Origin: Frigoribacterium sp. PhB160
GTDB lineage: Bacteria; Actinomycetota; Actinomycetes; Actinomycetales; Microbacteriaceae
Assembly: GCF_003751785.1 (NCBI RefSeq)
Contig: NZ_RKIE01000003.1
Span: forward strand, 496,001 to 560,000
Direction: 5' to 3'
Length of the DNA stretch: 64,000 nt
In this document: positions 1 to 64,000 of the stretch, piece by piece
Layout of the letters: every line of letters starts with the position of its first letter
Numbering within the stretch: position 1 is the first letter of the stretch
Notes under the pieces: generated by a model
What the model was told of the DNA's origin: nothing
Databases searched by the model: none
Seen by the model: the letters and a program-made list of their open reading frames with translations, nothing else
Program-made: the position numbers and the translations under genes

Positions 1-158
1 TGCGGCGTCGAGCCGTCGGCCGGCAGGGCGAAGCCCGACTCGGGGCCGAGGCGCGACCCGGCGCGGAAGCCGCCGAGGTACGCGAAGTCGAGCCCGAGCG
101 AGCCCGAGTCGAAGAACCACGGGGTGCCCGTGTCGGAACGGAGCCACTGACCAGTCAC
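1..158 (-). CDS. CGNR/ABATE-type putative regulator, N-terminal part only
   Basis: Reading leftward from a GTG at 158, 52 codons stay open to the window edge. The visible protein has a PWFFDSGSLGLDFAYLGGF segment near residues 13-31, which resembles the start of the ABATE domain that precedes a CGNR zinc finger in a family of actinobacterial putative transcription regulators. The zinc finger itself would lie outside the window, so the assignment rests on this segment alone. The ribosome-binding site is weak (GGTGGTCAG just upstream). The gene is first in its direction, followed upstream by about 100 bp without a gene before the SprT-like gene ends. Confidence 0.6.
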   Translation of the reverse strand, partial: MTGQWLRSDTGTPWFFDSGSLGLDFAYLGGFRAGSRLGPESGFALPADGSTP

Positions 159-259
159 CTGACCACCCTAGGCGGTTTCGCGGCGGGCTCTCGAGGCGGG
201 TTCGTCAGGTCGGCTCGTCAGGCCGGTCAGCGCAGCAGGACGCACCGCGGAGGCGCGCC

Positions 260-715
260 TCAGACCGCCCGCTTCGTCCAGCTGATGAGGTGGGCCGGGT
301 CGTACCGCCGCGAGCAGCGTCCGCAGGCGAGCGGCCGCTTCGGCTCGCGGTAGCGGAAGTGCTCGTGGCCCGCGGCGCAGACGCCGACCCAGGGTGCGAG
401 CTCGGACGCGATCGCGCCGTCGTGCAGCCGGTCGCCCACGTAGCCGAGCTCGGCGGCGGTCGCCTTCCAGCGCGGACCGTGGCCGGCGCGCGACCCCGCG
501 ACGGCGTGGGCCACCTCGTGCAGCAGCACCTGGTGGATCTCGTCGTCGTCGTACCGGCCGGCGAGATGCCGCGAGACCGAGATGCGCTTCTTGCCGTAGT
601 CGCAGAGGCCGGCGCGGGTCTTGGCGTTGTCGAACGCGAAGGTCCACGCGGCGGGGTCGAGGTGCAGGGCGATGAGGGCGTCGGCCCAGCGACGCACCCG
701 GTCGAGGTCGGCCAC
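260..715 (-). CDS. SprT-like zinc metalloprotease
   Basis: This 151-residue protein has the SprT-family arrangement: an HEVAH zinc-binding helix at about residues 66-70 (HExxH), and a C-terminal zinc-ribbon-like part with Cys at about 113, 130 and 133 (CAAGHEHF, then CGRC). SprT/Spartan relatives are thought to degrade DNA-linked proteins, but the bacterial members are poorly characterised and the substrate is unknown. The start is a GTG at 715, only six bases after the stop of the small His-rich gene and without a clear Shine-Dalgarno sequence, so translation probably depends on coupling to the upstream genes. The size fits the short SprT-like family. Confidence 0.85.
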   Translation of the reverse strand: MADLDRVRRWADALIALHLDPAAWTFAFDNAKTRAGLCDYGKKRISVSRHLAGRYDDDEIHQVLLHEVAHAVAGSRAGHGPRWKATAAELGYVGDRLHDGAIASELAPWVGVCAAGHEHFRYREPKRPLACGRCSRRYDPAHLISWTKRAV

Positions 716-721
716 GACGGG

Positions 722-877
722 TCAGCGGGCCCGGTGCTGCCGGCGGCCGAGGCCGGGCCGGCGGGGCCGGTCGTGCCCGCACCCGTGCCCCGGCTCGCGC
801 CCGTGCTCGCGGCCGTGCGCGTGCCCGGGCTCGCCCTCGTGCGCGGCGTGGACGACCGGCGAGGAGGCGCCGGTCAC
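722..877 (-). CDS. small His-rich protein (51 aa), translationally coupled
   Basis: The stop codon of the upstream 379-residue gene overlaps a GTG in a GTGA junction. This GTG opens a 51-codon frame that ends six bases before the SprT-like start. The product has eight histidines and one cysteine, mostly in short Gly-His, Ala-His and Glu-His units between residues 10 and 36, which would suit metal binding. The gapless coupling on both sides is the main reason to call it a gene. Against it, the same frame runs on as a shadow inside the upstream gene, and GC-rich DNA can give such composition by chance. No family was recognised. Confidence 0.5.
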   Translation of the reverse strand: MTGASSPVVHAAHEGEPGHAHGREHGREPGHGCGHDRPRRPGLGRRQHRAR

Positions 878-2013
878 CGCCGCGGGAACGGCCAGGTGGT
901 CGGCTGGTCGTCGCGCGGCAGCCCGTCGACGACGCCCGTCACGCCGGTGGTGCCGGGGCGGGGGTCGTCCTCGTTGCGGTCCTCGTCGTCGTGCGCGGGG
1001 GCGTCGACGACGGTGGCGCGCTCGCGGTCGCGGTGGCCCGCGGCGTTGGCGGCGAGGCCGGAGATCTTGCTCCAGAGGCTGGCGTCGGCGCGGGGAGGCA
1101 GCGCGGGCTCGGGCTCCTCGACGGGGGCCGGGGGCTGACGCGGGCTCCAGGGGCTGCCGGCGTGGCCGGTGCCCCCGGTCGACGGGCCGGTGCCCGCCGG
1201 GTCGGCCGACGCGGTCGCGGGCACCGAGGTGATCGGGCCCGAGAGGTCGACGGGGTTCGTGTCGCCGGGGCGGGCGTCGCCGGCGCCGCCGACGGGGCTG
1301 CCGCCGCCGATGAGGGCGTCGACCCCGCGGGGGCGCGGGGCGGCGGGGGCCGGTGCCTCGGTCGGCGCGGGGGCGGCGACCGGCTCGACCGGTCCGGTGC
1401 CCGCGAGGTAGGCGCGGACGACGCCGTCGAGCGCCGAGCGGAGGTCGTCGATGCGGTCGCGCGGGGCGCCGGTCGCCTCGAAGGCGAGCAGCGCCTGCGA
1501 GAGGGTGTCGCGGGCCTCGTCGTGACGGCCCAGGTCGAAGAGCGTGTAGCCCTCGAGCTCGGCGGCGGCGGCCTCGAGCTCGCGCCACTCCTCCGTCGAG
1601 GCGGTGATGCGGCTCGTGTGCAGGTCGTTGAGCGCGCGCTCGAGCTTGCCCTGCTCACGGAAGACGTGGGCCCTCCGGATGCGCGCGGCCGTCGAGTCGG
1701 CCCGGTCGCCCGTGAAGTGGGCCAGCCGGAAGGCCTCCTCGGCGATGGCGAGCGCCTCGTCGAGGCGGCCGAGGGTGCGGAGCAGGTCGGCGCGCTCGCC
1801 GAGCGCAGAGGTGCTGCGGCTCTGGCCGAGGGCCGCGAGACGGGCCTCGGCGGACGGGACGTCGACGGCGGTGCGGAGGCTCACGGGGTCGAAGCCGTGC
1901 GCGGAGTGGCCCTGCCGGGGCGCCGGCGCGGAGGGCGCGCCACGGTCCGGCTGCGTGCTCGGGCGGCGGTCGCTTCCGGGTGCTGATCCTGAGGAGGGGG
2001 CGTGCGGGCTCAT
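874..2013 (-). CDS. TPR-like protein with a disordered Pro/Ala-rich tail
   Basis: The 379-residue product has three parts. Residues 1-45 are low-complexity. Residues 50-190 are helical, with repeat-like units such as RADLLRTLGRLDEALAIAEE and EGYTLFDLGRHDEARDTLSQ, typical of tetratricopeptide repeats. Residues 200-379 are a Pro/Ala/Gly-rich, probably disordered tail. TPRs usually bind protein partners, and the partner is unknown. The gene is the first of a tight leftward set with the His-rich ORF and the SprT-like protease. The ATG at 2013 lacks a good ribosome-binding site, so a later start is possible. Confidence 0.7.
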   Translation of the reverse strand: MSPHAPSSGSAPGSDRRPSTQPDRGAPSAPAPRQGHSAHGFDPVSLRTAVDVPSAEARLAALGQSRSTSALGERADLLRTLGRLDEALAIAEEAFRLAHFTGDRADSTAARIRRAHVFREQGKLERALNDLHTSRITASTEEWRELEAAAAELEGYTLFDLGRHDEARDTLSQALLAFEATGAPRDRIDDLRSALDGVVRAYLAGTGPVEPVAAPAPTEAPAPAAPRPRGVDALIGGGSPVGGAGDARPGDTNPVDLSGPITSVPATASADPAGTGPSTGGTGHAGSPWSPRQPPAPVEEPEPALPPRADASLWSKISGLAANAAGHRDRERATVVDAPAHDDEDRNEDDPRPGTTGVTGVVDGLPRDDQPTTWPFPRR

Positions 2014-2082
2014 CGAGTACGAGGGTAACCGCCCGGCACCCGTTCGGGGCGAGCGCCGCGCGCGGGCGTCGCGCGCGACGCG

Positions 2083-3285
2083 CTACTCGACGGGCTCGAG
2101 GGGGACGCTGACGATGCGGTCGTCGCCGGCGGAGGGCGAGCCGCGGCCGTCGGTGTTGTTCGTGACGAGCCAGAGGGTGCCGTCGGGGCCGGGCAGCACG
2201 TCGCGGATGCGGCCGAGCGAGTCGTCGCCGGCGAAGCGCTCGGTCGGGGTCGCCTCCGACTCGGCGGGCACCTGGATCTCGAACAGCTTCTCGCCGCCGA
2301 GCCCCGCCATGAACAGGGTCGAGCCGACCGCCGTCAGGCCGCTCGGGCTCGCGTCGTCCGTCGACCACTGCAGCAGCGGGCTGATCGTGTCGCCCGAGCT
2401 CGAGCGGCCCTCGACGTCGGGCCAGCCGTAGTCGGCGCCGGGCGAGACCGAGTTGAGCTCGTCCCACCGGTCTTGCCCGAACTCGGCGGCCCACATGCCG
2501 CCCCAGGCGTCCCACGCGATTCCCTGCGGGTTGCGGTGGCCCATCGACCACACGGGCGACCCGGCGAGCGGGTTGTCGGTCGGCACGTCGCCGGTCGGCG
2601 ACAGCCGCAGGATCTTGCCGGCGAGCGAGTCGGGGTCGCGCGCCTCGTCGCGGAGGTTCGCGTCGCCCGTCGTCACGTAGAGCATGCCGTCGGGCCCGAA
2701 CGCGAGGCGGCCGCCGTCGTGGTTCGACGCCTTCGGGATGCCCGTGAGCACCTCCTCCTGCGGGCCGAGCCCGTACGAGCCGGGCTCGCCGGTGATCGGG
2801 GCGCGCACGACGCGGTTGTCGTCGGCGGTCGTCGCGTAGGCGTAGAGGTACGACGGCGAGCCGGCCAGCACGGCGAGCCCGAGCAGCCCGCCCTCGCCCT
2901 CGTGCACGACGCCCTCGATCGTCGCGACGTCGCGCAGTCCGCCCGAGGCGTCGAGCTCGACGACCCGGCCGCTGTCGCGCAGGCTGACGAACGACGAGCC
3001 GGTGTCGAGCCGCACGACCGACCACGGGGCCTCGAGCCCGGTGACGACGTCGGTCGGCTCGGCGCCGTCGGCGACCCGCACGGCGGCCGTGTCGGTGGTC
3101 GCCGCGACGGGGCCCGGGCCGGGCTCCGCGGTGACGGGGGCGCTCGAGCGGGTCGGGGACGAGTCGGGGGCCGAGGTGCCCGCGTCGTCGCCGGAGGTGC
3201 AGCCGACGAGCACGAGCGCGACGACGAGGGCCGTCGCCGCGGTGCCGACGCGCGTGCGTCGGGGGCGGTGCTGTCTCGGTGTCAT
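2083..3285 (-). CDS. lipoprotein PQQ-dependent sugar dehydrogenase (GSDH family)
   Basis: The 400-residue protein begins with a lipoprotein signal (LVLVGC, Cys29). It then shows the beta-propeller motifs of the glucose/sorbosone dehydrogenase family: TGLEAPWSVVRL at the start of the propeller, LAGKILRLSPTGDVPTDNP, GHRNPQGIAWDAWGGMWAAE and a late PDGTLWLVTNN. Family members oxidise aldose sugars with PQQ outside the membrane; the natural substrate here is not predictable. The ATG at 3285 is preferred over an upstream in-frame ATG at 3372 because a GGAGG lies eight bases before it and the signal peptide begins there. Confidence 0.85.
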   Translation of the reverse strand: MTPRQHRPRRTRVGTAATALVVALVLVGCTSGDDAGTSAPDSSPTRSSAPVTAEPGPGPVAATTDTAAVRVADGAEPTDVVTGLEAPWSVVRLDTGSSFVSLRDSGRVVELDASGGLRDVATIEGVVHEGEGGLLGLAVLAGSPSYLYAYATTADDNRVVRAPITGEPGSYGLGPQEEVLTGIPKASNHDGGRLAFGPDGMLYVTTGDANLRDEARDPDSLAGKILRLSPTGDVPTDNPLAGSPVWSMGHRNPQGIAWDAWGGMWAAEFGQDRWDELNSVSPGADYGWPDVEGRSSSGDTISPLLQWSTDDASPSGLTAVGSTLFMAGLGGEKLFEIQVPAESEATPTERFAGDDSLGRIRDVLPGPDGTLWLVTNNTDGRGSPSAGDDRIVSVPLEPVE

Positions 3286-3403
3286 GGTCCGCGCCTCCTG
3301 GTCGTCCCCCCATGAGACACGAGGAAGGCGACACATGGGGCGCATCGTTGCACGACCGTGACGACTGAGCATCTGTCGTCATCGGCCGGAGGCGCGGTGC
3401 GGC

Positions 3404-3787
3404 CTACGCGCTCGGCGTCAGCTCGGCGCGGAGCGGGTAGTCCTGCCCCTCGAGGATCAGCTGCGCGCCCGCGCCGGTGCGCAGGTTCACGACCACCGGC
3501 GCGAGCAGGTTGACCGTCATGCCGCTCTCGGCCGGGGTCGCGACGACGAGCAGCAGCGCCTCGGCGGGCGTCTCGAGCTCGAGCAGCGCCGTCTGCTCGT
3601 CGGTGAGCACCGGCGAGTAGTCGCCGAGGTGCACGCTCGCGTCGAGCACGAACAGGCGCTGGCCGCCCTCGGAGCGGAGGGCGAAGAGCCCGGTCGCGCC
3701 GTCGATCTCGTCGAGGACGAAGTCGACGACCGGCTCGAGGCCGAACGGCGGGGCGGTGAAGGTCACGGGGCGGGTCGTGGTGCTCAT
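3404..3787 (-). CDS. fliW: flagellar assembly factor FliW
   Basis: The 127 residues match the FliW family along their length, including FTAPPFGLEPVVDFVLDEID at the N-terminus and the NLLAPVVVNLRTGAGAQLIL region. FliW binds free flagellin and, in other bacteria, releases the translational repressor CsrA when flagellin is scarce. Its ATG overlaps the flgL stop (ATGA), making it the last gene of the flgN-flgK-flgL-fliW operon. No csrA was found next to it or elsewhere in the window, although the two are often adjacent. Confidence 0.92.
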   Translation of the reverse strand: MSTTTRPVTFTAPPFGLEPVVDFVLDEIDGATGLFALRSEGGQRLFVLDASVHLGDYSPVLTDEQTALLELETPAEALLLVVATPAESGMTVNLLAPVVVNLRTGAGAQLILEGQDYPLRAELTPSA

Positions 3788-4671
3788 CGGATGAAGTCCA
3801 TCAAGGAGGTCTGGAGGACCTTCGCCGTGACGGCGAGGGCGGCCTGGTACGAGTTGTTCTTGAGCTGGAGGTCGAGCACGGCCTGGCCGAGGTCGAGGTC
3901 CTCGATGCCCGAGCGCTGGGCCTCGAGGGTGACGGAGGTGTCCATGAGGGTGTCGTCTGCTCTCAGGAGCTGGGCGTGGCTGGCGCCGATCCCCGACTGG
4001 ACGCCGCGGAGGTCGGTCACCCTGGCGTCCAGGGCGGTCAGGTGGGTGGCGACGTTCGTCGCGCCGGAGCGCAGGTCGCCGGTGATCGTGTCGATCAGGG
4101 AGAAGACCGAGGCGGGGCCCGTGCCGAACGCGGCGGCTCCGTCGGCGTCGACCCGCACCGTGGTCTCGGCGCCGACCCGGCGGGTGACCGCCGAGCCCGC
4201 CGTGCCCGTGTACGAGAAGTCGTCGCGGAAGGCGACGCCCGCGTCGGAGGTGCCGGCGAAGACGCTGCGGCCGTTGAAGCTGGCGTTGGCGACGGCGAGG
4301 AGGTCCTTCTTCAGGCCGTCGATCTCGGTCGCGATCGCGTCGCGGGCGCCCTGCGAGAGGGTGCCCTCGTTCGCGCCCTGCAGGGTGAGCTCGCGCACCT
4401 TGGCGAGCAGCGAGTCGGCCGAGCTGAGGGCCGTGTCGGCCGTCGACAGCCAGCCGTTGCCGTCGTCGACGTTGCGGCTGTGCTGCACGAGGGCCGACTG
4501 CAGGCTCTTGACCCGCAGCGCCTCGGCGGCCCCGGTCGGGTCGTCGCTCGGCTTCGAGATCTTCTGCAGGCTGGAGGCCCGGCCCTGCGCCTCGGCGACG
4601 CGGGAGGCGCCGGCCTGCAGGTTGTGCTGCGACTGCAGGGCGGTCATCTGGTTGGTCACGCGCGTGAGCAT
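3784..4671 (-). CDS. flgL: flagellar hook-associated protein 3 (FlgL)
   Basis: The 295-residue protein is the hook-filament junction protein FlgL. The N-terminus (MLTRVTNQMTALQSQHNLQA) and the flagellin-like coiled-coil ends are diagnostic: residues about 30-100 include KISKPSDDPTGAAEALRVKS, and the C-terminus has an LQLKNNSYQAALAV segment. The start is the ATG at 4671, eight bases after GGGAGG within the flgK end; a GTG one codon upstream is possible. Five bases separate it from flgK, so the two are co-translated parts of one operon. Confidence 0.93.
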   Translation of the reverse strand: MLTRVTNQMTALQSQHNLQAGASRVAEAQGRASSLQKISKPSDDPTGAAEALRVKSLQSALVQHSRNVDDGNGWLSTADTALSSADSLLAKVRELTLQGANEGTLSQGARDAIATEIDGLKKDLLAVANASFNGRSVFAGTSDAGVAFRDDFSYTGTAGSAVTRRVGAETTVRVDADGAAAFGTGPASVFSLIDTITGDLRSGATNVATHLTALDARVTDLRGVQSGIGASHAQLLRADDTLMDTSVTLEAQRSGIEDLDLGQAVLDLQLKNNSYQAALAVTAKVLQTSLMDFIR

Positions 4672-4676
4672 CACGG

Positions 4677-6113
4677 CTACCTCCCGACCCGGCCCATGCC
4701 GTTGATGAGGGTGTCGAGCATCTCGTCGATCGCGGTCATGACGCGGGCGGCTCCCTGGTAGGCGTGCTGGTAGCTGAGCAGGTTGACGTTCTCCTCGTCG
4801 AGGCTGACCCCGGCACCGGAGAGCTGGCGGTTCTTCGCCGACGACGCGGCGAGGTCGGTGAGCGTCGAGCGGTCGCCCTCGCTGCCCGCCGCGGCGCCGA
4901 CGCCGGCGACGACGGCCGACCACGTGGCGTCGGGCGAGCCCGTGCCGACCCCGACCTGCGAGATGGCCTGCGCGACCGAGCCGTCGAGGGCGCCGCCGCC
5001 GGCCTTCCGCGAGGCGATGCTCGCGGCGTCGGTCGGCACGACGACGAGGCCGCGGGCCGCGGGCACCCCGGCGGTGAGGCGGAAGAACTCGCCGCCCGCC
5101 GTGCCGTCGGCCTTCACGCCCGTGGAGTGCACGGCGTTGACCTGGGTCGCGAGCTGCGTGGCGAGGGCGTCGTACGAGGCCGCCGCCTGGGCGAGGGTGC
5201 CGCCCGTGCCGGTCGCGTTCGCGGGGGCGAGCAGGGAGACCGCCCCGGCGAGCGTGCCGCCGTCGAGCGCGATCGACTCGTCGGGTCGGTGGGTCCAGCG
5301 GATCGAGACGGCGGCGTCGCCCCCGGCGGCCGCGGCCGCCATGGAGTGCTCGCCGACGACGGTGACGCTGCGGGCAGTGGTGCCGCTGACGAGGGCGTTG
5401 CCGCCGATGAGGACGTCGACCGTGCCGTCCGCGGCCTGGCGCACCGTGCCTCCGGCCAGCGAGGCGATCTGCTCGGTGAGGCGCGAGCGGGCGTCGACGA
5501 GCTCGTTGGCGCTGACGCCCTGCTGCTGCGCGGTGCGGATGCGGTCGTTGAGGTCGGCGACCTGCACGGCCGCCGAGTTGAGCTGCGTGGCGAGGCCGTC
5601 GACCTGCTGGCGGACGCCCGACCACTGGGCGTCGACCGCCGACCAGCCGCTCGCGATGCTGCCGGCGAGGGTCGTGGCCTGGCCGAGCAGGGTCGCCGCG
5701 GGGCCGGCCTGGCTCGGGTTGTTGCCGACGTCGCTCCAGGCGTTCCAGAACTTGCCGAGCTGGCTCGCGATGCCCGTCTTGCTGGGCTCGCCGAGCGACG
5801 CCTCGAGGGTGGAGAGGGCGGTGGCGCGCACCGACTGGTAGCCCGCGGCGGCGGCCGTGCCGCGCACCTGGCCGTCGACGAGCTGGTCGCCGAGGCGGGC
5901 GATCGCGTCGACCGTGACGCCCTGGCCGGCGACGACGCCCGAGCTGAAGATGCCGACGCGGGTCGGCGCCTCGATCGACGACGTCGTCACGCGCTGGCGG
6001 GTGTAGCCCTCGGTGTTGACGTTGGCGATGTTCTGGCCGACGACGTCGAGGCCGGTGCGGGCGGCGACGAGGCCGCTGTAGGCGGTGTTCAGGCTGCCGA
6101 AGGTGCTGACCAT
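4677..6113 (-). CDS. flgK: flagellar hook-associated protein 1 (FlgK)
   Basis: The 478 residues fit FlgK. The N-terminal rod/hook motif is clear (FGSLNTAYSGLVAARTGLDV followed by GQNIANVNTEGYTRQ). The C-terminus has the conserved LSGAGVSLDEENVNLLSYQ helix that packs in the axial structure. FlgK joins hook and filament and is exported by the flagellar type III system without a cleaved signal. One base separates its start from the flgN stop, so FlgN, its usual export chaperone, is encoded immediately upstream. The length is near the short end for the family. Confidence 0.95.
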   Translation of the reverse strand: MVSTFGSLNTAYSGLVAARTGLDVVGQNIANVNTEGYTRQRVTTSSIEAPTRVGIFSSGVVAGQGVTVDAIARLGDQLVDGQVRGTAAAAGYQSVRATALSTLEASLGEPSKTGIASQLGKFWNAWSDVGNNPSQAGPAATLLGQATTLAGSIASGWSAVDAQWSGVRQQVDGLATQLNSAAVQVADLNDRIRTAQQQGVSANELVDARSRLTEQIASLAGGTVRQAADGTVDVLIGGNALVSGTTARSVTVVGEHSMAAAAAGGDAAVSIRWTHRPDESIALDGGTLAGAVSLLAPANATGTGGTLAQAAASYDALATQLATQVNAVHSTGVKADGTAGGEFFRLTAGVPAARGLVVVPTDAASIASRKAGGGALDGSVAQAISQVGVGTGSPDATWSAVVAGVGAAAGSEGDRSTLTDLAASSAKNRQLSGAGVSLDEENVNLLSYQHAYQGAARVMTAIDEMLDTLINGMGRVGR

Positions 6114-6114
6114 G

Positions 6115-6645
6115 TCAGAGCCGCCCGTCGAAGAGGTGCCCGCCGGAGGCGCGGCCGACGCCGGCAGCGCCGCCGTGCGACCCCGAGGCGCCCGCGCCCA
6201 CGGCGCCGCTCGCGTCGTAGATGCTGCCCGCGGCCGCGTCGGCCGCCGTGGCGAGGGTCTCCTGGGTGGCCCGGGCCGCGGCGCGGAGGAAGCGCTCGTT
6301 CTCGTCGCGGAGCTGCGAGATGCGGGCGGTGAGCTCGGTCATCGAGCGCAGGTGGCCGGTGAAGATCTCTCCCCAGGGGCCTGCGGGAGCCGAGGCGATG
6401 ATGTCGCGGAGGGGCGCCTCCTCGTCGGTGCCCCACTCCTGGGCCACGCTCGAGACCTCGACGCTGCGGGCCAGGCCGGCCTCGCGCAGGCGGTCGAGCA
6501 CCTGCTCGACCTCGCGGCTGGCGTGGTCGACCCAGCGGGTGCGGCCGGCGGTGAGCAGCAGCTGCTCCTCCTCCAGCTTGAAGGTGAGCAGCTCGAGCAG
6601 CTCGCGTTCGCGCCAGAGCAGCGCGGACAGCTCGTTCGCGCCCAT
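6115..6645 (-). CDS. flgN: FlgN-like export chaperone for FlgK and FlgL
   Basis: The first gene of the leftward late-flagellar operon encodes 176 residues. Residues 1-125 are helical and match the FlgN pattern (LLWRERELLELLTFKLEEEQ at 9-28). The last 50 residues are Gly/Ala-rich and probably flexible. FlgN chaperones hold hook-filament junction proteins before export, and the downstream genes are exactly flgK and flgL. The ATG at 6645 has a GAGGAGACC sequence just upstream. A FliA-type promoter lies 68 bases before the start. Confidence 0.88.
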   Translation of the reverse strand: MGANELSALLWRERELLELLTFKLEEEQLLLTAGRTRWVDHASREVEQVLDRLREAGLARSVEVSSVAQEWGTDEEAPLRDIIASAPAGPWGEIFTGHLRSMTELTARISQLRDENERFLRAAARATQETLATAADAAAGSIYDASGAVGAGASGSHGGAAGVGRASGGHLFDGRL

Positions 6646-6712
6646 GGTGGTCTCCTCGGTGGGGTGTCGTCGTCGGGTGTCGGGGGAGCGGTGATGTCCC
6701 CTGCACGGAGGA

Positions 6713-6739
6713 CTATCGGCGGAGGCGCGGGCTGCGTTA
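6713..6739 (-). promoter_or_regulatory. FliA (sigma-28)-type promoter for flgN-flgK-flgL-fliW
   Basis: On the minus strand, TAACGCAG (6739-6732), an 11-base spacer and GCCGATAG (6720-6713) closely follow the sigma-28 consensus TAAAGTTT-N11-GCCGATAA. The -10 element ends 67 bases before the flgN ATG. The spacer is almost entirely the GGAGGCGCG repeat found across the window. Confidence 0.75.
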
Positions 6740-7120
6740 GCGAGCAGGGCGCCCTCGATGCAGCGACCCGCCCTGCGCGACGCGGTCCGCGCCTCCTACC
6801 GGGTCGGCGCCGGTGGGCGCCAGTGCCTCGCCACCCCAGGTCGGGGGAGGGGGTACGGGAGGGGTCCCCCGGAGACGTGACACCCGTTCCCCCGCACTGG
6901 GGACACGGGGGCACTTATCCAGCCAACCGGTTCTCAGTAGCGTTGTGGATGCACGGCGGAGGAACGACACGCCGGGTCGAGAGCACAGCTCACCCGACTC
7001 GCTCGTCCCACTCGGACCGACGCACCGCTCGTCGGAAGAGCCCTGATCAGAGGGCTGTTCGTCGCGCCGGAAAACATCTGCCGCCCGCTCGCCGGGCCTC
7101 GTCATGCTGGGAGCATCGAC
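6740..7120. other. non-coding stretch upstream of the flagellar sigma factor
   Basis: No supported gene. A 77-codon frame here has no ribosome-binding site and no recognisable sequence. AT-richer bases around 6917-6950 and 7066-7080 may hold the sigma-factor promoter. A short inverted repeat (AGCCCT...AGGGCT) lies near 7040-7057. No clear FliA-type promoter was seen for the sigma gene itself. Confidence 0.5.
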
Positions 7121-7942
7121 ATGAACCGCACCGAACGCAACGCCCTCGTGGTCGAGAACCTGCCGCTCGTCGGCTACCTCGTCTCCGAGGTCTGCGCCCG
7201 GGCCACGCACCTCTCGCGTGACGACCTGGCCAGCGTCGGCGCGGTCGCGCTCGTCCAGGCCGCCGACGCCTTCGACCCGACGCTCGGCATCCCCTTCGGC
7301 GCGTACGCCCGCACCCGCGTCGTCGGCGCGTTCGCCGACGACATGCGCTCGGGCGACTGGGCCAGCCGCGGCACGCGCAAGCGCATCAAGGAGACCCTCG
7401 CCACCCAGGAGGCGCTGACCGCCTCCCTGGGGCGCGTCCCGTCGGTCGACGAGCTGGCCGGTGCCCTCGGGGTCGACCGCCAGACCGCGACGAACGCCCT
7501 CACCGACGCCGCCCGCACCGTCTCGGCCCTCGACGACACCGTCGCCGACCACCTCGCCGCCGACGTGCCGCTGCCCGGGGAGGAGCTGCTCGCCGCCGAG
7601 CGCAGCCGCTACGTCCGCGCCGCCGTCGAGGCCCTGCCCGAGCGCATGCGCCTCATCGTCGAGGGCGTCTACTTCGGCGACCGCAGCGTCACCGAGATCG
7701 CCGACGAGCTCGGCATCACCCACAGCGCCGTGTCGCAGCAGCGCACGGAGGCCGTGCGCCTGCTCCGCGACGCCCTCGCGGCCCACTACGCCGACGACGA
7801 GCACGCCGACTTCGTGCCGGTCTCGAAGACCGCGCCGGCCCGCCGCAGCGCCTACCTGTCGCGCGTCGCGACCAACGCCGCCGTCGGCATCGCCCGCGCC
7901 ATGCGCGAGCCGCAGGCCGACGGCTTCGTCCAGGCCGTCTAG
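7121..7942 (+). CDS. fliA: FliA/WhiG-type flagellar sigma factor
   Basis: The 273 residues have the sigma-70 family layout. Region 2 is at about 12-85 (LSRDDLASVGAVALVQAADA then FDPTLGIPFGAYARTRVVGA). Region 3 is at about 100-150. Region 4 is at about 170-225, with the helix-turn-helix VTEIADELGITHSAVSQQRT. Its place between the two late-flagellar units, both behind sigma-28-like promoters, makes the flagellar role likely. It carries about 45 residues beyond region 4 that are unusual for FliA. The ATG at 7121 follows CTGGGAGCATCGAC. Confidence 0.88.
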   Translation: MNRTERNALVVENLPLVGYLVSEVCARATHLSRDDLASVGAVALVQAADAFDPTLGIPFGAYARTRVVGAFADDMRSGDWASRGTRKRIKETLATQEALTASLGRVPSVDELAGALGVDRQTATNALTDAARTVSALDDTVADHLAADVPLPGEELLAAERSRYVRAAVEALPERMRLIVEGVYFGDRSVTEIADELGITHSAVSQQRTEAVRLLRDALAAHYADDEHADFVPVSKTAPARRSAYLSRVATNAAVGIARAMREPQADGFVQAV

Positions 7943-7958
7943 GCCCCCCAGAAAACTT

Positions 7959-7983
7959 CCGGCGGTCGACTAACGACCGCCGG
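7959..7983 (+). terminator. hairpin after fliA, overlapping the fliC promoter
   Basis: A perfect 10-bp stem (CCGGCGGTCG / CGACCGCCGG) encloses the five-base loop ACTAA, 17 bases after the fliA stop. It has no T-tract. The loop bases and right arm also form the -35 element of the likely fliC promoter, so the same bases could both end fliA transcripts and start fliC. Confidence 0.55.
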
Positions 7984-7997
7984 GACCCGGCCGACAG
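7971..7997 (+). promoter_or_regulatory. FliA (sigma-28)-type promoter for fliC
   Basis: TAACGACC (7971-7978), 11 bases, then GCCGACAG (7990-7997) follow the sigma-28 consensus with the right spacing. The -10 ends 60 bases before the fliC ATG, close to the distance seen for the flgN promoter. The shared TAACG start and GCCGA core of both promoters support the assignment. Confidence 0.7.
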
Positions 7998-8057
7998 TAG
8001 CCGGTGTCAGCCCACGGACGGGCTGACGAACACCACCCAGTCACGGAGGAGAACACC

Positions 8058-8882
8058 ATGGGTATGCAGATCAACACCAACCTCGCGGCCAACAACACCT
8101 ACCGCAACCTCAACGCCACGCAGAACGACCTGTCGAAGAGCCTCGAGAAGCTCTCCAGCGGTCTTCGCATCAACCGTGCCGCTGACGACGCGGCGGGCCT
8201 CGCGATCTCCGAGGGCCTGCGCTCGCAGGTCGGCGGACTCACGGTGGCCGCACGCAACGCCCAGGACGGCATCTCGGTCGTCCAGACCGCGGAAGGCGGA
8301 CTGACGGAGGTCCACTCGATCCTCCAGCGTGTGCGCGACCTCGCCGTTCAGTCGGGCAACGACTCGAACAACGCGGACGCCCGCACCGCCATCCAGACCG
8401 AGGTCACGGCGCTCGGCGACGAGCTGACCCGCATCGCCTCGTCGACGAACTTCAACGGCATCGACCTGCTCAAGGGCGGCGACGCACTGACCTTCCAGGT
8501 CGGAGCTGGTTCGGTCGGCACCACCGACCAGATCTCGGTGGCGCGGACGGACATCACCGCCGTCGCAGACGCCGTCAAGGCCCTGACGTTCGCCGACTCG
8601 GCTGCTGCCCTGACCTCGATCGCCGCGGTCGACACCCAGATCAAGAACGTGTCCTCGGCCCGTTCCGAGCTGGGTGCGGTCCAGAACCGCTTCGAGCACT
8701 CCATCGCGTCGACCAACGTCGCGAAGGAGAACCTCACGGCGGCCCAGTCGCGCATCCGCGACGTCGACATGGCGGAGGAGATGGTCAAGTACACGCGATC
8801 GAACGTCCTCAGCCAGGCCGGCACCGCGATGCTCGCGCAGGCGAACCAGAGCACCTCGAGCGTCCTGTCGCTCCTCCGCTAG
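8058..8882 (+). CDS. fliC: flagellin
   Basis: The 274-residue filament subunit is recognised by both conserved ends: MQINTNLAANNTYRNLNATQ with KSLEKLSSGLRINRAADDAA at the N-terminus, and SRIRDVDMAEEMVKYTRSNV with SQAGTAMLAQANQ at the C-terminus. The variable middle is very short (about residues 150-200), so the surface-exposed D2/D3 domains are reduced or absent, as in other short flagellins. The ATG at 8058 follows GGAGGAGAACACC; an upstream in-frame GTG at 8004 lies in the leader. Codon choice is less GC-extreme than in the neighbours, which fits high expression. Confidence 0.96.
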   Translation: MGMQINTNLAANNTYRNLNATQNDLSKSLEKLSSGLRINRAADDAAGLAISEGLRSQVGGLTVAARNAQDGISVVQTAEGGLTEVHSILQRVRDLAVQSGNDSNNADARTAIQTEVTALGDELTRIASSTNFNGIDLLKGGDALTFQVGAGSVGTTDQISVARTDITAVADAVKALTFADSAAALTSIAAVDTQIKNVSSARSELGAVQNRFEHSIASTNVAKENLTAAQSRIRDVDMAEEMVKYTRSNVLSQAGTAMLAQANQSTSSVLSLLR

Positions 8883-8898
8883 TCCGCTAGCTGAGGTC

Positions 8899-8923
8899 GG
8901 GCCGCTGCTCCCAGCAGCGGTCC
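8899..8923 (+). terminator. terminator-like hairpin after fliC
   Basis: An 11-bp stem (GGGCCGCTGCT / AGCAGCGGTCC, with one G-T pair) and a CCC loop lie 16 bases after the fliC stop. It has no T-tract. It probably limits read-through from the highly expressed flagellin gene into fliD. Confidence 0.65.
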
Positions 8924-9052
8924 GACAGCTCTCGAGCAACACGGTTCCCGACCGGCGGTCGGGGCGCGGCAGCTGATCCTCCGCGCCCCGGCCCCCGGTC
9001 ACCCGACTTCCTGCATGCCCCTGATCCCCTTGCCCGACTGAAGGAGCACCCG

Positions 9053-10444
9053 ATGGCGTCACTCGGCATCGACGGCCTCGTCAGCGGGCTCGACACCACG
9101 ACGCTGATCAACACGCTGATGGCGTCCGAGGCCGTCCCGCAGACGATCCTCAAGAACAAGGCCACCGTCGGCCAGACCCTCGTCACCGCCCTCCAGGGCC
9201 TCAACACGAAGGTGGCCGACCTCGCGACGCTCGCGAAGAAGGCCTCCGCGGTCGACTCGCTCGCCGTCTCGACGGCCACGAGCAGCAGCACCTCCGTCAC
9301 GGCCGCGACCACGGCCGGCGCGATCCCCGGCCAGCTCGACTTCACGGTCCGCTCGACGGCCCAGGCGAAGAGCGGCGTCACCGCCGCGATGACCGCCTGG
9401 CCCGACAGCCCCGCGACCCTCACCTTCGTGGGGGCCGGCGGGAAGACGACCGAGGTGACCGCCGCCTCCTCGTCGCTCGACGACGTCGTGAAGGCCGTCA
9501 ACGCCTCCGCGGACGCCGGGGTGCGGGCGACCAAGGTCGCCTCCGGCAAGGACGCCTCGGGCGCCACGCTCTACCGCCTGCAGCTGACCTCCGCGACGAG
9601 CGGGGCCGAGGGCGGCTTCGAGGTCCATCGCGGCACGGCGGCGGCCGTCGCCGACGGGTCGGCCGTGAACCTGCTCACGCAGCCGGGCGCCGCCGTCGTC
9701 AAGGAGGCGCGCGACGCCTCCGTGACCCTCTGGGCCGGCACCGCGGCCGAGCAGGTCGTCACCAGCGCGAGCAACACCTTCAGCGACCTGCTGCCCGGCG
9801 TCTCGGTCACCCTCGCGGCGACCGCGAAGGCCGACGAGGCCGTCACCGTCACCGTCGCTCGCGACACCGCGGCGGCGTCGAAGGTCGCCTCCGACCTCGT
9901 CACCGGCCTGAACGGCGTGCTGACGCTGATCGCGCAGCGCTCGGCCAGCACGACCAGCACGAGCGCCACCGGGACGACCTCGGTCACGGGCGGGGCCTTC
10001 ACCGGCAACTCGACCACCCGCGAGGTCTCGCAGCGGCTGTCGTCGGCGATGAGCGCCCCGATCGGAGGAACGTCGCCGTCGAGCATCGGCATCTCGATCA
10101 CCAAGACGGGCACCTTCGAGTTCGACGACGCCAAGTTCCAGACGGCGCTGGCGGCCGACCCCGCGAAGGTGCAGTCGATGCTGACCGAGCTCGCCGGACG
10201 CGTCTCGACCGCCGCGAGCAGCGCCTCCGACAAGTTCGACGGCACCCTCACGAAGGTCATCACCGGCCAGCAGTCGCTGGTCAAGGACCTCAACGACCAG
10301 GTCTCGGTCTGGGACGACCGGCTCTCGTCGCGTCGCGCCCAGCTCCAGAAGACGTACTCCGCCCTCGAGACGGCCCTCAGCTCGCTGCAGTCGCAGCAGA
10401 GCTGGTTGACGAGCCAGCTCTCGAGCCTCTCGACGAGCAGCTGA
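9053..10444 (+). CDS. fliD: flagellar filament cap protein FliD
   Basis: The 463 residues match FliD (HAP2). The N-terminal motif GIDGLVSGLDTTTLINTLMA is diagnostic, and the C-terminus is the expected coiled coil (QVSVWDDRLSSRRAQLQKTY and the following SALETALSSLQSQQSWL). FliD caps the growing filament and helps flagellin fold. The start has a good ribosome-binding site (GAAGGAGCACCCG). Four bases separate it from fliS, so the two are an operon. No convincing separate sigma-28 promoter was seen between fliC and fliD. Confidence 0.95.
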   Translation: MASLGIDGLVSGLDTTTLINTLMASEAVPQTILKNKATVGQTLVTALQGLNTKVADLATLAKKASAVDSLAVSTATSSSTSVTAATTAGAIPGQLDFTVRSTAQAKSGVTAAMTAWPDSPATLTFVGAGGKTTEVTAASSSLDDVVKAVNASADAGVRATKVASGKDASGATLYRLQLTSATSGAEGGFEVHRGTAAAVADGSAVNLLTQPGAAVVKEARDASVTLWAGTAAEQVVTSASNTFSDLLPGVSVTLAATAKADEAVTVTVARDTAAASKVASDLVTGLNGVLTLIAQRSASTTSTSATGTTSVTGGAFTGNSTTREVSQRLSSAMSAPIGGTSPSSIGISITKTGTFEFDDAKFQTALAADPAKVQSMLTELAGRVSTAASSASDKFDGTLTKVITGQQSLVKDLNDQVSVWDDRLSSRRAQLQKTYSALETALSSLQSQQSWLTSQLSSLSTSS

Positions 10445-10448
10445 CCCC

Positions 10449-11042
10449 ATGGACGCCACCTCCTTCGCGGCCTTCGCCGCCACCTCCCGCCCCGCGGCCG
10501 TCGCGCAGAAGCAGCGCGCCGCCTACAACGAGCAGGCCGTGCTCTCGGCGACGCCCGTGCAGCTCGTCACGATGCTCTACGACCGCCTCATGCTCGACCT
10601 CGCCCGCGCCGAGCAGGCGCAGGTGATCAGCGACTGGACCACCGCCGGCGAGCAGCTGCTGCACGCGCAGGCGATCATCGCCGAGCTGTCGTCGTCGCTC
10701 AAGGTCGACGTCTGGGACGGCGGCGAGGGGCTCTTCGCGCTGTATACGTACACGTCGACCGCGCTCATCAACGCCAACGTGCAGCGCGACGTCGCGCTGA
10801 CCCGCGAGGTCGCCGGGCTGCTCGCCCCGCTGCGCGACGCCTGGCACGAGGCCGCCGCGTCGCTCCAGGCCGGAGGCGCGGCCGGCTCCGGCCTCCCCGC
10901 CCCGGCCGTCCCGGGTGCGGCCGTGCCCGGTGCCGGCGCACAGGTGCCGGCGGGGGCCGCGGCGTTCGGGGGCGCGACCTCCGGGTACGGGGCGACCAAC
11001 GCCTCCTCGTCGTCGTTCGGGGGAGCGCTCGGTGTCGCCTAG
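10449..11042 (+). CDS. fliS: flagellin chaperone FliS with a long C-terminal tail
   Basis: Residues 20-140 match FliS, the chaperone that keeps flagellin unpolymerised before export: YNEQAVLSATPVQLVTMLYD near residues 26-45 and a four-helix pattern ending near residue 140. The family is usually about 125-140 residues long. This protein has 197 because of a Pro/Ala/Gly-rich tail (about 142-197) that is probably disordered. The start is an ATG eight bases into the space after fliD. The gene overlaps the next start by 11 bases, so the two are translationally coupled. Confidence 0.9.
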   Translation: MDATSFAAFAATSRPAAVAQKQRAAYNEQAVLSATPVQLVTMLYDRLMLDLARAEQAQVISDWTTAGEQLLHAQAIIAELSSSLKVDVWDGGEGLFALYTYTSTALINANVQRDVALTREVAGLLAPLRDAWHEAAASLQAGGAAGSGLPAPAVPGAAVPGAGAQVPAGAAAFGGATSGYGATNASSSSFGGALGVA

Positions 11043-11391
11043 GACCGACCGCACGCACGCCGCCTGGGTCGCCGCGCTCGAGGAGCTCGAGCAGCTGGCG
11101 GCGGAGCCGGTCGGGGTCGAGGGGGCCGGGGCTGGTGCTGGTGCTGCTGGCGCTGGGGCTGGTGCTGCTGGTGCCGGGTCGGCGCGGCCGCTGTGGCAGC
11201 CGCCGCGCGACCTGGGGCCGCTGCCCGCCGACCTCGCGGAGCGGGCCGCCGCCGTCGTCGACGTGCAGCGCGGCGCGCTCGCCCGGCTCGAGGCGGCGAA
11301 GGCCGCGGTGCTGCGGCACCTCGGCGTCGTGCGCACGGTCGAGGCGTCGCACCAGCCCGAGCGGCCGGTGTACCTCGACGCGACCGGCTGA
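11032..11391 (+). CDS. small helical protein after fliS, possible FliT-like chaperone
   Basis: A GTG at 11032, five bases after GGGAG and inside the fliS end, opens a 119-residue frame. It has a helical start (HAAWVAALEELEQLAAEP at about 8-25), a Gly/Ala repeat (about 29-48), then a helical C-terminal half (RAAAVVDVQRGALARLEAAK). No family was firmly recognised. The position directly after fliS is where fliT or a similar small flagellar chaperone is often found, so a role in late flagellar export is inferred from context only. Confidence 0.7.
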   Translation: MSPRTDRTHAAWVAALEELEQLAAEPVGVEGAGAGAGAAGAGAGAAGAGSARPLWQPPRDLGPLPADLAERAAAVVDVQRGALARLEAAKAAVLRHLGVVRTVEASHQPERPVYLDATG

Positions 11392-11434
11392 GCCGGGCCC
11401 TGCCGGGCCCGGCCGGTGCTCGCGTCGCCGCGAA

Positions 11435-11488
11435 CTGCGTTCCGATCGATGAACCGCGAAGCTTCGCGGTTCATGGTTCGGAACGCAG
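11435..11488. terminator. very large hairpin built around a 26-bp perfect palindrome
   Basis: Positions 11449-11474 are a perfect 26-bp palindrome. They are flanked, after three unpaired bases on each side, by CTGCGTTCCGA (11435-11445) and its exact complement TCGGAACGCAG (11478-11488). The fold is about 54 nt with 23 paired positions. It sits between two convergent genes, so a bidirectional transcription stop is the simplest role; its size is far beyond a normal terminator. Confidence 0.7.
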
Positions 11489-11561
11489 GTCATCGCGGGG
11501 CGACGCCGTGCTCGAGAAGCAAGGCCAGCACCGGCCACCGGGCCGTGACGCCCCGCACGGC

Positions 11562-11624
11562 GAAGAACCCCGTTCCGGTCAAAGAACCTCGAAGGAACGG
11601 GGTTCTTCGACCGGAACGGGGTTC
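11562..11624. repeat. two mutually exclusive long hairpins
   Basis: GAAGAACCCCGTTCC (11562-11576) is the exact complement of GGAACGGGGTTCTTC (11594-11608). GAACCCCGTTCCGGTC (11565-11580) is the exact complement of GACCGGAACGGGGTTC (11609-11624). The left arm can pair with either right arm but not both. It lies about 50 bp before the stop of the leftward citrate transporter gene, in the convergent spacer. Confidence 0.75.
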
Positions 11625-11676
11625 CGAGCAGCCGGCCGCGGCCGCGGCCGCGTCCGCGGCCCCGCCTACGCCGCAC

Positions 11677-13206
11677 CTACCCCCACGGGATCACCCCGAC
11701 GACGATCGCCACCGCCAGCATCACGAGGCTGACCACCGCGGCCCGCCACAGCACCTTCTTGTGGTGGTCGCCGAGGTTGACGTTGGCGAGGCTGACGAGC
11801 AGCAGGATCGCCGGCACCAGCGGGCTCTGCAGGTGCACCGGCTGCCCGATGACCGAGGCGCGGGCCATCTCGACGGGCTCGATGCCGAAGGCCGAGGCGC
11901 TCTCGGCGAGCACGGGCAGGATGCCGAAGTAGAACGCGTCGTTGCTCATGAAGAAGGTGAGCGGCAGGCTCAGCACGCCGGTGATGGCGGCCAGGTACGG
12001 CCCCATCGCGTCGGGGATCACGGCGACGAGCCACTGCGCCATCGCGTCGACCATGCCGGTGCCGTTCAGCACGCCGATCAGCACGGCGGCGGCGAACACC
12101 ATCGACACGACGCCGACGATGCTCGGGGCATGGGCGACGATCTCGGCCTGCTGCTGCTTCACCTTGGGGAAGTTCACGAGCAGCGCCACCGCCGACCCCA
12201 CCATGAACACGTACGCGAGCGGGAACAGGTCGAGCACGAGCAGCACCATCACGGCGACCGTGAGCACGAGGTTGAACCAGATCATCCGCGGCCGCAGCGT
12301 CTCGCGCATCGGGTCGAGCATGGTGTCGGCCATCGTCCCCGACCCGCCGAGCGCACCGTTGGCGTCGCCCGCTCCGCCGATCCCCGACGAGGAGGCGCGG
12401 GTCGGGTTGTCCACCGCCGTCACCCCCGGTGCGTCCGCCCTCGATCCGTCGGCCCGGCCTCCGCGCAGCCCGAGCGCCACGGTGGGGCTGGTGAACATCG
12501 AGACGCCGCGGCCCTCGGCCACGCCGGAGCCGGCGTTGGCCATCGCCTTCGACAGCGGCACGGCGACGGCCGCGGTGTCGAGCGAGACGCTGCCGCCGAG
12601 ACGACGGCGCTCGCGGAGTCCCATGAGCCAGGCGAACGCGAACGCGACGACGAGGCCGGCGACGAGCGACGGCACGAGCGGCACGAAGATCGACGACGGC
12701 GACACGTTGAGCGCGGCGGCGGCGCGGACGGTCGGGCCGCCCCACGGGACGATGTTGAGCGTGCCGTTGATGAGCCCGGCGACGCAGGTGAGCACGACCG
12801 GGCTCATGCCGAGGCGCAGGTAGATCGGCAGCATCGCCGCGGTGGTGACGATGAAGGTCGTCGAGCCGTCGCCGTCGAGGGAGACGGCCCCGGCGAGGAG
12901 GGCCGTCCCGAGCACGATCTTCGCGGGGTCGTTGCCGGTCACGCGCAGGATGAACCGCACCAGCGGGTCGAACAGCCCGACGTCGATCATGAGGCCGAAG
13001 TACATGATCGCGAACATGAGCAGCGCGGCCGTGGGGGCGAGGTCGCCGACCGCCTCGATGACCATGTCGCCGATGCCGAGCCCGGCGCCGGCGAAGAGCC
13101 CGAAGATCGTCGGCACCATGATCAGCGCGAGCATCGGCGAGAGCCGCTTGGTCATGATCAGCACCATGAAGGTGAGGATCATCAAGTAGCCGAGCAGGAT
13201 CAGCAT
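11677..13206 (-). CDS. CitMHS-family citrate-metal:proton symporter
   Basis: The 509-residue membrane protein has about 12 hydrophobic segments and the CitMHS family sequence (LILLGYLMILTFMVLIMTKR at the N-terminus; GDGSTTFIVTTAAMLPIYLR near 112-131; NIVPWGGPTVRAAAALNV near 150-167). Family members import citrate complexed with Mg2+ or Ca2+ with protons. A hydrophilic loop of about 90 residues (about 200-290) is longer than usual. The divergent CitA/CitB-like two-component system starting 311 bp away is the likely regulator, as in Bacillus citrate loci. The ATG at 13206 has a GAAGGAGTCCCG sequence before it. Confidence 0.9.
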   Translation of the reverse strand: MLILLGYLMILTFMVLIMTKRLSPMLALIMVPTIFGLFAGAGLGIGDMVIEAVGDLAPTAALLMFAIMYFGLMIDVGLFDPLVRFILRVTGNDPAKIVLGTALLAGAVSLDGDGSTTFIVTTAAMLPIYLRLGMSPVVLTCVAGLINGTLNIVPWGGPTVRAAAALNVSPSSIFVPLVPSLVAGLVVAFAFAWLMGLRERRRLGGSVSLDTAAVAVPLSKAMANAGSGVAEGRGVSMFTSPTVALGLRGGRADGSRADAPGVTAVDNPTRASSSGIGGAGDANGALGGSGTMADTMLDPMRETLRPRMIWFNLVLTVAVMVLLVLDLFPLAYVFMVGSAVALLVNFPKVKQQQAEIVAHAPSIVGVVSMVFAAAVLIGVLNGTGMVDAMAQWLVAVIPDAMGPYLAAITGVLSLPLTFFMSNDAFYFGILPVLAESASAFGIEPVEMARASVIGQPVHLQSPLVPAILLLVSLANVNLGDHHKKVLWRAAVVSLVMLAVAIVVGVIPWG

Positions 13207-13517
13207 CGGGACTCCTTCGTCCGGTGTGCGTGGTGGTGCGGGCGCGGCGGTGCGCGTCCGGGAACGCTAACGGCAGGCCGGAGGCGCGTCCTGCTTGAGC
13301 GCGTTCGCGACGTTCTGCGCGTTCTGCTCACGCGCCTCCTCGTCGCTGGCCCGCTGCCCCACGCCCCCGCCGCCCGCACCGCCCCAGCGCCCGACCCCGG
13401 TGCCGGATTCGCGCGGGATAGGGCGCGGGCGGCCCCGACCGCCGCGGCCTCACGGCCCGGCAGGCCGCAGACCTCTCGTTCTCGGCACCCCCGAGCCCCG
13501 CGGCTACGCTGACGCGC
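13207..13517. promoter_or_regulatory. divergent control region between citrate transporter and its two-component system
   Basis: No gene is supported in these 311 bases. The stretch holds two copies of the GGAGGCGCG repeat (13280 and 13331). It must contain promoters for both directions and probably the binding site of the CitB-like regulator, but no clear operator could be picked by eye. Confidence 0.45.
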
Positions 13518-15422
13518 GTGACCGACGACAGCTCACCGCGACGGGCCCGCCGCCCGAGCGCCCCGCACCGCCTGCGAGCCCGACGCCGCCCGCGCCGCCC
13601 TCGCCGCTTCGCGACCGAGGTGCTCCTGCTGCAGCTCGCCGTCGTCACCGCCGTGGTCCTGCTGACGAGCGCCGTGTTCGCGGGCATCGCCGTGCAGCGG
13701 CTCGGGCACGAGGCCGAGGCGACGGCGCTCGCCGTGGCGCAGAGCGTGGCGGCCGACGCCGACGTGCGCTCCGAGGTCGCGCGGCTCAGCGTCGACGGGA
13801 CCGAGATCGACGAGGAGGCGCTGGCCGACGGCCCCCTGCAGCTCACCTCCGCCTCGGTGCAGCAGCGCACCGGGGCGCTCTTCGTCGTCGTGACCGACGA
13901 CCGCGGCATCCGCCTCGCGCACCCCGACGCCGAGCGGATCGGCGAGCGGGTGAGCACGAGCCCCGACGCGGCGCTGCGCGGCGAGGAGACCGTCGCGTGG
14001 GAGCGCGGCACCCTCGGCGACTCCGCCCGCGCGAAGGTGCCGGTCTACGCGCCCGACGTGGCCGTCGGCGACCGGGCCGGCGTCGTCGGCGAGGTCAGCG
14101 TCGGCTTCGCCCCGGCCCGCGTCTACGACACGCTGCTGCGCGACAGCGTGCCCGTCGTCGGCGTCGCGCTGCTCGCCCTCGCGCTCGGCACCGGCGCCTC
14201 GATGCTCGTGCGGAGGCGGCTCGACCGCCTCACCCTCGGCCTGCAGCCCGACGACCTCGCGACGCTCGTGCAGAACCAGCAGGCCGTGCTCGGCGGGGTG
14301 GGCGAGGGGGTGCTCGCGGTCGGGAGCGACGGCCGCGTGAGCGTGTGCAACGAGCAGGCGGCCGAGCTGCTGGGCGTGGGCGAGGCCGTGGGGCGCCTCC
14401 CGCACGACCTGGGCCTGCCCCCCGAGCTCGTCGAGCTGCTGACCCGCGACCGCGCCGCCGCGGGCACCCGGGCCGCCCCGACCTCGACCGCCACCCCGAC
14501 CTCGACCTCGACCGCCGCCCCGACGCCGCCCGCGACCCCGGCCCCGAGCTCGACCGTCACCCTCGTGCACGGCCGCCACGTGCTGCTCGTCGACGTGCGC
14601 CCGGTCAGCCGCGAGGGCGTCGACCTCGGCCGGGTCGCCGTCGTGCGCGACCGCACCGCCGTCGAGGCCCTCACGCGGCGGCTCGACGCGGTCGGGGCGA
14701 TGACGACGGCGCTCCGGGCGCAGCGGCACGAGTTCGCGAACCGCCTGCACGCCGTGTCGGGGCTGCTCGAGATCGGCCGCACCGAGCAGGCCCAGCGCTA
14801 CCTCGCCGACGTGCTCGAGCACGGGCCGCTGCGCTACCCGGTGAAGCACGCCGACCGGCTGACCGAGCCCTACCTGCAGGCGTTCCTCGGCGCGAAGGGG
14901 GTGGAGGCGGCCGAGCGCGGCGTGCTGCTGCAGCTCGGCCCCGAGACGCTCGTGCAGGGCACGGTCGTCGAGCCGGGCGACGTGACGACGGTGCTCGGCA
15001 ACCTCGTCGACAACGCGGTCGCCGCGGCGGTCGCGGGCGGCGTCACGCCCGCCTGGGTCGAGGTCGAGGTGCTCGACGACGGCACCGACCTGCACCTCTC
15101 GGTGATGGACTCCGGCGACGGCGTGGCCGACCCCGCGGGAGTCTTCGAGCGTCGCCCGGCCCTCGCCGACGACCCGGCCGGAGGCGCGGACCCCGACCGC
15201 GCCCACGGCCTCGGCTTCGGCCTGCCCCTGTCCCGCGACACGGCGCGGCGTCACGGCGGCGACGTCTGGCTCGGCTCGCCCGGCGGCGACGGCCACGGGG
15301 CCGTGTTCTGCGCGCGCCTGGCCGGAGCCGTGGCGCCCGCCGAGGCCCCGGCCGCGCCCGCCGCCCCGGCCGCGCCCGCACCTGCCCTGTCCGCACCCGC
15401 CCGCCCCGGAGGCCCCGCATGA
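13518..15422 (+). CDS. CitA/DcuS-type sensor histidine kinase
   Basis: The 634-residue kinase has a TM helix at about 34-57, an extracytoplasmic sensor domain (60-205, CitA-like with RLGHEAEATALAVAQSVAAD), a second TM helix (211-231), a cytoplasmic PAS region (about 245-380), the phosphoacceptor His404 in QRHEFANRLHAVSGLLEIGR, and a C-terminal ATPase domain with LVDNAVAAA and glycine boxes. Such kinases sense external citrate or C4-dicarboxylates. A Thr/Pro-rich insertion of about 30 residues (315-346) interrupts the PAS region. The GTG start at 13518 is not backed by a strong ribosome-binding site. The gene overlaps its response regulator by four bases. Confidence 0.9.
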   Translation: MTDDSSPRRARRPSAPHRLRARRRPRRPRRFATEVLLLQLAVVTAVVLLTSAVFAGIAVQRLGHEAEATALAVAQSVAADADVRSEVARLSVDGTEIDEEALADGPLQLTSASVQQRTGALFVVVTDDRGIRLAHPDAERIGERVSTSPDAALRGEETVAWERGTLGDSARAKVPVYAPDVAVGDRAGVVGEVSVGFAPARVYDTLLRDSVPVVGVALLALALGTGASMLVRRRLDRLTLGLQPDDLATLVQNQQAVLGGVGEGVLAVGSDGRVSVCNEQAAELLGVGEAVGRLPHDLGLPPELVELLTRDRAAAGTRAAPTSTATPTSTSTAAPTPPATPAPSSTVTLVHGRHVLLVDVRPVSREGVDLGRVAVVRDRTAVEALTRRLDAVGAMTTALRAQRHEFANRLHAVSGLLEIGRTEQAQRYLADVLEHGPLRYPVKHADRLTEPYLQAFLGAKGVEAAERGVLLQLGPETLVQGTVVEPGDVTTVLGNLVDNAVAAAVAGGVTPAWVEVEVLDDGTDLHLSVMDSGDGVADPAGVFERRPALADDPAGGADPDRAHGLGFGLPLSRDTARRHGGDVWLGSPGGDGHGAVFCARLAGAVAPAEAPAAPAAPAAPAPALSAPARPGGPA

Positions 15423-16138
15423 CGACCCCGCAGCCCGCGACCCCGCACGTCGCCCCGCCGCCCGCGACCCCGCAGGCCGCCGCCCCACTCGCCGTGCTCG
15501 TCGTCGACGACGACTTCTACGTGGCCGACGTGCACCGGGCCCGGGTCGAGGCGCAGCCCGGTCTCACGGCCCTGCCCTCGGTCGGGACGGCCGCCGAGGC
15601 GCGCCGCGTCGTCGCCCGCGGCGGGGTCGACCTCGTACTGCTCGACCTCTACCTGCCCGACGGCAGCGGGCTCGACCTGCTGCGCGAGCTCGACGTCGAC
15701 GCGTTCGTCCTCAGCGCGGCGTCCGACCCGGCGACCGTGCGGTCGGCGCTCCGCCGGGGCGCGCTCGGCTACCTGATCAAGCCGTTCGCGGCCGACCTGC
15801 TCGACGAGCGCCTCCGGGCCTACCTGCGGTTCCGGCACGTGCTCGACGACCGGGCCGGGGTCGACCAGGAGGCGCTGGAGCGCGCCCAGCGCATCCTCCA
15901 CTCGGGAGACGCCCGCGCCTCCTCGTCCCGCTCGCGCTCGGCGACGGAACAGGCCGTGCTGGAGGCGGTGGTCGCCTCGCCCGAGGAGCTCTCGGCCGCC
16001 GACGTGGCCGACCGCGTCGGCGTGAGCCGGGCCACCGCGCAGCGCTACCTGGCGACGCTCGCGGGCGACGGCCACCTCACGATGCAGCTGCGCTACGGCA
16101 CGACGGGTCGCCCTGAGCACCGCTACCTGCGGGCCTGA
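15419..16138 (+). CDS. CitB/DcuR-type response regulator
   Basis: The 239-residue protein starts at an ATG overlapping the kinase stop (ATGA). The receiver domain (about 25-140) has the acidic pair Asp30/Asp31, phosphoacceptor Asp76 in LLDLYLPDGSG and Lys121. The C-terminus carries a winged-helix DNA-binding domain (LSAADVADRVGVSRATAQRY). This order is typical of CitB/DcuR regulators, which activate transport genes for citrate or dicarboxylates. The target is probably the divergent CitMHS gene. The first 24 residues are a Pro/Ala-rich extension and may not be translated if a later start is used. Confidence 0.9.
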   Translation: MTTPQPATPHVAPPPATPQAAAPLAVLVVDDDFYVADVHRARVEAQPGLTALPSVGTAAEARRVVARGGVDLVLLDLYLPDGSGLDLLRELDVDAFVLSAASDPATVRSALRRGALGYLIKPFAADLLDERLRAYLRFRHVLDDRAGVDQEALERAQRILHSGDARASSSRSRSATEQAVLEAVVASPEELSAADVADRVGVSRATAQRYLATLAGDGHLTMQLRYGTTGRPEHRYLRA

Positions 16139-16163
16139 CCCGAGCGCGGCCCGCGGGCCTCGG

Positions 16164-16439
16164 CTACCGGTCGACCGCCGGAGGCGCGGGTCGAGGACGC
16201 CGGATCGTCGCCACCGTCCCCGTCACGAAGACCGCCGCGACGACGACGGACGCGACGATCAGCAGCGCGTCGACGACGGTCCACCCCTCGCCCGACTCGA
16301 CGACGTTCAGCACCACCGCGGCGATGAACAGCAGCTGGCTGACCGCGAGGATCCCCCACCCGACGGCCGAGCCGCGAAAGGTCGGCCACTGCAGTCGCAG
16401 GCGACCCTGGTCACCGGTGTCGTTCGCCTTGTCGGTCAT
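16164..16439 (-). CDS. small membrane protein, two TM helices
   Basis: The 91 residues contain two hydrophobic helices, at about 24-46 (VGWGILAVSQLLFIAAVVLN) and 53-77 (TVVDALLIVASVVVAAVFVT), with a charged N-terminus and a Pro/Arg-rich C-terminus. The length and layout are typical of uncharacterised actinobacterial membrane proteins. The gene is convergent with the response regulator. No function can be assigned. Confidence 0.65.
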   Translation of the reverse strand: MTDKANDTGDQGRLRLQWPTFRGSAVGWGILAVSQLLFIAAVVLNVVESGEGWTVVDALLIVASVVVAAVFVTGTVATIRRPRPAPPAVDR

Positions 16440-16597
16440 GAGGCCCCCTCGCCGTCGTCGACCCCTCCACGGTACGTCGGGCCCGGCGACCCCTCAAGGG
16501 GCATCCACCGACCTGTCAGCTGCCGCGTCGAGGTCCCCGTCACGATCGGGTGGTCCGCCGCCCCCCGGACTGGAGGGCGGTGAGGCAGAGTGGGCGC

Positions 16598-16846
16598 ATG
16601 ACCCGTGACCCCGAGCTGCCCGCCGCCGCGCCCGTCGACGCTCACGCGTACGTGGAGGAGCCGCAGCGCTGGCTGCCCTGGCGCGACGTCGTCACGAACG
16701 TCGTGATGGTGCTGGTCGGCGGCGTGCTCGTGTGGCTCGCGGTCGACGTCGCGGGCCTGTCCCTGCTGGTGGCGCTCGTCGGGTCCGGGGTCGTGGTCGT
16801 GGCGGGGCGGGCCGTCGCCGATAAATTTATCAAGGAGTCCGGGTGA
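16598..16846 (+). CDS. small membrane protein whose end carries the first operator palindrome
   Basis: An 82-residue product with two hydrophobic helices (about 29-47 and 49-68) and no recognised family. The ATG at 16598 is chosen because the upstream in-frame extension reads through non-coding-like sequence; the ribosome-binding site is weak. The last codons (ADKFIKESG) are written with AAA, TTT and ATC, rare here, because they contain the palindrome GATAAATTTATC. The next gene starts 20 bases later, so the two may be functionally linked. Confidence 0.65.
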   Translation: MTRDPELPAAAPVDAHAYVEEPQRWLPWRDVVTNVVMVLVGGVLVWLAVDVAGLSLLVALVGSGVVVVAGRAVADKFIKESG

Positions 16847-16862
16847 ATCTGATAAATTTATC
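16820..16862. promoter_or_regulatory. paired 12-bp palindromes, operator and likely promoter of the AAA ATPase gene
   Basis: GATAAATTTATC, a perfect palindrome, occurs at 16820-16831 and 16851-16862, 31 bp apart centre to centre, close to three helical turns. It stands out as AT-rich in GC-rich DNA. TAAATT (16853-16858) in the second copy could be a -10 element, which would place the transcript start at about the ATG at 16866, a leaderless mRNA. A repressor bound to both copies would block it. Confidence 0.7.
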
Positions 16863-16865
16863 GCC

Positions 16866-18104
16866 ATGCGGTCGCCCCTCTCGAACCCGTTCCAGCCCGG
16901 TTCCGACATCGTCCCCGATGTCTGGGCGGGCCGATCAGAACAGATGAGCGACTGGCGCGAGGTGCTCCGGCCTCGCCGCCGGGCCGGCCTGTACGAGACC
17001 GGGCGCACGATCCTGGGCGAGCCGGGCACCGGGAAGTCGAGCCTGGTGCGTCGCATCGCGCGCGAGGCCGCCGAGGCCGGTGACTGGGTGACCCCGCAGC
17101 TGCGGATACCGTCGGGTGCCGACCCGTTGAAGCTCGTCGCCTCGGCGGTGCTCCTGCTGGCCGATCGGGCCGGGCTCCGCGCCTCCGGGCAGCAACGGGT
17201 GCTCGCTCTCCTGGCGCGGGTGGAGCAGATCGCCGTCTCCGGTTTCTCCCTGACCCTGCGGGGCTCGGACGGCGCCGAGGGTCCTGAGCCCTTCACCGCG
17301 CTCTTCGACCTCCTCGTCGAGCTGGGCCAGGCCGCGATCGCGCAGGACGTGGTGGTCGTGATCCACGTCGACGAGGTGCAGAACATCACGGACGACGCCG
17401 CGCTCTCGCAGCTCCTCATCGCCCTCGGCGACGCCCTCTCGCACGAGGTCGACGTCGAGCTGCCGGGCGGGGGCACCGTGCCGCGGTACCTGCCGATCGC
17501 CGTCTACCTCACGGGGCTGCCCGACTTCGAGGACATGGCCGGGGCCCGGAAGGGCGCGACCTTCGCACGGCGGTTCCGCACGGTCACGCTGACCGCCCTC
17601 GAGGAGGGGGACCTCCTCGCGGCCCTGCAGCCGTTCGCCATCCAGGGGTGGGAGACCGCCGACGGGCACGGTGGCCTCGACGCCGTGCGCATGACGCCGG
17701 AGGCGGCCCGGGCGATCGTGGCCCTCTGCTGCGGCGAGCCCTTCCTCTTCCAGCTCGTCGGCCAGCGCGCCTGGAACGCCGGTACCGCACCGGTCATCAC
17801 CGAGGAGGAGGTGCTGGCAGGCTGGCGCGTGGCGGAGCGGGAGGCGTCGGCGCACGTCGAGCGCATCCTGGGTCGGCTCCCCTCGCGCGAACACGACGTG
17901 CTGGCGGCGATGGCCGCCCTGCCGTCCGCGGACCGACAGCTCACCCGCATCGCCCAGGAGATGGGCATGACGGCGACCCAGCTCGGGCCCTCCTCGCAGC
18001 GGCTCGACACGGTGCGGGGCATCATCAGCCGGGGCAGGCCCTACACCTTCCGAAACCGAGCGGTCGAGGCCTACCTGACGACGGACTGGCCTCGCGTCGA
18101 CTGA
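16866..18104 (+). CDS. AAA-family ATPase with C-terminal winged helix
   Basis: The 412 residues have a Walker A GEPGTGKS at 51-58, a Walker B VVVIHVDE at about 163-170, and a helical C-terminal part (about 340-400) that looks like a winged-helix domain (RIAQEMGMTATQLGPSSQRL). This is the layout of Orc1/Cdc6-like and STAND-related ATPases that are common but mostly uncharacterised in actinobacteria. No partner enzyme is obvious; the upstream small membrane gene is the only close neighbour. The ATG at 16866 has no ribosome-binding site nearby, so leaderless translation is likely. Confidence 0.8.
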   Translation: MRSPLSNPFQPGSDIVPDVWAGRSEQMSDWREVLRPRRRAGLYETGRTILGEPGTGKSSLVRRIAREAAEAGDWVTPQLRIPSGADPLKLVASAVLLLADRAGLRASGQQRVLALLARVEQIAVSGFSLTLRGSDGAEGPEPFTALFDLLVELGQAAIAQDVVVVIHVDEVQNITDDAALSQLLIALGDALSHEVDVELPGGGTVPRYLPIAVYLTGLPDFEDMAGARKGATFARRFRTVTLTALEEGDLLAALQPFAIQGWETADGHGGLDAVRMTPEAARAIVALCCGEPFLFQLVGQRAWNAGTAPVITEEEVLAGWRVAEREASAHVERILGRLPSREHDVLAAMAALPSADRQLTRIAQEMGMTATQLGPSSQRLDTVRGIISRGRPYTFRNRAVEAYLTTDWPRVD

Positions 18105-18138
18105 CCCGGGCGGACCCGCTGGTCACGAGTCGGGCGGG

Positions 18139-18840
18139 TCAGCTCAGCAGCCCCGACCGGTAGCCCCAGACCACGGTCTGCAGGCGGTCGCGAGTGTCGA
18201 GCTTCGTCATGACCCGGGTCAGGTGCGACTTCACGGTGCTCGTCTCGATCACGAGGCGCTCGCCGATCTCGTCGTTCGACAGGCCCTCGCCGAGCAGGCG
18301 GACGATCTCCTGCTCGCGGGGCGTCAGCACGTCGACCGGCACCCCGCCCGCCGTCGCCGCCTTGCGCCGGGTGAACTCGGCGATGACGCGTCGGGTCGTC
18401 GCCCCGTCGATGGCCGCGCGCCCCGAGGCGAGCGCGCGCACCGCGGCGACGAACTCGTCGGGCTCGGCGTCCTTGAGCACGAAGCCGCTCGCCCCGGCCT
18501 CGAGCGCCCCGAACACGTACTCGTCGAGGTCGAACGTCGTCGCGACGAGCACGGCAGGGCCCCGACGAGCATCGCCGTCGGACCCGCCGCCCGCCTCGTC
18601 ACCGGCCCCGCGCGCCGTCAGCCCCGCGCTCGTGATCGCCCGCGTCGCCTCGATGCCGTCGCCGCCGGGCATCCGCACGTCCATGACGACGACGTCGGGC
18701 CGCGTGCGCCGCACGACCTCCACGCCCTCGCGCCCGCCGGCGGCCTCGCCGACGACCTCGATGCCGCCCGCCGTCTCGAGCACGATGCGGAACCCGGCCC
18801 GCACGATCGACTGGTCGTCGACGAGCACCACGCGGATCAC
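18139..18840 (-). CDS. NarL/LuxR-family response regulator
   Basis: The 233-residue regulator has a receiver domain with acidic residues at 8-9, phosphoacceptor Asp54 (VVMDVRMPGGDG) and Lys123, then a LuxR-type helix-turn-helix at about 168-225 (LTPREQEIVRLLGEGLSNDE). An insertion of about 20 polar residues (73-94) sits between alpha3 and beta4 of the receiver domain, which is unusual. Its GTG start overlaps the kinase stop (GTGA), so the pair is co-translated. Its targets are unknown; nothing in the immediate spacing marks a promoter it controls. Confidence 0.92.
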   Translation of the reverse strand: MIRVVLVDDQSIVRAGFRIVLETAGGIEVVGEAAGGREGVEVVRRTRPDVVVMDVRMPGGDGIEATRAITSAGLTARGAGDEAGGGSDGDARRGPAVLVATTFDLDEYVFGALEAGASGFVLKDAEPDEFVAAVRALASGRAAIDGATTRRVIAEFTRRKAATAGGVPVDVLTPREQEIVRLLGEGLSNDEIGERLVIETSTVKSHLTRVMTKLDTRDRLQTVVWGYRSGLLS

Positions 18841-20210
18841 GCGGCGCCCCCCTCGGTCGGCAGCTCGAGCAGCACGCGCCAGGTGCCCGACCCGGTCGGC
18901 CCGGCCTCGAGCAGCCCGCCGACGAGCGCCGCGCGCTCGCGCATGCCGACCAGCCCGTACCCGGCGGGCGCCGAGCTGACCGGCACCGGCGGCACGTCGT
19001 TCTCGACGGTGACGGCGAAGCGGCCGGGCCGCGACGCCGTGGTCAGCAGCACGGGGGCGTCGGGAGCGTGGCGGCGGGCGTTCGCCAGCGCCTCCTGCAC
19101 GGTGCGGTAGGCGGTCACGTCGGCGAGCGGGGCCAGCACGGGCAGCTCGCCCTCGGATCGCTCGTCGACGACGGCGCCCGTGGCGCGGACCGCCGCCACC
19201 AGCTCGCCCACGTCGCGGAGCCCCGGCACCGGGGCCGTCCCGGTGGCGTCGTCGCCGGTCTCGCGCAGGATGCCGACGATCGACCGCAGCGAGTCGAGCG
19301 TCTCGCGGCCCTGCGAGCGGACGCTGCGCAGCGACTCCTTCGCGCGCTCGGGGTCGACGTCGACGAGGCGCTCGGCGGCGCCCGCCTGCACGACGAGCCC
19401 GGTGAGGTGGTGCGCCGCGATGTCGTGCAGCTCGCGGGCCATGCGGGTGCGCTCCGCCGCGACGGCCGACCGGGTCAGCGTCGCCTGGTGCTCGACCGAC
19501 TCGGTCGCGCGCAGCCGGGTCTCGCTGTCGTGCCGACGCCGCAGCGCCACCCACGACCCGACGGAGGCGCTGATGCCGTTCACGAGGACCGCCGTCGCCA
19601 CCAGCGCCAGCGCCTCGACCGCCGAGCCGAGCGGCTGCGGGCCCGCGTCGGCGCCGAGCAGCTGCTTCACGACCGCCGTCGCGCCGAGCACGGCGCCGAC
19701 GGTCTCGACGCCGACCGCGAGCAGCAGGACCCCGACGGCGGACCGCGTCGAGAGCAGCGTGCCGACGGTGTACGCGGCGACGACCGGGGCGGCCGTCCAG
19801 ATCGCCAGGCCGCTGGGCAGCACGGCGAGCAGGCAGGCCTGCACCACGCTGATCGCCAGCAGCGTTGCGACCGGCCAGCGCCGCCGCAGGGCGAGCGGCA
19901 GGCACTGCACCACTGCGAGCACGAGCACGACCGTGGTCTGCGCGTCGGGGATGGAGCGGAACGCCCCGTAGAACTCGCCCATGCCGACCAGTGCGCCGAG
20001 CAGCGCGACGGTGACCACCGTCCAGACCGCGGCGAGCACGACGTCGCGGCCGGACGGCGTGCGGACGCCGACGCCGGCCAGCAGCCGACGGGCCGCCGCG
20101 AAGCCCGGCCCCGTCCCCTCGTGCCGCGACGACGCAGCCGGCGCAGCCGACGCGGCCGACGCGGCCCGCGCCGACGCGGCAGGGCGGAGGGGCGCGGAGG
20201 AGTCGGTCAC
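18837..20210 (-). CDS. NarL-type sensor histidine kinase (HisKA_3)
   Basis: The 457-residue kinase has an N-terminal membrane region with about six hydrophobic segments (about residues 45-215), then the HisKA_3 dimerisation motif with the phosphoacceptor in ERTRMARELHDIAAHHLTGL, and a C-terminal HATPase domain (EALANARRHAPDAPVLL, then GYGLVGMRERAALVGG). This is the DesK/NarL-partner architecture without a large extracytoplasmic sensor. The GTG at 20210 is chosen as start because the frame before it is low-complexity; the ribosome-binding site is weak and an internal start is possible. It is encoded directly before its response regulator. Confidence 0.9.
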   Translation of the reverse strand: MTDSSAPLRPAASARAASAASAAPAASSRHEGTGPGFAAARRLLAGVGVRTPSGRDVVLAAVWTVVTVALLGALVGMGEFYGAFRSIPDAQTTVVLVLAVVQCLPLALRRRWPVATLLAISVVQACLLAVLPSGLAIWTAAPVVAAYTVGTLLSTRSAVGVLLLAVGVETVGAVLGATAVVKQLLGADAGPQPLGSAVEALALVATAVLVNGISASVGSWVALRRRHDSETRLRATESVEHQATLTRSAVAAERTRMARELHDIAAHHLTGLVVQAGAAERLVDVDPERAKESLRSVRSQGRETLDSLRSIVGILRETGDDATGTAPVPGLRDVGELVAAVRATGAVVDERSEGELPVLAPLADVTAYRTVQEALANARRHAPDAPVLLTTASRPGRFAVTVENDVPPVPVSSAPAGYGLVGMRERAALVGGLLEAGPTGSGTWRVLLELPTEGGAA

Positions 20211-20311
20211 GTCCCGAGCATGCCAGGTCCCCCCGACGTCGTCGCGACCGTCGGTCTCGCCCTGGGGACGCCGGGCCGGGCGACCGCGCCCGGGGAGGAG
20301 GGGCCCGCGCA

Positions 20312-22441
20312 TCAGAAGCTCACGCTCGGGGAGAGCAGGCGCCACGCCACCGCGAACGCGGCCAGCACGACGAGCGCCACGACGACGAGCACGCGTCCGG
20401 TCACGGACGCCCAGCCGCGGTGCTCCCGCACGGCCTGTACGGCGGCGACGGCGGCGGGCACGATCGCGACCACGCCGACGAGCTGGACGGCCTGCAGCAC
20501 GCGCAGCGACACCGCCGACACGTCCTGGAACGCCATGGCCTGCCCGGCCACGACGCCCCACCCGGCGAGGGCGAGCAGCGTCGCCGCCTGACCGATCCGT
20601 GAGAGGAGCAGCGCCCGACGGCGAGGTCCGGTCTCGCCGCGACGGGCGGCGACGAGGTCGCGGCGACCCGTGCGGCGGCCGAGGCCGACGAGGGCGGCGG
20701 TCGGCCACGCGACCACCGAGACGAGCAGCACGACGACGGCCGCGATCACCGACGGCAGGGCGACCGAGGCGACCTGCCAGGGCTGCGCCCGCAGCATCGT
20801 GAAGGAGGCGCCCCACGAGACCGCCGAGACGGTCGCGTCCGGCCCCTCGCCGTCGACCCGCGAGGCGAGCAGGGCGTCGCCGCCCACCTCGCGCCACAGG
20901 TGGTCGTCGACCAGCTCGTAGACGCCGGTGGTGACGCCGAGCGGCTTCGGGGTGACGGCGATGGTGCCGTCCGTGCGCGGGACGATGGTCGTCTGCCCGC
21001 TCAGCGCGAGGAGCGCGCCGGGGTTCGTGACCGGCGAGCGGGAGGAGGTGTAGACGCCGGCCATCGCGGCGGCCGCGGCGGCGCCGTCGGGGCGATCCGC
21101 GCCTCCTGACGAGTCGTCGGACGTGGCGTCGGCACCGGCGTCGTCCCGCAGGTACCGGTCGGCGAAGCCCTGCAGCACCGCGGTGCGCAGCTCGAGGGTG
21201 TCGGTCGCGGCGCGTCCCGAGCCGTTGAACGACACGAAGATGCCCGCGTCGGCGTCGGGGAACATCCGCATCGCGCTGTGGAAGACCTGCGTGTCGCCGT
21301 CGTGGCCGAAGGCCGCGAGGTCGGGGGTGCTGTCGTCGAAGAAGCCGAGGTCCATGCGCTGGCCGACGGCGAGGGTGCCGAGCTGGTCGGCGCCGAGCGC
21401 GGGCCGGTGCATCTCGGCGAGGGTCGCCGGCTCGAGCAGCGCCTGGTCGTCGGGCAGGTCGCCGAGGTGGGCGAGCATGAAGCGCGCCATGTCGGTCGCC
21501 GTCGCCGACATCGCGCCGGCCGGGGCCGCGTTGACGACCTCGGTCGGCACGGACGGCTTCGAGTCGTCGGGGTAGCCGGTCGCGAGGCGCGCGTCGAGGT
21601 CGTCGGGCAGCGGCTGCGCGAACGACGACGAGGTCATGCCGGCGCGGTCGAAGACCTCCTCTTGCAGGAGCTCGGCGAACGGCTCGCCGCTCACCCGCTC
21701 GGCGACGTAGCCCGCGAGCGTGGCGCCGTAGTTCGAGTAGGCGGGCGTCGTGCCGGGCGCGTAGACCTGCGCGGGCGGGGCGGTCGTCACGGCCTCGCGC
21801 AGCGTCCGCTCGCTGCCGGGGGTGCCGATGAGGCCGGCGATGACCTCCTCGAACCCGGCGGTGTGGGTGAGCAGGTGGCGGAGCGTGATCGCGCCCTTCG
21901 GGGTGTCGAGGTCGAAGTCGAGGTACTGCTGCACGTCGGCGTCGAGGTCGAGCTCGCCCGCCTCGACGAGCTGCATGATCGCCGTCGCCGAGACGACCTT
22001 CGACACCGAGCCGATGCGGAAGAGCGTGTCGTCGGGGTCGACCGCCCGTGCCGGAGAGTCCTCGGTGCCGGTGCCGGTGTCGGCGAGCCCGTAGCCGCGG
22101 GCGGTGAGCAGCTGGCCGTCGGCGACGACCGAGACCGTCGCGCCGGGGATGCCCGTCGTCGGCAGCGCCGAACCGACGGCGCCGTCGAGCCAGGCGTCGA
22201 CGTCGTCCTTGGTCAGGTCGCGTCCGCCGGGCTGGCGGTGGGGGCCGGCCGGAGGCGCGGGCTCGGCAGCCGCGCCGGTCGCGTCCGGCGCGGTGCCGGT
22301 CGCGCTCGCGGCGGCACCGGTCGAGCAGGCGGCGAGCGGCACGGCGAGGGCGACGACGGCCGCGGCGGCGGCGAGGCGGGGAAGGAGGCGGCGGGCGCGG
22401 GGCCGCGTCGCCGGGGGGATGGTCGGAGGTGTCGATGTCAT
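20312..22441 (-). CDS. lipoprotein serine hydrolase, beta-lactamase/class C fold, with C-terminal membrane helices
   Basis: The 709-residue protein has a lipoprotein signal ending at Cys39 (VPLAAC), a serine beta-lactamase-like domain at about 75-440, and four hydrophobic segments in the last 200 residues. The catalytic motifs are visible: Ser145-x-x-Lys148 (IGSVSK), Tyr235-Ser-Asn237 (YSN), and a late HDG in place of the KTG box. Such proteins act as D-aminopeptidases, esterases or penicillin-binding-like hydrolases, and resistance to antibiotics cannot be inferred. The fusion to membrane helices occurs in other Gram-positive members. The ATG at 22441 has GGAGG only one base away, so a nearby start is possible. 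Confidence 0.85.
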   Translation of the reverse strand: MTSTPPTIPPATRPRARRLLPRLAAAAAVVALAVPLAACSTGAAASATGTAPDATGAAAEPAPPAGPHRQPGGRDLTKDDVDAWLDGAVGSALPTTGIPGATVSVVADGQLLTARGYGLADTGTGTEDSPARAVDPDDTLFRIGSVSKVVSATAIMQLVEAGELDLDADVQQYLDFDLDTPKGAITLRHLLTHTAGFEEVIAGLIGTPGSERTLREAVTTAPPAQVYAPGTTPAYSNYGATLAGYVAERVSGEPFAELLQEEVFDRAGMTSSSFAQPLPDDLDARLATGYPDDSKPSVPTEVVNAAPAGAMSATATDMARFMLAHLGDLPDDQALLEPATLAEMHRPALGADQLGTLAVGQRMDLGFFDDSTPDLAAFGHDGDTQVFHSAMRMFPDADAGIFVSFNGSGRAATDTLELRTAVLQGFADRYLRDDAGADATSDDSSGGADRPDGAAAAAAMAGVYTSSRSPVTNPGALLALSGQTTIVPRTDGTIAVTPKPLGVTTGVYELVDDHLWREVGGDALLASRVDGEGPDATVSAVSWGASFTMLRAQPWQVASVALPSVIAAVVVLLVSVVAWPTAALVGLGRRTGRRDLVAARRGETGPRRRALLLSRIGQAATLLALAGWGVVAGQAMAFQDVSAVSLRVLQAVQLVGVVAIVPAAVAAVQAVREHRGWASVTGRVLVVVALVVLAAFAVAWRLLSPSVSF

Positions 22442-22676
22442 GCCTCCACGCTCGCCGCTCGGCCGCGGCGCCACAGGGGGCGGAGGTCGGGACCTGCCTT
22501 GCGACTCAGGTCGCAGGCGGGGCGACCGGTCGTCGGGGCCGATGCCGCGCCTCCGGAGGTTCCACGACACCTGATGTGGGGATGGTTGTCTGATCGAGAT
22601 GCTTGTTCAATGAGCTAGTTGGACGAGAGCCGCACCAGGCACACCCTCGTGCCCTCGCTCTCGATCAGGAGAACCC
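22442..22676. promoter_or_regulatory. divergent spacer between hydrolase and phosphatase genes
   Basis: No gene. AT-richer DNA at about 22575-22620 (TTGTCT around 22587, TTGTTCAATGAG around 22603) may hold the promoter for the rightward phosphatase gene. The 22546-22554 stretch is a copy of the GGAGGCGCG repeat in reverse. Confidence 0.4.
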
Positions 22677-24062
22677 GTGACTTCCTCCCTCATCACCTCG
22701 GCGCCCCGCGTCGAGCCCGGCGACGACGGCGACCGCTCCGCCGCGCCCGGTCGTGCCGGCGGCGGCGCCCGAGCCGTGTTCCGTCGCTACTCGCTCTCGC
22801 CGCTCGTCAAGCAGGCGCCGTCGCTGCTGCTCGTCGTGCTCGCGATCGGCCTCTCGCTCACCGTGCCCGAGCTCGTCGTCACGAGCTACTCGGGCCTCGT
22901 CATCAGCCTCGTCGTCACGCTCATCGCGACCGTCTGGGCCGCCGTCGTCACCGCGCGCTCGGGCACCCTGGCGGCGTGGGCGATGCTCGTGCCGACCCTC
23001 GACTTCGTCGCCCTCGGGATCCTCCGTTGGTCGACCGGATCGTCGGCCTCGATCTTCACCGCGCTGCTCGTCATGCCGCTCGTCTGGTTCGCCGCGGAGG
23101 AGGGCCGTCGCCACGTCGTCTACGCGATGCTCGGCACCGCGCTCGTCATCCTCACGCCGTTCGTCGCGGGACTCGGCGCCGGCGACCGCATCACCGAGCT
23201 CACGCGTCTCTCCGTCGTGATCATCGTCTACGGGTGCCTCGCCGCCGTCATCAACGAGCTCAGCCGCCAGGCCGGCGCGCAGCTGCGGCTGTCACAGGCC
23301 CGCGAAGAGAAGGTGCAGGCCGAGATCAACGACGCCGCCGACGTGCAGCGCTCGCTGCTGCCCGGCACCGCGTTCGCGACGCCCGGCTGGTCGATGGCGG
23401 GGGCCTGCCTGCCCTCGGCGACGGTCGGCGGCGACTTCTTCGACTGGTACCCGACCGACGACGGCTTCGCGCTGACGGTCGGCGACGTGATGGGCAAGGG
23501 CGTCGGCGCCGGCCTCATCGCGGCGGCGGTCCGTGCGGCGGTGCGCAGCTCGCGTCGGGACCGCGACCCCGGGACGGCGATCGTCCGCGCTTCCGAGGGT
23601 CTGTCGTCCGACCTCGACGAGCGGGCCGTCGTCTTCACGACCCTCTTCCACGCCCGGGTGCGCGGCGACCAGCTGCTCTGGGCCGACGCCGGCCACGGCC
23701 TCACCCTCGTGATCCGCGAGGACGGCCCGAGCGAGCGCCTCGCCGCGACGAACCTGCCGCTCGGCCTCGGCATCGACGACGAGTGGCAGACCCACGCGAC
23801 GACCCTCGAGCCCGGCGACCTCGTCGTCAGCTTCAGCGACGGCGTGCTCGACCTCTTCGGCGGCGGGCTCGACACGTTCGACCGCATCACCGCGCTCGCC
23901 CAGGCCGACATGCGCCCGACGGCCGTCGTCGACGCGCTGGCGACGCTCGCCCGCGAGCAGGGCCACGACGACGACGTCACGGTGCTGGCCGTGCGCCGCG
24001 TGCCCGAGGACGGCGGCCTGCCCGCCGCCCTGCCGACGGCGTCGGGCACCTGGTCGGCCTGA
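22677..24062 (+). CDS. membrane-bound SpoIIE-type PP2C phosphatase
   Basis: The 461 residues start with about six hydrophobic helices (about 45-195), followed by a short coiled-coil linker (about 200-220) and a PP2C-type SpoIIE domain (about 215-450). The metal-binding motifs are present: GGDFFDW, GDVMGKGVGAGLIAA and GHDDDVTVLAVR. Such enzymes dephosphorylate anti-sigma-factor antagonists and so switch on an alternative sigma factor. No STAS or anti-sigma gene lies nearby, so the partner is elsewhere. The GTG at 22677 has a good ribosome-binding site (CAGGAGAACCC). Confidence 0.9.
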   Translation: MTSSLITSAPRVEPGDDGDRSAAPGRAGGGARAVFRRYSLSPLVKQAPSLLLVVLAIGLSLTVPELVVTSYSGLVISLVVTLIATVWAAVVTARSGTLAAWAMLVPTLDFVALGILRWSTGSSASIFTALLVMPLVWFAAEEGRRHVVYAMLGTALVILTPFVAGLGAGDRITELTRLSVVIIVYGCLAAVINELSRQAGAQLRLSQAREEKVQAEINDAADVQRSLLPGTAFATPGWSMAGACLPSATVGGDFFDWYPTDDGFALTVGDVMGKGVGAGLIAAAVRAAVRSSRRDRDPGTAIVRASEGLSSDLDERAVVFTTLFHARVRGDQLLWADAGHGLTLVIREDGPSERLAATNLPLGLGIDDEWQTHATTLEPGDLVVSFSDGVLDLFGGGLDTFDRITALAQADMRPTAVVDALATLAREQGHDDDVTVLAVRRVPEDGGLPAALPTASGTWSA

Positions 24063-24216
24063 GCGTCACGGTCCGCAGGCCCGCGCGAGACGCCGGGTTC
24101 TCTCGCCGTCGAACGACTCTCCTGCTGTTCCCGGGCTGAGCGGCGTATGTTCGGCGCCAACCGGGCGGTGAAGGCCGTCCGAGCCGACGGCACGGATTCG
24201 GGTCCTGGTCGTCGGG

Positions 24217-24255
24217 GGTGGGGCCGCCGCGTAGGGGTACGCGATGCCGGCCCCA
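24217..24255. terminator. bidirectional terminator-like hairpin
   Basis: GTGGGGCCG (24217-24225) pairs with CGGCCCCAC (24247-24255), with an inner CGCGTA/TACGCG helix and a GGGG loop. It lies between the convergent phosphatase and UvrA2-like genes. No T-tract was seen. Confidence 0.6.
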
Positions 24256-24337
24256 CCACTGCGTCCGGGCCCCGCGGTCACGACGCGACCGGCGTCGGCG
24301 ACCGGGCCCGCGCCTCCGGCCGGCCCCAGCCCTCGGC

Positions 24338-26968
<2,631 letters not shown>

Positions 26969-27156
26969 GCCGGTCGTCTCCCTGTCTCAGCCCCCGTCAC
27001 GGCGACCTCCCGAGCCTAGGCTCGCGCCGCTGCGCGTGGTCGGGCCGACGACGGTCAGGGAGTCGCGTCACCGGTCGTCGCGACGAGCGTCGTCCCGTGC
27101 GGAACCCGAGCGGCGCCACGGAGCAGAGTGGTGTCACGGTGACGGATCGGGGAGAC
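26969..27156. promoter_or_regulatory. divergent spacer before the UvrA2-like gene
   Basis: No gene is supported. The stretch must hold the promoters of the UvrA2-like gene and of the small gene that follows, but no clear -35/-10 pair could be chosen. Confidence 0.35.
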
Positions 27157-27456
27157 ATGACGACAGTCGAGGCCACCGTGGCCACGATCGAGGCCGAAGG
27201 GCTCGACCGGTTCCGGTACGTGATCGGTGACGGTCACGCCAACGAGATGGACGCGCTCGTCCTCACCGAACGAGACGGTGTCTGGACATCTTTCTTCACC
27301 AGTGAGCGGGCGGCCGTCATGACGACCAGCATCCGCACGTACGAGAACCTGTCGGACGCTCTGGACGACTTCTTGCACCTGATGAGGCAGCGGGCGGAGT
27401 TGGAGGTGCTCATGACCCGTGTGAGGGGCTCCAACAGCATCGCGCACGAGGAGTAA
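27157..27456 (+). CDS. unknown 99-residue soluble protein
   Basis: An acidic, soluble-looking protein with no recognised family. A central FTSERAAVMTTSIRTY segment is followed by a Leu/Asp-rich helix (LSDALDDFLHLMRQRAELEV). The ATG at 27157 has GGGGAGAC just before it; an in-frame GTG at 27139 is an alternative. The layout resembles small immunity-like or regulatory proteins, but this is only an impression. It lies at the left edge of the AT-richer region. Confidence 0.65.
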   Translation: MTTVEATVATIEAEGLDRFRYVIGDGHANEMDALVLTERDGVWTSFFTSERAAVMTTSIRTYENLSDALDDFLHLMRQRAELEVLMTRVRGSNSIAHEE

Positions 27457-27605
27457 CGGGAGTCGAAGGGCTGACGGACCCGCCTCGCGGCGGTGTCACC
27501 GTAACAATGCTGTGAGGTTCGACAGCGCACATCACCCCTGCGCGGTCTTTACTGTCTCGGTCATCGCGCGAAGAACGCATAGAGACAACGGGGCCCGCCA
27601 TCAAA

Positions 27606-27824
27606 ATGTCAACAGTCATGCATCGCCTGGCAACAGTGTTCCTGGCAATGGCATTCGTCGTCGTCGTTCTCGCCGATCGCTTGAACGAGATGGACACCGG
27701 CCCGGGGGTCAATTATGGCGCCGGTCTGATGTACCTGGTTGGTCTTGTTCTGGGCGTTGTGGGGCTTCTCATGGCTCTCGTGGCCTTGGTTGCCCACATC
27801 GCTCGGCGCCGACGCTCGAAGTAG
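27606..27824 (+). CDS. small membrane protein, two TM helices
   Basis: The 72 residues have hydrophobic helices at about 7-23 and 39-65 and a positively charged end (ARRRRSK). No family was recognised. The ATG at 27606 has no good ribosome-binding site; GGGGCCC lies 14-20 bases upstream. Codon use is less GC-biased than outside the island. The clean two-helix pattern supports a real gene, but expression is uncertain. Confidence 0.55.
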   Translation: MSTVMHRLATVFLAMAFVVVVLADRLNEMDTGPGVNYGAGLMYLVGLVLGVVGLLMALVALVAHIARRRRSK

Positions 27825-28034
27825 GTTCGTTCGAGCCGGGGGCGTCTTGCGGCGGCTGCATCACCCCTCGTGGCGATCGCGGCGCGACCACGGCCATCAG
27901 GATGTTCTCACTGCCCGTCAGGCGGTCACCTATTGCGACCAGCTGCACCGCGTCAGCTCCCAGGGGAGCTATGACTGGAATGGTGGCAGCATCGAATCAA
28001 GTCCCCGTGCCTCGACCGTCCCCGGCCACGCCTC
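27825..28034. other. non-coding stretch in the island
   Basis: No supported gene, repeat or hairpin was found. The adjoining sequence up to 28517 holds only the pseudogene described next and short frames without ribosome-binding sites. Confidence 0.4.
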
Positions 28035-28290
28035 GGGCTCCGGCTAACTTGCGCTCGACCAGAGCTCGGACCCCCGCCTCATGCTTCACCGTCCAGGCGA
28101 CGGCAGCTTTGAGAGTGTCGAACCTCCGCAGCTACAGCCGGCGGCCTCCCTCGTCGCGGCAGTGCGCGTAGACGTCGAACACGCAACGGCCCAATGAGCT
28201 GCGGGTTGTGACATATTCGAGGGCAGGCCCTGGCTTTTTGTGCACAAGCCAGAGTCTGTCTAACCCAGGGCATATCGTTCGCGCGTATGG
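28035..28290 (-). pseudogene. decayed copy of the small protein gene at 38.5 kb
   Basis: Read leftward, this stretch encodes LWLVHKKPGPALEYVTT, then VYAHCRDEGGRRL, a TAG at 28134-28132, and LRRFDTLKAAVAWTVKHEAG in the same frame. The intact gene at 38456-38743 has the same order: WQVRRVRSAPLGYVLSRP, CYAHGRDDASGRPWLRREGS and AVVWMIQHEAEQ. The in-frame stop and the lack of a clear start mark it as a pseudogene. The family is unknown to me. Confidence 0.6.
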
Positions 28291-28517
28291 AGAGGGCTCG
28301 CGTCGCTTGGCGAGGACGCGGCGCCTCGTATCGCCGGATCCCCGCACACCCACACCGGCGCGGTACGAGAATTCACCTACACGAGCTGCTCGAAGAAAAC
28401 CATCGGCGAGCTGAACCTGCAGGCATCCAAGATCACGTCGTACTTACCGCCAAAGCACTAGCAACCTGAGGGCTGAGAACACCTAGACGGCCGTGAAGGG
28501 CGGCCTGGCGTGCCACT
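28291..28517. other. non-coding stretch before the nuclease-like gene end
   Basis: Only short frames without ribosome-binding sites occur here. A 60-codon rightward frame (28287-28469) has Arg-rich content typical of chance frames. Nothing else was recognised. Confidence 0.4.
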
Positions 28518-30224
28518 TCACTCCGCGTTTTCATCTTCTGAAGAGTTGGCACGCGGCACGGCTTCTGACCAAATGACCTTGCTCGAACCAGCCCGCAGCG
28601 TTTGCGGGCTAGTGCTTCGATCCAGCCAGACAGACTCCAGATGCTGACGCTCGATCATCTGCGTTTCATAGGTTGTTCCGCCGATCTCGACGCCAACGGG
28701 CCTTTCGATAATGAGTGGACGTTCCTTCTCATCCCACCCTGCAAAGAATTCATCGTCTGACACCGGGTAAGCAGAGAACGTCCCGGTCACACGCTGCCCG
28801 TCCAGGAGAGCCGCCATACGCAAAATACGTTGAGCTTTGTCAGCCGACAGGTCATCGAGCCTCGGGATAGTGACCCGGGAGAAGGTGTGGCGTTGCAGTA
28901 CGGACAGGGCCCTGACGAGCTTCCCAAAGCTCTTCGCAGCAGCCGACATGTAATTGTCGTCGAATTCAAAAGGAGGCATGACGACCTGGCCTGCTTGCAC
29001 GGCGAGCTGCAAGGAGTTCCCCGGCAGCCTTGCGATTAACTCGACAGCCGGTAAGGCAACCGACGGGGCAGCCCCCGTCGCGGTGTCAGTCTTGATCACA
29101 ATCTCATCGTGGCGCCCTTCGGCACCGACAAAGTACTCGAATGCGGCGGCGGGACCGACCTCAACTCGCAACCAAAGCCCACTGCCTCGTACACCCCACG
29201 AGCGGGTTGCGGCAGTAACGGGGAGGGTGAGCAACGTAGACCCGTCGGGCGTGACCAACCGAACCTCTAGCGGCGGAAGCGTGTCGTCACCTAGAGGTGT
29301 GACAATCCAGGCGGTTGCAGCCGACGACTGCCCCAATGTTGTTCCCGGAGGGCCCTCTGTCTTGACCACGGTGCCGGTCGCTTCATGCAGGGGAGCGCCG
29401 TAGTACATCCACCGTTCCAGCGCTTCCCTCTCCTCTGGGGTTGCCGCGGTGAAGTTGTACGTGCCTCTAATGGGTCTTAGCTCGGCGGAGACCTCAGAGC
29501 GGGCGATCACGTGCGTAACGAGGTATTGGTTCTCGCTGACTTGCTCCAAGGTGGAGAGCATGAGACCTGGTCGTTCGACCTGAGTCATCGACTCCTCGGG
29601 CGAGAGATCACTGATGTTCCCAGCTCGAAGTTCAAGTTCGTAATGGTAGAAGGGGTCGACCTCATCTAGGGACGCACCTAGAGCCTGCATCCGCTCTTGA
29701 ATCGAGGCGAGGAGAGGGTCCCCTTCACCCTGCGGTTGCTGGCCGCCCGACAAAGCGGTAGCCATAAGTTCGTGCATGCGGTCCTCACCGCCCCCGAAGA
29801 AGTAGGCCGCTAACTTCGGGCTGTCAGCGGCCCAAGCGTCCAGCAAGGCCCTGCCCACCCAGTTGATCTCGAAATCGGCGCCGACAGTCAGCTCCTCGAA
29901 CCAGATCTCGTTTTGCGGCGTTGGTTCGAGGGGGAGCACCAGCGACCACGACTTGATGTCTCGCGTTGGGATCACTTCCTTCGTAAAGCGGTCCCACGAC
30001 TCTTTAATCTGCTGTTTTGCCGATGCCGATAAATTTGTGGCGAATCGCTTCACCTGGAAAATCTCCCAGCCGCCGGCACTGGGGATCTGGACGTCGATTC
30101 CTCGGTCGCCTTGCGATGGGCGAATTTGGTTGCCGCGTCCGGCACGCAGCAGGAGGTAGGCCGCCGCGAAGTCTTCGACGCGTTCGCCCGGTTCCCTCTC
30201 CCAGTTGACCATCATGGTTCCCAT
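28518..30224 (-). CDS. Mrr-like PD-(D/E)xK nuclease-domain protein, candidate defence gene
   Basis: The 568-residue protein opens with a restriction-endonuclease-like domain (about 5-150): Glu11/Glu14 in WEREPGERVEDF, Asp44 in DRGIDV and the Gln57-Val-Lys59 triad in FQVKRF, spaced as in Mrr_cat-type PD-(D/E)xK nucleases. The rest (about 170-568) is beta-rich with no recognised family. Nucleases with large unknown C-terminal sensor domains are common in anti-phage systems, so defence is a reasonable inference, not a demonstrated role. Start codons at 30224, 30215 and 30212 are possible; GGGAACC precedes the last two. A DUF4238-like gene ends 109 bp upstream in the same direction. Base composition is island-like. 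Confidence 0.8.
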   Translation of the reverse strand: MGTMMVNWEREPGERVEDFAAAYLLLRAGRGNQIRPSQGDRGIDVQIPSAGGWEIFQVKRFATNLSASAKQQIKESWDRFTKEVIPTRDIKSWSLVLPLEPTPQNEIWFEELTVGADFEINWVGRALLDAWAADSPKLAAYFFGGGEDRMHELMATALSGGQQPQGEGDPLLASIQERMQALGASLDEVDPFYHYELELRAGNISDLSPEESMTQVERPGLMLSTLEQVSENQYLVTHVIARSEVSAELRPIRGTYNFTAATPEEREALERWMYYGAPLHEATGTVVKTEGPPGTTLGQSSAATAWIVTPLGDDTLPPLEVRLVTPDGSTLLTLPVTAATRSWGVRGSGLWLRVEVGPAAAFEYFVGAEGRHDEIVIKTDTATGAAPSVALPAVELIARLPGNSLQLAVQAGQVVMPPFEFDDNYMSAAAKSFGKLVRALSVLQRHTFSRVTIPRLDDLSADKAQRILRMAALLDGQRVTGTFSAYPVSDDEFFAGWDEKERPLIIERPVGVEIGGTTYETQMIERQHLESVWLDRSTSPQTLRAGSSKVIWSEAVPRANSSEDENAE

Positions 30225-30333
30225 TGTCGCGTGCGACGCCCGGCCGAGGGTTCAGCGCAAGCGATTTGTTCTGGAGTTTTGGGGACCAGGGGGCATGGCA
30301 TGAGGTACGCCTAGATGCCGCGTGTGCGGTTGC

Positions 30334-31095
30334 TTACGCTTTTGAGACACTTCCAGAAGAATTCGTCAGCGCACTAGTCAATTCATCGATGGGCATAAGA
30401 CTTCCTTTTCGCAGGGTTCCCGGGCGACCAAGAAGCCATCGCCGGCTCTTGCTCGCAATTAGCGGGTTGAGAGCCACAGGACCGTCTAACGGCTTTCCGA
30501 TCAGAAGGAGTTGTGTGGGCGAGAGCGGGAACGCTACCGTGCAGAGGTCTGAACGCTTGGTTTCACGAAACAGAAGCACTGCACCGTCTCCGGTGACGAA
30601 CTCACCCGGAAGAACCTGCCAAGCCCATGATTCGAGCCCGAGCGCGTTTAAGCGCACCACGTCTTTCATCGACTGGGACAGCAGGAGCCGGTCTGCGGCA
30701 TTGAACTCGACATCCTCAGTCGTTCCGTTTGTTCTTATGAGGACGGCTGGCGTGCGGACGCCTGTTTGATCGGCATAGCGGCCACGGTCGAGGTACATAT
30801 CGAGAAAGGCGATCATGGCGGCCAACGTCTCGGCGTCCAACTCCGGGTCTTGACCACGAAGCTTCGCAATGGCCTGCATCCCGTGGCTCTCGATCTTGGA
30901 GTATTCCTTCTCGAGATTTCGATTCAGCACGTTCGGTTCATACGCATAGCTGTGAACCGTGGCATTGTTCACCGATGACGGGTAGCCGTGGTTCCGGCCC
31001 ATGTCGATGACGTCCACCCGGTTGCGCTCGTCAGCCCATGCTCGGATGTACGCCTTAGTCAGGGTATGCGCTCGACGGACTTCTTCTTCAGCCAT
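30334..31095 (-). CDS. DUF4238-like protein, possible partner of the nuclease-domain gene
   Basis: The 253-residue protein resembles the DUF4238 family: AHTLTKAYIRAWADERNRVD near the start, a central SVNNATVHSYAYEPNVLNRN segment, KEYSKIESHGMQAIAKLRG and the later GDGAVLLFRE. DUF4238 proteins have no established activity, but they occur among accessory genes. Its ATG at 31095 has an AGGG seven bases upstream. Together with the next gene it forms a likely two-gene unit inside the island. The family match is from memory of its pattern, so it is given as DUF4238-like. Confidence 0.72.
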   Translation of the reverse strand: MAEEEVRRAHTLTKAYIRAWADERNRVDVIDMGRNHGYPSSVNNATVHSYAYEPNVLNRNLEKEYSKIESHGMQAIAKLRGQDPELDAETLAAMIAFLDMYLDRGRYADQTGVRTPAVLIRTNGTTEDVEFNAADRLLLSQSMKDVVRLNALGLESWAWQVLPGEFVTGDGAVLLFRETKRSDLCTVAFPLSPTQLLLIGKPLDGPVALNPLIASKSRRWLLGRPGTLRKGSLMPIDELTSALTNSSGSVSKA

Positions 31096-31295
31096 AGTCG
31101 CACCCTATGGCGCACAGCTCTTTTTGCCACGGCCCACAGACGGTTGATTCCGGCCCGGTCCCTTTCGGATGTCCCGTTGGCGTGCCGAAACCCCACCCTG
31201 TCCAAACAGAGTTTCCAAGCAGCCCGGGTTTCTGGGACGGCCGGCTAGGCGGTGTCCGATAGACGAGGTGCTCAACCCCCGACGCACCATGCCAA
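31096..31295. other. non-coding stretch between DUF4238-like gene and transposase remnant
   Basis: No gene is supported. GTGTCCGATAGACGAG near 31251-31266 resembles the sort of sequence found at IS ends, but no matching inverted copy was found. Confidence 0.35.
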
Positions 31296-31424
31296 AACGC
31301 TGGCCCGAAATCGCCAGATCGTCCCTTCGACCATTGTTCGACGATCCACCGACCGACCGCGATGTTTTACTGATCTGAAGAACGGACCGACCAGGTCCCA
31401 CACCTTGTCCGGGAGCACATCGCG
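31296..31424 (-). pseudogene. IS5-family transposase N-terminal remnant
   Basis: Within a leftward frame, VLPDKVWDLVGPFFRSVKHR and then DRRTMVEGTIWRFR match the helix-turn-helix start of IS5-type (IS5/IS427-like) transposases, where the sequence normally continues into a WRDLP motif. Here the frame loses the match after WRFR and ends shortly after. No DDE domain or IS ends remain nearby. The element is a small fossil that marks past transposition in the island. Confidence 0.65.
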
Positions 31425-31642
31425 CAACACCGGCACTCGCTGCGCTCGAGGTCGCTGCGCTCCCGCGCTCCCGCGGTGCCGGCTGCGTCGGCGCTGCCTG
31501 GTACCCGGGGCTCCCGACACGCCATAGGCGGTTGATGCCACGGCGTGTGAAAGTCAGAAGAACAAGCCTCGTCAACTCCTTGAAGGTTGCGACGGGCTGA
31601 CGTCGAAGGCTTGGCTCATTGCGATGGCGACGGAGGGTGCGC
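31425..31642. repeat. non-coding stretch with GTCGCTGCGCTCCC-type repeats
   Basis: GTCGCTGCGCTCCC occurs at 31451-31464, with a near copy just before (about 31434). The same 14-mer recurs at 39108 and 39191, near the other end of the island. No gene is supported here. Confidence 0.5.
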
Positions 31643-32362
31643 TTAAGGGGCGTTGTGACGCGGCGCCCAGACGATCGTCGCGCCGTCAGGGTCTTCGTCG
31701 ATAATGTCGTCGCTCAGATTCTCTGCGCGTCGAACACCCACCATGTAGTGGCCGCGCGTGCCCGAGTACTCGAGCCGACGAACTGTGAGGCACTGGACCT
31801 GATCATCGTTGTTATAGATGATGCCCGACATCGCGTCGATGAGGCCCTTGACAAGGTTGTCGACGTCTTTTTTGACGCGTCCGCCGGCCATGGGGACCAC
31901 GGCGACGATCGACAGACACACGGGTCCGCTGGGGATCATCGGCATGGATCTGCCACCGTGGCCTTTTGCCAGCTGTGTGGTGACGCCCTCACGGATAGCG
32001 ACTTTCAGCTTGTTGGCTTGGGCGGACCAGGGGTCAACGTCCACGGGGAAGTGTCGCTCGCGAGGGCCGCAGGTCGGGCAGGCGAATTGAACGAGCCGCG
32101 TCGCTTTGCTCGAGGTGGTGGTGTGGACTAGAAAGCCTCGGCTGAGCAAGCGTGTCATACCCAAGGTTGACAGGGCTAGGAGGTCGTCCTGAGCGCGGAG
32201 CCAGGACACGACTGCCTTGCGTTGCTCCGTGCTGGGGTCCGCGGGCAGCGGATCGTTGGTGGCGTGCGAGTATGCGCGGAACACAGCCCCGAGTCGTTCC
32301 TGGGCAGGCGCTTCGTCAGGCAAGGTGTGGAGCTCGGCATTGATGCCTTCGTTGATCGACAC
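31643..32362 (-). CDS. RusA-family Holliday-junction resolvase with long N-terminal extension
   Basis: Residues about 115-225 match RusA. The catalytic residues fall at the family's exact spacing: Asp166 and Asp168 in KKDVDNL, Lys172 four residues on, and Asp187 nineteen residues after Asp168 (YNNDDQV). RusA-type enzymes, usually phage-derived, cut four-way DNA junctions as dimers. RusA is about 120-140 residues, whereas this protein has 239. The extra N-terminal half has a CPTCGPR motif that could be half of a zinc site. The GTG at 32362 has AGAAGG nine bases upstream. It is the strongest sign of a phage-like past for the island. Confidence 0.8.
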   Translation of the reverse strand: MSINEGINAELHTLPDEAPAQERLGAVFRAYSHATNDPLPADPSTEQRKAVVSWLRAQDDLLALSTLGMTRLLSRGFLVHTTTSSKATRLVQFACPTCGPRERHFPVDVDPWSAQANKLKVAIREGVTTQLAKGHGGRSMPMIPSGPVCLSIVAVVPMAGGRVKKDVDNLVKGLIDAMSGIIYNNDDQVQCLTVRRLEYSGTRGHYMVGVRRAENLSDDIIDEDPDGATIVWAPRHNAP

Positions 32363-32464
32363 GGTGCGTAGCCTTCTCTCGCGGCGGGGTCAGACTTGCC
32401 CTGCCCCCTAACTTTTGATGAGGGCGTGGCCACCATCAGTGACGAGGCGACCTATCCTCGACTT

Positions 32465-32947
32465 ATGACAGAAAAGATAGCTGTATCAGTTGTCCTTAAT
32501 CGCGACGTCCCGGTCAACGCTTCGCACGGAGTCTGGGTCGTGACGCTCTATGCAGAGAACGGCGAACTGGTCGGAGATCCCATTGTTCTGCCAACGCAGG
32601 AGCGCTCATTTCACCCGCACGAAGAAGCGGGGCAGGCGCTGCGCACGCGCGGCTATTTTGTCGGCAATTGGTTCAACGTCGAGGGGGACAGGTGGAATGG
32701 GGAGGTCGAGCCGTTCGGGCCGAAGACCACGGTCCATGTCCATTTCCTTCAAGGTCCCCTTCACCTGTCTGGAACCATTGAAGCGTACGGGCTTCCCGAT
32801 TACGTCAAGCTCGATTCAGGTGACCGTTACCCGCTCTGGCAGCGAATCCCCAACATGGATTCGAAGGGAAGCGCTGACGCGCACTACAGCGAATTTCACG
32901 GTCTTGAGTTCCCGGCCGATGCTCCAGTGTGTAGTGACGCGCGGTAG
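32465..32947 (+). CDS. unknown 160-residue soluble protein
   Basis: From the ATG at 32465, the product has a beta-rich, soluble look (VWVVTLYAENGELVGDPIVL; KTTVHVHFLQGPLHLSGTIE) and no recognised family. It is divergent from the RusA-like gene. No ribosome-binding site precedes the ATG, but TATCCT (32453-32458) would make a good -10 whose transcript would start at about the ATG itself. An upstream in-frame ATG at 32396 would add 23 residues and overlap that promoter. Confidence 0.6.
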   Translation: MTEKIAVSVVLNRDVPVNASHGVWVVTLYAENGELVGDPIVLPTQERSFHPHEEAGQALRTRGYFVGNWFNVEGDRWNGEVEPFGPKTTVHVHFLQGPLHLSGTIEAYGLPDYVKLDSGDRYPLWQRIPNMDSKGSADAHYSEFHGLEFPADAPVCSDAR

Positions 32948-33081
32948 GTGACGCAGACGTTTGTCGCTGCCTTCGTGGCCGAGATCATCGCATCGACGCC
33001 TCTCCGGGGGCTCACGGAGCTGCTGTCCACGCGGCTGCAGCATCGCAGCATCGCCTAACCGCGCTGTGTAAGCGAAGGCCC

Positions 33082-33112
33082 GCGCCTCAGGGGTGTCAAC
33101 CCCAGAGGGCGC
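33082..33112. terminator. terminator-like hairpin between convergent island genes
   Basis: GCGCCTC-A-GGGG pairs with CCCC-A-GAGGGCGC around a TGTCAA loop. It lies between the rightward gene ending at 32947 and the leftward gene ending at 33131. Confidence 0.6.
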
Positions 33113-33130
33113 CTACCGTGTGGGTGTACG

Positions 33131-33913
33131 TCAGCTGGGGCCAGGGGCTCTAGCCCACATGGCTAGAGATTTCTCGTGCCACTGCACAAAGCCTCTTTGC
33201 TTGTAGAGACGGATAAGTGCCGGCGTTGCGGCTACCGTCTCGACGATGTGCCCGGCGGGAATGTGGCTCTTGAGGGTTACGGTCGCAGCGAGGAGGGCGC
33301 TAGTGCCTTGCATGCGAGGATCACCGGCAAGATACGAGACCTTCCACTGCGGTGCCCGCGGCGGTTTCGTGAGTTCTGTGCCTCTGCTTCCTTTTGAGTG
33401 GCTAAAGCCTGCTGCCCGCCGTGCTCGGCGTCGGTCCCGACCGGCCACGCCCAAGCTGATGAGGAACAGGGCGGAGGAGGCAACGATTAAGACCCCGAGG
33501 GCGGCAGCAGCCCCGGCGGCGGCGGTCAGGATCCACGGAGACGCACCGGCTTTGACTAGCAAGATCAGGGCTAAGAAGACCAGTGTGACGAAGCCGCCAA
33601 CCAGCGCGGGACCCCGGAGAATGTTGCGGGCCCGGCTGGCAGGGCGTCTGTCTTCGAGCTGAAGGGCGACCCCAGGTCGCCACCAGAACTGACCCACGAG
33701 AATTCCCGCAAGGGTATTGATGAACATCCACGGGACGGCCATCCAGACCAGGTTCTTCTCTAGGCCCTTCGCTGTCGGTTTCCCGTGACGTACAAACGCG
33801 AAAGCGAGGAGCTCGGCGATTTGGCCAGCGTGTCTCAAGCGTGCTCGGGAGAGCGGCGCGACTAGAAGAGGTAGCCGCGGGAGTGGACTGGTCTGTGCAT
33901 GCACATGATGCAT
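33131..33913 (-). CDS. membrane protein with a C-terminal acetyltransferase-like region
   Basis: The 260-residue protein has a basic N-terminus, hydrophobic helices at about 56-75, 104-122 and 127-153, then an Arg-rich link and a soluble tail (about 185-260). The tail has features of the last part of a GNAT domain (VETVAATPALIRLYKQRGFV, resembling the N-x-x-x-Y-x-K-x-GF element). The acetyl-CoA-binding motif A is weak, so activity is doubtful. It may be a remodelled or partial acetyltransferase joined to a membrane anchor. The start may lie downstream of 33913. Confidence 0.6.
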   Translation of the reverse strand: MHHVHAQTSPLPRLPLLVAPLSRARLRHAGQIAELLAFAFVRHGKPTAKGLEKNLVWMAVPWMFINTLAGILVGQFWWRPGVALQLEDRRPASRARNILRGPALVGGFVTLVFLALILLVKAGASPWILTAAAGAAAALGVLIVASSALFLISLGVAGRDRRRARRAAGFSHSKGSRGTELTKPPRAPQWKVSYLAGDPRMQGTSALLAATVTLKSHIPAGHIVETVAATPALIRLYKQRGFVQWHEKSLAMWARAPGPS

Positions 33914-33978
33914 TATCGGGTGCCAATCCCTCCGTGCAAGCGCAACGAGTGCCTTGTGCGCCCCGCTCTCGGAGTCAC

Positions 33979-34245
33979 CTAATCAAGCGAAGTGGTGAAC
34001 CTGCTCCAGTGGACGTTGTCCAGCGCCCCTTCGGGAGTCCCAGCGGGATTTCCATTGCTTTTGGTGGGCAACGTTCCGCGGGCGTCCTGGACAGATGCGC
34101 TGTAGCGCGCGATGCCGGCATGAGGGCCTTGGTCAGACATGGTGACGACGATCTCTCGGTTATTCCAGTAGACGCGGTACGTGCGCTCCTCCCACGCTTC
34201 GGTGACCTGTGGCATTTGCTGCAAAAGCGAAAGTGTCTCATCCAT
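33979..34245 (-). CDS. unknown 88-residue protein
   Basis: A small soluble protein with an acidic helix at the N-terminus (MDETLSLLQQMPQVTEAWEE) followed by beta-like segments (RTYRVYWNNREIVVTMSDQG). No family was recognised. Upstream GTCGGGGC offers a weak ribosome-binding site. It is 65 bp upstream of the start of the membrane/acetyltransferase-like gene in the same direction, so the two may be an operon. Confidence 0.55.
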   Translation of the reverse strand: MDETLSLLQQMPQVTEAWEERTYRVYWNNREIVVTMSDQGPHAGIARYSASVQDARGTLPTKSNGNPAGTPEGALDNVHWSRFTTSLD

Positions 34246-34686
34246 GCCCCGACCTTATTGGCTGCCACCAGAAATGTGGCCACTGGATGCGACCGAGCGC
34301 CGGCTGGCGAAAAACGTGTTTCGTAAGAGGAAGGTCTTGCGGGAACCTGCCGAAGGTGCCCGTCCGATAGGCGGTCGTTCGCCGGGACACCTTCTCGAGC
34401 TGCTTTTGGGTCGGCTTCGGTCAAGTGGCGCCTGGCCTGCGGAGTCGCGTATGCCTGTAGTCGAGCTCCATTTGACAGGCCGGCAGCTACTTAGCTGCTG
34501 GCCTCTTTGGTTTTCGATGGCCCGACACAGGCGGTAAGTCTTCGGAATTATCGCGCCTCGCCTCGCCTCGCCTCGCCTCGCCTCGCCTCGGCTCAGCGAG
34601 GCGACAGCTAGTGCCTACGCAGGCGTCCAGACAGCTGCAGGGCGAGAACAGCTGATCCGGTTCCGGCTTCTACCAGGGTGCCTAGA
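34246..34686. other. non-coding stretch with a CCTCG tandem array
   Basis: No gene is supported. Apart from the tandem array and hairpin listed separately, only chance frames without ribosome-binding sites occur. Confidence 0.5.
34556..34604. repeat. (CCTCG)7 tandem repeat ending in a hairpin
   Basis: Seven perfect CCTCG units occupy 34556-34590. The last eight bases, TCGCCTCG, pair exactly with CGAGGCGA (34597-34604) around a GCTCAG loop. The array could slip and vary in copy number. It lies after the end of the gene at 34687, so the hairpin may serve as its terminator. Confidence 0.8.
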
Positions 34687-35274
34687 TCACCGGGATCTGC
34701 GTCGAGGACGACTGGCGGACAACTTGCCTTCCAGCCAAGCGGCTCCACCGAGAACACTGCCAGCTGTGGCGCTCATGACAAGAGTCACCAACACGAGTTC
34801 GGCACTGTTCACGAATGGTCGCAGCCACGATTTTCGTTGCGGTTTGCGTGCCGCTACTTCTTGAGCAAACCAGGTCAAAGTCCGAGCCCCGCTGAGCCAC
34901 GACGCGAGCTCATTTGCGGCTTCAACTCCGATGCGAGTTGCGGCGCGATCTGAGCGGGCCGCACGCATTCGGCCAACTTCGCCGTTGAGCCAGATCACCA
35001 GGACCTCCTCGGACTTGGTGGTGAGCAGCCTCAAATTGGCGGCCGCGAGGGCAAACTCCAGGGCATGGTTGGCCCAGAGCCGGCCGTAAATGGGGCGAGC
35101 TTGTCGGCGTGCCACGGCTTCAAGGCTGCGGATGACTTCCCGGACCATCTCGAGGCGCCGCTGCTGGTCAGCTGATCGGGCCTGCCGTCGTCGATCCCAC
35201 GCCGTCGTCGTCACAGTGACGATGGCGACCGCCAAAGAGCCAGCGGCAAGAATGAACGGGCCCGTTACGTCCAC
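34687..35274 (-). CDS. unknown membrane protein with a central soluble helical part
   Basis: The 195 residues have a TM helix at about 5-24, an Arg-rich stretch (DRRRQARSADQQRRLEM), a long helical soluble part, and a second hydrophobic segment at about 158-180. The arrangement resembles uncharacterised membrane proteins of actinobacteria. No function was recognised. The ATG at 35274 has no strong ribosome-binding site. Confidence 0.6.
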   Translation of the reverse strand: MDVTGPFILAAGSLAVAIVTVTTTAWDRRRQARSADQQRRLEMVREVIRSLEAVARRQARPIYGRLWANHALEFALAAANLRLLTTKSEEVLVIWLNGEVGRMRAARSDRAATRIGVEAANELASWLSGARTLTWFAQEVAARKPQRKSWLRPFVNSAELVLVTLVMSATAGSVLGGAAWLEGKLSASRPRRRSR

Positions 35275-35388
35275 CCCAGCACCGCCTTGTGGGGGAGTGG
35301 CAACGACCGGACGGGCGGCACGTGAAGTTGAGCCTGGAGGACTCGAGTCATTCTGAGCACATGGAGCATCTCCATTGCCCGCGCGTCA

Positions 35389-35916
35389 TCACGGGTTGGC
35401 TCCTGGGTCGTCTAGGACCGCGTCGATGAGTGCGTCCTGCTCGGCGCCCGCGGGGGCCCCTTCGCTGCCGACGGCGACACCTGCGGCGAGCCCGTCACCC
35501 GTCAGGCGGATCAAGCGTGCACGGTCAGGGTCGCCGCACTCGGCTGCGATGAGCCCTTCCCATCGCGCAAGGGCGTCCCGGAACGGGGCCGCGGCGTCGG
35601 TGTCGGGCTCGTGGTCGAGACGGTGCGCCTGGGCGAGGGCACGGTAGAGTGCGATGGCTCCCTCCGGCTCCAGGGAGGGCTCGAGCCATGTCCGGGCAGC
35701 TCGCCCTTCGGCAGCGCCGGCCTGCACGGCTGCGTCAATCGTCGTGATGGTACTGACGGCGAGCTCGGCCATTAGCGCCGCGCGGGAGGGGAACGGGTCG
35801 ATGACGTCGGTGTCAGCGAGCCCGGCGGCGGCGGTCGCGTCGTGCGGGTCGGGCACGCTCACCTCGCGGATGGTCAGCGTCTTCGCTGCTTCGAGAATCA
35901 GGTCTCTGTGGTCCAT
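35389..35916 (-). CDS. TetR-like regulator
   Basis: The 175-residue protein starts like a TetR-family regulator (MDHRDLILEAAKTL). However, the helix-turn-helix that should follow is poorly preserved: the stretch after residue 14 has a shorter loop and lacks the usual Thr-x-x-x-Ile-A-x-x-A pattern. The C-terminal half is helical and could be a ligand domain. The ATG at 35916 is chosen because TACTGT (35928-35923) lies six bases upstream, which fits a leaderless transcript, and an operator-like inverted repeat overlaps it. If the HTH is degraded it may not bind DNA. Confidence 0.6.
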   Translation of the reverse strand: MDHRDLILEAAKTLTIREVSVPDPHDATAAAGLADTDVIDPFPSRAALMAELAVSTITTIDAAVQAGAAEGRAARTWLEPSLEPEGAIALYRALAQAHRLDHEPDTDAAAPFRDALARWEGLIAAECGDPDRARLIRLTGDGLAAGVAVGSEGAPAGAEQDALIDAVLDDPGANP

Positions 35917-35949
35917 GACCGAACAGTAGCCGAAACATACCGTTCGGTC
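35917..35949 (-). promoter_or_regulatory. inverted repeat upstream of the TetR-like gene
   Basis: GACCGAAC (35917-35924) and GTTCGGTC (35942-35949) are exact inverted repeats 17 bases apart, covering the likely -10 (TACTGT, 35928-35923) and the gene start. This is the usual position for a TetR autoregulatory operator. Confidence 0.65.
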
Positions 35950-36359
35950 GCTTCCATGAGGCGTCCTAGCGGGAGGGGCCGGTCCGCGCCTCACGACTAA
36001 TCTGCGCCCCCACAATCACGGCAGGCGATTACGACGGAACTTGGGCACCGGCGTGGCCGGCCCCGCATTGGGTCTCTTTGTGAGCTATCCGGAATATGTC
36101 CTCGACTCGGGCCTTGCTTTGGCTGCGGGGGTGAGCGGGGGGTGGCCCATGCGGGTGACACCTCAACGCCAATGAGGATTGTTCGAAATGGCCCCCATTC
36201 GAGTGTCACAATCTCTGGCGAGAGTGGCCGTACTGTGCGGTTTGGGGCTGCTGGCGTCAGTGATGACGCGGACTCGGGCCATGGTTTCACCCAGCACAGC
36301 CCGGTCCCTCTCGACGAGACGTGTTGGTTTCATACCGATCACACACTCGGGGGTTTCTC
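35950..36359. other. non-coding stretch before the RHS gene
   Basis: No gene is supported in about 410 bases. Two rightward frames (36142 and 36179) are shadows. The RHS promoter must lie here, but no clear elements were chosen. Confidence 0.45.
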
Positions 36360-38012
36360 ATGCGTCTTGCCACCCGTCCATCTCGTCCCGGAACGAGGTT
36401 TGCCGCAAGGGCAGCCCTCGTTGGGATCACCTGCGCTGCCCTCGTCGGCGGCGTCGCCCAAACCGCCCAGGCGGCCATCCCGACGGGGCCCACCACCGTC
36501 GGGCTCACCGGCCAACGCCCGTCAGCCACTTCCTTGCCCTTCGCCCTCAGCGATCAGGTGCAAGCCTCGGTTGATGTCGTCACCGGCAACCTGCTGCTGT
36601 CCACCACGGCACTGTCGCTTCCGGGGGTGAACTCCACGATCCCGATCGGGGCGAGCTACAACTCCCTCGGCTGGCAGACCGGTGCCACAACCACCAGCGC
36701 TGCGAACAACTGGGCCTACAGCCTCGCGGGGGCCGGCAGTCTTTCCCTCGTCGGATCGAACATCGTCTACACGGGAGCCGACGGGGTCACGTGGCAGTTC
36801 GTGCCCGTTTCCGGTTCGGCGACCGCGTACACGTCTCCAGCTGGGTTCAAGCAGGACCTGACCAAGACTGGAACCACCGGCTACACCCTCACGGACCGGA
36901 CCTCCCGCCAGGTCGTGACCTTCGACGCTGACGGGAAGGCAACCGCGGTCGCTGACCGCAACGGCAACTCCACGAGCATCGGCTACGCCAGCGGTCAGCC
37001 CACCTCCGTGGTGTCGACCGCCGGCCCGACCGCCGCCCGCACCGCGGCACTGGCTTACAGCGGCACCACCTTGACCGTGACGCAGACCGCGAACGCGTCG
37101 ACCTCGCGATCGGTGAAGTACGTCAAGGACTCCTCCTCGAACCTGACCTCCTTCGTTGATGCCCAGGGCAAGACCACGACCTTCGGGTACTCCGGGCGTG
37201 ATCTGACGAAGATCACCTCCAACACCGGCGCTGTGACCAACATCAACTACGACGGCACCACCCACAAAGTCGCCCGGGTCGACCAGCTGAACACCACCGC
37301 CGGTTCTCCCGGTACCTCGACCACCCGGCTGTCCTACGCGTCGGCCACGCAGACTCTGGTCGCGGGTCCGAACACGGACAGCACGCTGGCGATCACGGCT
37401 GTGCCGCGGACGACGTATACAATCAACTCGACCCAGAAGGTCGTGAACAAGGCCGTCGATGCCGCCGGTCGTGAGCGGACGGCGACGTACACCGGCAATG
37501 CCGACGTCCTCTCGTCCACGACGGGTGTCGCTGGTGCTACCGGGGCGGGGACCACGACTGGTGCGTATGGCGCCAACGGCGGCAACTCCCGCACCTCGAC
37601 CACAGGCCCCAACGGGGCTAAGTCGCAGACGACCTACGGATCGACGGCGGCGACGGCGTATCTGCCGGCCTCGACGACCGATGACGCCGGTAACCGGTCC
37701 CTGACCACTTTTAACGGTGCCGGGAACGCCCTCGCTAGCTCTGACGCTTCCGGCGCTACGGCGACCTTGACGTACAACACCGACGGCACCGTTGCGACCG
37801 CATCTGCCCCGGGTAACGGCAGCAACAAGACCGTCTACGGCTACACCGCCGCCACCAAGCAGCTCGCCAGCATCACCCCCGTCACCGGCACGAGCCTTCA
37901 AACCAAGGCCTTCACCTACGACGGCTACGGCCGGCTTGCGTCCCAGACCGATGGGCGCGGCAACACCACCGCCAAGGTGCGCTCCTCCCGGGGCCCAAAG
38001 ACTGGGCTCTAG
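36360..38012 (+). pseudogene. truncated RHS/YD-repeat protein with signal peptide
   Basis: From the ATG at 36360, a Sec-type signal (about 1-39, ending in AQTAQA) leads into an RHS N-terminal region and YD-type repeats (for example KTTTFGYSGRDLTKITSNTG and the later TYDGYGRLASQTDGRGNTT). The frame stops after 550 residues at KTGL, in the middle of the repeat domain. Intact RHS proteins are usually 1300-2500 residues and end in a variable toxin domain, which is missing here. The truncated product might still be secreted, but without the toxin it is probably non-functional, so it is listed as a pseudogene. Following DNA has coding remnants but no RHS repeat. Confidence 0.75.
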
Positions 38013-38455
38013 GGCTGGTCACTGACCACCAAGACGTCTTGTGGGCCGGAATCGTCTGAATCCCGCTGCGTCGAGATGGCCGATCAACGTAACTCGCACT
38101 AGATCGTGAGCGGCGCCGCCGCGGGTATTGAGGGTGCAGGGCTGAACTAGTCGTTTACCTGGCGGGGGTATTAGGAACGCAAGACGAAGAGGATCGACGC
38201 GGCCGCAAAGGACCTCATCCAGGCGCTCGAGAAGCACGCGCAGCTGTCTGCCCTGAAGCCAGTGCCGCTGAAGAAGGTGGCTCGGGCCCGTGGAGCTTCG
38301 CAATGCGCAGCTGATGGACCTCCAGGACCAACGGAACTAGGCACTTCCGCTAGTGACGGTGGGGGCTCGTACGCTCCGGCCGCGTGGGAGTACGAGGCTC
38401 GGGAGAGGCAGCAGCGAAGATTCTGCGCCGGCCGATCCCAACGCACCCGCTTGCG
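38013..38455. pseudogene. decayed coding sequence after the RHS gene
   Basis: A rightward frame from about 38175 reads ERKTKRIDAAAKDLIQALEK and continues into a basic helix. A second frame then reads VELRNAQLMDLQDQRN before a stop at about 38339. Together they look like one helical protein with a frameshift. No family was recognised. The rest of the stretch has nothing supportable. Confidence 0.4.
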
Positions 38456-38743
38456 GTGCCGCCGGCACCGGGACAGTTCGGTGTGTGGCAAGTCCGCCGG
38501 GTGCGCTCTGCGCCCCTTGGCTACGTCCTCTCGCGCCCCGAGCTGGCCGGCATTGCCTACCACTGCTACGCCCACGGGCGAGACGATGCCAGCGGCCGGC
38601 CCTGGCTACGACGAGAGGGCAGCCTGAACAGCGCCGTCGTGTGGATGATCCAGCACGAGGCCGAGCAGTCGGCCCTCACGGGCCGGCTGCACCCCCGAGC
38701 CGGACGAGTGGCCGTCGTGACCGCGGGTAGCGCCCGGTCATGA
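38456..38743 (+). CDS. unknown small protein, intact relative of the 28-kb pseudogene
   Basis: The 95 residues (GTG at 38456; an in-frame GTG at 38384 would add 24) share the order WQVRRVRSAPLGYVLSRP, YHCYAHGRDDASGRPWLRR and AVVWMIQHEAEQ with the broken copy at 28035-28290, which supports a real gene family. No function is known to me. Its TGA overlaps the ATG of the next small gene (ATGA), so the pair is coupled. Paired small basic genes of this kind are typical of integrative elements. Confidence 0.6.
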   Translation: MPPAPGQFGVWQVRRVRSAPLGYVLSRPELAGIAYHCYAHGRDDASGRPWLRREGSLNSAVVWMIQHEAEQSALTGRLHPRAGRVAVVTAGSARS

Positions 38744-38892
38744 GCTGGTTCGTCAGGCACCGCCCCAAGGGCGACACGAGTGCCGAGGCCGTCGCCGTCG
38801 AGACAGGCGCCTCGACGCCGGCCGACGCGATCGACCAGGTGCGCGCCACGCTCCCTGAGGATCGCATCGTGACCTCGGTCGCTCCCTACTGA
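38740..38892 (+). CDS. unknown 50-residue protein coupled to the previous gene
   Basis: A 50-codon frame starts at an ATG overlapping the stop of the upstream small gene. The product (MSWFVRHRPKGDTSAEAVAV at the N-terminus, ending VTSVAPY) is a short mixed alpha/beta-looking peptide without TM segments. No family was recognised. The ATGA coupling and smooth codon use are the evidence for translation. Confidence 0.55.
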   Translation: MSWFVRHRPKGDTSAEAVAVETGASTPADAIDQVRATLPEDRIVTSVAPY

Positions 38893-39398
38893 GCCCGAGA
38901 GAGCCGTCAGGGGCCGCGCGTAGCTTTGGCTCCGGTCAGCTTCCCCCCGAGCTGGCTGAGAGCTGCCGGGCGGTCCCTAATCCGCTAGGCAGCAGCAGCC
39001 CCCGCATTCCGGTTCCCCCCAGCCGGGCGGGGGCTTCTTCGTGCGCGCAGACCGTTCTCGAGTCCGGTGCCGGCCCAGGGGAACGGCCCGCTACACGGTC
39101 CGGGGGAGTCGCTGCGCTCCCGGGGAGCCGCTGTGCGGCGCTCAATGCCCTTCGGGCACCGCATTTTGCCGTGAAGCCTTCGGCGGCTCGGTCGCTGCGC
39201 TCCCTCGTAGCCACCTCCGGGTCTCCCCTCAAGTGGCTGCGCCACCGGCTCCTCCGAGATTTTCGGCACGCGGTCGCGGGGCTCCCTTATTTCGCGCCGA
39301 AATTCTCTCCTCTGCCGCCCTTCGGGTTGCACTGCGCCCTCCGGTCGCTAAGGCGGAAAACCGCCTTCACGGCAAAAAACGAGAGGGAGAGGAAGCAA
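38893..39398. ncRNA. hairpin-dense non-coding region, possible structured RNA or element end
   Basis: About 500 bases without a supported gene hold many short hairpins, including TGCCC-TTC-GGGCA (39146-39158) and AAGGCGG-AAAA-CCGCCTT (39350-39367), plus two copies of GTCGCTGCGCTCCC (39108 and 39191), which also occurs at 31451. The sequence ends just before the ribosome-binding site of the 56-residue gene. It could be a structured RNA, a replication or transfer origin of a former plasmid, or a long leader. Confidence 0.4.
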
Positions 39399-39569
39399 AT
39401 GCAGAAGCAGCAGATCACCACCGTGACCACGCTCGTTCCGGTCACAGGTGTGGGCGAGTTGCAGCGCCAGCTCCGCAAGTTGGGCGAGGGCGACTCGGAC
39501 CTTTCGACGTTCGCGCGGAAGGGGTGGGAACTCGCCCACACGGCGACCATCACCGGCCCGAGGTCGTGA
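39399..39569 (+). CDS. unknown 56-residue protein
   Basis: The ATG at 39399 has a good ribosome-binding site (GGGAGAGGAAGCAA). The product (MQKQQITTVTTLVPVTGVGE at the N-terminus; STFARKGWELAHTATI near the end) resembles small proteins annotated in integrative plasmids of actinobacteria, but no family is firmly recognised. It is the last gene before the right edge of the island and follows a hairpin-dense region. Confidence 0.6.
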   Translation: MQKQQITTVTTLVPVTGVGELQRQLRKLGEGDSDLSTFARKGWELAHTATITGPRS

Positions 39570-39614
39570 CGTTCGTCGACACCCTCACCCGCACCGACAG
39601 CGAGTGACACAGGA

Positions 39615-39647
39615 CGGGAGGGACCTATTCGAACCAGGCCCCTCCCG
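39615..39647 (+). terminator. hairpin at the right edge of the island
   Basis: CGGGAGGGACCT (39615-39626) pairs with AGGCCCCTCCCG (39636-39647) with one A-C mismatch around ATTCGAACC. It lies between the end of the small gene at 39569 and the convergent acetyltransferase gene. Confidence 0.6.
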
Positions 39648-39666
39648 CTCCACCCATCATCACCGA

Positions 39667-40167
39667 TCAGAGCGGGGCGGCCATCTGGAGGCGGCGACCG
39701 AGGCGGTCCAGGCTGAGCCGCGCCTCCTCGTCGATGAGCGAGCGGTGGAACGGCGTCGTCGGCTCCTCCGCCGCGAAGCCGGCCGTCTCGTAGAAGGGGG
39801 CGTTCCACGGGACGTCGGCGTACGTGCGCAGCGTCATCCGCTTGTGGCCGCGCTGCCGGGCGTGGTCCTTCGCGGCGTCGAGCAGCCTCCGGCCCAGCCC
39901 GCGGCGCGCGTGGGCCGGCCCGACCGAGAGCTGCTCGAGGTGGCACACGCCGCCGGCCTCGAGCACGTGGGCGAAGCCGGCGACTTCACCGGGCGGCAGC
40001 TCGACCACGAGCACGAAGCCGGGCTCGGCGAGCCGGGTGCTGCCGGCCGGGGCCGGGGGCCACGCGTCGGGCTGCAGCAAGTCGGTCAGGAGCCGGTCCG
40101 CCTCGTTCTCGATCGCCTCGAGCGCACTCGCGTCGTCGGGCCGGGCGAGTCGGATGCGGGGGTCCAT
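39667..40167 (-). CDS. GNAT-family N-acetyltransferase
   Basis: The 166 residues show the GNAT fold: a beta4 strand CHLEQLSVGPAHARRGLGRR with the acetyl-CoA-binding R-R-x-G-L-G loop (motif A) and the later FYETAGF element. The substrate cannot be told from sequence; close relatives acetylate small amines or protein N-termini. The ATG at 40167 is the only good start. It lies at the right side of the island and has normal host composition, including a copy of the GGAGGCGCG repeat. Confidence 0.85.
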   Translation of the reverse strand: MDPRIRLARPDDASALEAIENEADRLLTDLLQPDAWPPAPAGSTRLAEPGFVLVVELPPGEVAGFAHVLEAGGVCHLEQLSVGPAHARRGLGRRLLDAAKDHARQRGHKRMTLRTYADVPWNAPFYETAGFAAEEPTTPFHRSLIDEEARLSLDRLGRRLQMAAPL

Positions 40168-40246
40168 TCGACGAATCTACGAGCAGATCGGGCCGGCGAC
40201 AGCCGTCGGCCTCGACGCGCCCGGCCCGCGGGGGCACACTGAGGCG

Positions 40247-40342
40247 GTGATCTACTACGTCGCCCCGCTGGTGCTCGGAGCATCGTTCGTCGGGCTCTGC
40301 CTCGTCCTCCGCGCCGAGCAACGCGGTCGTCGCGGCAAGTAG
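40247..40342 (+). CDS. single-TM small membrane protein (31 aa)
   Basis: A GTG at 40247, behind GAGGCG, opens a 31-residue frame with one hydrophobic helix (MIYYVAPLVLGASFVGLCLV) and a positively charged end (RAEQRGRRGK). It ends directly before the next ATG. This is the shape of a small membrane peptide, but so short a frame could also be chance. No family was recognised. Confidence 0.5.
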   Translation: MIYYVAPLVLGASFVGLCLVLRAEQRGRRGK

Positions 40343-40882
40343 ATGCCGTCTGCGCAGGCCCTCAGCGAGGCCGATCGCCGCGTCGTCGCCGCGTGGGCGG
40401 CGGACTGCGCGGAACGCGTCCTGCCCCTGTTCGAGGCCGAGGTCCCGGGCGACGACCGCGCCCGGGACGGCATCGAGCGCACCCGGTCCTTCGCTCGCGG
40501 CGAGCTCGACGCGGCCGGCGAGATCCGCCGGCGCTTCGCCGCCGGTCGAGCAGCCGCCGCGGCGACGTCACCGGCGGGGAAGGCGGCCGCCCGGGCAGCC
40601 GGCCAGGCCTCCGGCGTCGCCCACATGGGAGCACACGCCCTCGGTGCCGCCGCCTACGCCGCCCAGGCCGCCGAGCTGGCCGCCCCCGGGCAGGGCGGCG
40701 CCGCCGAGCTCGCCTGGCAGCTGGCGAGCATGAGCCAGCCCGTCGCGGACGCCCTCCGCCAGCTGCCGTCGCTGGGCGAGGACTCCTCCGGCCCCCTCGG
40801 CCCCGGCTTGCTCACCACCGGCCTGCTCGGCCCGCACATCCGCCGTCTCCAGTCAGCCCTCCAGCCCTCCGGAGGCGCCTGA
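40343..40882 (+). CDS. Imm5-like putative immunity protein
   Basis: The 179 residues match the pattern of the Imm5-like family (VVAAWAADCAERVLPLFEAE near the start, repeated Ala-rich helices with HMGAHALGAAAYAAQAAELA). Members are predicted to protect against polymorphic toxins, yet no toxin gene is next to this one. The truncated RHS gene in the adjoining island is a possible former partner, but this is speculative. It starts right after the 31-residue frame. Confidence 0.65.
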   Translation: MPSAQALSEADRRVVAAWAADCAERVLPLFEAEVPGDDRARDGIERTRSFARGELDAAGEIRRRFAAGRAAAAATSPAGKAAARAAGQASGVAHMGAHALGAAAYAAQAAELAAPGQGGAAELAWQLASMSQPVADALRQLPSLGEDSSGPLGPGLLTTGLLGPHIRRLQSALQPSGGA

Positions 40883-41446
40883 TCAGCCCTGACGCCGCGT
40901 CCAGACCCGCTCGGTGCGGCCCGCCGCGAGTGCTCCGAGCACCGTCGCCACGACGACGTACCCCGTGGCCGACCCGACCAGGTGGCTGACCATCAGGGCT
41001 CCGAGGCCGGCGCAGGCTCCGGCGACGACGCCTCCGACGGTCGCCATCGTGGCGGTGCGGACGGCGAGGGACGAGCCCTCGATCGACTCCCGCACGTACA
41101 GGCACGCCCCCGCGGCGAGAAGCCCGACGATCGGCCCGACCAGCAGGCCGACGAAGCCCGCGATGATCGCGAACACGATGGGGAGCCCCGCCTGCCCCGG
41201 GGCGAGGACGGCGGAGTCGGCCCCGGCCTGCAGTCCGACGAGCAAGCCGACGAAGCCCGTTACGGCGCCGACGAGCACGCCCTGTCCGGCGCCCCGTTTG
41301 AGGAAGGTGGCGACGATGGTCGGCCGCCGACCCGTCGGGGCCGGCTCCGATCCCGTCGGTGCCGCCGCCTCCTCGACGTGGTCGTCGGATGCGCTCGTCT
41401 CGTCCATCAGTCCCCCCGGCCTGTCGTCCGTCACGCTACTGGTCAC
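40883..41446 (-). CDS. membrane protein, about four TM helices
   Basis: The 187 residues have a soluble acidic N-terminus (about 1-45) and hydrophobic helices at about 55-73, 85-110, 127-150 and 155-175, several with Gly-rich faces (VLVGAVTGFVGLLVGLQAG). No family was recognised. Its stop abuts the stop of the convergent Imm5-like gene: TGA and TCA form TGATCA. The start at 41446 has no strong ribosome-binding site. Confidence 0.7.
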   Translation of the reverse strand: MTSSVTDDRPGGLMDETSASDDHVEEAAAPTGSEPAPTGRRPTIVATFLKRGAGQGVLVGAVTGFVGLLVGLQAGADSAVLAPGQAGLPIVFAIIAGFVGLLVGPIVGLLAAGACLYVRESIEGSSLAVRTATMATVGGVVAGACAGLGALMVSHLVGSATGYVVVATVLGALAAGRTERVWTRRQG

Positions 41447-41459
41447 GGGCGTCCGTCGG

Positions 41460-43190
41460 TCAGCCGGCCAGCGCCTCCCACACCGCGTCGTACGCCGGGG
41501 TCGGCTCGCCGTCGTCGAACAGGAGGTCGTGGCCCTGCTGCAGGCCGTCGTCGTCGACGAAGAAGTCGTAGCGGTCGTCCACTCCCCACGTCGTGTACGA
41601 GACGCACGTCTCCGAGCGGAGGCAGGCCCCGGCGACCGTGGCGAACTGCTCCGCCTGCGCGTCCTCGCCCTCGGCGTCGGTGACGTCGTTCTCGGAGATG
41701 CGGACGAGCAGGCCTGCGTCCTCGAAGGCGGCGAACGTCGTGGCGAGGTCGTCGGCCGAGATCGCGTCGGTGCCGAGGTCGTAGACGTGGGCCTGCAGGC
41801 CTACCCCGTCGATGTGCCCGCCCTGCGCGTTCGTGTCGAGGGCGAGCTGGCGCAGGGCGTCCTGACGCGGCCCCGGCACGTCGGCCCCGTTCTCGTTGAT
41901 GAACTGCCTGACCTCCGGGTCGGCGTCGTGGACCGCCTGCGAGACGACCACCGGGTAGCCCTGGCCGAAGACGCGCCTCCACACGTTGTCTTGCAGGTCG
42001 GTGCCCTGGTCGACGTCGAACGGCTCGTTGACGACGTCGAGCGAGTCGAGCCGGCCCCGGAAGTGCGTCACGACGGTCGATACGTAGTCGAGTAGCGCCT
42101 CGGCACTGGCCTGACGGTCGGCGTCGGTGTCGGTGGGGAGCTCCCGCATCCAGCGGGGCATCGCCTCGGTGAAGGCGATGGTGTGGCCGTGGACCGCGAT
42201 GCCCTTGCTCTCGGCGAGGTCGAGGAGGGCGTCGGCCTCCTCGAAGTGGTACTCGCCCTGCCGGGGGGAGAGCGCCTGCGCCTTCATCGCGTTCTCGGGG
42301 GTGAGGGCGCCGAACTCGCCGACGAACGCGTCTGCGTAGTCCTCGTCGGAGGCGAGCGGGCCGAGGGCGACGGCCGCGCCGACGAGGAAGTCCGGGCGCG
42401 TGCGGGCGGCGAGGGCCTGCAGGCCGTCGGGGGAGGGGCCGGCGTCGGCGGCCACGGGGCCGGCGGTTGCCAGGGCGGACCCCGGCGCCGAGGCCGTGAG
42501 CCCGTCGACCGTGAACGACCCGTCGGCGCTCGACAGCCCCAGCCACAGCTCGCCCGACTCGAAGACGTCGCCGAGGGGGAGGGTCGCCACGGTCGTGTCG
42601 TCGCTCGCGATCTCGAGCTGGTCGCCCTGGCGGTGAACGGACAGCTCGGCCTCGGGGTCGTCGAGCGTCACGTGCTCGTCCTCCGCGGGCCGGGGGTCGA
42701 TGACGTCCTGCGGAGGAGACCCGTCGAAGACCGCGACGCCGAGGTCGTCGCCGCGGAGGGTGAGCCGGAGCCCCGCGGGCTCGAGCCGGAACTCGTCGGC
42801 GATCACGGGCGGGCTGTCGAGGACGGCCAGGGTGGCGTCGGCGGTCACGTCCGAGAAGGAGGCGCGGAGCGAGAAGTCCCCCACGCCCACCAGGTGCGTC
42901 CCCGCGAGGTCGACCGGCGGGTCGGGCTGGCCGCCGCCGCCGTCCTGCTCGACGATGCTGCGGCCGGTCGCCGTCACCCGCAGCTCGGCGCCGTCGGGGG
43001 TGACGCCCGGGACGTGCTGCCAGTCCTGCTGGAGGAGGTCGATGACGGTCTCGGGCTCGTCCGACCCGTTCGGCCTGTCGGGCTCGGTCGTCGACGTGCA
43101 GCCGGTGAGGGCGAGGAGGAGGGCGACCATCGCGCTCGTGACCGGGAGCGTCCTCGGCCGCGTGGCTCGCCGAGACGTCGTGCTGCTCAT
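41460..43190 (-). CDS. lipoprotein GH10 endo-1,4-beta-xylanase
   Basis: The 576-residue protein has a lipoprotein signal ending at Cys31 (LLLALTGC), an N-terminal beta-rich domain (about 45-235, probably carbohydrate-binding), and a GH10 catalytic domain (about 265-576). Glu389 in DVVNEPF is the expected acid/base, and Glu500 in ISENDVTD sits where the nucleophile should be. The family usually has TELD there, so the local motif is unusual. GH10 enzymes cleave xylan backbones outside the cell. The ATG at 43190 has a weak ribosome-binding site but is the start of the signal peptide. Confidence 0.88.
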   Translation of the reverse strand: MSSTTSRRATRPRTLPVTSAMVALLLALTGCTSTTEPDRPNGSDEPETVIDLLQQDWQHVPGVTPDGAELRVTATGRSIVEQDGGGGQPDPPVDLAGTHLVGVGDFSLRASFSDVTADATLAVLDSPPVIADEFRLEPAGLRLTLRGDDLGVAVFDGSPPQDVIDPRPAEDEHVTLDDPEAELSVHRQGDQLEIASDDTTVATLPLGDVFESGELWLGLSSADGSFTVDGLTASAPGSALATAGPVAADAGPSPDGLQALAARTRPDFLVGAAVALGPLASDEDYADAFVGEFGALTPENAMKAQALSPRQGEYHFEEADALLDLAESKGIAVHGHTIAFTEAMPRWMRELPTDTDADRQASAEALLDYVSTVVTHFRGRLDSLDVVNEPFDVDQGTDLQDNVWRRVFGQGYPVVVSQAVHDADPEVRQFINENGADVPGPRQDALRQLALDTNAQGGHIDGVGLQAHVYDLGTDAISADDLATTFAAFEDAGLLVRISENDVTDAEGEDAQAEQFATVAGACLRSETCVSYTTWGVDDRYDFFVDDDGLQQGHDLLFDDGEPTPAYDAVWEALAG

Positions 43191-43351
43191 TCCGCACACG
43201 GTACAGAAGCGCGCCTCCGCGGGTCGGCTGTCGTCGGAGCTGAAGGTCGGTGGGCCGAGCACCCCTCGGTCGGCCGCGTCCGCTCGGGGGATGAGGCGCG
43301 TCGTCACGGCGGCCGATGCGGTGCGCGGGCGACCCGGCTCAGGATGAGACG

Positions 43352-43984
43352 GTGCATCCCGCCCGCGACACGACCTCCGACGCCTCTGTCGGCTCCGTCG
43401 CCGACGAGCGGCCGTCGTGGTCGCTGAGGGTCCTCGTGGGCACGGCCGCCGTCTGCGGCCTCGTCTTCGCGTTCTTGGCGCTCGCCGCCAGGGACCGGTC
43501 CTACCTCGTGTTCTCCCTCGACGATACGCGTCTGCTGCTGCTGTCTGGGGTCGTCGGCGGGGCCTCGTCCGGCCTCGCGGCCCTCGTCGCGGATGCGCGG
43601 CGGCGGTCCCGCTCCCCGCACACGGCCCTGAGCCGGGCCCGCAGCTACGCGCTCCGGGCGGTGCTGGCGCTCGCGTCGCTCGTGGCCGTGCCGTTCGCCT
43701 GGCTGGTCCTCGTCTTCTCCGGAGCGGTGCAGTACACCTCCCTCGGGGTGATCGACGGCCGCGAGTACGTCGCGCGGGAGGTGACGTTCGACGAGTCGAG
43801 CATCACCCTCTACGAGCGCCACGGCCTCGAGATCAAGCCGCTCCGGACGGGCGGTGCGTCGATGGCGGACGGCACTCCCTTCGCGGACGGCGACGTCGTC
43901 GTCTCGCGGGCAGGGGAGACGGTCGAGGTCGCCCTGCCGGCCGGCCAGATCACCTTCGTCCCCGGGCTGCTCGACGACCGGTAG
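43352..43984 (+). CDS. membrane protein with an extracytoplasmic C-terminal domain
   Basis: From a GTG at 43352 behind AGGATGAGAC, the 210 residues have TM helices at about 27-46, 57-79 and 102-124, then a soluble beta-like tail (about 130-210; GVIDGREYVAREVTFDESSI). No family was recognised. It is divergent from the xylanase gene, with about 160 bp between starts. Confidence 0.7.
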   Translation: MHPARDTTSDASVGSVADERPSWSLRVLVGTAAVCGLVFAFLALAARDRSYLVFSLDDTRLLLLSGVVGGASSGLAALVADARRRSRSPHTALSRARSYALRAVLALASLVAVPFAWLVLVFSGAVQYTSLGVIDGREYVAREVTFDESSITLYERHGLEIKPLRTGGASMADGTPFADGDVVVSRAGETVEVALPAGQITFVPGLLDDR

Positions 43985-44109
43985 GGGGTCGTCCGGCGCT
44001 GGACCCTCTCGAGCGAGGTCCGGCACTGCGGCCGAGCACCCGCCCGGCAGCCCGCCCGGCAGCCCGCCCGCGGCGTAGCGTCGCAGGTCGTCACGCGAGG
44101 GAGCACAAC

Positions 44110-44997
44110 ATGAAGGTCGTCATCACCGGGTCACGCGGCAAGGTCGGCCGCGCCGCCGTGCAGCGGTTCGTCGACGCGGGGCACGACGTGCTCGGGGTCG
44201 ACCTCGTGCGGCCCGTCTTCGACGCGGGCGCGGTCGTGCCGGGCCGCTACATGATGGCCGACCTCACGGACGCGGGCTCGGCCTACGCCGTCGTCGCCGG
44301 CGCGGACGTCGTCGTCCACGTCGCGGCGATCCCGCAGCCGACCGCGAACCCGGCGCACGTCGTCTTCCAGACGAACCTCATGTCGACCTTCAACCTGGTG
44401 GAGGCGGCGGTCCGGTTCGGCGTGCCCCGCTTCGTCAACGTCTCCAGCGAGAGCATCGTCGGCAACTTCTTCCCCGAGCGGCCGTTCCTGCCCGACTACG
44501 TGCCGGTCGACGAGGAGCACCCGCTCCACCCGCAAGACCCCTACGCCCTCTCGAAGGCCTTCGGCGAGCAGTTGATGGACGCCGCCGTGCGGCGCTCCGA
44601 CCTGCGCGCGATCTCGATCCGTCCGAGCACGGTGCACGACGACAGCAACTACGAGGAGAACCTCGGCCCGCAGGTGCGCGAGGCGTCGCCCGACAGTGCG
44701 AACTTCGGCAGCTACATCGACGCCGACGACCTCGCCGACGCCCTGTTGCTCGCCGCGGAGTCCGACCTGCCCGGCCACGAGGTCTTCTACATCGCCGCCG
44801 CCGACAACGCGGGCGGCCACGACTTCGCCGCGACCCTGCGCGAGCACCACGGCGACCAGGTCGAGCTGCGCGAGCTCGACCGCGTCGACTCGTCGGGCAT
44901 CTCGACGGGGAAGGCCGAGCGCTTGCTGGGCTGGACGGCGAAGCGCTCGTGGCGCGACCACCTCGACGCCGACGGGCGCCGGCTGGCGCGCGACTGA
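44110..44997 (+). CDS. NAD-dependent epimerase/dehydratase (extended SDR)
   Basis: The 295 residues show the extended short-chain dehydrogenase fold: a GxxGxxG-like ITGSRGKVGRAAV at 5-17, an Asp after beta2 (VDLVRP) that fits NAD binding, a Ser in NVSSESIVG, and the YALSKAFGEQ catalytic Tyr/Lys pair at about 156-165. Substrates of this subgroup are usually nucleotide sugars or polyol-type compounds. The ATG at 44110 has GAGGGAG nearby. Short tandem CCCGCCCGGCAG repeats precede it at about 44038-44072. Confidence 0.85.
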   Translation: MKVVITGSRGKVGRAAVQRFVDAGHDVLGVDLVRPVFDAGAVVPGRYMMADLTDAGSAYAVVAGADVVVHVAAIPQPTANPAHVVFQTNLMSTFNLVEAAVRFGVPRFVNVSSESIVGNFFPERPFLPDYVPVDEEHPLHPQDPYALSKAFGEQLMDAAVRRSDLRAISIRPSTVHDDSNYEENLGPQVREASPDSANFGSYIDADDLADALLLAAESDLPGHEVFYIAAADNAGGHDFAATLREHHGDQVELRELDRVDSSGISTGKAERLLGWTAKRSWRDHLDADGRRLARD

Positions 44998-45035
44998 GGT
45001 CGCGCCTCGTCGCTCAGCTCCGACGCGACCCGGCC

Positions 45036-45749
45036 TCACGCCTCCGCGCGCTCGCCCCCCGGCGCCTGCAGCCCCACGGCCGGCAGCACGACCCCGTCGA
45101 TGAGGCCGAGCAAGAAGGCCCGGTCGACCGGCTGCTTCATGATCAGCGTGCGGTAGGCGACCATCGACGGCGAGATGAGCGCGAGCCCCTCGACGTCGAC
45201 GTCGGCCGAGATCTCGCCGCGGTCGATCGCCCGCTGCAGCAGTCGACGGTTGATCTCGACGCGCGGCTCGACGATCGCGGTGTTGACCGCCGCCGCGAGC
45301 TCGGGGCTGTGGGCGAGCAGCGAGACGATGCCCGCCATGACCTTGAGCTTCTTCTCGTTGTCCTGGATCGAGTGCGGCCGGATCATCGCCACGAGGTCGC
45401 CGCGCAGCGTGCCCGTGTCGGGCAGCGAGGCGGTGCTCCCGGGCCCGGGCGCCGCCTTCATGCACGCGACGGCGTCGATCACGAGGTCGCTCTTCGACGC
45501 CCAGCGCCGGTAGAGCGTGGCCTTGCCGGCCTTCGCCCGCGTCGCCACCATCTCGATGGTCATCCGGTCGTAGCCGGTCTCGGCGAGCACGTCGATCGCT
45601 GCCTGGAGGATCTCGGGGTCACGGGAGTGGTCGCGCTTGCGGCCCAGCTTCACCGGCGCCAGCTCGGGCACGGCGTCGGGCGCCAGCTCGGGCGCAGCGT
45701 CGCGCCCCGAGTCGTGCATGACCGCCGCGGTCGGTTCGACATGCGTCAT
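45036..45749 (-). CDS. TetR-family regulator of the divergent efflux pump
   Basis: The 237-residue protein has a TetR helix-turn-helix at about 42-90 (ETGYDRMTIEMVATRAKAGK and TLYRRWASKSDLV) and a TetR C-terminal ligand domain. The first 35 residues are a low-complexity extension. The start at 45749 is preferred because AGGGGCAGGCG precedes it. It is divergent from a DHA2 efflux pump, with a direct-repeat operator in the spacer, the classic arrangement in which the repressor responds to a drug. Confidence 0.88.
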   Translation of the reverse strand: MTHVEPTAAVMHDSGRDAAPELAPDAVPELAPVKLGRKRDHSRDPEILQAAIDVLAETGYDRMTIEMVATRAKAGKATLYRRWASKSDLVIDAVACMKAAPGPGSTASLPDTGTLRGDLVAMIRPHSIQDNEKKLKVMAGIVSLLAHSPELAAAVNTAIVEPRVEINRRLLQRAIDRGEISADVDVEGLALISPSMVAYRTLIMKQPVDRAFLLGLIDGVVLPAVGLQAPGGERAEA

Positions 45750-45790
45750 CGCCTGCCCCTTTCGTCGACCGCCCCATTCTAGGCCGCCCA

Positions 45791-45833
45791 TTCCGAAACT
45801 GGGTAGTTCCGAAACTGGGAGGAACCGTATAGA
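45791..45833. promoter_or_regulatory. direct-repeat operator and likely leaderless promoter of the efflux gene
   Basis: TTCCGAAACTGGG occurs twice, at 45791-45803 and 45807-45819, with a 16-base period. GTTCC and GGAAC also form an inverted pair in the second copy. TATAGA (45828-45833) fits a -10 element nine bases before the efflux ATG, so transcription would begin near the start codon; no ribosome-binding site is seen. Confidence 0.65.
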
Positions 45834-45842
45834 GTCCCCCGC

Positions 45843-47375
45843 ATGTCCTCGATCTCACCTGCCACGAGCGGCCGTCCCGCCGTGGCGTCCCGCCGCTGGT
45901 GGACCCTCACCACCGTCGCCCTGGCCCAGCTCATGGTCGTGCTCGACTCCACCGTCGTGAACATCGCCCTGCCGAGCGCCCAGGCCGACCTGGGCTTCTC
46001 CGACGGCGACCGGCAGTGGATCATCACCGCCTACTCCCTCGCCTTCGGCAGCCTCCTGCTCCTCGGCGGCCGCCTCTCCGACCTCATGGGCCGCAAGCGC
46101 ACCTTCGTCATCGGCCTCGTCGGCTTCGCCCTCGCCTCCGCCCTCGGCGGCGCGGCGGGCAGCTTCGGCCTGCTCGTCGCCGCCCGGGCGCTGCAGGGCG
46201 CGTTCGGCGCGCTGCTCGCCCCGACGGCCCTCGCCGTCCTCACGACCACCTTCACCGTCCCGAAGGAGCGCGCCCGCGCGTTCGGCATCTTCGGCGCCAT
46301 CGCCGGGGCCGGAGGCGCGATCGGGCTCCTGCTCGGAGGCGTCCTCACCGAGAACTTCGACTGGCGCTGGAACCTCTACATCAACGTCGTCATCGCGATC
46401 GTCGCCGTCGTGGGCGCCGTGCTCTTCCTCCACACCGCGCCGCGTCAGGGCCCCCGCCCGAAGCTCGACGTGCCCGGCACGATCCTCGTCTCGGCCGCCC
46501 TCTTCTCGCTCGTCTACGGGTTCTCGAACGCCGAGACCGAGGGCTGGGACTCGCCGCTCACGTGGGGCTTCCTCACCGCCGCGGCCGTCCTGCTCGCCGC
46601 GTTCGTCGTCTGGCAGCGCCGCGCGACGCACGCGCTCCTGCCGCTCGGCGTGATCCTCGACCGCAACCGCGGCGCGGCCTACCTGTCGGTGACGATCGCC
46701 GGCGCGGGCATGTTCGGCATCTTCCTCTTCGTCACGTACTACCTGCAGACCTCGCTCGGCTACACGCCGATCCAGACGGGCGTCTCGTTCCTGCCGATGA
46801 TCGGCATGCTCGTGCTGGCCGCCCAGCTGTCGACGAACATCTTCGTGCCGCGCTTCGGGCCGAAGGTCATGGTGCCGTTCGGCATGGTGCTCGGCGCGTC
46901 GGGCATGCTCTACCTCACCCGCCTCGGGCTCGACAGCACCTACGCCCACGACGTCCTGCCCGCGCTCATGGTGCTCGGCTTCGGCATGGGCTCGATCATG
47001 CCCGCGTCGATCCAGACCGCCACCCTCGGCGTCGACCGCGGCCACGCCGGGGTCGCCTCGGCCATGGTCAACACCGGCCAGCAGGTCGGCGGGTCGATCG
47101 GCACGGCGCTGCTCAACACCCTCGCCGCCACGGCCACGACGGGCTACCTGGCGTCGCACCTGCCCGCCGACGCCCGCACGGCTGCCGAGGCGGCGGTGCA
47201 CGGCTACGCCACGGCCTACCTCTACGGAGCGGGCTTCTTCGCGCTCGGCGCCGTCCTCGCCGTGACCCTCTTTCGCACCAAGGCCGACACCCGGGCCCGG
47301 GCCGAGGCCGCCGCGGGCGCCCAGCCGGTCGGCGACCCCGACTCGGCCGTGCCCGAGCCGGTCGTCGCGCACTAG
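45843..47375 (+). CDS. DHA2-type (14-TM) MFS drug efflux transporter
   Basis: The 510-residue protein has the 14-helix DHA2 layout. Motif D1-like LMVVLDSTVVNIALPSAQAD starts it, motif A is GGRLSDLMGRKRTF, and motif C-like GAIGLLLGGVLTE follows. Family members expel cationic or lipophilic drugs with protons. The likely repressor is encoded divergently. The ATG at 45843 lacks a ribosome-binding site, as expected for a leaderless mRNA. The substrate cannot be named. Confidence 0.92.
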   Translation: MSSISPATSGRPAVASRRWWTLTTVALAQLMVVLDSTVVNIALPSAQADLGFSDGDRQWIITAYSLAFGSLLLLGGRLSDLMGRKRTFVIGLVGFALASALGGAAGSFGLLVAARALQGAFGALLAPTALAVLTTTFTVPKERARAFGIFGAIAGAGGAIGLLLGGVLTENFDWRWNLYINVVIAIVAVVGAVLFLHTAPRQGPRPKLDVPGTILVSAALFSLVYGFSNAETEGWDSPLTWGFLTAAAVLLAAFVVWQRRATHALLPLGVILDRNRGAAYLSVTIAGAGMFGIFLFVTYYLQTSLGYTPIQTGVSFLPMIGMLVLAAQLSTNIFVPRFGPKVMVPFGMVLGASGMLYLTRLGLDSTYAHDVLPALMVLGFGMGSIMPASIQTATLGVDRGHAGVASAMVNTGQQVGGSIGTALLNTLAATATTGYLASHLPADARTAAEAAVHGYATAYLYGAGFFALGAVLAVTLFRTKADTRARAEAAAGAQPVGDPDSAVPEPVVAH

Positions 47376-47416
47376 CCGCCGGTCGGCGCCCGCAGCACCC
47401 GCGTCGTCACGGACGA

Positions 47417-47457
47417 AGCCCCCGTCGACGACCGCGAGAGCGGCGTCGGCGGGGGCT
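47417..47457. terminator. strong bidirectional terminator-like hairpin
   Basis: AGCCCCCGTCGACG (47417-47430) pairs with CGTCGGCGGGGGCT (47444-47457), all 14 positions with one T-G wobble. It lies between the convergent efflux and GH3 genes. Confidence 0.75.
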
Positions 47458-47482
47458 CCGTGCGCGGCGGGGCCGGCGGGCG

Positions 47483-50002
47483 CTAGCCCACGACCTCCGT
47501 CGTCGCCGTCAGCGGCAGCTCGGCGACCGAGGTGCCGACGTGCAGCGTGAACTCGCCGGGCTCGTGGGCCCAGGCGCCGTCGCGCCAGTCGGCGAAGGCC
47601 CGGGCGGGCACCGTGACCTCGACCGTGGCCGAGGCACCGGCGTCGAGCAGCACGGGCGCGAAGCCGACCAGCCACCGGGCCGGACGGTCCACGTGCGACT
47701 CGGGGCGCGACGCGTAGACCTGCACCACGTGCTTGCCCGCGCGGGCGCCCGTGTTGGCGACGTCGACGGAGACCGTCACCACGCCTCCGGCGCTCACCGT
47801 GTCGGAGACCCTGATGCCCGACTGCTGCCAGGTCGTGTAGCCGAGGCCGTGCCCGAAGGGCCAGGCGGGCTCGGTGCCGGCGCGCAGCCAGGCGCGGTAG
47901 CCGACGTGGATGCCCTCGTCGTAGGCGACGACGCCGTCGCGCGGCGTCACGTCGATCACGGGCACGTCGGCGGCCGCGGCCGGCCAGGTCGTGGGCAGGC
48001 GCCCGCCGGGCTCGGCCAGGCCGGTGAGCAGGTCGGTCAGGGCGTGGCCGTACTCCTGCCCGCCGAACCAGGTCAGCAGCACGGCGGCGGCGTCGTCGCG
48101 CCAGGGCAGCTCGACCGGCGAGCCGGCGTTGACCACGGCGACCGTGCGCGGGTTCGCGGCGAGCACGGCGCGGGCGAGGTCGTCCTGGCGACCGGGCAGC
48201 GCGAGCGTGGAGCGGTCGAAGCCCTCCGACTCGACCTTGCTGTTCGTGCCGACGACGAGCACGACGAGGTCGGCGTCGGCCGCCTCGGCCGCGGCGGCGT
48301 CGATGAGCGCCTGCGGGTCGGAGTCGTCGGCGTCGAGGCCGAACGTGAACATCATCGCGCCGTCGAACGACTCGCCGCTGGCCTTCGCCTTGCGGAAGCG
48401 CACGGTGAGGTCGACCGTCTGGCCGGCCTCGACGTCGAGCGGGTGCGACTCGCTCGGCGGCGCCAGCAGCGCCGCCCCGAGCTCGTCGCCCTCGGCCGCG
48501 ACCGACGCCGTGAAGAGCTCGTCGCCGTCGACGACGAAGGTCGCCTCGCCGATCGACGCGAAGCCGAGGCGCACGCGGCCGCTGACCGACGGGGTCCAGG
48601 TCGTCGTCGCCACGAACTCGCCGAGGCTCGTCACGGGGGCGTCGCCGCCGATGTAGACGAAGGAGGTCGCGCGGCGCTCCTCGGTGTAGATCTCGGCACC
48701 CGCCTCGTCGAGGAACGACACGTGCACGCCGGGCTCGCCCGTCACCGGGTTCGTCAGTTCGGCGAGGGGCAGCTCGGCCACGCCCTCCTGCACGACGGCG
48801 CCGACCGACCAGGTCACCTCGGCGTCGGGGAACGCCTCGCGGATGCCCTCGATCGGGCTCACGACCGACTCGGGCACGACGGTGGCGCTGCCGCCGCCCT
48901 GCGTGCGCGCGCGGTCGGCGTTGTCGCCGACGACCGCGATCCTCCGCACCGAGCCGGGCGTGACGGGCAGGATGCCGTCGTTGGCGACGAGCACCGCCCC
49001 GGCGGCCTCGGCCTCGCGGGCGAAGGCGACGCCGTCCTCGACGAACGTGGGCCGGACGCCCTCGAAGCCCTCGAGCGCGCCGACGCGGGCGGCCAGCGTG
49101 AGGATGCGCAGCACCTTGCGGTCGATCGCCTCCTCCGAGACCTCGCCCGCCTGCACGGCCGTGACGAGCGCGTCGCCCCAGGCGCCGACAGGGCCGGGCA
49201 TCGCGAGGTCTTGCGAGGCCTTCGCGCTGTCGACCGAGCGGACCCCGGTCCAGTCGCTGATGACGACGCCGTCGAAGCCCCACTCGCTGTTGAGCGGCGT
49301 CTCGAGCAGGTCGTTCTCGGAGGCGGTGGTGCCGTTGATCGAGTTGTAGGCCGACATGACCAGCCAGGCCCGCGCCTCCACGACGCTCTTCTCGAACGCG
49401 GCGAGGTAGAGCTCGCGCAGCGCGCGGTCGCTCACGACGACGTCCGCCGTGAAGCGCTCGGTCTCGAAGTCGTTCGCGACGTAGTGCTTCGGGGTCGCGC
49501 CGACGCCGTTCTCCTGCGCGCCGGCCACGTACGCGGCGGCGAGGTCGGCGGTGAGCAGCGGGTCCTCGCTGAAGCCCTCGAAGTGGCGGCCGCCGAGGGG
49601 CGAGCGGTGCAGGTTGATGGTCGGGCCGAGCACGACGTCGACGCCCTTGCGGCGGGCCTCGACGGCCGAGGCGTGGCCGTAGCGGCGCGCGATCGAGGTG
49701 TCCCACGCCGCGGAGAGGGCCGTGCCGCTCGGCAGGTTCAGCGACGGGCTGCGCTCGTCCCAGGTCTCGCCGCGGACGCCCGAGGGGCCGTCGGAGAAGA
49801 GCATGCGGCGCAGGCCGATCTCCTCGATCGGCCAGCTGGTCCAGAAGTCGCGGCCGGTGAGCAGCTGCACCTTCTGCTCGAGCGTCAGGCGCTGGAGGAG
49901 GTCGAGGAGGCGCGGGTCGTCCGGCGAGACCGCCGGCCTCCCGGTCGCGGTGCCGCCGTCCGCGGCGAGCTCGGTGTCGGTCGGGGTGGTGGTGTTGGCC
50001 AC
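47483..50002 (-). CDS. GH3 beta-glucosidase family enzyme with PA14 insert
   Basis: The 839-residue enzyme has a GH3 N-terminal domain (about 33-330) with nucleophile Asp250 in VVISDW and the KHYVANDFE substrate-binding segment. The C-terminal GH3 domain (about 340-700) is interrupted by a PA14-like insert (about 410-555). A fibronectin-III-like tail follows (about 745-835). No signal peptide is present, so it is probably cytoplasmic and acts on imported oligosaccharides. The GTG at 50002 follows GGAGGCACC. The divergent TetR gene and the MFS gene beyond it share an operator-like sequence with this promoter region. Confidence 0.92.
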   Translation of the reverse strand: MANTTTPTDTELAADGGTATGRPAVSPDDPRLLDLLQRLTLEQKVQLLTGRDFWTSWPIEEIGLRRMLFSDGPSGVRGETWDERSPSLNLPSGTALSAAWDTSIARRYGHASAVEARRKGVDVVLGPTINLHRSPLGGRHFEGFSEDPLLTADLAAAYVAGAQENGVGATPKHYVANDFETERFTADVVVSDRALRELYLAAFEKSVVEARAWLVMSAYNSINGTTASENDLLETPLNSEWGFDGVVISDWTGVRSVDSAKASQDLAMPGPVGAWGDALVTAVQAGEVSEEAIDRKVLRILTLAARVGALEGFEGVRPTFVEDGVAFAREAEAAGAVLVANDGILPVTPGSVRRIAVVGDNADRARTQGGGSATVVPESVVSPIEGIREAFPDAEVTWSVGAVVQEGVAELPLAELTNPVTGEPGVHVSFLDEAGAEIYTEERRATSFVYIGGDAPVTSLGEFVATTTWTPSVSGRVRLGFASIGEATFVVDGDELFTASVAAEGDELGAALLAPPSESHPLDVEAGQTVDLTVRFRKAKASGESFDGAMMFTFGLDADDSDPQALIDAAAAEAADADLVVLVVGTNSKVESEGFDRSTLALPGRQDDLARAVLAANPRTVAVVNAGSPVELPWRDDAAAVLLTWFGGQEYGHALTDLLTGLAEPGGRLPTTWPAAAADVPVIDVTPRDGVVAYDEGIHVGYRAWLRAGTEPAWPFGHGLGYTTWQQSGIRVSDTVSAGGVVTVSVDVANTGARAGKHVVQVYASRPESHVDRPARWLVGFAPVLLDAGASATVEVTVPARAFADWRDGAWAHEPGEFTLHVGTSVAELPLTATTEVVG

Positions 50003-50074
50003 GGTGCCTCCAGGTCGGGGCGGGCCCTCGTCGGCGCCGCCTGGCTCGACGCTACCACCCGACACTGAACACGA

Positions 50075-50083
50075 CTAGGTTTT
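50075..50083. promoter_or_regulatory. operator-like CTAGGTTTT between GH3 and TetR genes
   Basis: CTAGGTTTT lies between the GH3 start (50002) and the TetR start (50190) and recurs upstream of the nearby transporter (52067-52059, minus strand), where it is part of a CCTAG-CTGCA-CTAGG inverted repeat. Here only a half-site is seen. Confidence 0.5.
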
Positions 50084-50189
50084 CGCGGACGGGCCCCGGG
50101 TGGCCCGGGGCGGCCCGGCGCCGGGTCGCGGGGCGGCCGGGGCACGGCGCGGCGCGGCGGACCCGCCCACCGCCGATAGCCTGTGCGGC

Positions 50190-50780
50190 ATGACACGACG
50201 GGGTTCGTACGCGAAGGGCGTGGCCAAGCGCGAGGAGATCCTGCGGGTGGCCCTCGAGGTCGTCGATCGGAACGGCATGCGCGGCACCTCGGTGCGCGAG
50301 CTCGCCGACGCGGTCGACCTCACCCAGGCCGGCCTGCTGCACCACTTCGGCAGCAAGGAGGAGCTCTTCCTCTCGATCCTCACCGTCCGCGACGAGGAGG
50401 CCGCGGCGCGCATGGACGGGCTCGACGTCATCGACCAGTTCCTCACGGTCATCGCGGACAACGCCCGGACGCCCGGCATGGTGCAGCTCTTCACGAGCAT
50501 GGCCGCCGCCGCGACGAGCGACGCGTCGCACCCGGCCCACGCCTGGTTCGCCGAGCGCTACGTGCGCTTCCGCACGAGCCTCACCGACACCATGCGCCGG
50601 CGGCAGGCCAGCGGCGAGATGCCCGACGACGTCGACGTCGAGAAGCTGGCCGGCGTGATGATGGCCGTCAGCGACGGGATGCAGCTGCAGTGGATGCTCG
50701 ACCCGACGACCGACATGGCCGCGCACGTGCGGCTCGTGTGGGAGCTCGCGCTGCGGAGCGCGGTCAGCGCACCTTCTTGA
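50190..50780 (+). CDS. TetR-family regulator of the sugar-utilisation locus
   Basis: The 196-residue protein has a TetR helix-turn-helix at about 10-58 (VRELADAVDLTQAGLLHHFG) and a helical ligand domain. It is divergent from the GH3 gene and convergent with the MFS gene, whose stop it overlaps by 17 bases. The shared CTAGGTTTT sites make it the likely repressor of both. The ATG at 50190 (TGCGGC before it) lacks a strong ribosome-binding site. Confidence 0.88.
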   Translation: MTRRGSYAKGVAKREEILRVALEVVDRNGMRGTSVRELADAVDLTQAGLLHHFGSKEELFLSILTVRDEEAAARMDGLDVIDQFLTVIADNARTPGMVQLFTSMAAAATSDASHPAHAWFAERYVRFRTSLTDTMRRRQASGEMPDDVDVEKLAGVMMAVSDGMQLQWMLDPTTDMAAHVRLVWELALRSAVSAPS

Positions 50781-52041
50781 TCGGCACGATGGCGACCGCG
50801 CCGATCACGGTGACGAGCCCCGCGCCCCAGAGCATCAGCACGTAGTTCTGGTTGTCGGCGCTGCCGACGCCGAGCAGCAGCAGCGCGAGCGCCGGGGCGA
50901 GCGACTGCGGCAGGGCGTTGGCGATGTTGATGACGCCGAGGTCCTTGCCGGGGCGGTCGGCGTTCGGCAGCACGTCGACGACGAGGGCCGTGTCGACGGC
51001 GGCGTAGATGCCGTAGGCGAAGCCCATGACGATCTCGGCGACGTAGAAGCCGGTGACCGTCTCGGCGTGGGCGAGCATGACCAGGCCGACGGCGAAGACG
51101 AGGGTCGAGCCGGCGACGAAGACCTTGCGGCGGCCGGTGCGGTCGCTGAGCCAGCCCGAGACGGCTGCGCTGACCAGCAGGGCGATCGTGTAGAGCAGCA
51201 CGCCGAACGCGACGGCGGCGGTGGCCTCGGCGACGTCCTCGATGCCCAGGTGGTCCTGCATGTAGAGGAGGCGGTACGTCGTGAACATGAACGTGCCGAG
51301 CGTGATCAGGAACCGCGACCACCAGGCGAGGCCGAAGTCGGGGTTCTTGAACGGGTTCGTCCAGAACGAGCTGACCAGGTTGACGAACGTGAACTTCTTG
51401 AGCTCGTACTCGGGCAGGTCGTCGCGGGCGACGATCGCGTAGACGATGACGAGCACCACGGCGAGGACGCCCGGCAGGACGAACAGCACCGGCAGGTTGC
51501 CGACCAGGAAGACCGCGAGGTAGAGGCCGGCGAGGATCGCGACGTTCTGCGCGAGCGCGATGATGCTCGACGCCCGGCCGCGCTGGAACTCGGGCACGTT
51601 GTCGGCGAAGCTCGCGATCAGGGTGGCGAGCACGGCGTTGGCGGCGACCTGGGCGAGCAGCCAGGCGAGCGTCAGGCTGAGCTGGTCCGGCGAGAACGCG
51701 ACGAGCGCGAGGGCGACGGTCAGCAGCACGACGCCGCCGACGAGGTACGGGCGGCGCCGGCCCCAGCGGGTGCGGGTGCGGTCGCTGAGCGCGCCGATCA
51801 GCGGGTTGGCGATCAGGGCGCCGAGTGCGCCGATCGGCAGCACCTGGCCGATGAGCGTCTCGGGGCTGTCGGGCGCCAGCTGCTGGGCCTTGAGCTGCAT
51901 GCTCACGAACACCGGCGCCAGCAGGGCCACGAACAGGCCGAACTGCGCGAAGCCGAGCGCGGCCAGGTAGCCCTTGCCCACTCGCACGGTGCTGACGGGT
52001 TGGGTGAGCACGGTCTCACCAGCGGGACCGGTCGCGGTCAT
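50764..52041 (-). CDS. MFS sugar transporter (GPH/SLC45-like)
   Basis: The 425 residues have about 12 TM helices. The loop after TM2 reads IGALSDRTRTRWGRRRPYLV, a signature of sugar-cation symporters of the GPH and SLC45/sucrose transporter groups, as opposed to drug pumps. A glucoside or oligosaccharide substrate would fit the neighbouring GH3 enzyme. The ATG at 52041 has a good ribosome-binding site (GAGGAGGCGTC). Confidence 0.85.
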   Translation of the reverse strand: MTATGPAGETVLTQPVSTVRVGKGYLAALGFAQFGLFVALLAPVFVSMQLKAQQLAPDSPETLIGQVLPIGALGALIANPLIGALSDRTRTRWGRRRPYLVGGVVLLTVALALVAFSPDQLSLTLAWLLAQVAANAVLATLIASFADNVPEFQRGRASSIIALAQNVAILAGLYLAVFLVGNLPVLFVLPGVLAVVLVIVYAIVARDDLPEYELKKFTFVNLVSSFWTNPFKNPDFGLAWWSRFLITLGTFMFTTYRLLYMQDHLGIEDVAEATAAVAFGVLLYTIALLVSAAVSGWLSDRTGRRKVFVAGSTLVFAVGLVMLAHAETVTGFYVAEIVMGFAYGIYAAVDTALVVDVLPNADRPGKDLGVINIANALPQSLAPALALLLLGVGSADNQNYVLMLWGAGLVTVIGAVAIVPIKKVR

Positions 52042-52058
52042 GACGCCTCCTCGAGTCA

Positions 52059-52077
52059 AAAACCTAGCTGCACTAGG
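52059..52077 (-). promoter_or_regulatory. inverted-repeat operator upstream of the sugar transporter gene
   Basis: CCTAG-CTGCA-CTAGG (52063-52077) is an exact inverted repeat with a five-base spacer, joined on the minus strand to TTTT to give CTAGGTTTT, the same 9-mer as at 50075. It sits 20-36 bases before the ATG, where a repressor would block transcription. Confidence 0.6.
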
Positions 52078-52193
52078 CGTTGGTGACTGTACCCGACGAG
52101 GCCGAGATGTCAAGAGTTGCGCGTCATGTGTCGTCTCGGACGCGACGGAGGGCCTGCCTCCCGGCGAGCCCTCCGCGTGCGGTCCTCGACCGG

Positions 52194-53159
52194 CTACCCC
52201 TTGACGCCGCCGGCGCTGAGGCCCGACTGCCAGAACCGCTGCAGGAAGAGGAAGGCCGCGACGAGCGGCAGGATCGACACGAACGACCCGGTCAGCACGG
52301 TCGAGAAGAGCACCTGCGCCCCGCCGCCGCCCGTGGCCGCCTGCTGCCACTGGGCGAGGCCGACCGTCGCCGGGAAGAGGTTCGGGTCGTTGAGCATGAT
52401 CAGCGGCAGGAAGTAGTTGTTCCAGGTCGAGACCAGGGCGAACAGCAGCACCGTGACCACGCCCGGCGCGAGCAGCCGCGACGAGATGGTGAGGAAGATG
52501 CGCAGCTCGCCGGCCCCGTCGATGCGGGCCGCCTCGAGCAGGCTGTCGTCGACCGCCTCCGACGCGTAGACGCGCATGAGGTAGACGCCGAACGGGCTGA
52601 CCAGCGACGGCAGGATGATCGCCCACGGGGTGTCGACGAGGTTCGCCGCGCTGAACAGCAGGTAGGTCGGGATCGCCAGGGCGGTCAGCGGCACCATGAC
52701 GGCGCCGAGGATCAGCCCGAACACGAACGACCGGCCCTTGAACACGTACTTCGCCAGCGAGTAGCCGCACATGGTCGCGAGGATCGCGGCCCCGACCGAG
52801 CTCGCCACGGCGTAGAGGATCGTGTTGCCCATCCAGTGCAGGAAGATGCCGTCCTGGAAGGTGAACAGCTGCGCGACGTTGTCGCCGAGCGCGAAGGTGC
52901 GCCCGAACGCCAGGCCGAACGTGCTGAAGATGTCGGCGTTCGTCTTCGTCGCCTGCACCGCCAGCCAGACGAGCGGCAGCAGGAAGTACGCCAGCGTGAT
53001 CCAGAGGATCACGGTGAGGATCGGCGCCTTCTTCTTCGACCGCTCGACGCGACGTCGCGGGCGTCGCCGACCCGCGCCTCCGGCGCTCTGGAGACGGCGG
53101 GCGGGCCGGTCGGTCGCCGTGGCTCCGGCGGTGTCGACGGGGGCGGGTGCGATCGTCAC
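52194..53159 (-). CDS. ABC sugar transporter permease (MalG-like)
   Basis: The 321-residue permease has about six TM helices and the EAA loop EAARIDGAGELRIFLTISS, typical of CUT1-family sugar importers. The N-terminal 45 residues are polar and may be disordered. The GTG at 53159 overlaps the previous permease stop (GTGA) and has AAGGAG eight bases upstream. No ATPase gene is in the operon, so a shared MsmK/MalK-type ATPase encoded elsewhere is likely used. Confidence 0.92.
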   Translation of the reverse strand: MTIAPAPVDTAGATATDRPARRLQSAGGAGRRRPRRRVERSKKKAPILTVILWITLAYFLLPLVWLAVQATKTNADIFSTFGLAFGRTFALGDNVAQLFTFQDGIFLHWMGNTILYAVASSVGAAILATMCGYSLAKYVFKGRSFVFGLILGAVMVPLTALAIPTYLLFSAANLVDTPWAIILPSLVSPFGVYLMRVYASEAVDDSLLEAARIDGAGELRIFLTISSRLLAPGVVTVLLFALVSTWNNYFLPLIMLNDPNLFPATVGLAQWQQAATGGGGAQVLFSTVLTGSFVSILPLVAAFLFLQRFWQSGLSAGGVKG

Positions 53160-54118
53160 GAGAGTCGCTCCTTGCGCGAGGTGGCGAGCTGCACCACGTA
53201 GCTGATGATCATGATGAGGAACCCGAGCAGGAACGCGATCGCCGCGGCGTAGTTGACGTCCTGGTTGCGGAAGGCGACGTTGTACGCGTAGAGGTTCGGG
53301 GTGAAGTCGGAGCCGATGGCGTTCGGCGCGATGCTGTAGAGCAGGTTCGGCTCGTTGAAGAGCTGGAACGACCCGATGACCGAGAAGATGACCGTCAGCA
53401 GGATGGCCGAGCGGATCGCGGGGATCTTGATGCTCCACGCCACCCGCCACGGCCCGGCGCCGTCGATCTCGGCGGCCTCGTACATCTCGGTCGGCACGCT
53501 GCGGAGCGCCGCGTACAGCACGATCATGTTGTAGCCGATGAACTCCCAGCTGACGATGTTCATGGTGCTGCCGAGCACGTTCTGCGGCGAGAGCAGGTCG
53601 GGCGGGGCGATGCCGACGCTCGTCAGCACCTGCGCGATGAGGCCCGACTCGCGGCCGTAGAGGTAGCCCCACATGAGCGTCGCGACGACGCCGGGCACCG
53701 CGTACGGCACGAAGACGGCGAGGCGGACGAACTTGCTGCCAGCGACCTTGCCGGTGTCGAGCGCGAGGGCGACGAAGAGGGCGATCACGAGCATGATCGG
53801 CACCTGCACGAAGAGGAACAGCGCCACCCGGCCGAGGCCCGCGTAGAAGCTCGGGTCGCTGAGGGCGCGCTGGTAGTTGGCGAGGCCGGAGAAGACCTGG
53901 CCGCCGACGAGCTGCGAGGTGAAGGTGCTGAGGTACCCGGCGTAGCCGAGCGGCACGAGGAACATGCCGGCGAACACGATGAGGAACGGGATCGCCAGCG
54001 CCCAGGCCGCGATGAGCTGGGGGCGGTGCAGCGAGCTGGTGCGCCGCGGCGTCGCGGGCTGACGGGAGGACGTGGAGACGCGGGGTGCGTCGCGACGGGG
54101 GGTGACGGAGGTGGACAT
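53156..54118 (-). CDS. ABC sugar transporter permease (MalF-like)
   Basis: The 320-residue protein has about six TM helices and the EAA loop EAAEIDGAGPWRVAWSIKIP. It is the first permease of the CUT1-type importer and pairs with the next gene. The ATG at 54118 follows AAGGAGCCCC. It sits 86 bp after the binding-protein gene and overlaps the second permease by four bases. Confidence 0.92.
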   Translation of the reverse strand: MSTSVTPRRDAPRVSTSSRQPATPRRTSSLHRPQLIAAWALAIPFLIVFAGMFLVPLGYAGYLSTFTSQLVGGQVFSGLANYQRALSDPSFYAGLGRVALFLFVQVPIMLVIALFVALALDTGKVAGSKFVRLAVFVPYAVPGVVATLMWGYLYGRESGLIAQVLTSVGIAPPDLLSPQNVLGSTMNIVSWEFIGYNMIVLYAALRSVPTEMYEAAEIDGAGPWRVAWSIKIPAIRSAILLTVIFSVIGSFQLFNEPNLLYSIAPNAIGSDFTPNLYAYNVAFRNQDVNYAAAIAFLLGFLIMIISYVVQLATSRKERLS

Positions 54119-54204
54119 GGGGCTCCTTGCCGGGCTGGGGGCGCCTCCCGAGGCCGTCGGCCCGCGCGGGGCGGGACCGGGGGCGACGGGAGGCGCCGTG
54201 AGCG

Positions 54205-55560
54205 CTACTTGACGGTGAAGCCCTGCTGCTTCGCGTAGGCGGTGACGTCGTCCTGCCATGCCGTGAGGGCGGCGGACATGTCGGAGTGGTCGGCGATCGC
54301 CTTGCCGAGGGTGTCGTTGAAGCTCGAGTAGACGTAGTCGTTGAACGGGAGCCACTGGAAGTCGGTGCTGACCGTGTCGGAGATGCCGGCGAAGAGCTCG
54401 TTGACCTTCTGGCCGCCGTAGAAGTCCGACGCGGTGTCGGTGAACTCGGGGCTCGTCAGGGTGTCGGTCGTCGTCGGGAACAGGAACTGCTCGTTCGCGA
54501 ACTTCAGCGTCGACTCGGCGTCGGTGTTGAGGAACTTGCTGAACTCGGCCGCGACGATCGGGTTCTCGGTGCCCTCGATCACGGCGTCGCTCGAGCCGCC
54601 CCAGTTGCCCGAGACGTCGTCCCCGGCCTCCCACTGCGGGATCTTCGCGGCGGTCCACTTGCCGGCCGTGTCGGCGGCCGTGCCCTGCAGGAAGACGGGG
54701 CCCCAGGCGGCGGTCTGCCAGCTGGCGTACTTGCCCGACGAGAAGCCCTGGTACCAGGAGTCGGTGAAGTCGGCGTCGGTCGAGACGAGGTCCTTGTCGA
54801 TCAGGTCCTGCCAGAAGGTGACGACCTTCTGCGTGTCGGCGGAGTCGAGGTCGATGCCGACCGTCTTGTCGCCGTCGTACGAGAACGGCTTGGCGCCGGC
54901 CTGCCAGAAGAGGCTCACGACCTGGCCCGGGTCGTTGCCGGGCAGGTTCGAGATGTACGAGTCGGTCTTGTCCTTGATGGTCTGCGCGTCGCTGGCGAAG
55001 TCGTCCCAGGTGGCGGGCGCCTCCGTGAGCCCGGCCTGCTGGTAGATGTCGGATCGGTAGAGGTTGCCGATGGGGCCCGAGTCCTGGGGCACCGACCAGA
55101 CGCCGGTGTCGTCGGCGACCTGGTTCCAGACCCAGTCGACGGTCTCGTCCTTCAGGTCGGCGCCGCCGTAGGGCGTGAGGTCGACGAGGCTCTTCGTCTG
55201 ACGGAACGACGGGATGTACTGGTACTCGATCTGCGCCACGTCGGGGGCGCCCTTGCCGGCCTTCAGCGCCGTGCGGAGCTTCGGGTACTGCACGGTGCCG
55301 GTGCCCGTGTTGACGACGTTGACGGTGATCTTCGGGTACTTGGCCTCGAAGAGGTCGACCTCCTTCTGGATGTCGGGCACCCAGGTCCAGAAGGTGATCG
55401 TCGTCGGGGTGTCCATGGCCTTGTCGATGTCGGCCTGCGAGACGGCTGCGGTGGTGCCGCCGCCGTCCGCCGAGCCGCCGGACGGGGCGCACGCGGTCAG
55501 CGCGAACGCCGACACGAGCGCCAGGGACACGAGCGCCTTTGCTGTGTTCTTTCTCTTCAT
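54205..55560 (-). CDS. sugar-binding lipoprotein of the ABC importer
   Basis: The 451 residues begin with a lipoprotein signal ending at Cys24 (FALTAC), followed by a CUT1-type periplasmic-binding fold (ITFWTWVPDIQKEVDLFEAK at about 54-73). Such proteins capture oligosaccharides outside the membrane for the permeases encoded next. The ligand cannot be read from the sequence; the GH42 gene upstream suggests beta-galactosides. The ATG at 55560 has CGAGGAAGAACTGTC before it. Confidence 0.93.
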   Translation of the reverse strand: MKRKNTAKALVSLALVSAFALTACAPSGGSADGGGTTAAVSQADIDKAMDTPTTITFWTWVPDIQKEVDLFEAKYPKITVNVVNTGTGTVQYPKLRTALKAGKGAPDVAQIEYQYIPSFRQTKSLVDLTPYGGADLKDETVDWVWNQVADDTGVWSVPQDSGPIGNLYRSDIYQQAGLTEAPATWDDFASDAQTIKDKTDSYISNLPGNDPGQVVSLFWQAGAKPFSYDGDKTVGIDLDSADTQKVVTFWQDLIDKDLVSTDADFTDSWYQGFSSGKYASWQTAAWGPVFLQGTAADTAGKWTAAKIPQWEAGDDVSGNWGGSSDAVIEGTENPIVAAEFSKFLNTDAESTLKFANEQFLFPTTTDTLTSPEFTDTASDFYGGQKVNELFAGISDTVSTDFQWLPFNDYVYSSFNDTLGKAIADHSDMSAALTAWQDDVTAYAKQQGFTVK

Positions 55561-55613
55561 GACAGTTCTTCCTCGAAGGGGTGGGGGTGTGGCGGAAGGG
55601 GAGGGAGCGGGGG

Positions 55614-57764
55614 CTAGGGGGTGACGCTGGTCGCGTCGTCGTCGTCCTGGTCGTCGTCGACGAGCTCGAACACGTGGGCCGAGCGCGGGGCGAGGGTGAC
55701 GGCGGTGCCGGCCGCGACGACCTCGCGGGTCTCGAGGTCGCGGACGGCGGCGGGCGTCGTGACGGCGGCCTCGTGGGCCGACCAGTTCGAGACGAACGCC
55801 AGGTCGGGGGACTCGGGGCGGCTGCCCGTCGTGACGGTGACCGTGTCGGTCGCCGCCCAGGCGCGCACCGCCGTCGCCGGCACGAGCCAGCGGGCGATGC
55901 TGCGCGACAGCTCGGGGTTCGGCACCGTGGCGACGTAGGTGACGCGACCGGCGCCGGAGGCGCGGGTCGTCATCACGGCGTCGGCCCCGACCTCGGTGGC
56001 CGGGAACCGCAGCACGACCTCGGCCTCCTCGACGACGAGCACGTCCGCCCAGCGCGTGCCGGCCGAGCCGGGCTCGAGCTCGATCGTCGGGGCGTCGGCG
56101 TCGGCGTCGGCCGACTGCACGAGGAGCGGCTCGTCGAGGTTCGTGTACTCCTCGTACCAGACGCCCGCGGGGCCCGAGAGGACCGCCGGGGCGACGTCGC
56201 GACGGGCCCGGGCGAGCTCGTCGCCGTAGCCGGTGCGGACGCCGACCACGAGGTGGCCGCCCGCCTCGGCGTAGGCCGCGAGGGCCTCGAGGGTCGCGTC
56301 GTCGGCGACGTAGAGGCCGGGCACGACGAGCACGGGGTGCTCGGCGGCGACGGTCGCGGGGTCGGTGGCGAGGAACTGCGCCACGTGCTGGATCCGCACT
56401 TGCGCCCCGGCCTCGGCCAGGCCGCGGTAGTGGGCGTCGAAGAGGTGCAGGTACGAGTCGGGGTCGGGCCCGCCGTCGGGGAGGGCGAGGGGCGGGTAGC
56501 CCTCGAACGACCACTTCGTGTCGGTGGACCAGAGCATGAGCACGTCGCTGGCAGGGAGGAATCCGTCCACCGCGCCTCCTACCGCCTTGAGAGTGGCGCC
56601 GAGGGCGGCGACCTCGCGGTGGATGCGTCCGGGACGCTGGCTGTGCGGCAGCACGCCGCCCCAGTAGGTCTCGACGCCGAAGTGCAGCGTGTGCCAGTGC
56701 CAGTACTCGACCATGCGGGCGCCGCGGGCGACGAGCGCGAGGGCGGCCTGCTTGATCTGCCCGTCGAACGGCGGGTGGTTCTGCCACGGGCCGCCGATCG
56801 ACTGCGCGTTCGTCTCGGTGACGAGGAACGGCGCCTGCGCCGACGAGAACGCCCGGTCGCCCCACTGGTGGAGGGCCCAGACGCCCGTGTGCCACCAGCC
56901 GGCCTCGCGCTGCACCTCGACGCCGCGGGTGAGGCCGTCCTGCATCTTGTAGTACGGGTTGCCGGCGGTGACGTCGAGGCTCTCGACGAGGCGGTCGTCG
57001 GCGACCTGGGGGCGGGCGTACGAGATGCAGGTCGTGACGAACTGCTCGTCTCGGGCGTACTCGCGCACCACGTCGGCCTGCCACGCGATCAGCTCGTCGG
57101 CCAGCTCGCCCTGGAAGCGGCGCCACTCGAGGTCGTACTGCGGCTGCACGTTGCCGTCGGGGCGCCAGAGCTGCGACCACTCGGTGAGGCGGTGCGACCA
57201 GTAGACGAGGCCCCACTCGTCGTTGAGCGACTCGACCGAGCCGTAGCGGCGCTCGAGCCACGCGACGAAGCGCGCGAAGACCTGGTCGTTGCGGGGCAGC
57301 TCGTTGCCGGGCTCGTTGTCGACCTGCCAGCCGACGACCGCGGGGTGGTCGGCGTAGCGGGCGGCGACCCTGCGCACGACGCGCTCGGCGTAGAAGCGGT
57401 AGGCGGGGTGGCTCTGGTCCATCTCCTGGCGGGCGCCCCAGCCGACGCGCTGACCGGTCGTGCGCTCGGCGGCGATCTCGGGGTGGAGCACCTGCAGCCA
57501 CGGCGGCACGGCGTAGGTCGGCGTGCCGAGGATCACCGAGATGCCGCGGGCGTGGGCCCCGTCGAGCACGGGCTGCAGCCAGTCGAGGTCGAACTCGCCC
57601 TCGCGCGGCTCCCAGGTCGACCAGACCGACTCGCCGACGCGGATCACGGTGAAGCCCGCCTCGACCATGAGGTCGAGGTCGCGGTCGAGGGTGCCGGCCT
57701 GCTGGTACTCGGCGTAGTAGGCGGCGCCGAAGAGGACTCCGGAGTGGGCGGGTGCTGACGTCAT
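55614..57764 (-). CDS. GH42 beta-galactosidase
   Basis: The 716-residue enzyme has the GH42 A domain (about 10-390), with acid/base Glu151 in WQVDNEPGNE and nucleophile Glu317 in LVTETNAQS, then a B trimerisation-like domain (about 390-620) and a small C-terminal domain. It lacks a signal peptide and is probably cytoplasmic, cutting imported beta-galactosides such as galacto-oligosaccharides. It is the first gene of a leftward operon with the ABC importer. A LacI-type operator lies 75 bp before its ATG. Confidence 0.93.
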   Translation of the reverse strand: MTSAPAHSGVLFGAAYYAEYQQAGTLDRDLDLMVEAGFTVIRVGESVWSTWEPREGEFDLDWLQPVLDGAHARGISVILGTPTYAVPPWLQVLHPEIAAERTTGQRVGWGARQEMDQSHPAYRFYAERVVRRVAARYADHPAVVGWQVDNEPGNELPRNDQVFARFVAWLERRYGSVESLNDEWGLVYWSHRLTEWSQLWRPDGNVQPQYDLEWRRFQGELADELIAWQADVVREYARDEQFVTTCISYARPQVADDRLVESLDVTAGNPYYKMQDGLTRGVEVQREAGWWHTGVWALHQWGDRAFSSAQAPFLVTETNAQSIGGPWQNHPPFDGQIKQAALALVARGARMVEYWHWHTLHFGVETYWGGVLPHSQRPGRIHREVAALGATLKAVGGAVDGFLPASDVLMLWSTDTKWSFEGYPPLALPDGGPDPDSYLHLFDAHYRGLAEAGAQVRIQHVAQFLATDPATVAAEHPVLVVPGLYVADDATLEALAAYAEAGGHLVVGVRTGYGDELARARRDVAPAVLSGPAGVWYEEYTNLDEPLLVQSADADADAPTIELEPGSAGTRWADVLVVEEAEVVLRFPATEVGADAVMTTRASGAGRVTYVATVPNPELSRSIARWLVPATAVRAWAATDTVTVTTGSRPESPDLAFVSNWSAHEAAVTTPAAVRDLETREVVAAGTAVTLAPRSAHVFELVDDDQDDDDATSVTP

Positions 57765-57838
57765 CGTCGACCTGTTCTCTCGTGCCGGTCGTCGTCGACC
57801 GGCGGTGTCTGCCGCGATCTCCCGCGGCGGGCGGCGCG

Positions 57839-57856
57839 GATGTTGTCGATAACATC
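57839..57856. promoter_or_regulatory. LacI-type operator for the GH42/ABC operon
   Basis: GATGTTGTCGATAACATC is an 18-bp near-palindrome: eight of nine base pairs match, around a central CG typical of LacI/GalR operators. It lies between the lacI-type gene end and the GH42 start. Confidence 0.75.
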
Positions 57857-57979
57857 GGCGCTGGGAGAGAAGCTAGCCGAGCCCGGGGCGGCGCGCAAGA
57901 GCCACTTTCGGCGGGCGCGCTGCCCGCCTGCCCCCTCGCCCCGCCCTGCCCCGCCCGAGCGCTCTGGCACCGGCGCCCC

Positions 57980-58996
57980 TCAGTCGCCGACGGCCCCCGT
58001 GGAGGCGCGCCGCACGAGCCGAGGGGCCGGCAGCCGCAGCGTCTGGTCCGTCGCCCGCCCCTCGATGAGCGAGATGAGCGAGGTGACGACGTGCTCCCCC
58101 TCGAACCGGAAGTCGAGCTCGACCGTGCTGAGCGGCGGCACCATGAACTTGGCCTCGGGGGAGTCGTCGATGCCGACGACGCTGACGTCTCCCGGCACCG
58201 AGACCCCGGCGGCCGTGAAGGCGGCGATGAGGCCCATCGCCATGGCGTCGTTCGCGACGCCGACCGCCGTCAGCGCGCGGCCCTCGTCGGCGAGACGGTG
58301 CTCCGCGACCAGCCGCCGCCCGGCCGACCAGCCCGACTCGGCCGACCAGTCGCCCGGGACGACGTCGACGACCTGCCCGCCGCCCCCGGCGACGGCCGCG
58401 GTGAAGCCGTCGAGGCGCTCGCGGGCCGCGAGCCACTGCGCGGGCCCGGCGACGTAGGCCACGCGGCGGTGGCCGAGGTCGACGAGGTGCTGGCCTGCCT
58501 CGCGGCCGGCGTGCTCGTTGAGGGTCTCGTCGGTGTCCTCGAGCAGCAGGCCGAAGTCGCGCGCCACGGGCACCGTGATGTCGCGTCGGGCGATCGTCTC
58601 GCGGGCCACCGCGGTCTGGGCCATGAGCACGATCCCGGCGATCTGCTGGCTGAGGACGAGGTCGAGGGCGTCCCGGATGCTGTCCTCGTCGGTGCCGTCC
58701 ATCGAGACGATGTCGGAGACGTAGCCGAGGTCGCGCGCCGCCTTCGTCGCCCCGGCGATCGTGAGGGCCGGGCCCGTCTGCTGCATGTTGTCGGCGAGCA
58801 GCGCGATGCGGTTCGTCCGTCCGAGCCGCAGGAACCGCGCCGCCGAGTTCGGCCGGTACTCGAGCTCGGCGAGGGCCGCCTCGACCTTCTGGCGGGTCGC
58901 GGGCCGGATGCCCTCGAAGCCGCTCAGCACCCGGCTCACCGTCTGGTGCGAGACGCCCGCGCGCTTCGCGACGTCGTAGATGGTGGCGTCGGGCAT
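57980..58996 (-). CDS. LacI-family repressor of the GH42/ABC operon
   Basis: The 338 residues have the LacI HTH at 5-24 (TIYDVAKRAGVSHQTVSRVL), the hinge helix (NSAARFLRLGR) and a periplasmic-binding-like ligand domain (about 60-335). It is encoded immediately upstream of the GH42 operon in the same direction, with the operator in the spacer. The inducer is likely a sugar from beta-galactoside breakdown. The ATG at 58996 is the only start that keeps the HTH intact. Confidence 0.95.
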   Translation of the reverse strand: MPDATIYDVAKRAGVSHQTVSRVLSGFEGIRPATRQKVEAALAELEYRPNSAARFLRLGRTNRIALLADNMQQTGPALTIAGATKAARDLGYVSDIVSMDGTDEDSIRDALDLVLSQQIAGIVLMAQTAVARETIARRDITVPVARDFGLLLEDTDETLNEHAGREAGQHLVDLGHRRVAYVAGPAQWLAARERLDGFTAAVAGGGGQVVDVVPGDWSAESGWSAGRRLVAEHRLADEGRALTAVGVANDAMAMGLIAAFTAAGVSVPGDVSVVGIDDSPEAKFMVPPLSTVELDFRFEGEHVVTSLISLIEGRATDQTLRLPAPRLVRRASTGAVGD

Positions 58997-59048
58997 GGAC
59001 CGAGCGTAGAGGTCGGGCGCGGGCCGCGGGTCGTGGAACACTCCTCCC

Positions 59049-60146
59049 ATGACCCGTCCCTCCGCCGTCGACCTGCTCGCCGGCGCGCGCTTCCGCACCC
59101 TCTGCGTGGCCGTGGCCACCGAGCTCGACCCGGAGGCCGCCTCCCTCGTCTGGGACCTGAGGTCCCGGGTGGGCGAGGCCACCGCCCTGCCGGGCACCTT
59201 CCGCACGCCGTCGGGGCAGGTCGACCGGCTCGCCCAGCGGCTCGCGGCCGTCCCGACGGAGGCGCTGGCCGGCTGGGCGGACCCGCTGCGGTTCCTGCCC
59301 GCGCTCGCGACGGCCGTCGACTCGGCGATGCCCTGGCAGGCGCCGCACGTCGAGGACGCCGTCACCGCCGACGCCCGGGTGCGAGAGGCGCTGCTGCCGG
59401 TCGCCGAGGCCGTCCTCGCCTCGCCGGCCACCGCCTGGTGGGGGAGCGACGTCGACCTCGACGCCCAGTGGGTGACGACGCCGGTGCGCGACGGTCGCGT
59501 CGTGCCGAACAGCAGCCCGGGGCCGGTCGCGGAGACGCTCGCGCACTGGTCGGCGAACCACGACCGGGAGAACGCCCCGCCGCGGGGCCGTGCCTCCGCC
59601 TGGCGGTCGTCGAGCGGCAGCTGGTGGTCCGCGCCCCACAACCACGGCCCGGCGGTCGACGAATGGGCGTCGCCGCACTCGTCGACGCGGCGCGTGGGCG
59701 GCCTCGGATCGGTCGAGCTCGAGCTCGTCGAGGACGGCTTCGGCGACCACGAGGCGTTCCTCCGGCGGCTGACGCCGACCCGTCCGCCGCGCGTGCACGA
59801 GGTGCACACCGCCGCCGACTGGGCCGACCTCGTCGCCCGCTGGCCCCGGGACGCCACGTCGGCGCACCGCGGCGACTGGTTCCGGTCGACGGGCCGCGAC
59901 GTGCCGTGGTCCGTGCCCGACTGGCCTCGCGTCGCCGAGGAGCTCGACGCCGTCCACGTGTCGGTGCAGGGATGGCTCGCGGCCTCAGGCGAGGCGGTCG
60001 ACGTCCCCGGCGGCGCGACGGTGCTCGCGGGCTGGAACCCCGACGAGACGTACTGGCTCACCGACGACGTCACGGTCGCCGACGAGGCCGAGCACTGGTC
60101 GTCCGACGACGAGGTCGACGAGATCCTGACCTGGAGGCGCGTCTAG
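59049..60146 (+). CDS. unknown 365-residue protein, Trp-rich
   Basis: A soluble protein with no recognised family. The N-terminal third is helical and Ala/Leu-rich (about 1-120), and the rest has many tryptophans and an acidic end (DEAEHWSSDDEVDEILTW). The ATG at 59049 is 52 bp from the divergent LacI start and has no strong ribosome-binding site. Composition matches the host. Confidence 0.7.
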   Translation: MTRPSAVDLLAGARFRTLCVAVATELDPEAASLVWDLRSRVGEATALPGTFRTPSGQVDRLAQRLAAVPTEALAGWADPLRFLPALATAVDSAMPWQAPHVEDAVTADARVREALLPVAEAVLASPATAWWGSDVDLDAQWVTTPVRDGRVVPNSSPGPVAETLAHWSANHDRENAPPRGRASAWRSSSGSWWSAPHNHGPAVDEWASPHSSTRRVGGLGSVELELVEDGFGDHEAFLRRLTPTRPPRVHEVHTAADWADLVARWPRDATSAHRGDWFRSTGRDVPWSVPDWPRVAEELDAVHVSVQGWLAASGEAVDVPGGATVLAGWNPDETYWLTDDVTVADEAEHWSSDDEVDEILTWRRV

Positions 60147-60165
60147 GCCGCCCTGCCCCCGCCCG

Positions 60166-60549
60166 TCACCGGAACCCGCCGACCTGCTGCTCCACCGGCA
60201 CGGTGCCCTCGACGACGACGTCGCCGGTGTGGGCGGTCGTGACGGTCTCGATCAGCACGATCTCGACCTCCTCGTCGGCGACGGGGTTGTGCTGCACGCC
60301 GCGGGGGACGACGTGGAACTGGCCCGGGGTGAGCACGACCTCCTGGTCGTCCGGCAGCTGGATGCGGAGGCGCCCCGAGACGACGAGGAACATCTCGTCC
60401 TCGGCGTCGTGGGCGTGCCACACGAGCTCGCCGAGCAGCTTCGCGACCTTGACGTACTGGTCGTTCACCCGCCCGACGACCCGGGGCGTCCAGTGACGCT
60501 CGACCTGGGCGAGCTCGGACGCGACGTCGATGCCGGAGAGAGGTGTCAT
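60166..60549 (-). CDS. single-domain cupin protein
   Basis: The 127 residues form one cupin domain: motif 1 at about 44-63 (VWHAHDAEDEMFLVVSGRLR, with the two histidines and the glutamate of a metal site) and motif 2 at about 78-92 (QFHVVPRGVQHNPVA). Such proteins are often sugar isomerases, dioxygenases or storage-type binding proteins, and the substrate is not predictable. The start at 60549 is the only good ATG. It is convergent with the 365-residue gene. Confidence 0.85.
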   Translation of the reverse strand: MTPLSGIDVASELAQVERHWTPRVVGRVNDQYVKVAKLLGELVWHAHDAEDEMFLVVSGRLRIQLPDDQEVVLTPGQFHVVPRGVQHNPVADEEVEIVLIETVTTAHTGDVVVEGTVPVEQQVGGFR

Positions 60550-60618
60550 GCGCCCATCCTGCCCGCCCGGCCCCCGCGCTCGCGGCGGCCCGACCGGCCG
60601 GAGCCCTAGGTTGGCGGG

Positions 60619-62121
60619 ATGACGCAGCCCCGTGACCCGCTCCGCCCCGCCGACGTCGTGGTGGTCGGCGACGTGACGATCGTCCCCGACGCCGCCCGAC
60701 CCGTCGCCGCGGTGGTCGCCGGCGGCGCGACCGCGGACTCGGAGGCCGCCGTGCGCTGGGCCACGTGGCCCGACGCCCCGCTCGGCGACCACGCCCCGGG
60801 CGAGGCGCAGGTCGTGCCCGCCCCGACCGGCGCATGGGTCGTGTACCGCCCCGAGGTGCCGGACGACGCGCCTTCGGTCGCACCCCACCCCGTGGCCGTC
60901 CACGTCGGGCTCGACGCAGTGGTCACGGTCGTCGCGCTCGGCGACCGGCACGTGCTCGGCGCCGACCAGGACGGGCTGTGGCTCGGCGACGCCCGAGACG
61001 CCTTCGAGTGGTCCGGGCGGCTGCCGTTCGAGGGCGACGACGACCCCGGTGACGGCGACGTCGCCGAGGGCGGCTCGGACGGGGTCGAGCCCGACCCCGA
61101 GACGCTGCCGTGGGTGCCCGAGACCCCGTTCTGGCCCGAGGCCGGAACGGCGGACGACGAGGAGGCGCGGGCCGACACCCGGCACCGCGCACCCGACGAC
61201 CCCGACCTGACATGGTCGGCGGACGACGACCCCGACGGCGACCCCGACGACGACTCCGTCGTCGCGACCGCCGGCTGGTTCCTCACCGCCGGCAGCGGCG
61301 ACGACGCTCTCGCGCTCCGCCTCGGACCGGACGGCATCGAGTTCCCCGACGACCCCGACGACCCCGACGACCCGGTCGCCGACGCCGAGCCGCCGAGCCC
61401 GACGCCGTCGACCGTCCTCGCCCTCGTCCGCCCCGACGGCAGCCGGGCCGAGGTCCGGGTCGACCGCCTCGCCGACGGCGTCCGCCGCGAGGGCGACGAG
61501 CTCGTCGTGCGGTTCCACCCGACCGGGCCGCGGCAGGTCGCGAGCCGCTGGGGCGGGTGGGACGTCGTGTACGAGCCGCGCGAGGTGCGGGTCGACGTGT
61601 CGGCCGGGCTGCCGGAGGAGATCGTGACGGTCGGCGCGGCGACGGAGCCGGCGCCGGAGCACGACCCGGCCGCCTGGGAGCGGGAGGAGGAGGTGCGGGA
61701 GTCGGCCCGCGCCTCCTGGTCGGGCCGTCTCGACCTCGTCGGCGTCGACGGCTCGCGCTGGGCCCCCTGGGGCGGCGACGAGACGGCCCACGCGGCGGCC
61801 GTCGCGCGCCTGACCGCGGTCTTCGAGGGGCTCGGGGAGCCCGTCGTCCTCTGGACCCGCGAGCACCCGGGGCTCCGGCGCGCGCCGAGCGAGTACCGCG
61901 ACGTGCGGGTCGAGGTCGTCGGGGAGTGGCCCGACGTCGAGCTCGTCGTCAGCCTCGAGCACCGGTCGATGCCGCACCTGCGGCTGCGGCGGCGCTACCG
62001 CGTGTCGGACGAGACGGGGCGTCCGCTCGAGTGGCAGTACGTCACGGTGCACCTCGACGAGGACGTCGCCACCGCCCTGCCCCCGCGCTCGCAGGCCGTC
62101 GACGGCGTGCTCGACATCTGA
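60619..62121 (+). CDS. unknown acidic protein with Asp/Pro-rich linkers
   Basis: The 500 residues are strongly acidic, with runs of Asp/Pro (for example PDDPDDPDDPVADAEPPSPT at about 250-269) between structured segments. The last third is beta-rich (DLVGVDGSRWAPWGGDETAH). No family was recognised. The ATG at 60619 is divergent from the cupin gene. The long acidic linkers suggest several small domains on a disordered chain. Confidence 0.7.
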   Translation: MTQPRDPLRPADVVVVGDVTIVPDAARPVAAVVAGGATADSEAAVRWATWPDAPLGDHAPGEAQVVPAPTGAWVVYRPEVPDDAPSVAPHPVAVHVGLDAVVTVVALGDRHVLGADQDGLWLGDARDAFEWSGRLPFEGDDDPGDGDVAEGGSDGVEPDPETLPWVPETPFWPEAGTADDEEARADTRHRAPDDPDLTWSADDDPDGDPDDDSVVATAGWFLTAGSGDDALALRLGPDGIEFPDDPDDPDDPVADAEPPSPTPSTVLALVRPDGSRAEVRVDRLADGVRREGDELVVRFHPTGPRQVASRWGGWDVVYEPREVRVDVSAGLPEEIVTVGAATEPAPEHDPAAWEREEEVRESARASWSGRLDLVGVDGSRWAPWGGDETAHAAAVARLTAVFEGLGEPVVLWTREHPGLRRAPSEYRDVRVEVVGEWPDVELVVSLEHRSMPHLRLRRRYRVSDETGRPLEWQYVTVHLDEDVATALPPRSQAVDGVLDI

Positions 62122-62181
62122 GCCTCGCTCGGGCGCTCGTGCGAGAATTCCCCGAGGCCCGCGACCGGGCCGCCGACGGGG

Positions 62182-63540
62182 GTGGAGCGCGTGGTGCGAG
62201 GCTGGCCGGGGCGACGCCCCGACGAGGAGGCGCCTCCCGCGTCCGCGGACGCACCCGGCCCCGCTGCCCGCCACGGTCGCCTGCCGCGGCACCCCGCGTG
62301 GCTGACGGCTCTCGAGGGCGGCGCGGTCGTCGTGGGCGTCGTGCTCGTGAGCTCGGTGTCGATCGCGGCCTGGGCGACCTGGGACGTGGCACGGCAGATC
62401 CAGGGCAACTCGGTCGACCTGACCGCCAACGACGGCGGCGACGCGACCCCGCTGCCCGCCGTCGACGAGCTCGAGGGCGGGTTCAACGTCCTGTTCGTCG
62501 GCGCCGACAACGAGGAGGGCCAGGACCAGGCCGCCTTCGGCCAGCGCGACGCGACCCTCAACGACTTCAACCTGCTGCTGCACGTCTCGGCCGACCACAC
62601 CAACGCGACCGCCGTGAGCATCCCGCGCGACCTGATCGTCGCCCACCCGGAGTGCACCGACCCCGTGACCGGCGAGACGTCCGCCGCGCGGTCGGCGGCG
62701 CCGATGAACACGGCGATGGCGCGCGGCGGCCTCGCCTGCGTCGCCGACACGGTCGAGTCGCTGACCGGCCTCGACGTGCCCTACGCGGCCGTGCTGACGT
62801 TCGCGGGCGTGCGGGGCATCAGCGACGCGATCGGCGGGGTCGACGTCTGCCTCGCCGACCCGGTGCGCGACCCCGACTCGGGCCTCGACCTGGAGGCGGG
62901 GGTCCAGACCCTGAGCGGCGACGACGCCCTGAAGTTCCTGCGCACGCGGTACGGCGTGGGCGACGGCAGCGATCTGGCGCGCATCTCGGGGCAGCAGGCG
63001 TACCTCTCGTCGCTGCTGCGCAAGGTCAAGTCGGACGGCACCCTGACGAGCATCCCGACGCTGTACTCGCTGGCGAACGTCGCGGCGAAGACGATCACGC
63101 TGTCGTCGTCGCTGACGGACGTCGACCAGATGATCGCGATGGCGCGGGTGTTCCGCGACATGGACCTCGCCGCGGTCACGTTCGTGCAGTACCCGGGCAC
63201 GACGGAGGATCCGTCCTACCCCGGCAAGGTCGTGCCGATCACGTCGCAGGCCGACGTGCTCATGGCGAAGCTCGCGGCCGACGAGCCCGTGGTGCTGGCC
63301 GGCGACTCGACCGGTCTCGGCACCACGCTCGACCCCGCCGCCACGGCGCCGCCGGCCACGCCGGGCGACCCGGCCGCGCCCGACGCGTCGGCCGACCCGT
63401 CTGCCGACCCGACGCTGCCGGGCACGCCCGCCGAGTCCGGCGCACCCGCGCCGAGCGACCCGGCCGCCGAGCCGCTCGAGGGCCTCTCCGGCCAGTCGGC
63501 CGCCCAGCAGACCTGCTCCGTCGGCTACGGCCGCGGCTGA
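62182..63540 (+). CDS. LCP-family (LytR-CpsA-Psr) cell-wall glycopolymer ligase
   Basis: The 452-residue protein has a cytoplasmic start, one TM helix (about 43-70) and an LCP domain (about 95-330) with SIPRDLIVAHP, an FLRTRYGVGDGSDLAR segment holding catalytic arginines, and ISGQQAYLSSLL. LCP enzymes attach wall polymers to peptidoglycan from lipid carriers. The C-terminal 90 residues are Pro/Ala/Asp-rich and probably span the wall. GTG codons at 62182, 62191 and 62194 are all possible starts; GGAG lies before the last two. Confidence 0.9.
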   Translation: MERVVRGWPGRRPDEEAPPASADAPGPAARHGRLPRHPAWLTALEGGAVVVGVVLVSSVSIAAWATWDVARQIQGNSVDLTANDGGDATPLPAVDELEGGFNVLFVGADNEEGQDQAAFGQRDATLNDFNLLLHVSADHTNATAVSIPRDLIVAHPECTDPVTGETSAARSAAPMNTAMARGGLACVADTVESLTGLDVPYAAVLTFAGVRGISDAIGGVDVCLADPVRDPDSGLDLEAGVQTLSGDDALKFLRTRYGVGDGSDLARISGQQAYLSSLLRKVKSDGTLTSIPTLYSLANVAAKTITLSSSLTDVDQMIAMARVFRDMDLAAVTFVQYPGTTEDPSYPGKVVPITSQADVLMAKLAADEPVVLAGDSTGLGTTLDPAATAPPATPGDPAAPDASADPSADPTLPGTPAESGAPAPSDPAAEPLEGLSGQSAAQQTCSVGYGRG

Positions 63541-63666
63541 GGCACGGTCCAGGCGCGACGGCCCCGCCGCACCACCCCGTCCCCGGCGACGGCCGCGAGA
63601 GGACCGCCCGCATCCCACCCGCCGGCACGCCGCGACGCCACGGCCGGGGCGACTACCGTCGCCCCC

Positions 63667-63870
63667 GTGAGCCGACCCGACGACGACGTCCCGCCGCCGT
63701 CGGCGCCCGCGCCCGACCCCGGCCCCGATCCCTGCCGACCGCTCCCTGCCCCGCGGCTGGACCCGCATCGGGCGGCGACGCCGGTGGACCATGGGGGCCG
63801 GCGTCAGCACCCTCAGCGTCTTCGTCGAGTCGCCGGCCGCTCCCGGCCAGCCCCTGCCCGCCTCGTGGTG
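63667..63870 (+). pseudogene. small gene with an apparent frameshift
   Basis: A GTG at 63667 opens a Pro/Asp-rich frame. A second frame (+1) gives a plausible protein end from about 63736: RSLPRGWTRIGRRRRWTMGA, then STLSVFVESPAAPGQPLPAS and TGA at 63868. The first frame continues as Arg-rich sequence typical of out-of-frame DNA. Either there is a frameshift in the proline-rich part or the +1 frame uses an unseen start. The assignment is tentative. Confidence 0.35.
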
Positions 63871-63914
63871 AGCACCCGCCGGAGGCGCGCCTCACCCCCC
63901 GAGAGGACCCACCC

Positions 63915-64000
63915 GTGACCGAGACCCAGACCGCCGCCCTGATCTTCTCCCCGCTGTTCGTGGTCTTCGGGGTGTGCTTCGTCGTCTTCCGGCAGCACAT
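63915..64000 (+). CDS. membrane protein, first 28 residues only
   Basis: A GTG at 63915 behind GAGAGGACCCACCC opens a frame that runs to the window end. The visible part contains one TM helix (ALIFSPLFVVFGVCFVVF). The family cannot be told from this fragment. Confidence 0.6.
   Translation, partial: MTETQTAALIFSPLFVVFGVCFVVFRQH

What the first reader, a model, noticed from the sequence alone, without database searches (positions are those of the whole stretch)
249..63889. A dispersed 9-mer, GGAGGCGCG, is strongly over-represented outside the island
Thirty-four copies were counted by hand in 64 kb. With about 72% GC, base composition alone predicts roughly five on both strands. Copies occur in genes of all kinds, in both orientations and in different reading frames; in one frame they force GGA, a Gly codon that is otherwise rare here. 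So selection seems to act on DNA, not on protein. Copies occur within a sigma-28 promoter spacer (6721), in the 18-bp perfect palindrome at 25131-25148 and as the ribosome-binding site at 3290. It could be a modification or recombination site, a nucleoid-protein site or a spread small repeat.
Basis: partly seen in the sequence, partly recalled or inferred. Interest (0 to 1): 0.7.

Follow-up and report, generated by a model that had tools for sequence, protein, structure and literature searches.

The report
Genus-specific DNA uptake-like word
This bacterium's genome carries about 2,000 copies of one short DNA word, and related genera carry a different word in its place; the pattern looks like the self-recognition tags that two other bacterial families use to choose which DNA to take up, and it has not been tested at the bench.

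Summary
GGAGGCGCG occurs 37 times in the window (order-3 Markov 3.9) and 2,043 times in the 3.34-Mb genome (reversed-word control 256). All 15 other sampled genomes of the genus carry 1,355-2,305 copies; of 44 genomes from other genera of the family (Microbacteriaceae) 43 are near control. Seven of those 44 have over 1,000 copies of CGGATGCCG, which is at background in this genus; a Frondihabitans genome has 816 of CAGGATCCG. Copies show no strand bias along the chromosome, use all six frames, are densest between convergent genes, form hairpin pairs, and are 1.9-3.3 times better conserved than same-composition 9-mers between species 84-92% identical. ComEA, ComEC, DprA, a type IVa pilus and a Tad/Flp-like locus are present. 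Best explanation, inferred: DNA uptake sequences with dialects, as in Neisseriaceae and Pasteurellaceae, but in actinobacteria. Against it: three of 16 genus genomes lack the IVa pilus yet keep the word, single-mismatch copies are not in excess, and no uptake experiment exists. Chi/KOPS, restriction, mobile-repeat and Shine-Dalgarno readings fit worse. Decisive: an uptake assay with and without the word.

The parts
249..257 (+). copy of the word
   Evidence: non-genic
3290..3298 (-). copy of the word, possible ribosome-binding site
   Evidence: non-genic by caller; ATG 4 nt after it on the - strand, in frame with a called gene
3388..3396 (+). copy of the word
   Evidence: non-genic
6145..6153 (+). 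copy of the word
   Evidence: antisense phase 0 in 6115-6645 -
6721..6729 (+). copy of the word
   Evidence: non-genic
6788..6796 (-). copy of the word
   Evidence: non-genic
9703..9711 (+). copy of the word
   Evidence: sense phase 2 in FliD-like gene 9053-10444
10872..10880 (+). copy of the word
   Evidence: sense phase 0
12391..12399 (+). copy of the word
   Evidence: antisense phase 0
13280..13288 (+). copy of the word, inverted pair with 13331
   Evidence: non-genic
13331..13339 (-). copy of the word, inverted pair with 13280
   Evidence: non-genic
15180..15188 (+). copy of the word
   Evidence: sense phase 0
15914..15922 (-). copy of the word
   Evidence: antisense phase 0
16180..16188 (+). 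copy of the word
   Evidence: antisense phase 2
17178..17186 (-). copy of the word
   Evidence: antisense phase 0
21098..21106 (-). copy of the word
   Evidence: sense phase 0
22251..22259 (+). copy of the word
   Evidence: antisense phase 2
22546..22554 (-). copy of the word
   Evidence: non-genic by caller
24309..24317 (-). copy of the word
   Evidence: non-genic
25132..25140 (+). copy of the word, half of the 18-bp palindrome 25130-25147
   Evidence: antisense phase 1
25137..25145 (-). copy of the word, other half of the palindrome
   Evidence: sense phase 2
25908..25916 (+). copy of the word
   Evidence: antisense phase 2
39719..39727 (-). copy of the word
   Evidence: sense phase 2
41972..41980 (-). 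copy of the word
   Evidence: sense phase 1
42858..42866 (+). copy of the word
   Evidence: antisense phase 0
43210..43218 (-). copy of the word
   Evidence: non-genic by caller
46311..46319 (+). copy of the word
   Evidence: sense phase 0 in MFS gene 45882-47375
49371..49379 (-). copy of the word
   Evidence: sense phase 2 in GH3 gene
49906..49914 (+). copy of the word
   Evidence: antisense phase 1 in GH3 gene
53073..53081 (-). copy of the word
   Evidence: non-genic by caller
55956..55964 (+). copy of the word
   Evidence: antisense phase 0 in GH42 gene
56571..56579 (-). copy of the word
   Evidence: sense phase 0 in GH42 gene
58001..58009 (+). copy of the word
   Evidence: antisense phase 0 in LacI-type gene
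60133..60141 (+). copy of the word
   Evidence: sense phase 1
61161..61169 (+). copy of the word
   Evidence: sense phase 2
61708..61716 (-). copy of the word
   Evidence: antisense phase 0
63881..63889 (+). copy of the word
   Evidence: non-genic
26969..39600 (.). low-GC stretch (63.6%) with no copy; probable island
   Evidence: its own composition predicts 0.5 copies

Best explanation
GGAGGCGCG (an 8-bp core GGAGGCGC, a preferred but tolerant G after it, A or C before it, and a weak asymmetric extension on the 3' side) is most likely this genus's DNA uptake sequence. Inferred mechanism: competent cells bind free double-stranded DNA through a surface filament, Tad/Flp and/or type IVa, whose tip or minor pilin prefers this word. 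They pull the DNA in to ComEA and ComEC and recombine it with DprA and RecA. Because fragments carrying the word enter more often, gene conversion keeps existing copies intact and spreads new ones where the sequence tolerates them, so the genome holds about one copy per 1.5 kb. Related genera have shifted to other words (dialects), which would make DNA exchange mostly self-directed. Paired inverted copies at the ends of genes probably double as transcription terminators. Shown here: abundance, genus specificity, dialect pattern, strand symmetry, placement, extra conservation between close species, presence of ComEA/ComEC/DprA and pilus genes. Inferred: biased uptake, the receptor, the drive, RecA's part and the terminator role.
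For: Abundance: 2043 copies, control 256; 15 of 15 other sampled genus genomes 1355-2305, controls 84-255. Dialects: CGGATGCCG 110-184 copies in the 16 genus genomes, but 1110-2375 in 7 of 44 other-genus family genomes (G016, G021, G023, G024, G040, G044, G054) and 547-909 in 10 more; at most 291 in 39 genomes of other families of the order. CAGGATCCG 816 in G019 (contig length equal to a Frondihabitans sp. Leaf304 record), 0-40 in this genus, 4-160 in the other 43 family genomes, 7-256 in the 39 others. The three words share GGA near the 5' end. Placement: 232 vs 242 by strand, heterogeneity chi2 18.4 on 37 df, largest single sample 2.8; density 0.46/kb in genes, 1.5 in divergent, 2.1 in tandem and 3.8 in convergent gaps; 33 of 436 neighbours lie within 60 bp (17 expected), 21 of them head to head, 13 of these 27-29 apart; near-inverted mates (at most 2 mismatches) at +20 to +40: 169 hits against 63 at +120 to +140. 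Conservation: at 84-86, 87-89 and 90-92% local identity 0.67, 0.74 and 0.72 of aligned copies are intact against 0.20, 0.29 and 0.39 of same-composition 9-mers. Directional 3' extension in genic copies after codon-phase correction: +9 G, +12 C, +16 T, z 6-9. Machinery: ComEC in 58 of 60 genomes; ComEA-ComEC locus; DprA; type IVa pilus locus; a second, TadA-like class of T2SSE ATPase in 27 of 27 genomes tested, seen in a Flp-like locus in the two I read. Literature: Neisseria copies are spaced about 1.5 kb, form inverted terminator pairs and are far better conserved than average (PMC2397512, passages); mean spacing here 1.48 kb within samples. Natural transformation is shown for two other members of the family (PMC11577799, passages); in Micrococcus luteus it needs Tad/Flp genes (PMC4322843, passages).
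Against: G002, G003 and G005 lack PilM and PilC yet hold 2058-2167 copies still better conserved than controls (36-86% vs 14-21% in the five directed pairs listed); so type IVa pili cannot be essential, and the Tad route is only inferred. ComEC and the TadA-like ATPase also occur in genera with neither word, so they do not discriminate. The CGGATGCCG/PilM association (median 166 vs 55 per Mb, one-sided p=1.6e-4; genomes of at least 2 Mb only, p=0.004) is not corrected for kinship, Fisher tests at five cut-offs range from p=0.02 to 0.14, and there are exceptions (G057, G037, G018, G022). Single-mismatch copies are not in excess: 1086 observed, 1169 expected after masking, and 834 against 1088 without the last base; a drive model would predict some excess. 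At about 78% identity copies (0.156) barely exceed same-composition words (0.108) and fall below all 9-mers (0.222), and above 93% the advantage shrinks to none. Spacing is not more even than random (CV 1.07). In genus g32 the word is raised too, mostly in intergenic hairpins in the one genome read (28 of 40). Here only 34% of copies are non-genic, while in Neisseria most are intergenic. No uptake, binding or transformation data were found for this genus.
Confidence: 0.65

Rival explanations
1. Chi-like recombination hotspot: the word regulates a RecBCD/AddAB/AdnAB-type helicase-nuclease and is spread to guide repair.
For: Lineage-specific words, thousands of copies and presence in core DNA are also Chi traits (recalled).
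Against: Known Chi sites are oriented with replication (recalled); here none of 37 samples shows bias (232 vs 242, chi2 18.4 on 37 df). Eightfold higher density between convergent genes than in genes, and hairpin pairing, are not expected for Chi. The genome's nucleases were not searched.
Confidence: 0.1
2. A spreading transcription-terminator hairpin whose half-site is the word.
For: Convergent-gap enrichment and the stem GGAGGCGCGGTGC-loop-GCACCGCGCCTCC; in G046 (genus g32) 28 of 40 copies are non-genic, many in the same hairpin.
Against: In this genome 315 of 474 copies lie inside called genes; 326 of 474 have no inverted mate at +20 to +40 on their 3' side even with 2 mismatches, and many of the other 148 are chance (169 hits against 63 at control offsets); genic copies show their own asymmetric 3' extension.
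Confidence: 0.1
3. Binding or modification site of a nucleoid, methylation or segregation protein (KOPS, HIP1-like, NAP).
For: Dispersed, abundant and DNA-level; no methylation data were available to exclude it.
Against: KOPS-type polarity absent; the word is not palindromic, unlike HIP1 (recalled); restriction sites are usually avoided, not enriched (recalled). Genus-by-genus replacement by other words is not typical of such sites (inference).
Confidence: 0.1
4. Codon or dipeptide bias, Shine-Dalgarno sites or a mobile repeat.
For: GGAGG resembles a ribosome-binding site; the genome is 73% GC; the copy at 3290 may be one.
Against: All six frames used, 11-91 copies each, whereas a codon-driven control word has 318 of 350 copies in two frames; 10 of 474 copies in a possible Shine-Dalgarno position against 6 of 474 and 14 of 1,695 in controls; only weak flank preference; reversed control word 8 times rarer.
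Confidence: 0.04

Closest known systems
DNA uptake sequence (DUS) of Neisseriaceae, eight dialects (PMC3630211, abstract and section 'DUS dialects' read)
   Same: Copies in the low thousands per genome (943-5,918 listed there), one dialect per lineage with a shared core; inverted pairs as terminators, about 1.5 kb spacing and strong conservation (PMC2397512 passages); compare here.
   Different: Other phylum (Actinomycetota), unrelated GC-rich word, receptor unknown; no ComP homologue was sought; a third of copies non-genic here, most in Neisseria; single-mismatch copies not in excess here.
Uptake signal sequence (USS) of Pasteurellaceae (PMC12616744, passages read)
   Same: 9-bp word with an extended form; two lineage-specific versions.
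   Different: The extension here is GC-rich rather than A/T-rich (USS side recalled); no uptake data here.
Chi recombination hotspots (recalled)
   Same: Short, abundant, lineage-specific.
   Different: No orientation bias here.
HIP1 of cyanobacteria (recalled)
   Same: Dispersed over-represented octamer.
   Different: HIP1 is palindromic.
Flp/Tad-dependent transformation of Micrococcus luteus (PMC4322843, passages read)
   Same: Actinobacterium with ComEA, ComEC and Tad/Flp genes.
   Different: The term 'uptake sequence' does not occur in that paper; no word is known there to me.

Membership tests
DNA uptake sequence (DUS/USS) | Hundreds to thousands of copies, far above expectation, conserved across the lineage | tested here: met
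DNA uptake sequence (DUS/USS) | Orientation-independent along the chromosome | tested here: met
   232 vs 242, chi2 18.4 on 37 df
DNA uptake sequence (DUS/USS) | Enriched in non-coding DNA and as inverted terminator-like pairs | tested here: met
   159 of 474 non-genic vs 15% of positions and 301 of 1,566 for shuffled words; pairs
DNA uptake sequence (DUS/USS) | More conserved than comparable sequence, with turnover | tested here: met
   (16 genomes, one locus of up to 20 kb): met at 84-92% identity; at about 78% the difference is small
DNA uptake sequence (DUS/USS) | Related lineages carry other dialects | tested here: met
DNA uptake sequence (DUS/USS) | Excess of near-miss copies as expected under drive | tested here: not met
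   1086 observed, 1169 expected; excess only at the last base. I regard this as a model prediction, not a defining feature
DNA uptake sequence (DUS/USS) | Depleted in recently acquired DNA | tested here: inconclusive
   0 in the island but 0.5 expected from its composition; fewer in low-GC blocks
DNA uptake sequence (DUS/USS) | Competence machinery present | tested here: met
   ComEA, ComEC, DprA, TadA-like ATPase, IVa pilus; IVa pilus genes not found in 3 of 16 genus genomes
DNA uptake sequence (DUS/USS) | DNA carrying the word is taken up preferentially | not testable with these tools
   needs an uptake assay
DNA uptake sequence (DUS/USS) | A pilin or other surface receptor binds the word | not testable with these tools
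   candidates only: minor pilins of L175 and Flp/pseudopilin-like genes of L236
Chi site | Orientation bias with replication | tested here: not met
   no local bias, although ori and ter were not placed
KOPS/FtsK-orienting site | Strong polarity towards dif | tested here: not met
HIP1 | Palindromic octamer | tested here: not met
   the word is not its own reverse complement
MITE/REP-type repeat | Long shared sequence beyond the word | tested here: not met
   flank profile
Restriction or methylation site | Methylated, often avoided | not testable with these tools
   no methylation data; over-represented rather than avoided

The most novel reading that the evidence does not exclude
Microbacteriaceae hold a third, independent origin of self-specific DNA uptake, the first in Gram-positive bacteria: at least three lineage dialects ((A/C)GGAGGCGCGG in this genus, CGGATGCCG in many genera, CGGATCCTG in Frondihabitans) read by a Tad/Flp-type or type IVa pilus, which shape who exchanges genes with whom and have reshaped thousands of places in each genome.
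Probability: 0.57. Interest if true: 0.92.

Novelty: new variant of a known kind. Interest (0 to 1): 0.82.

Why it matters
[quoted passage not shown] A third case, in actinobacteria and with several dialects inside one family, would show that self-specific uptake evolved again, probably with different machinery. It would allow comparisons of dialects between genera as a natural experiment, give a sequence readout of past competence from genomes alone, and suggest how to transform soil and plant-associated Microbacteriaceae. The dialect pattern itself is a computed fact whatever the function.

Tried and rejected
Chi/KOPS (no polarity); Shine-Dalgarno (1 of 474 by called starts; that test was too strict, since the caller misplaces starts, and was redone leniently: 10 of 474 against 6 of 474 and 14 of 1,695); codon bias (all six frames); mobile repeat (no long flank). 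Type IVa pilus as the sole uptake machine: attractive from the PilM association, rejected as necessary because 3 of 16 genus genomes lack PilM and PilC and keep the word. The PilN profile found nothing in 27 of 27 genomes, including ones with pilM, so it was uninformative. The TadE profile found nothing in G000 and weak hits in part of the genus, uninformative. A Pfam scan of the first window ORFs was mostly of wrong-frame ORFs, and a blind 600-base piece of L235 gave no family; DprA rests. GGAGGCGCG is also raised in genus g32 (5 of 5 genomes, 631-941 copies, 3.7-4.2 times control) and in G108, 1 of 4 of genus g84; in G046, the one g32 genome read, it is mostly an intergenic hairpin, so it was not counted as the same dispersed dialect. 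G031 gave only words that look tandem-like or codon-driven and G056 only weak GGATG-type words; no dialect was claimed for either. The near-miss test did not support a drive model. A shared 5' CGGA in all three words, my first reading, does not hold: in this genus the base before GGA is C in 40% and A in 33%, and A in 63% in its relatives; only GGA is shared. Naming the genus failed: the one genome-contig scan returned other Microbacteriaceae but not this genus; Frigoribacterium is a guess from memory. Literature searches showed no report of uptake words in Microbacteriaceae or of these 9-mers; only the open-licence library was searched, and where many papers matched (43, 71, 25 and 221) only the 10-15 listed were looked at.

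Full report
Observation. GGAGGCGCG occurs 37 times in the window (21 +, 16 -) against 7.0 +/- 2.7 in shuffles and 3.9 under an order-3 Markov model. In the whole genome (3,338,185 bases, 4 contigs) it occurs 1004 + 1039 = 2043 times, against 108 + 148 for the same word read backwards. I read 38 stretches spread over the contigs; with the window they hold 809,547 bases and 474 copies, 56 expected at order 3, the highest-scoring 9-mer among those with at least 15 copies.

Genus specificity. In 99 relatives the 15 of the same genus have 1355-2305 copies (reversed control 84-255). Of 44 genomes of other genera in the family 43 have 1-393, near control, and one (G046) has 941 against 223; the 39 genomes of other families in the order have 13-287, at most about twice control. 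In a second sample of 259 family genomes, at least 100 copies and at least 2.5 times control are reached only in the five own-genus genomes listed (this one included), five of five of genus g32 and one of four of genus g84. The genus itself was not named.

Other genera have other words. Word counts in the named loci and in sampled stretches pointed to CGGATGCCG. Genome-wide it has 110-184 copies in the 16 genomes of this genus, but 2375 in G044, 2320 in G040, 1692 in G016, 1382 in G054, 1276 in G023, 1217 in G024 and 1110 in G021; the other 37 family genomes have 7-909 and the 39 of other families 19-291. The tool's reversed control for this word contains TAG and is depressed, so I compare genomes instead. 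In Frondihabitans (G019, 260 kb) the top 8-mers are GGATCCTG (118, 15 expected) and AGGATCCG (130, 20 expected; 69 against 61 by strand); CAGGATCCG has 816 copies genome-wide there, 0-40 in this genus and 4-160 in the other 43 family genomes. The three words share GGA; the base before it is C in the two other dialects but A or C here. Named strains with the second word near leuS include Leifsonia sp. Root4 (10 + 8), Mycetocola manganoxydans (6 + 8) and Agromyces bauzanensis (4 + 6), with 1.4-1.7 expected.

Anatomy. Copies in the own-genome samples are 232 on + and 242 on -; the 37 samples with at least 4 copies sum to chi2 18.4 and none exceeds 2.8, so there is no local polarity, although ori and ter were not placed. 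They occupy all six frames of genes (11-91 each), while a codon-driven control word has 318 of 350 copies in two. 159 of 474 are outside called genes against 15% of positions and 19% (301 of 1,566) for shuffled words of the same letters. Density per kb is 0.46 in genes, 1.5, 2.1 and 3.8 in divergent, tandem and convergent gaps. Of 436 neighbours 33 lie within 60 bp (17 expected), 21 of them head to head, 13 of those 27-29 apart, giving a GC-rich stem GGAGGCGCGGTGC with a short loop. The last base of the word tolerates change: GGAGGCGCT 102 observed and 17 expected, GGAGGCGCA 51 and 13. Genic copies show a one-sided extension after codon-phase correction: A at -1, G at +9, C at +12, T at +16 and a weak C-rich stretch near +28 to +37, the last of which may partly reflect hairpin mates.

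Evolution. At the leuS-comEA-comEC-lepA locus of 16 genus genomes (coordinates, sequence; one locus is cut at 14.8 kb), copies aligned between genomes are intact in 0.67, 0.74 and 0.72 of cases at 84-86, 87-89 and 90-92% local identity, against 0.20, 0.29 and 0.39 for 9-mers of the same composition. At 93-95% it is 0.82 against 0.52, above that 0.89 against 0.87, and at 78-80% 0.156 against 0.108, with all 9-mers at 0.222. So copies look kept among close species and replaced elsewhere at similar density in distant ones. The numbers per pair are small and pairs are not independent. After masking the perfect copies, the 27 one-mismatch words sum to 1086 against 1169 expected; only the last-base variants, and GGATGCGCG (27, 12 expected), stand out. 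That does not support a simple drive model.

Machinery. The own genome has ComEA (SLBB plus HHH) and ComEC (Competence plus metallo-beta-lactamase), DprA, and a type IVa pilus locus at C2 (L175:1829-14814, read as pilB, pilT, pilC, pilA, three minor-pilin-like genes, pilD, pilM, pilN, pilO). Of the nine pilus genes sent to Pfam eight had a hit at E up to 0.01, the pilV-like one only below the curated cut-offs, and the pilX-like one none; pilB and pilT are both T2SSE hits told apart by length and order; pilN and pilO are named by order. A second T2SSE ATPase lies in a small cluster with a Flp-like pilin (L236:2729-5969; named by order and look), also present upstream of topA in G002 (L237). PilM is present in 13 of 16 genus genomes and 23 of 44 other-genus family genomes; CGGATGCCG density is higher where PilM is present (median 166 vs 55 per Mb, one-sided Mann-Whitney p=1.6e-4; genomes of at least 2 Mb only, p=0.004; Fisher tests at five cut-offs p=0.02-0.14). 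But G002, G003 and G005 lack PilM and PilC and still carry and conserve the word, so the more likely machine, if the word acts in uptake, is Tad/Flp: a T2SSE hit of the TadA-like score class is in 27 of 27 genomes tested, though only two of these loci were read.

Interpretation. DNA uptake sequences explain the set best: abundance, one word per lineage, strand symmetry, permissive and terminator positions, extra conservation among close species with turnover, competence genes, and spacing (mean 1.48 kb within samples; 1.63 kb as genome length over copies; about 1.5 kb in meningococci, passage in PMC2397512). Natural transformation is documented in the family for Rhodoluna and Aurantimicrobium (PMC11577799, passages), and for Micrococcus luteus by Tad/Flp (PMC4322843, passages). 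PMC12616744 (passage) says that only two proteobacterial families are known to do this. The functional step, biased uptake, is inferred and untested. The terminator reading remains a partial truth for the paired copies, and in G046 it may be the main one (28 of 40 non-genic).

Limits. My gene caller is home-made and misplaces some starts, so genic and non-genic numbers are approximate. The conservation test rests on one locus. Confidence was lowered by 0.01 after checking, for the weaker CGGA match and the 78% comparison with all 9-mers.

Noticed in passing
L215-L224, L165, L166, L188 (genome G046): GCGATCGC, a palindrome, has 64 sites in 260 kb; 61 of 64 lie in one codon phase, so it looks codon-driven there.
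   Followed up: partly
genomes G046, G158, G215, G265, G307 (genus g32): The window's word is raised 3.7-4.2 times over control; in G046 mostly as intergenic hairpins of the same stem, possibly a relic of the same dialect or a pure terminator.
   Followed up: partly
genomes G004, G010, G013 of this genus: CAGGATCCG is nearly absent (0, 1 and 2 copies) although common in relatives; a GGATCC-cutting restriction system may be the cause.
   Followed up: no
L123 (Demequina phytophila): GGACGATGC occurs 14 times in 22 kb (7 per strand, 0.6 expected); a possible uptake-like word in another family.
   Followed up: no
L175:1829-14814: Type IVa pilus locus beside rpsL-rpsG-fusA-tuf; PilM and PilC were not found in G002, G003 and G005.
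   Followed up: partly
L100: Record titled Planococcus sp. APC 4015 has a leuS locus 70% GC and the CGGATGCCG word typical of Microbacteriaceae; the name looks wrong.
   Followed up: no
26969-39600: Low-GC stretch with few confidently called genes and no copy of the word; probably an acquired island.
   Followed up: no
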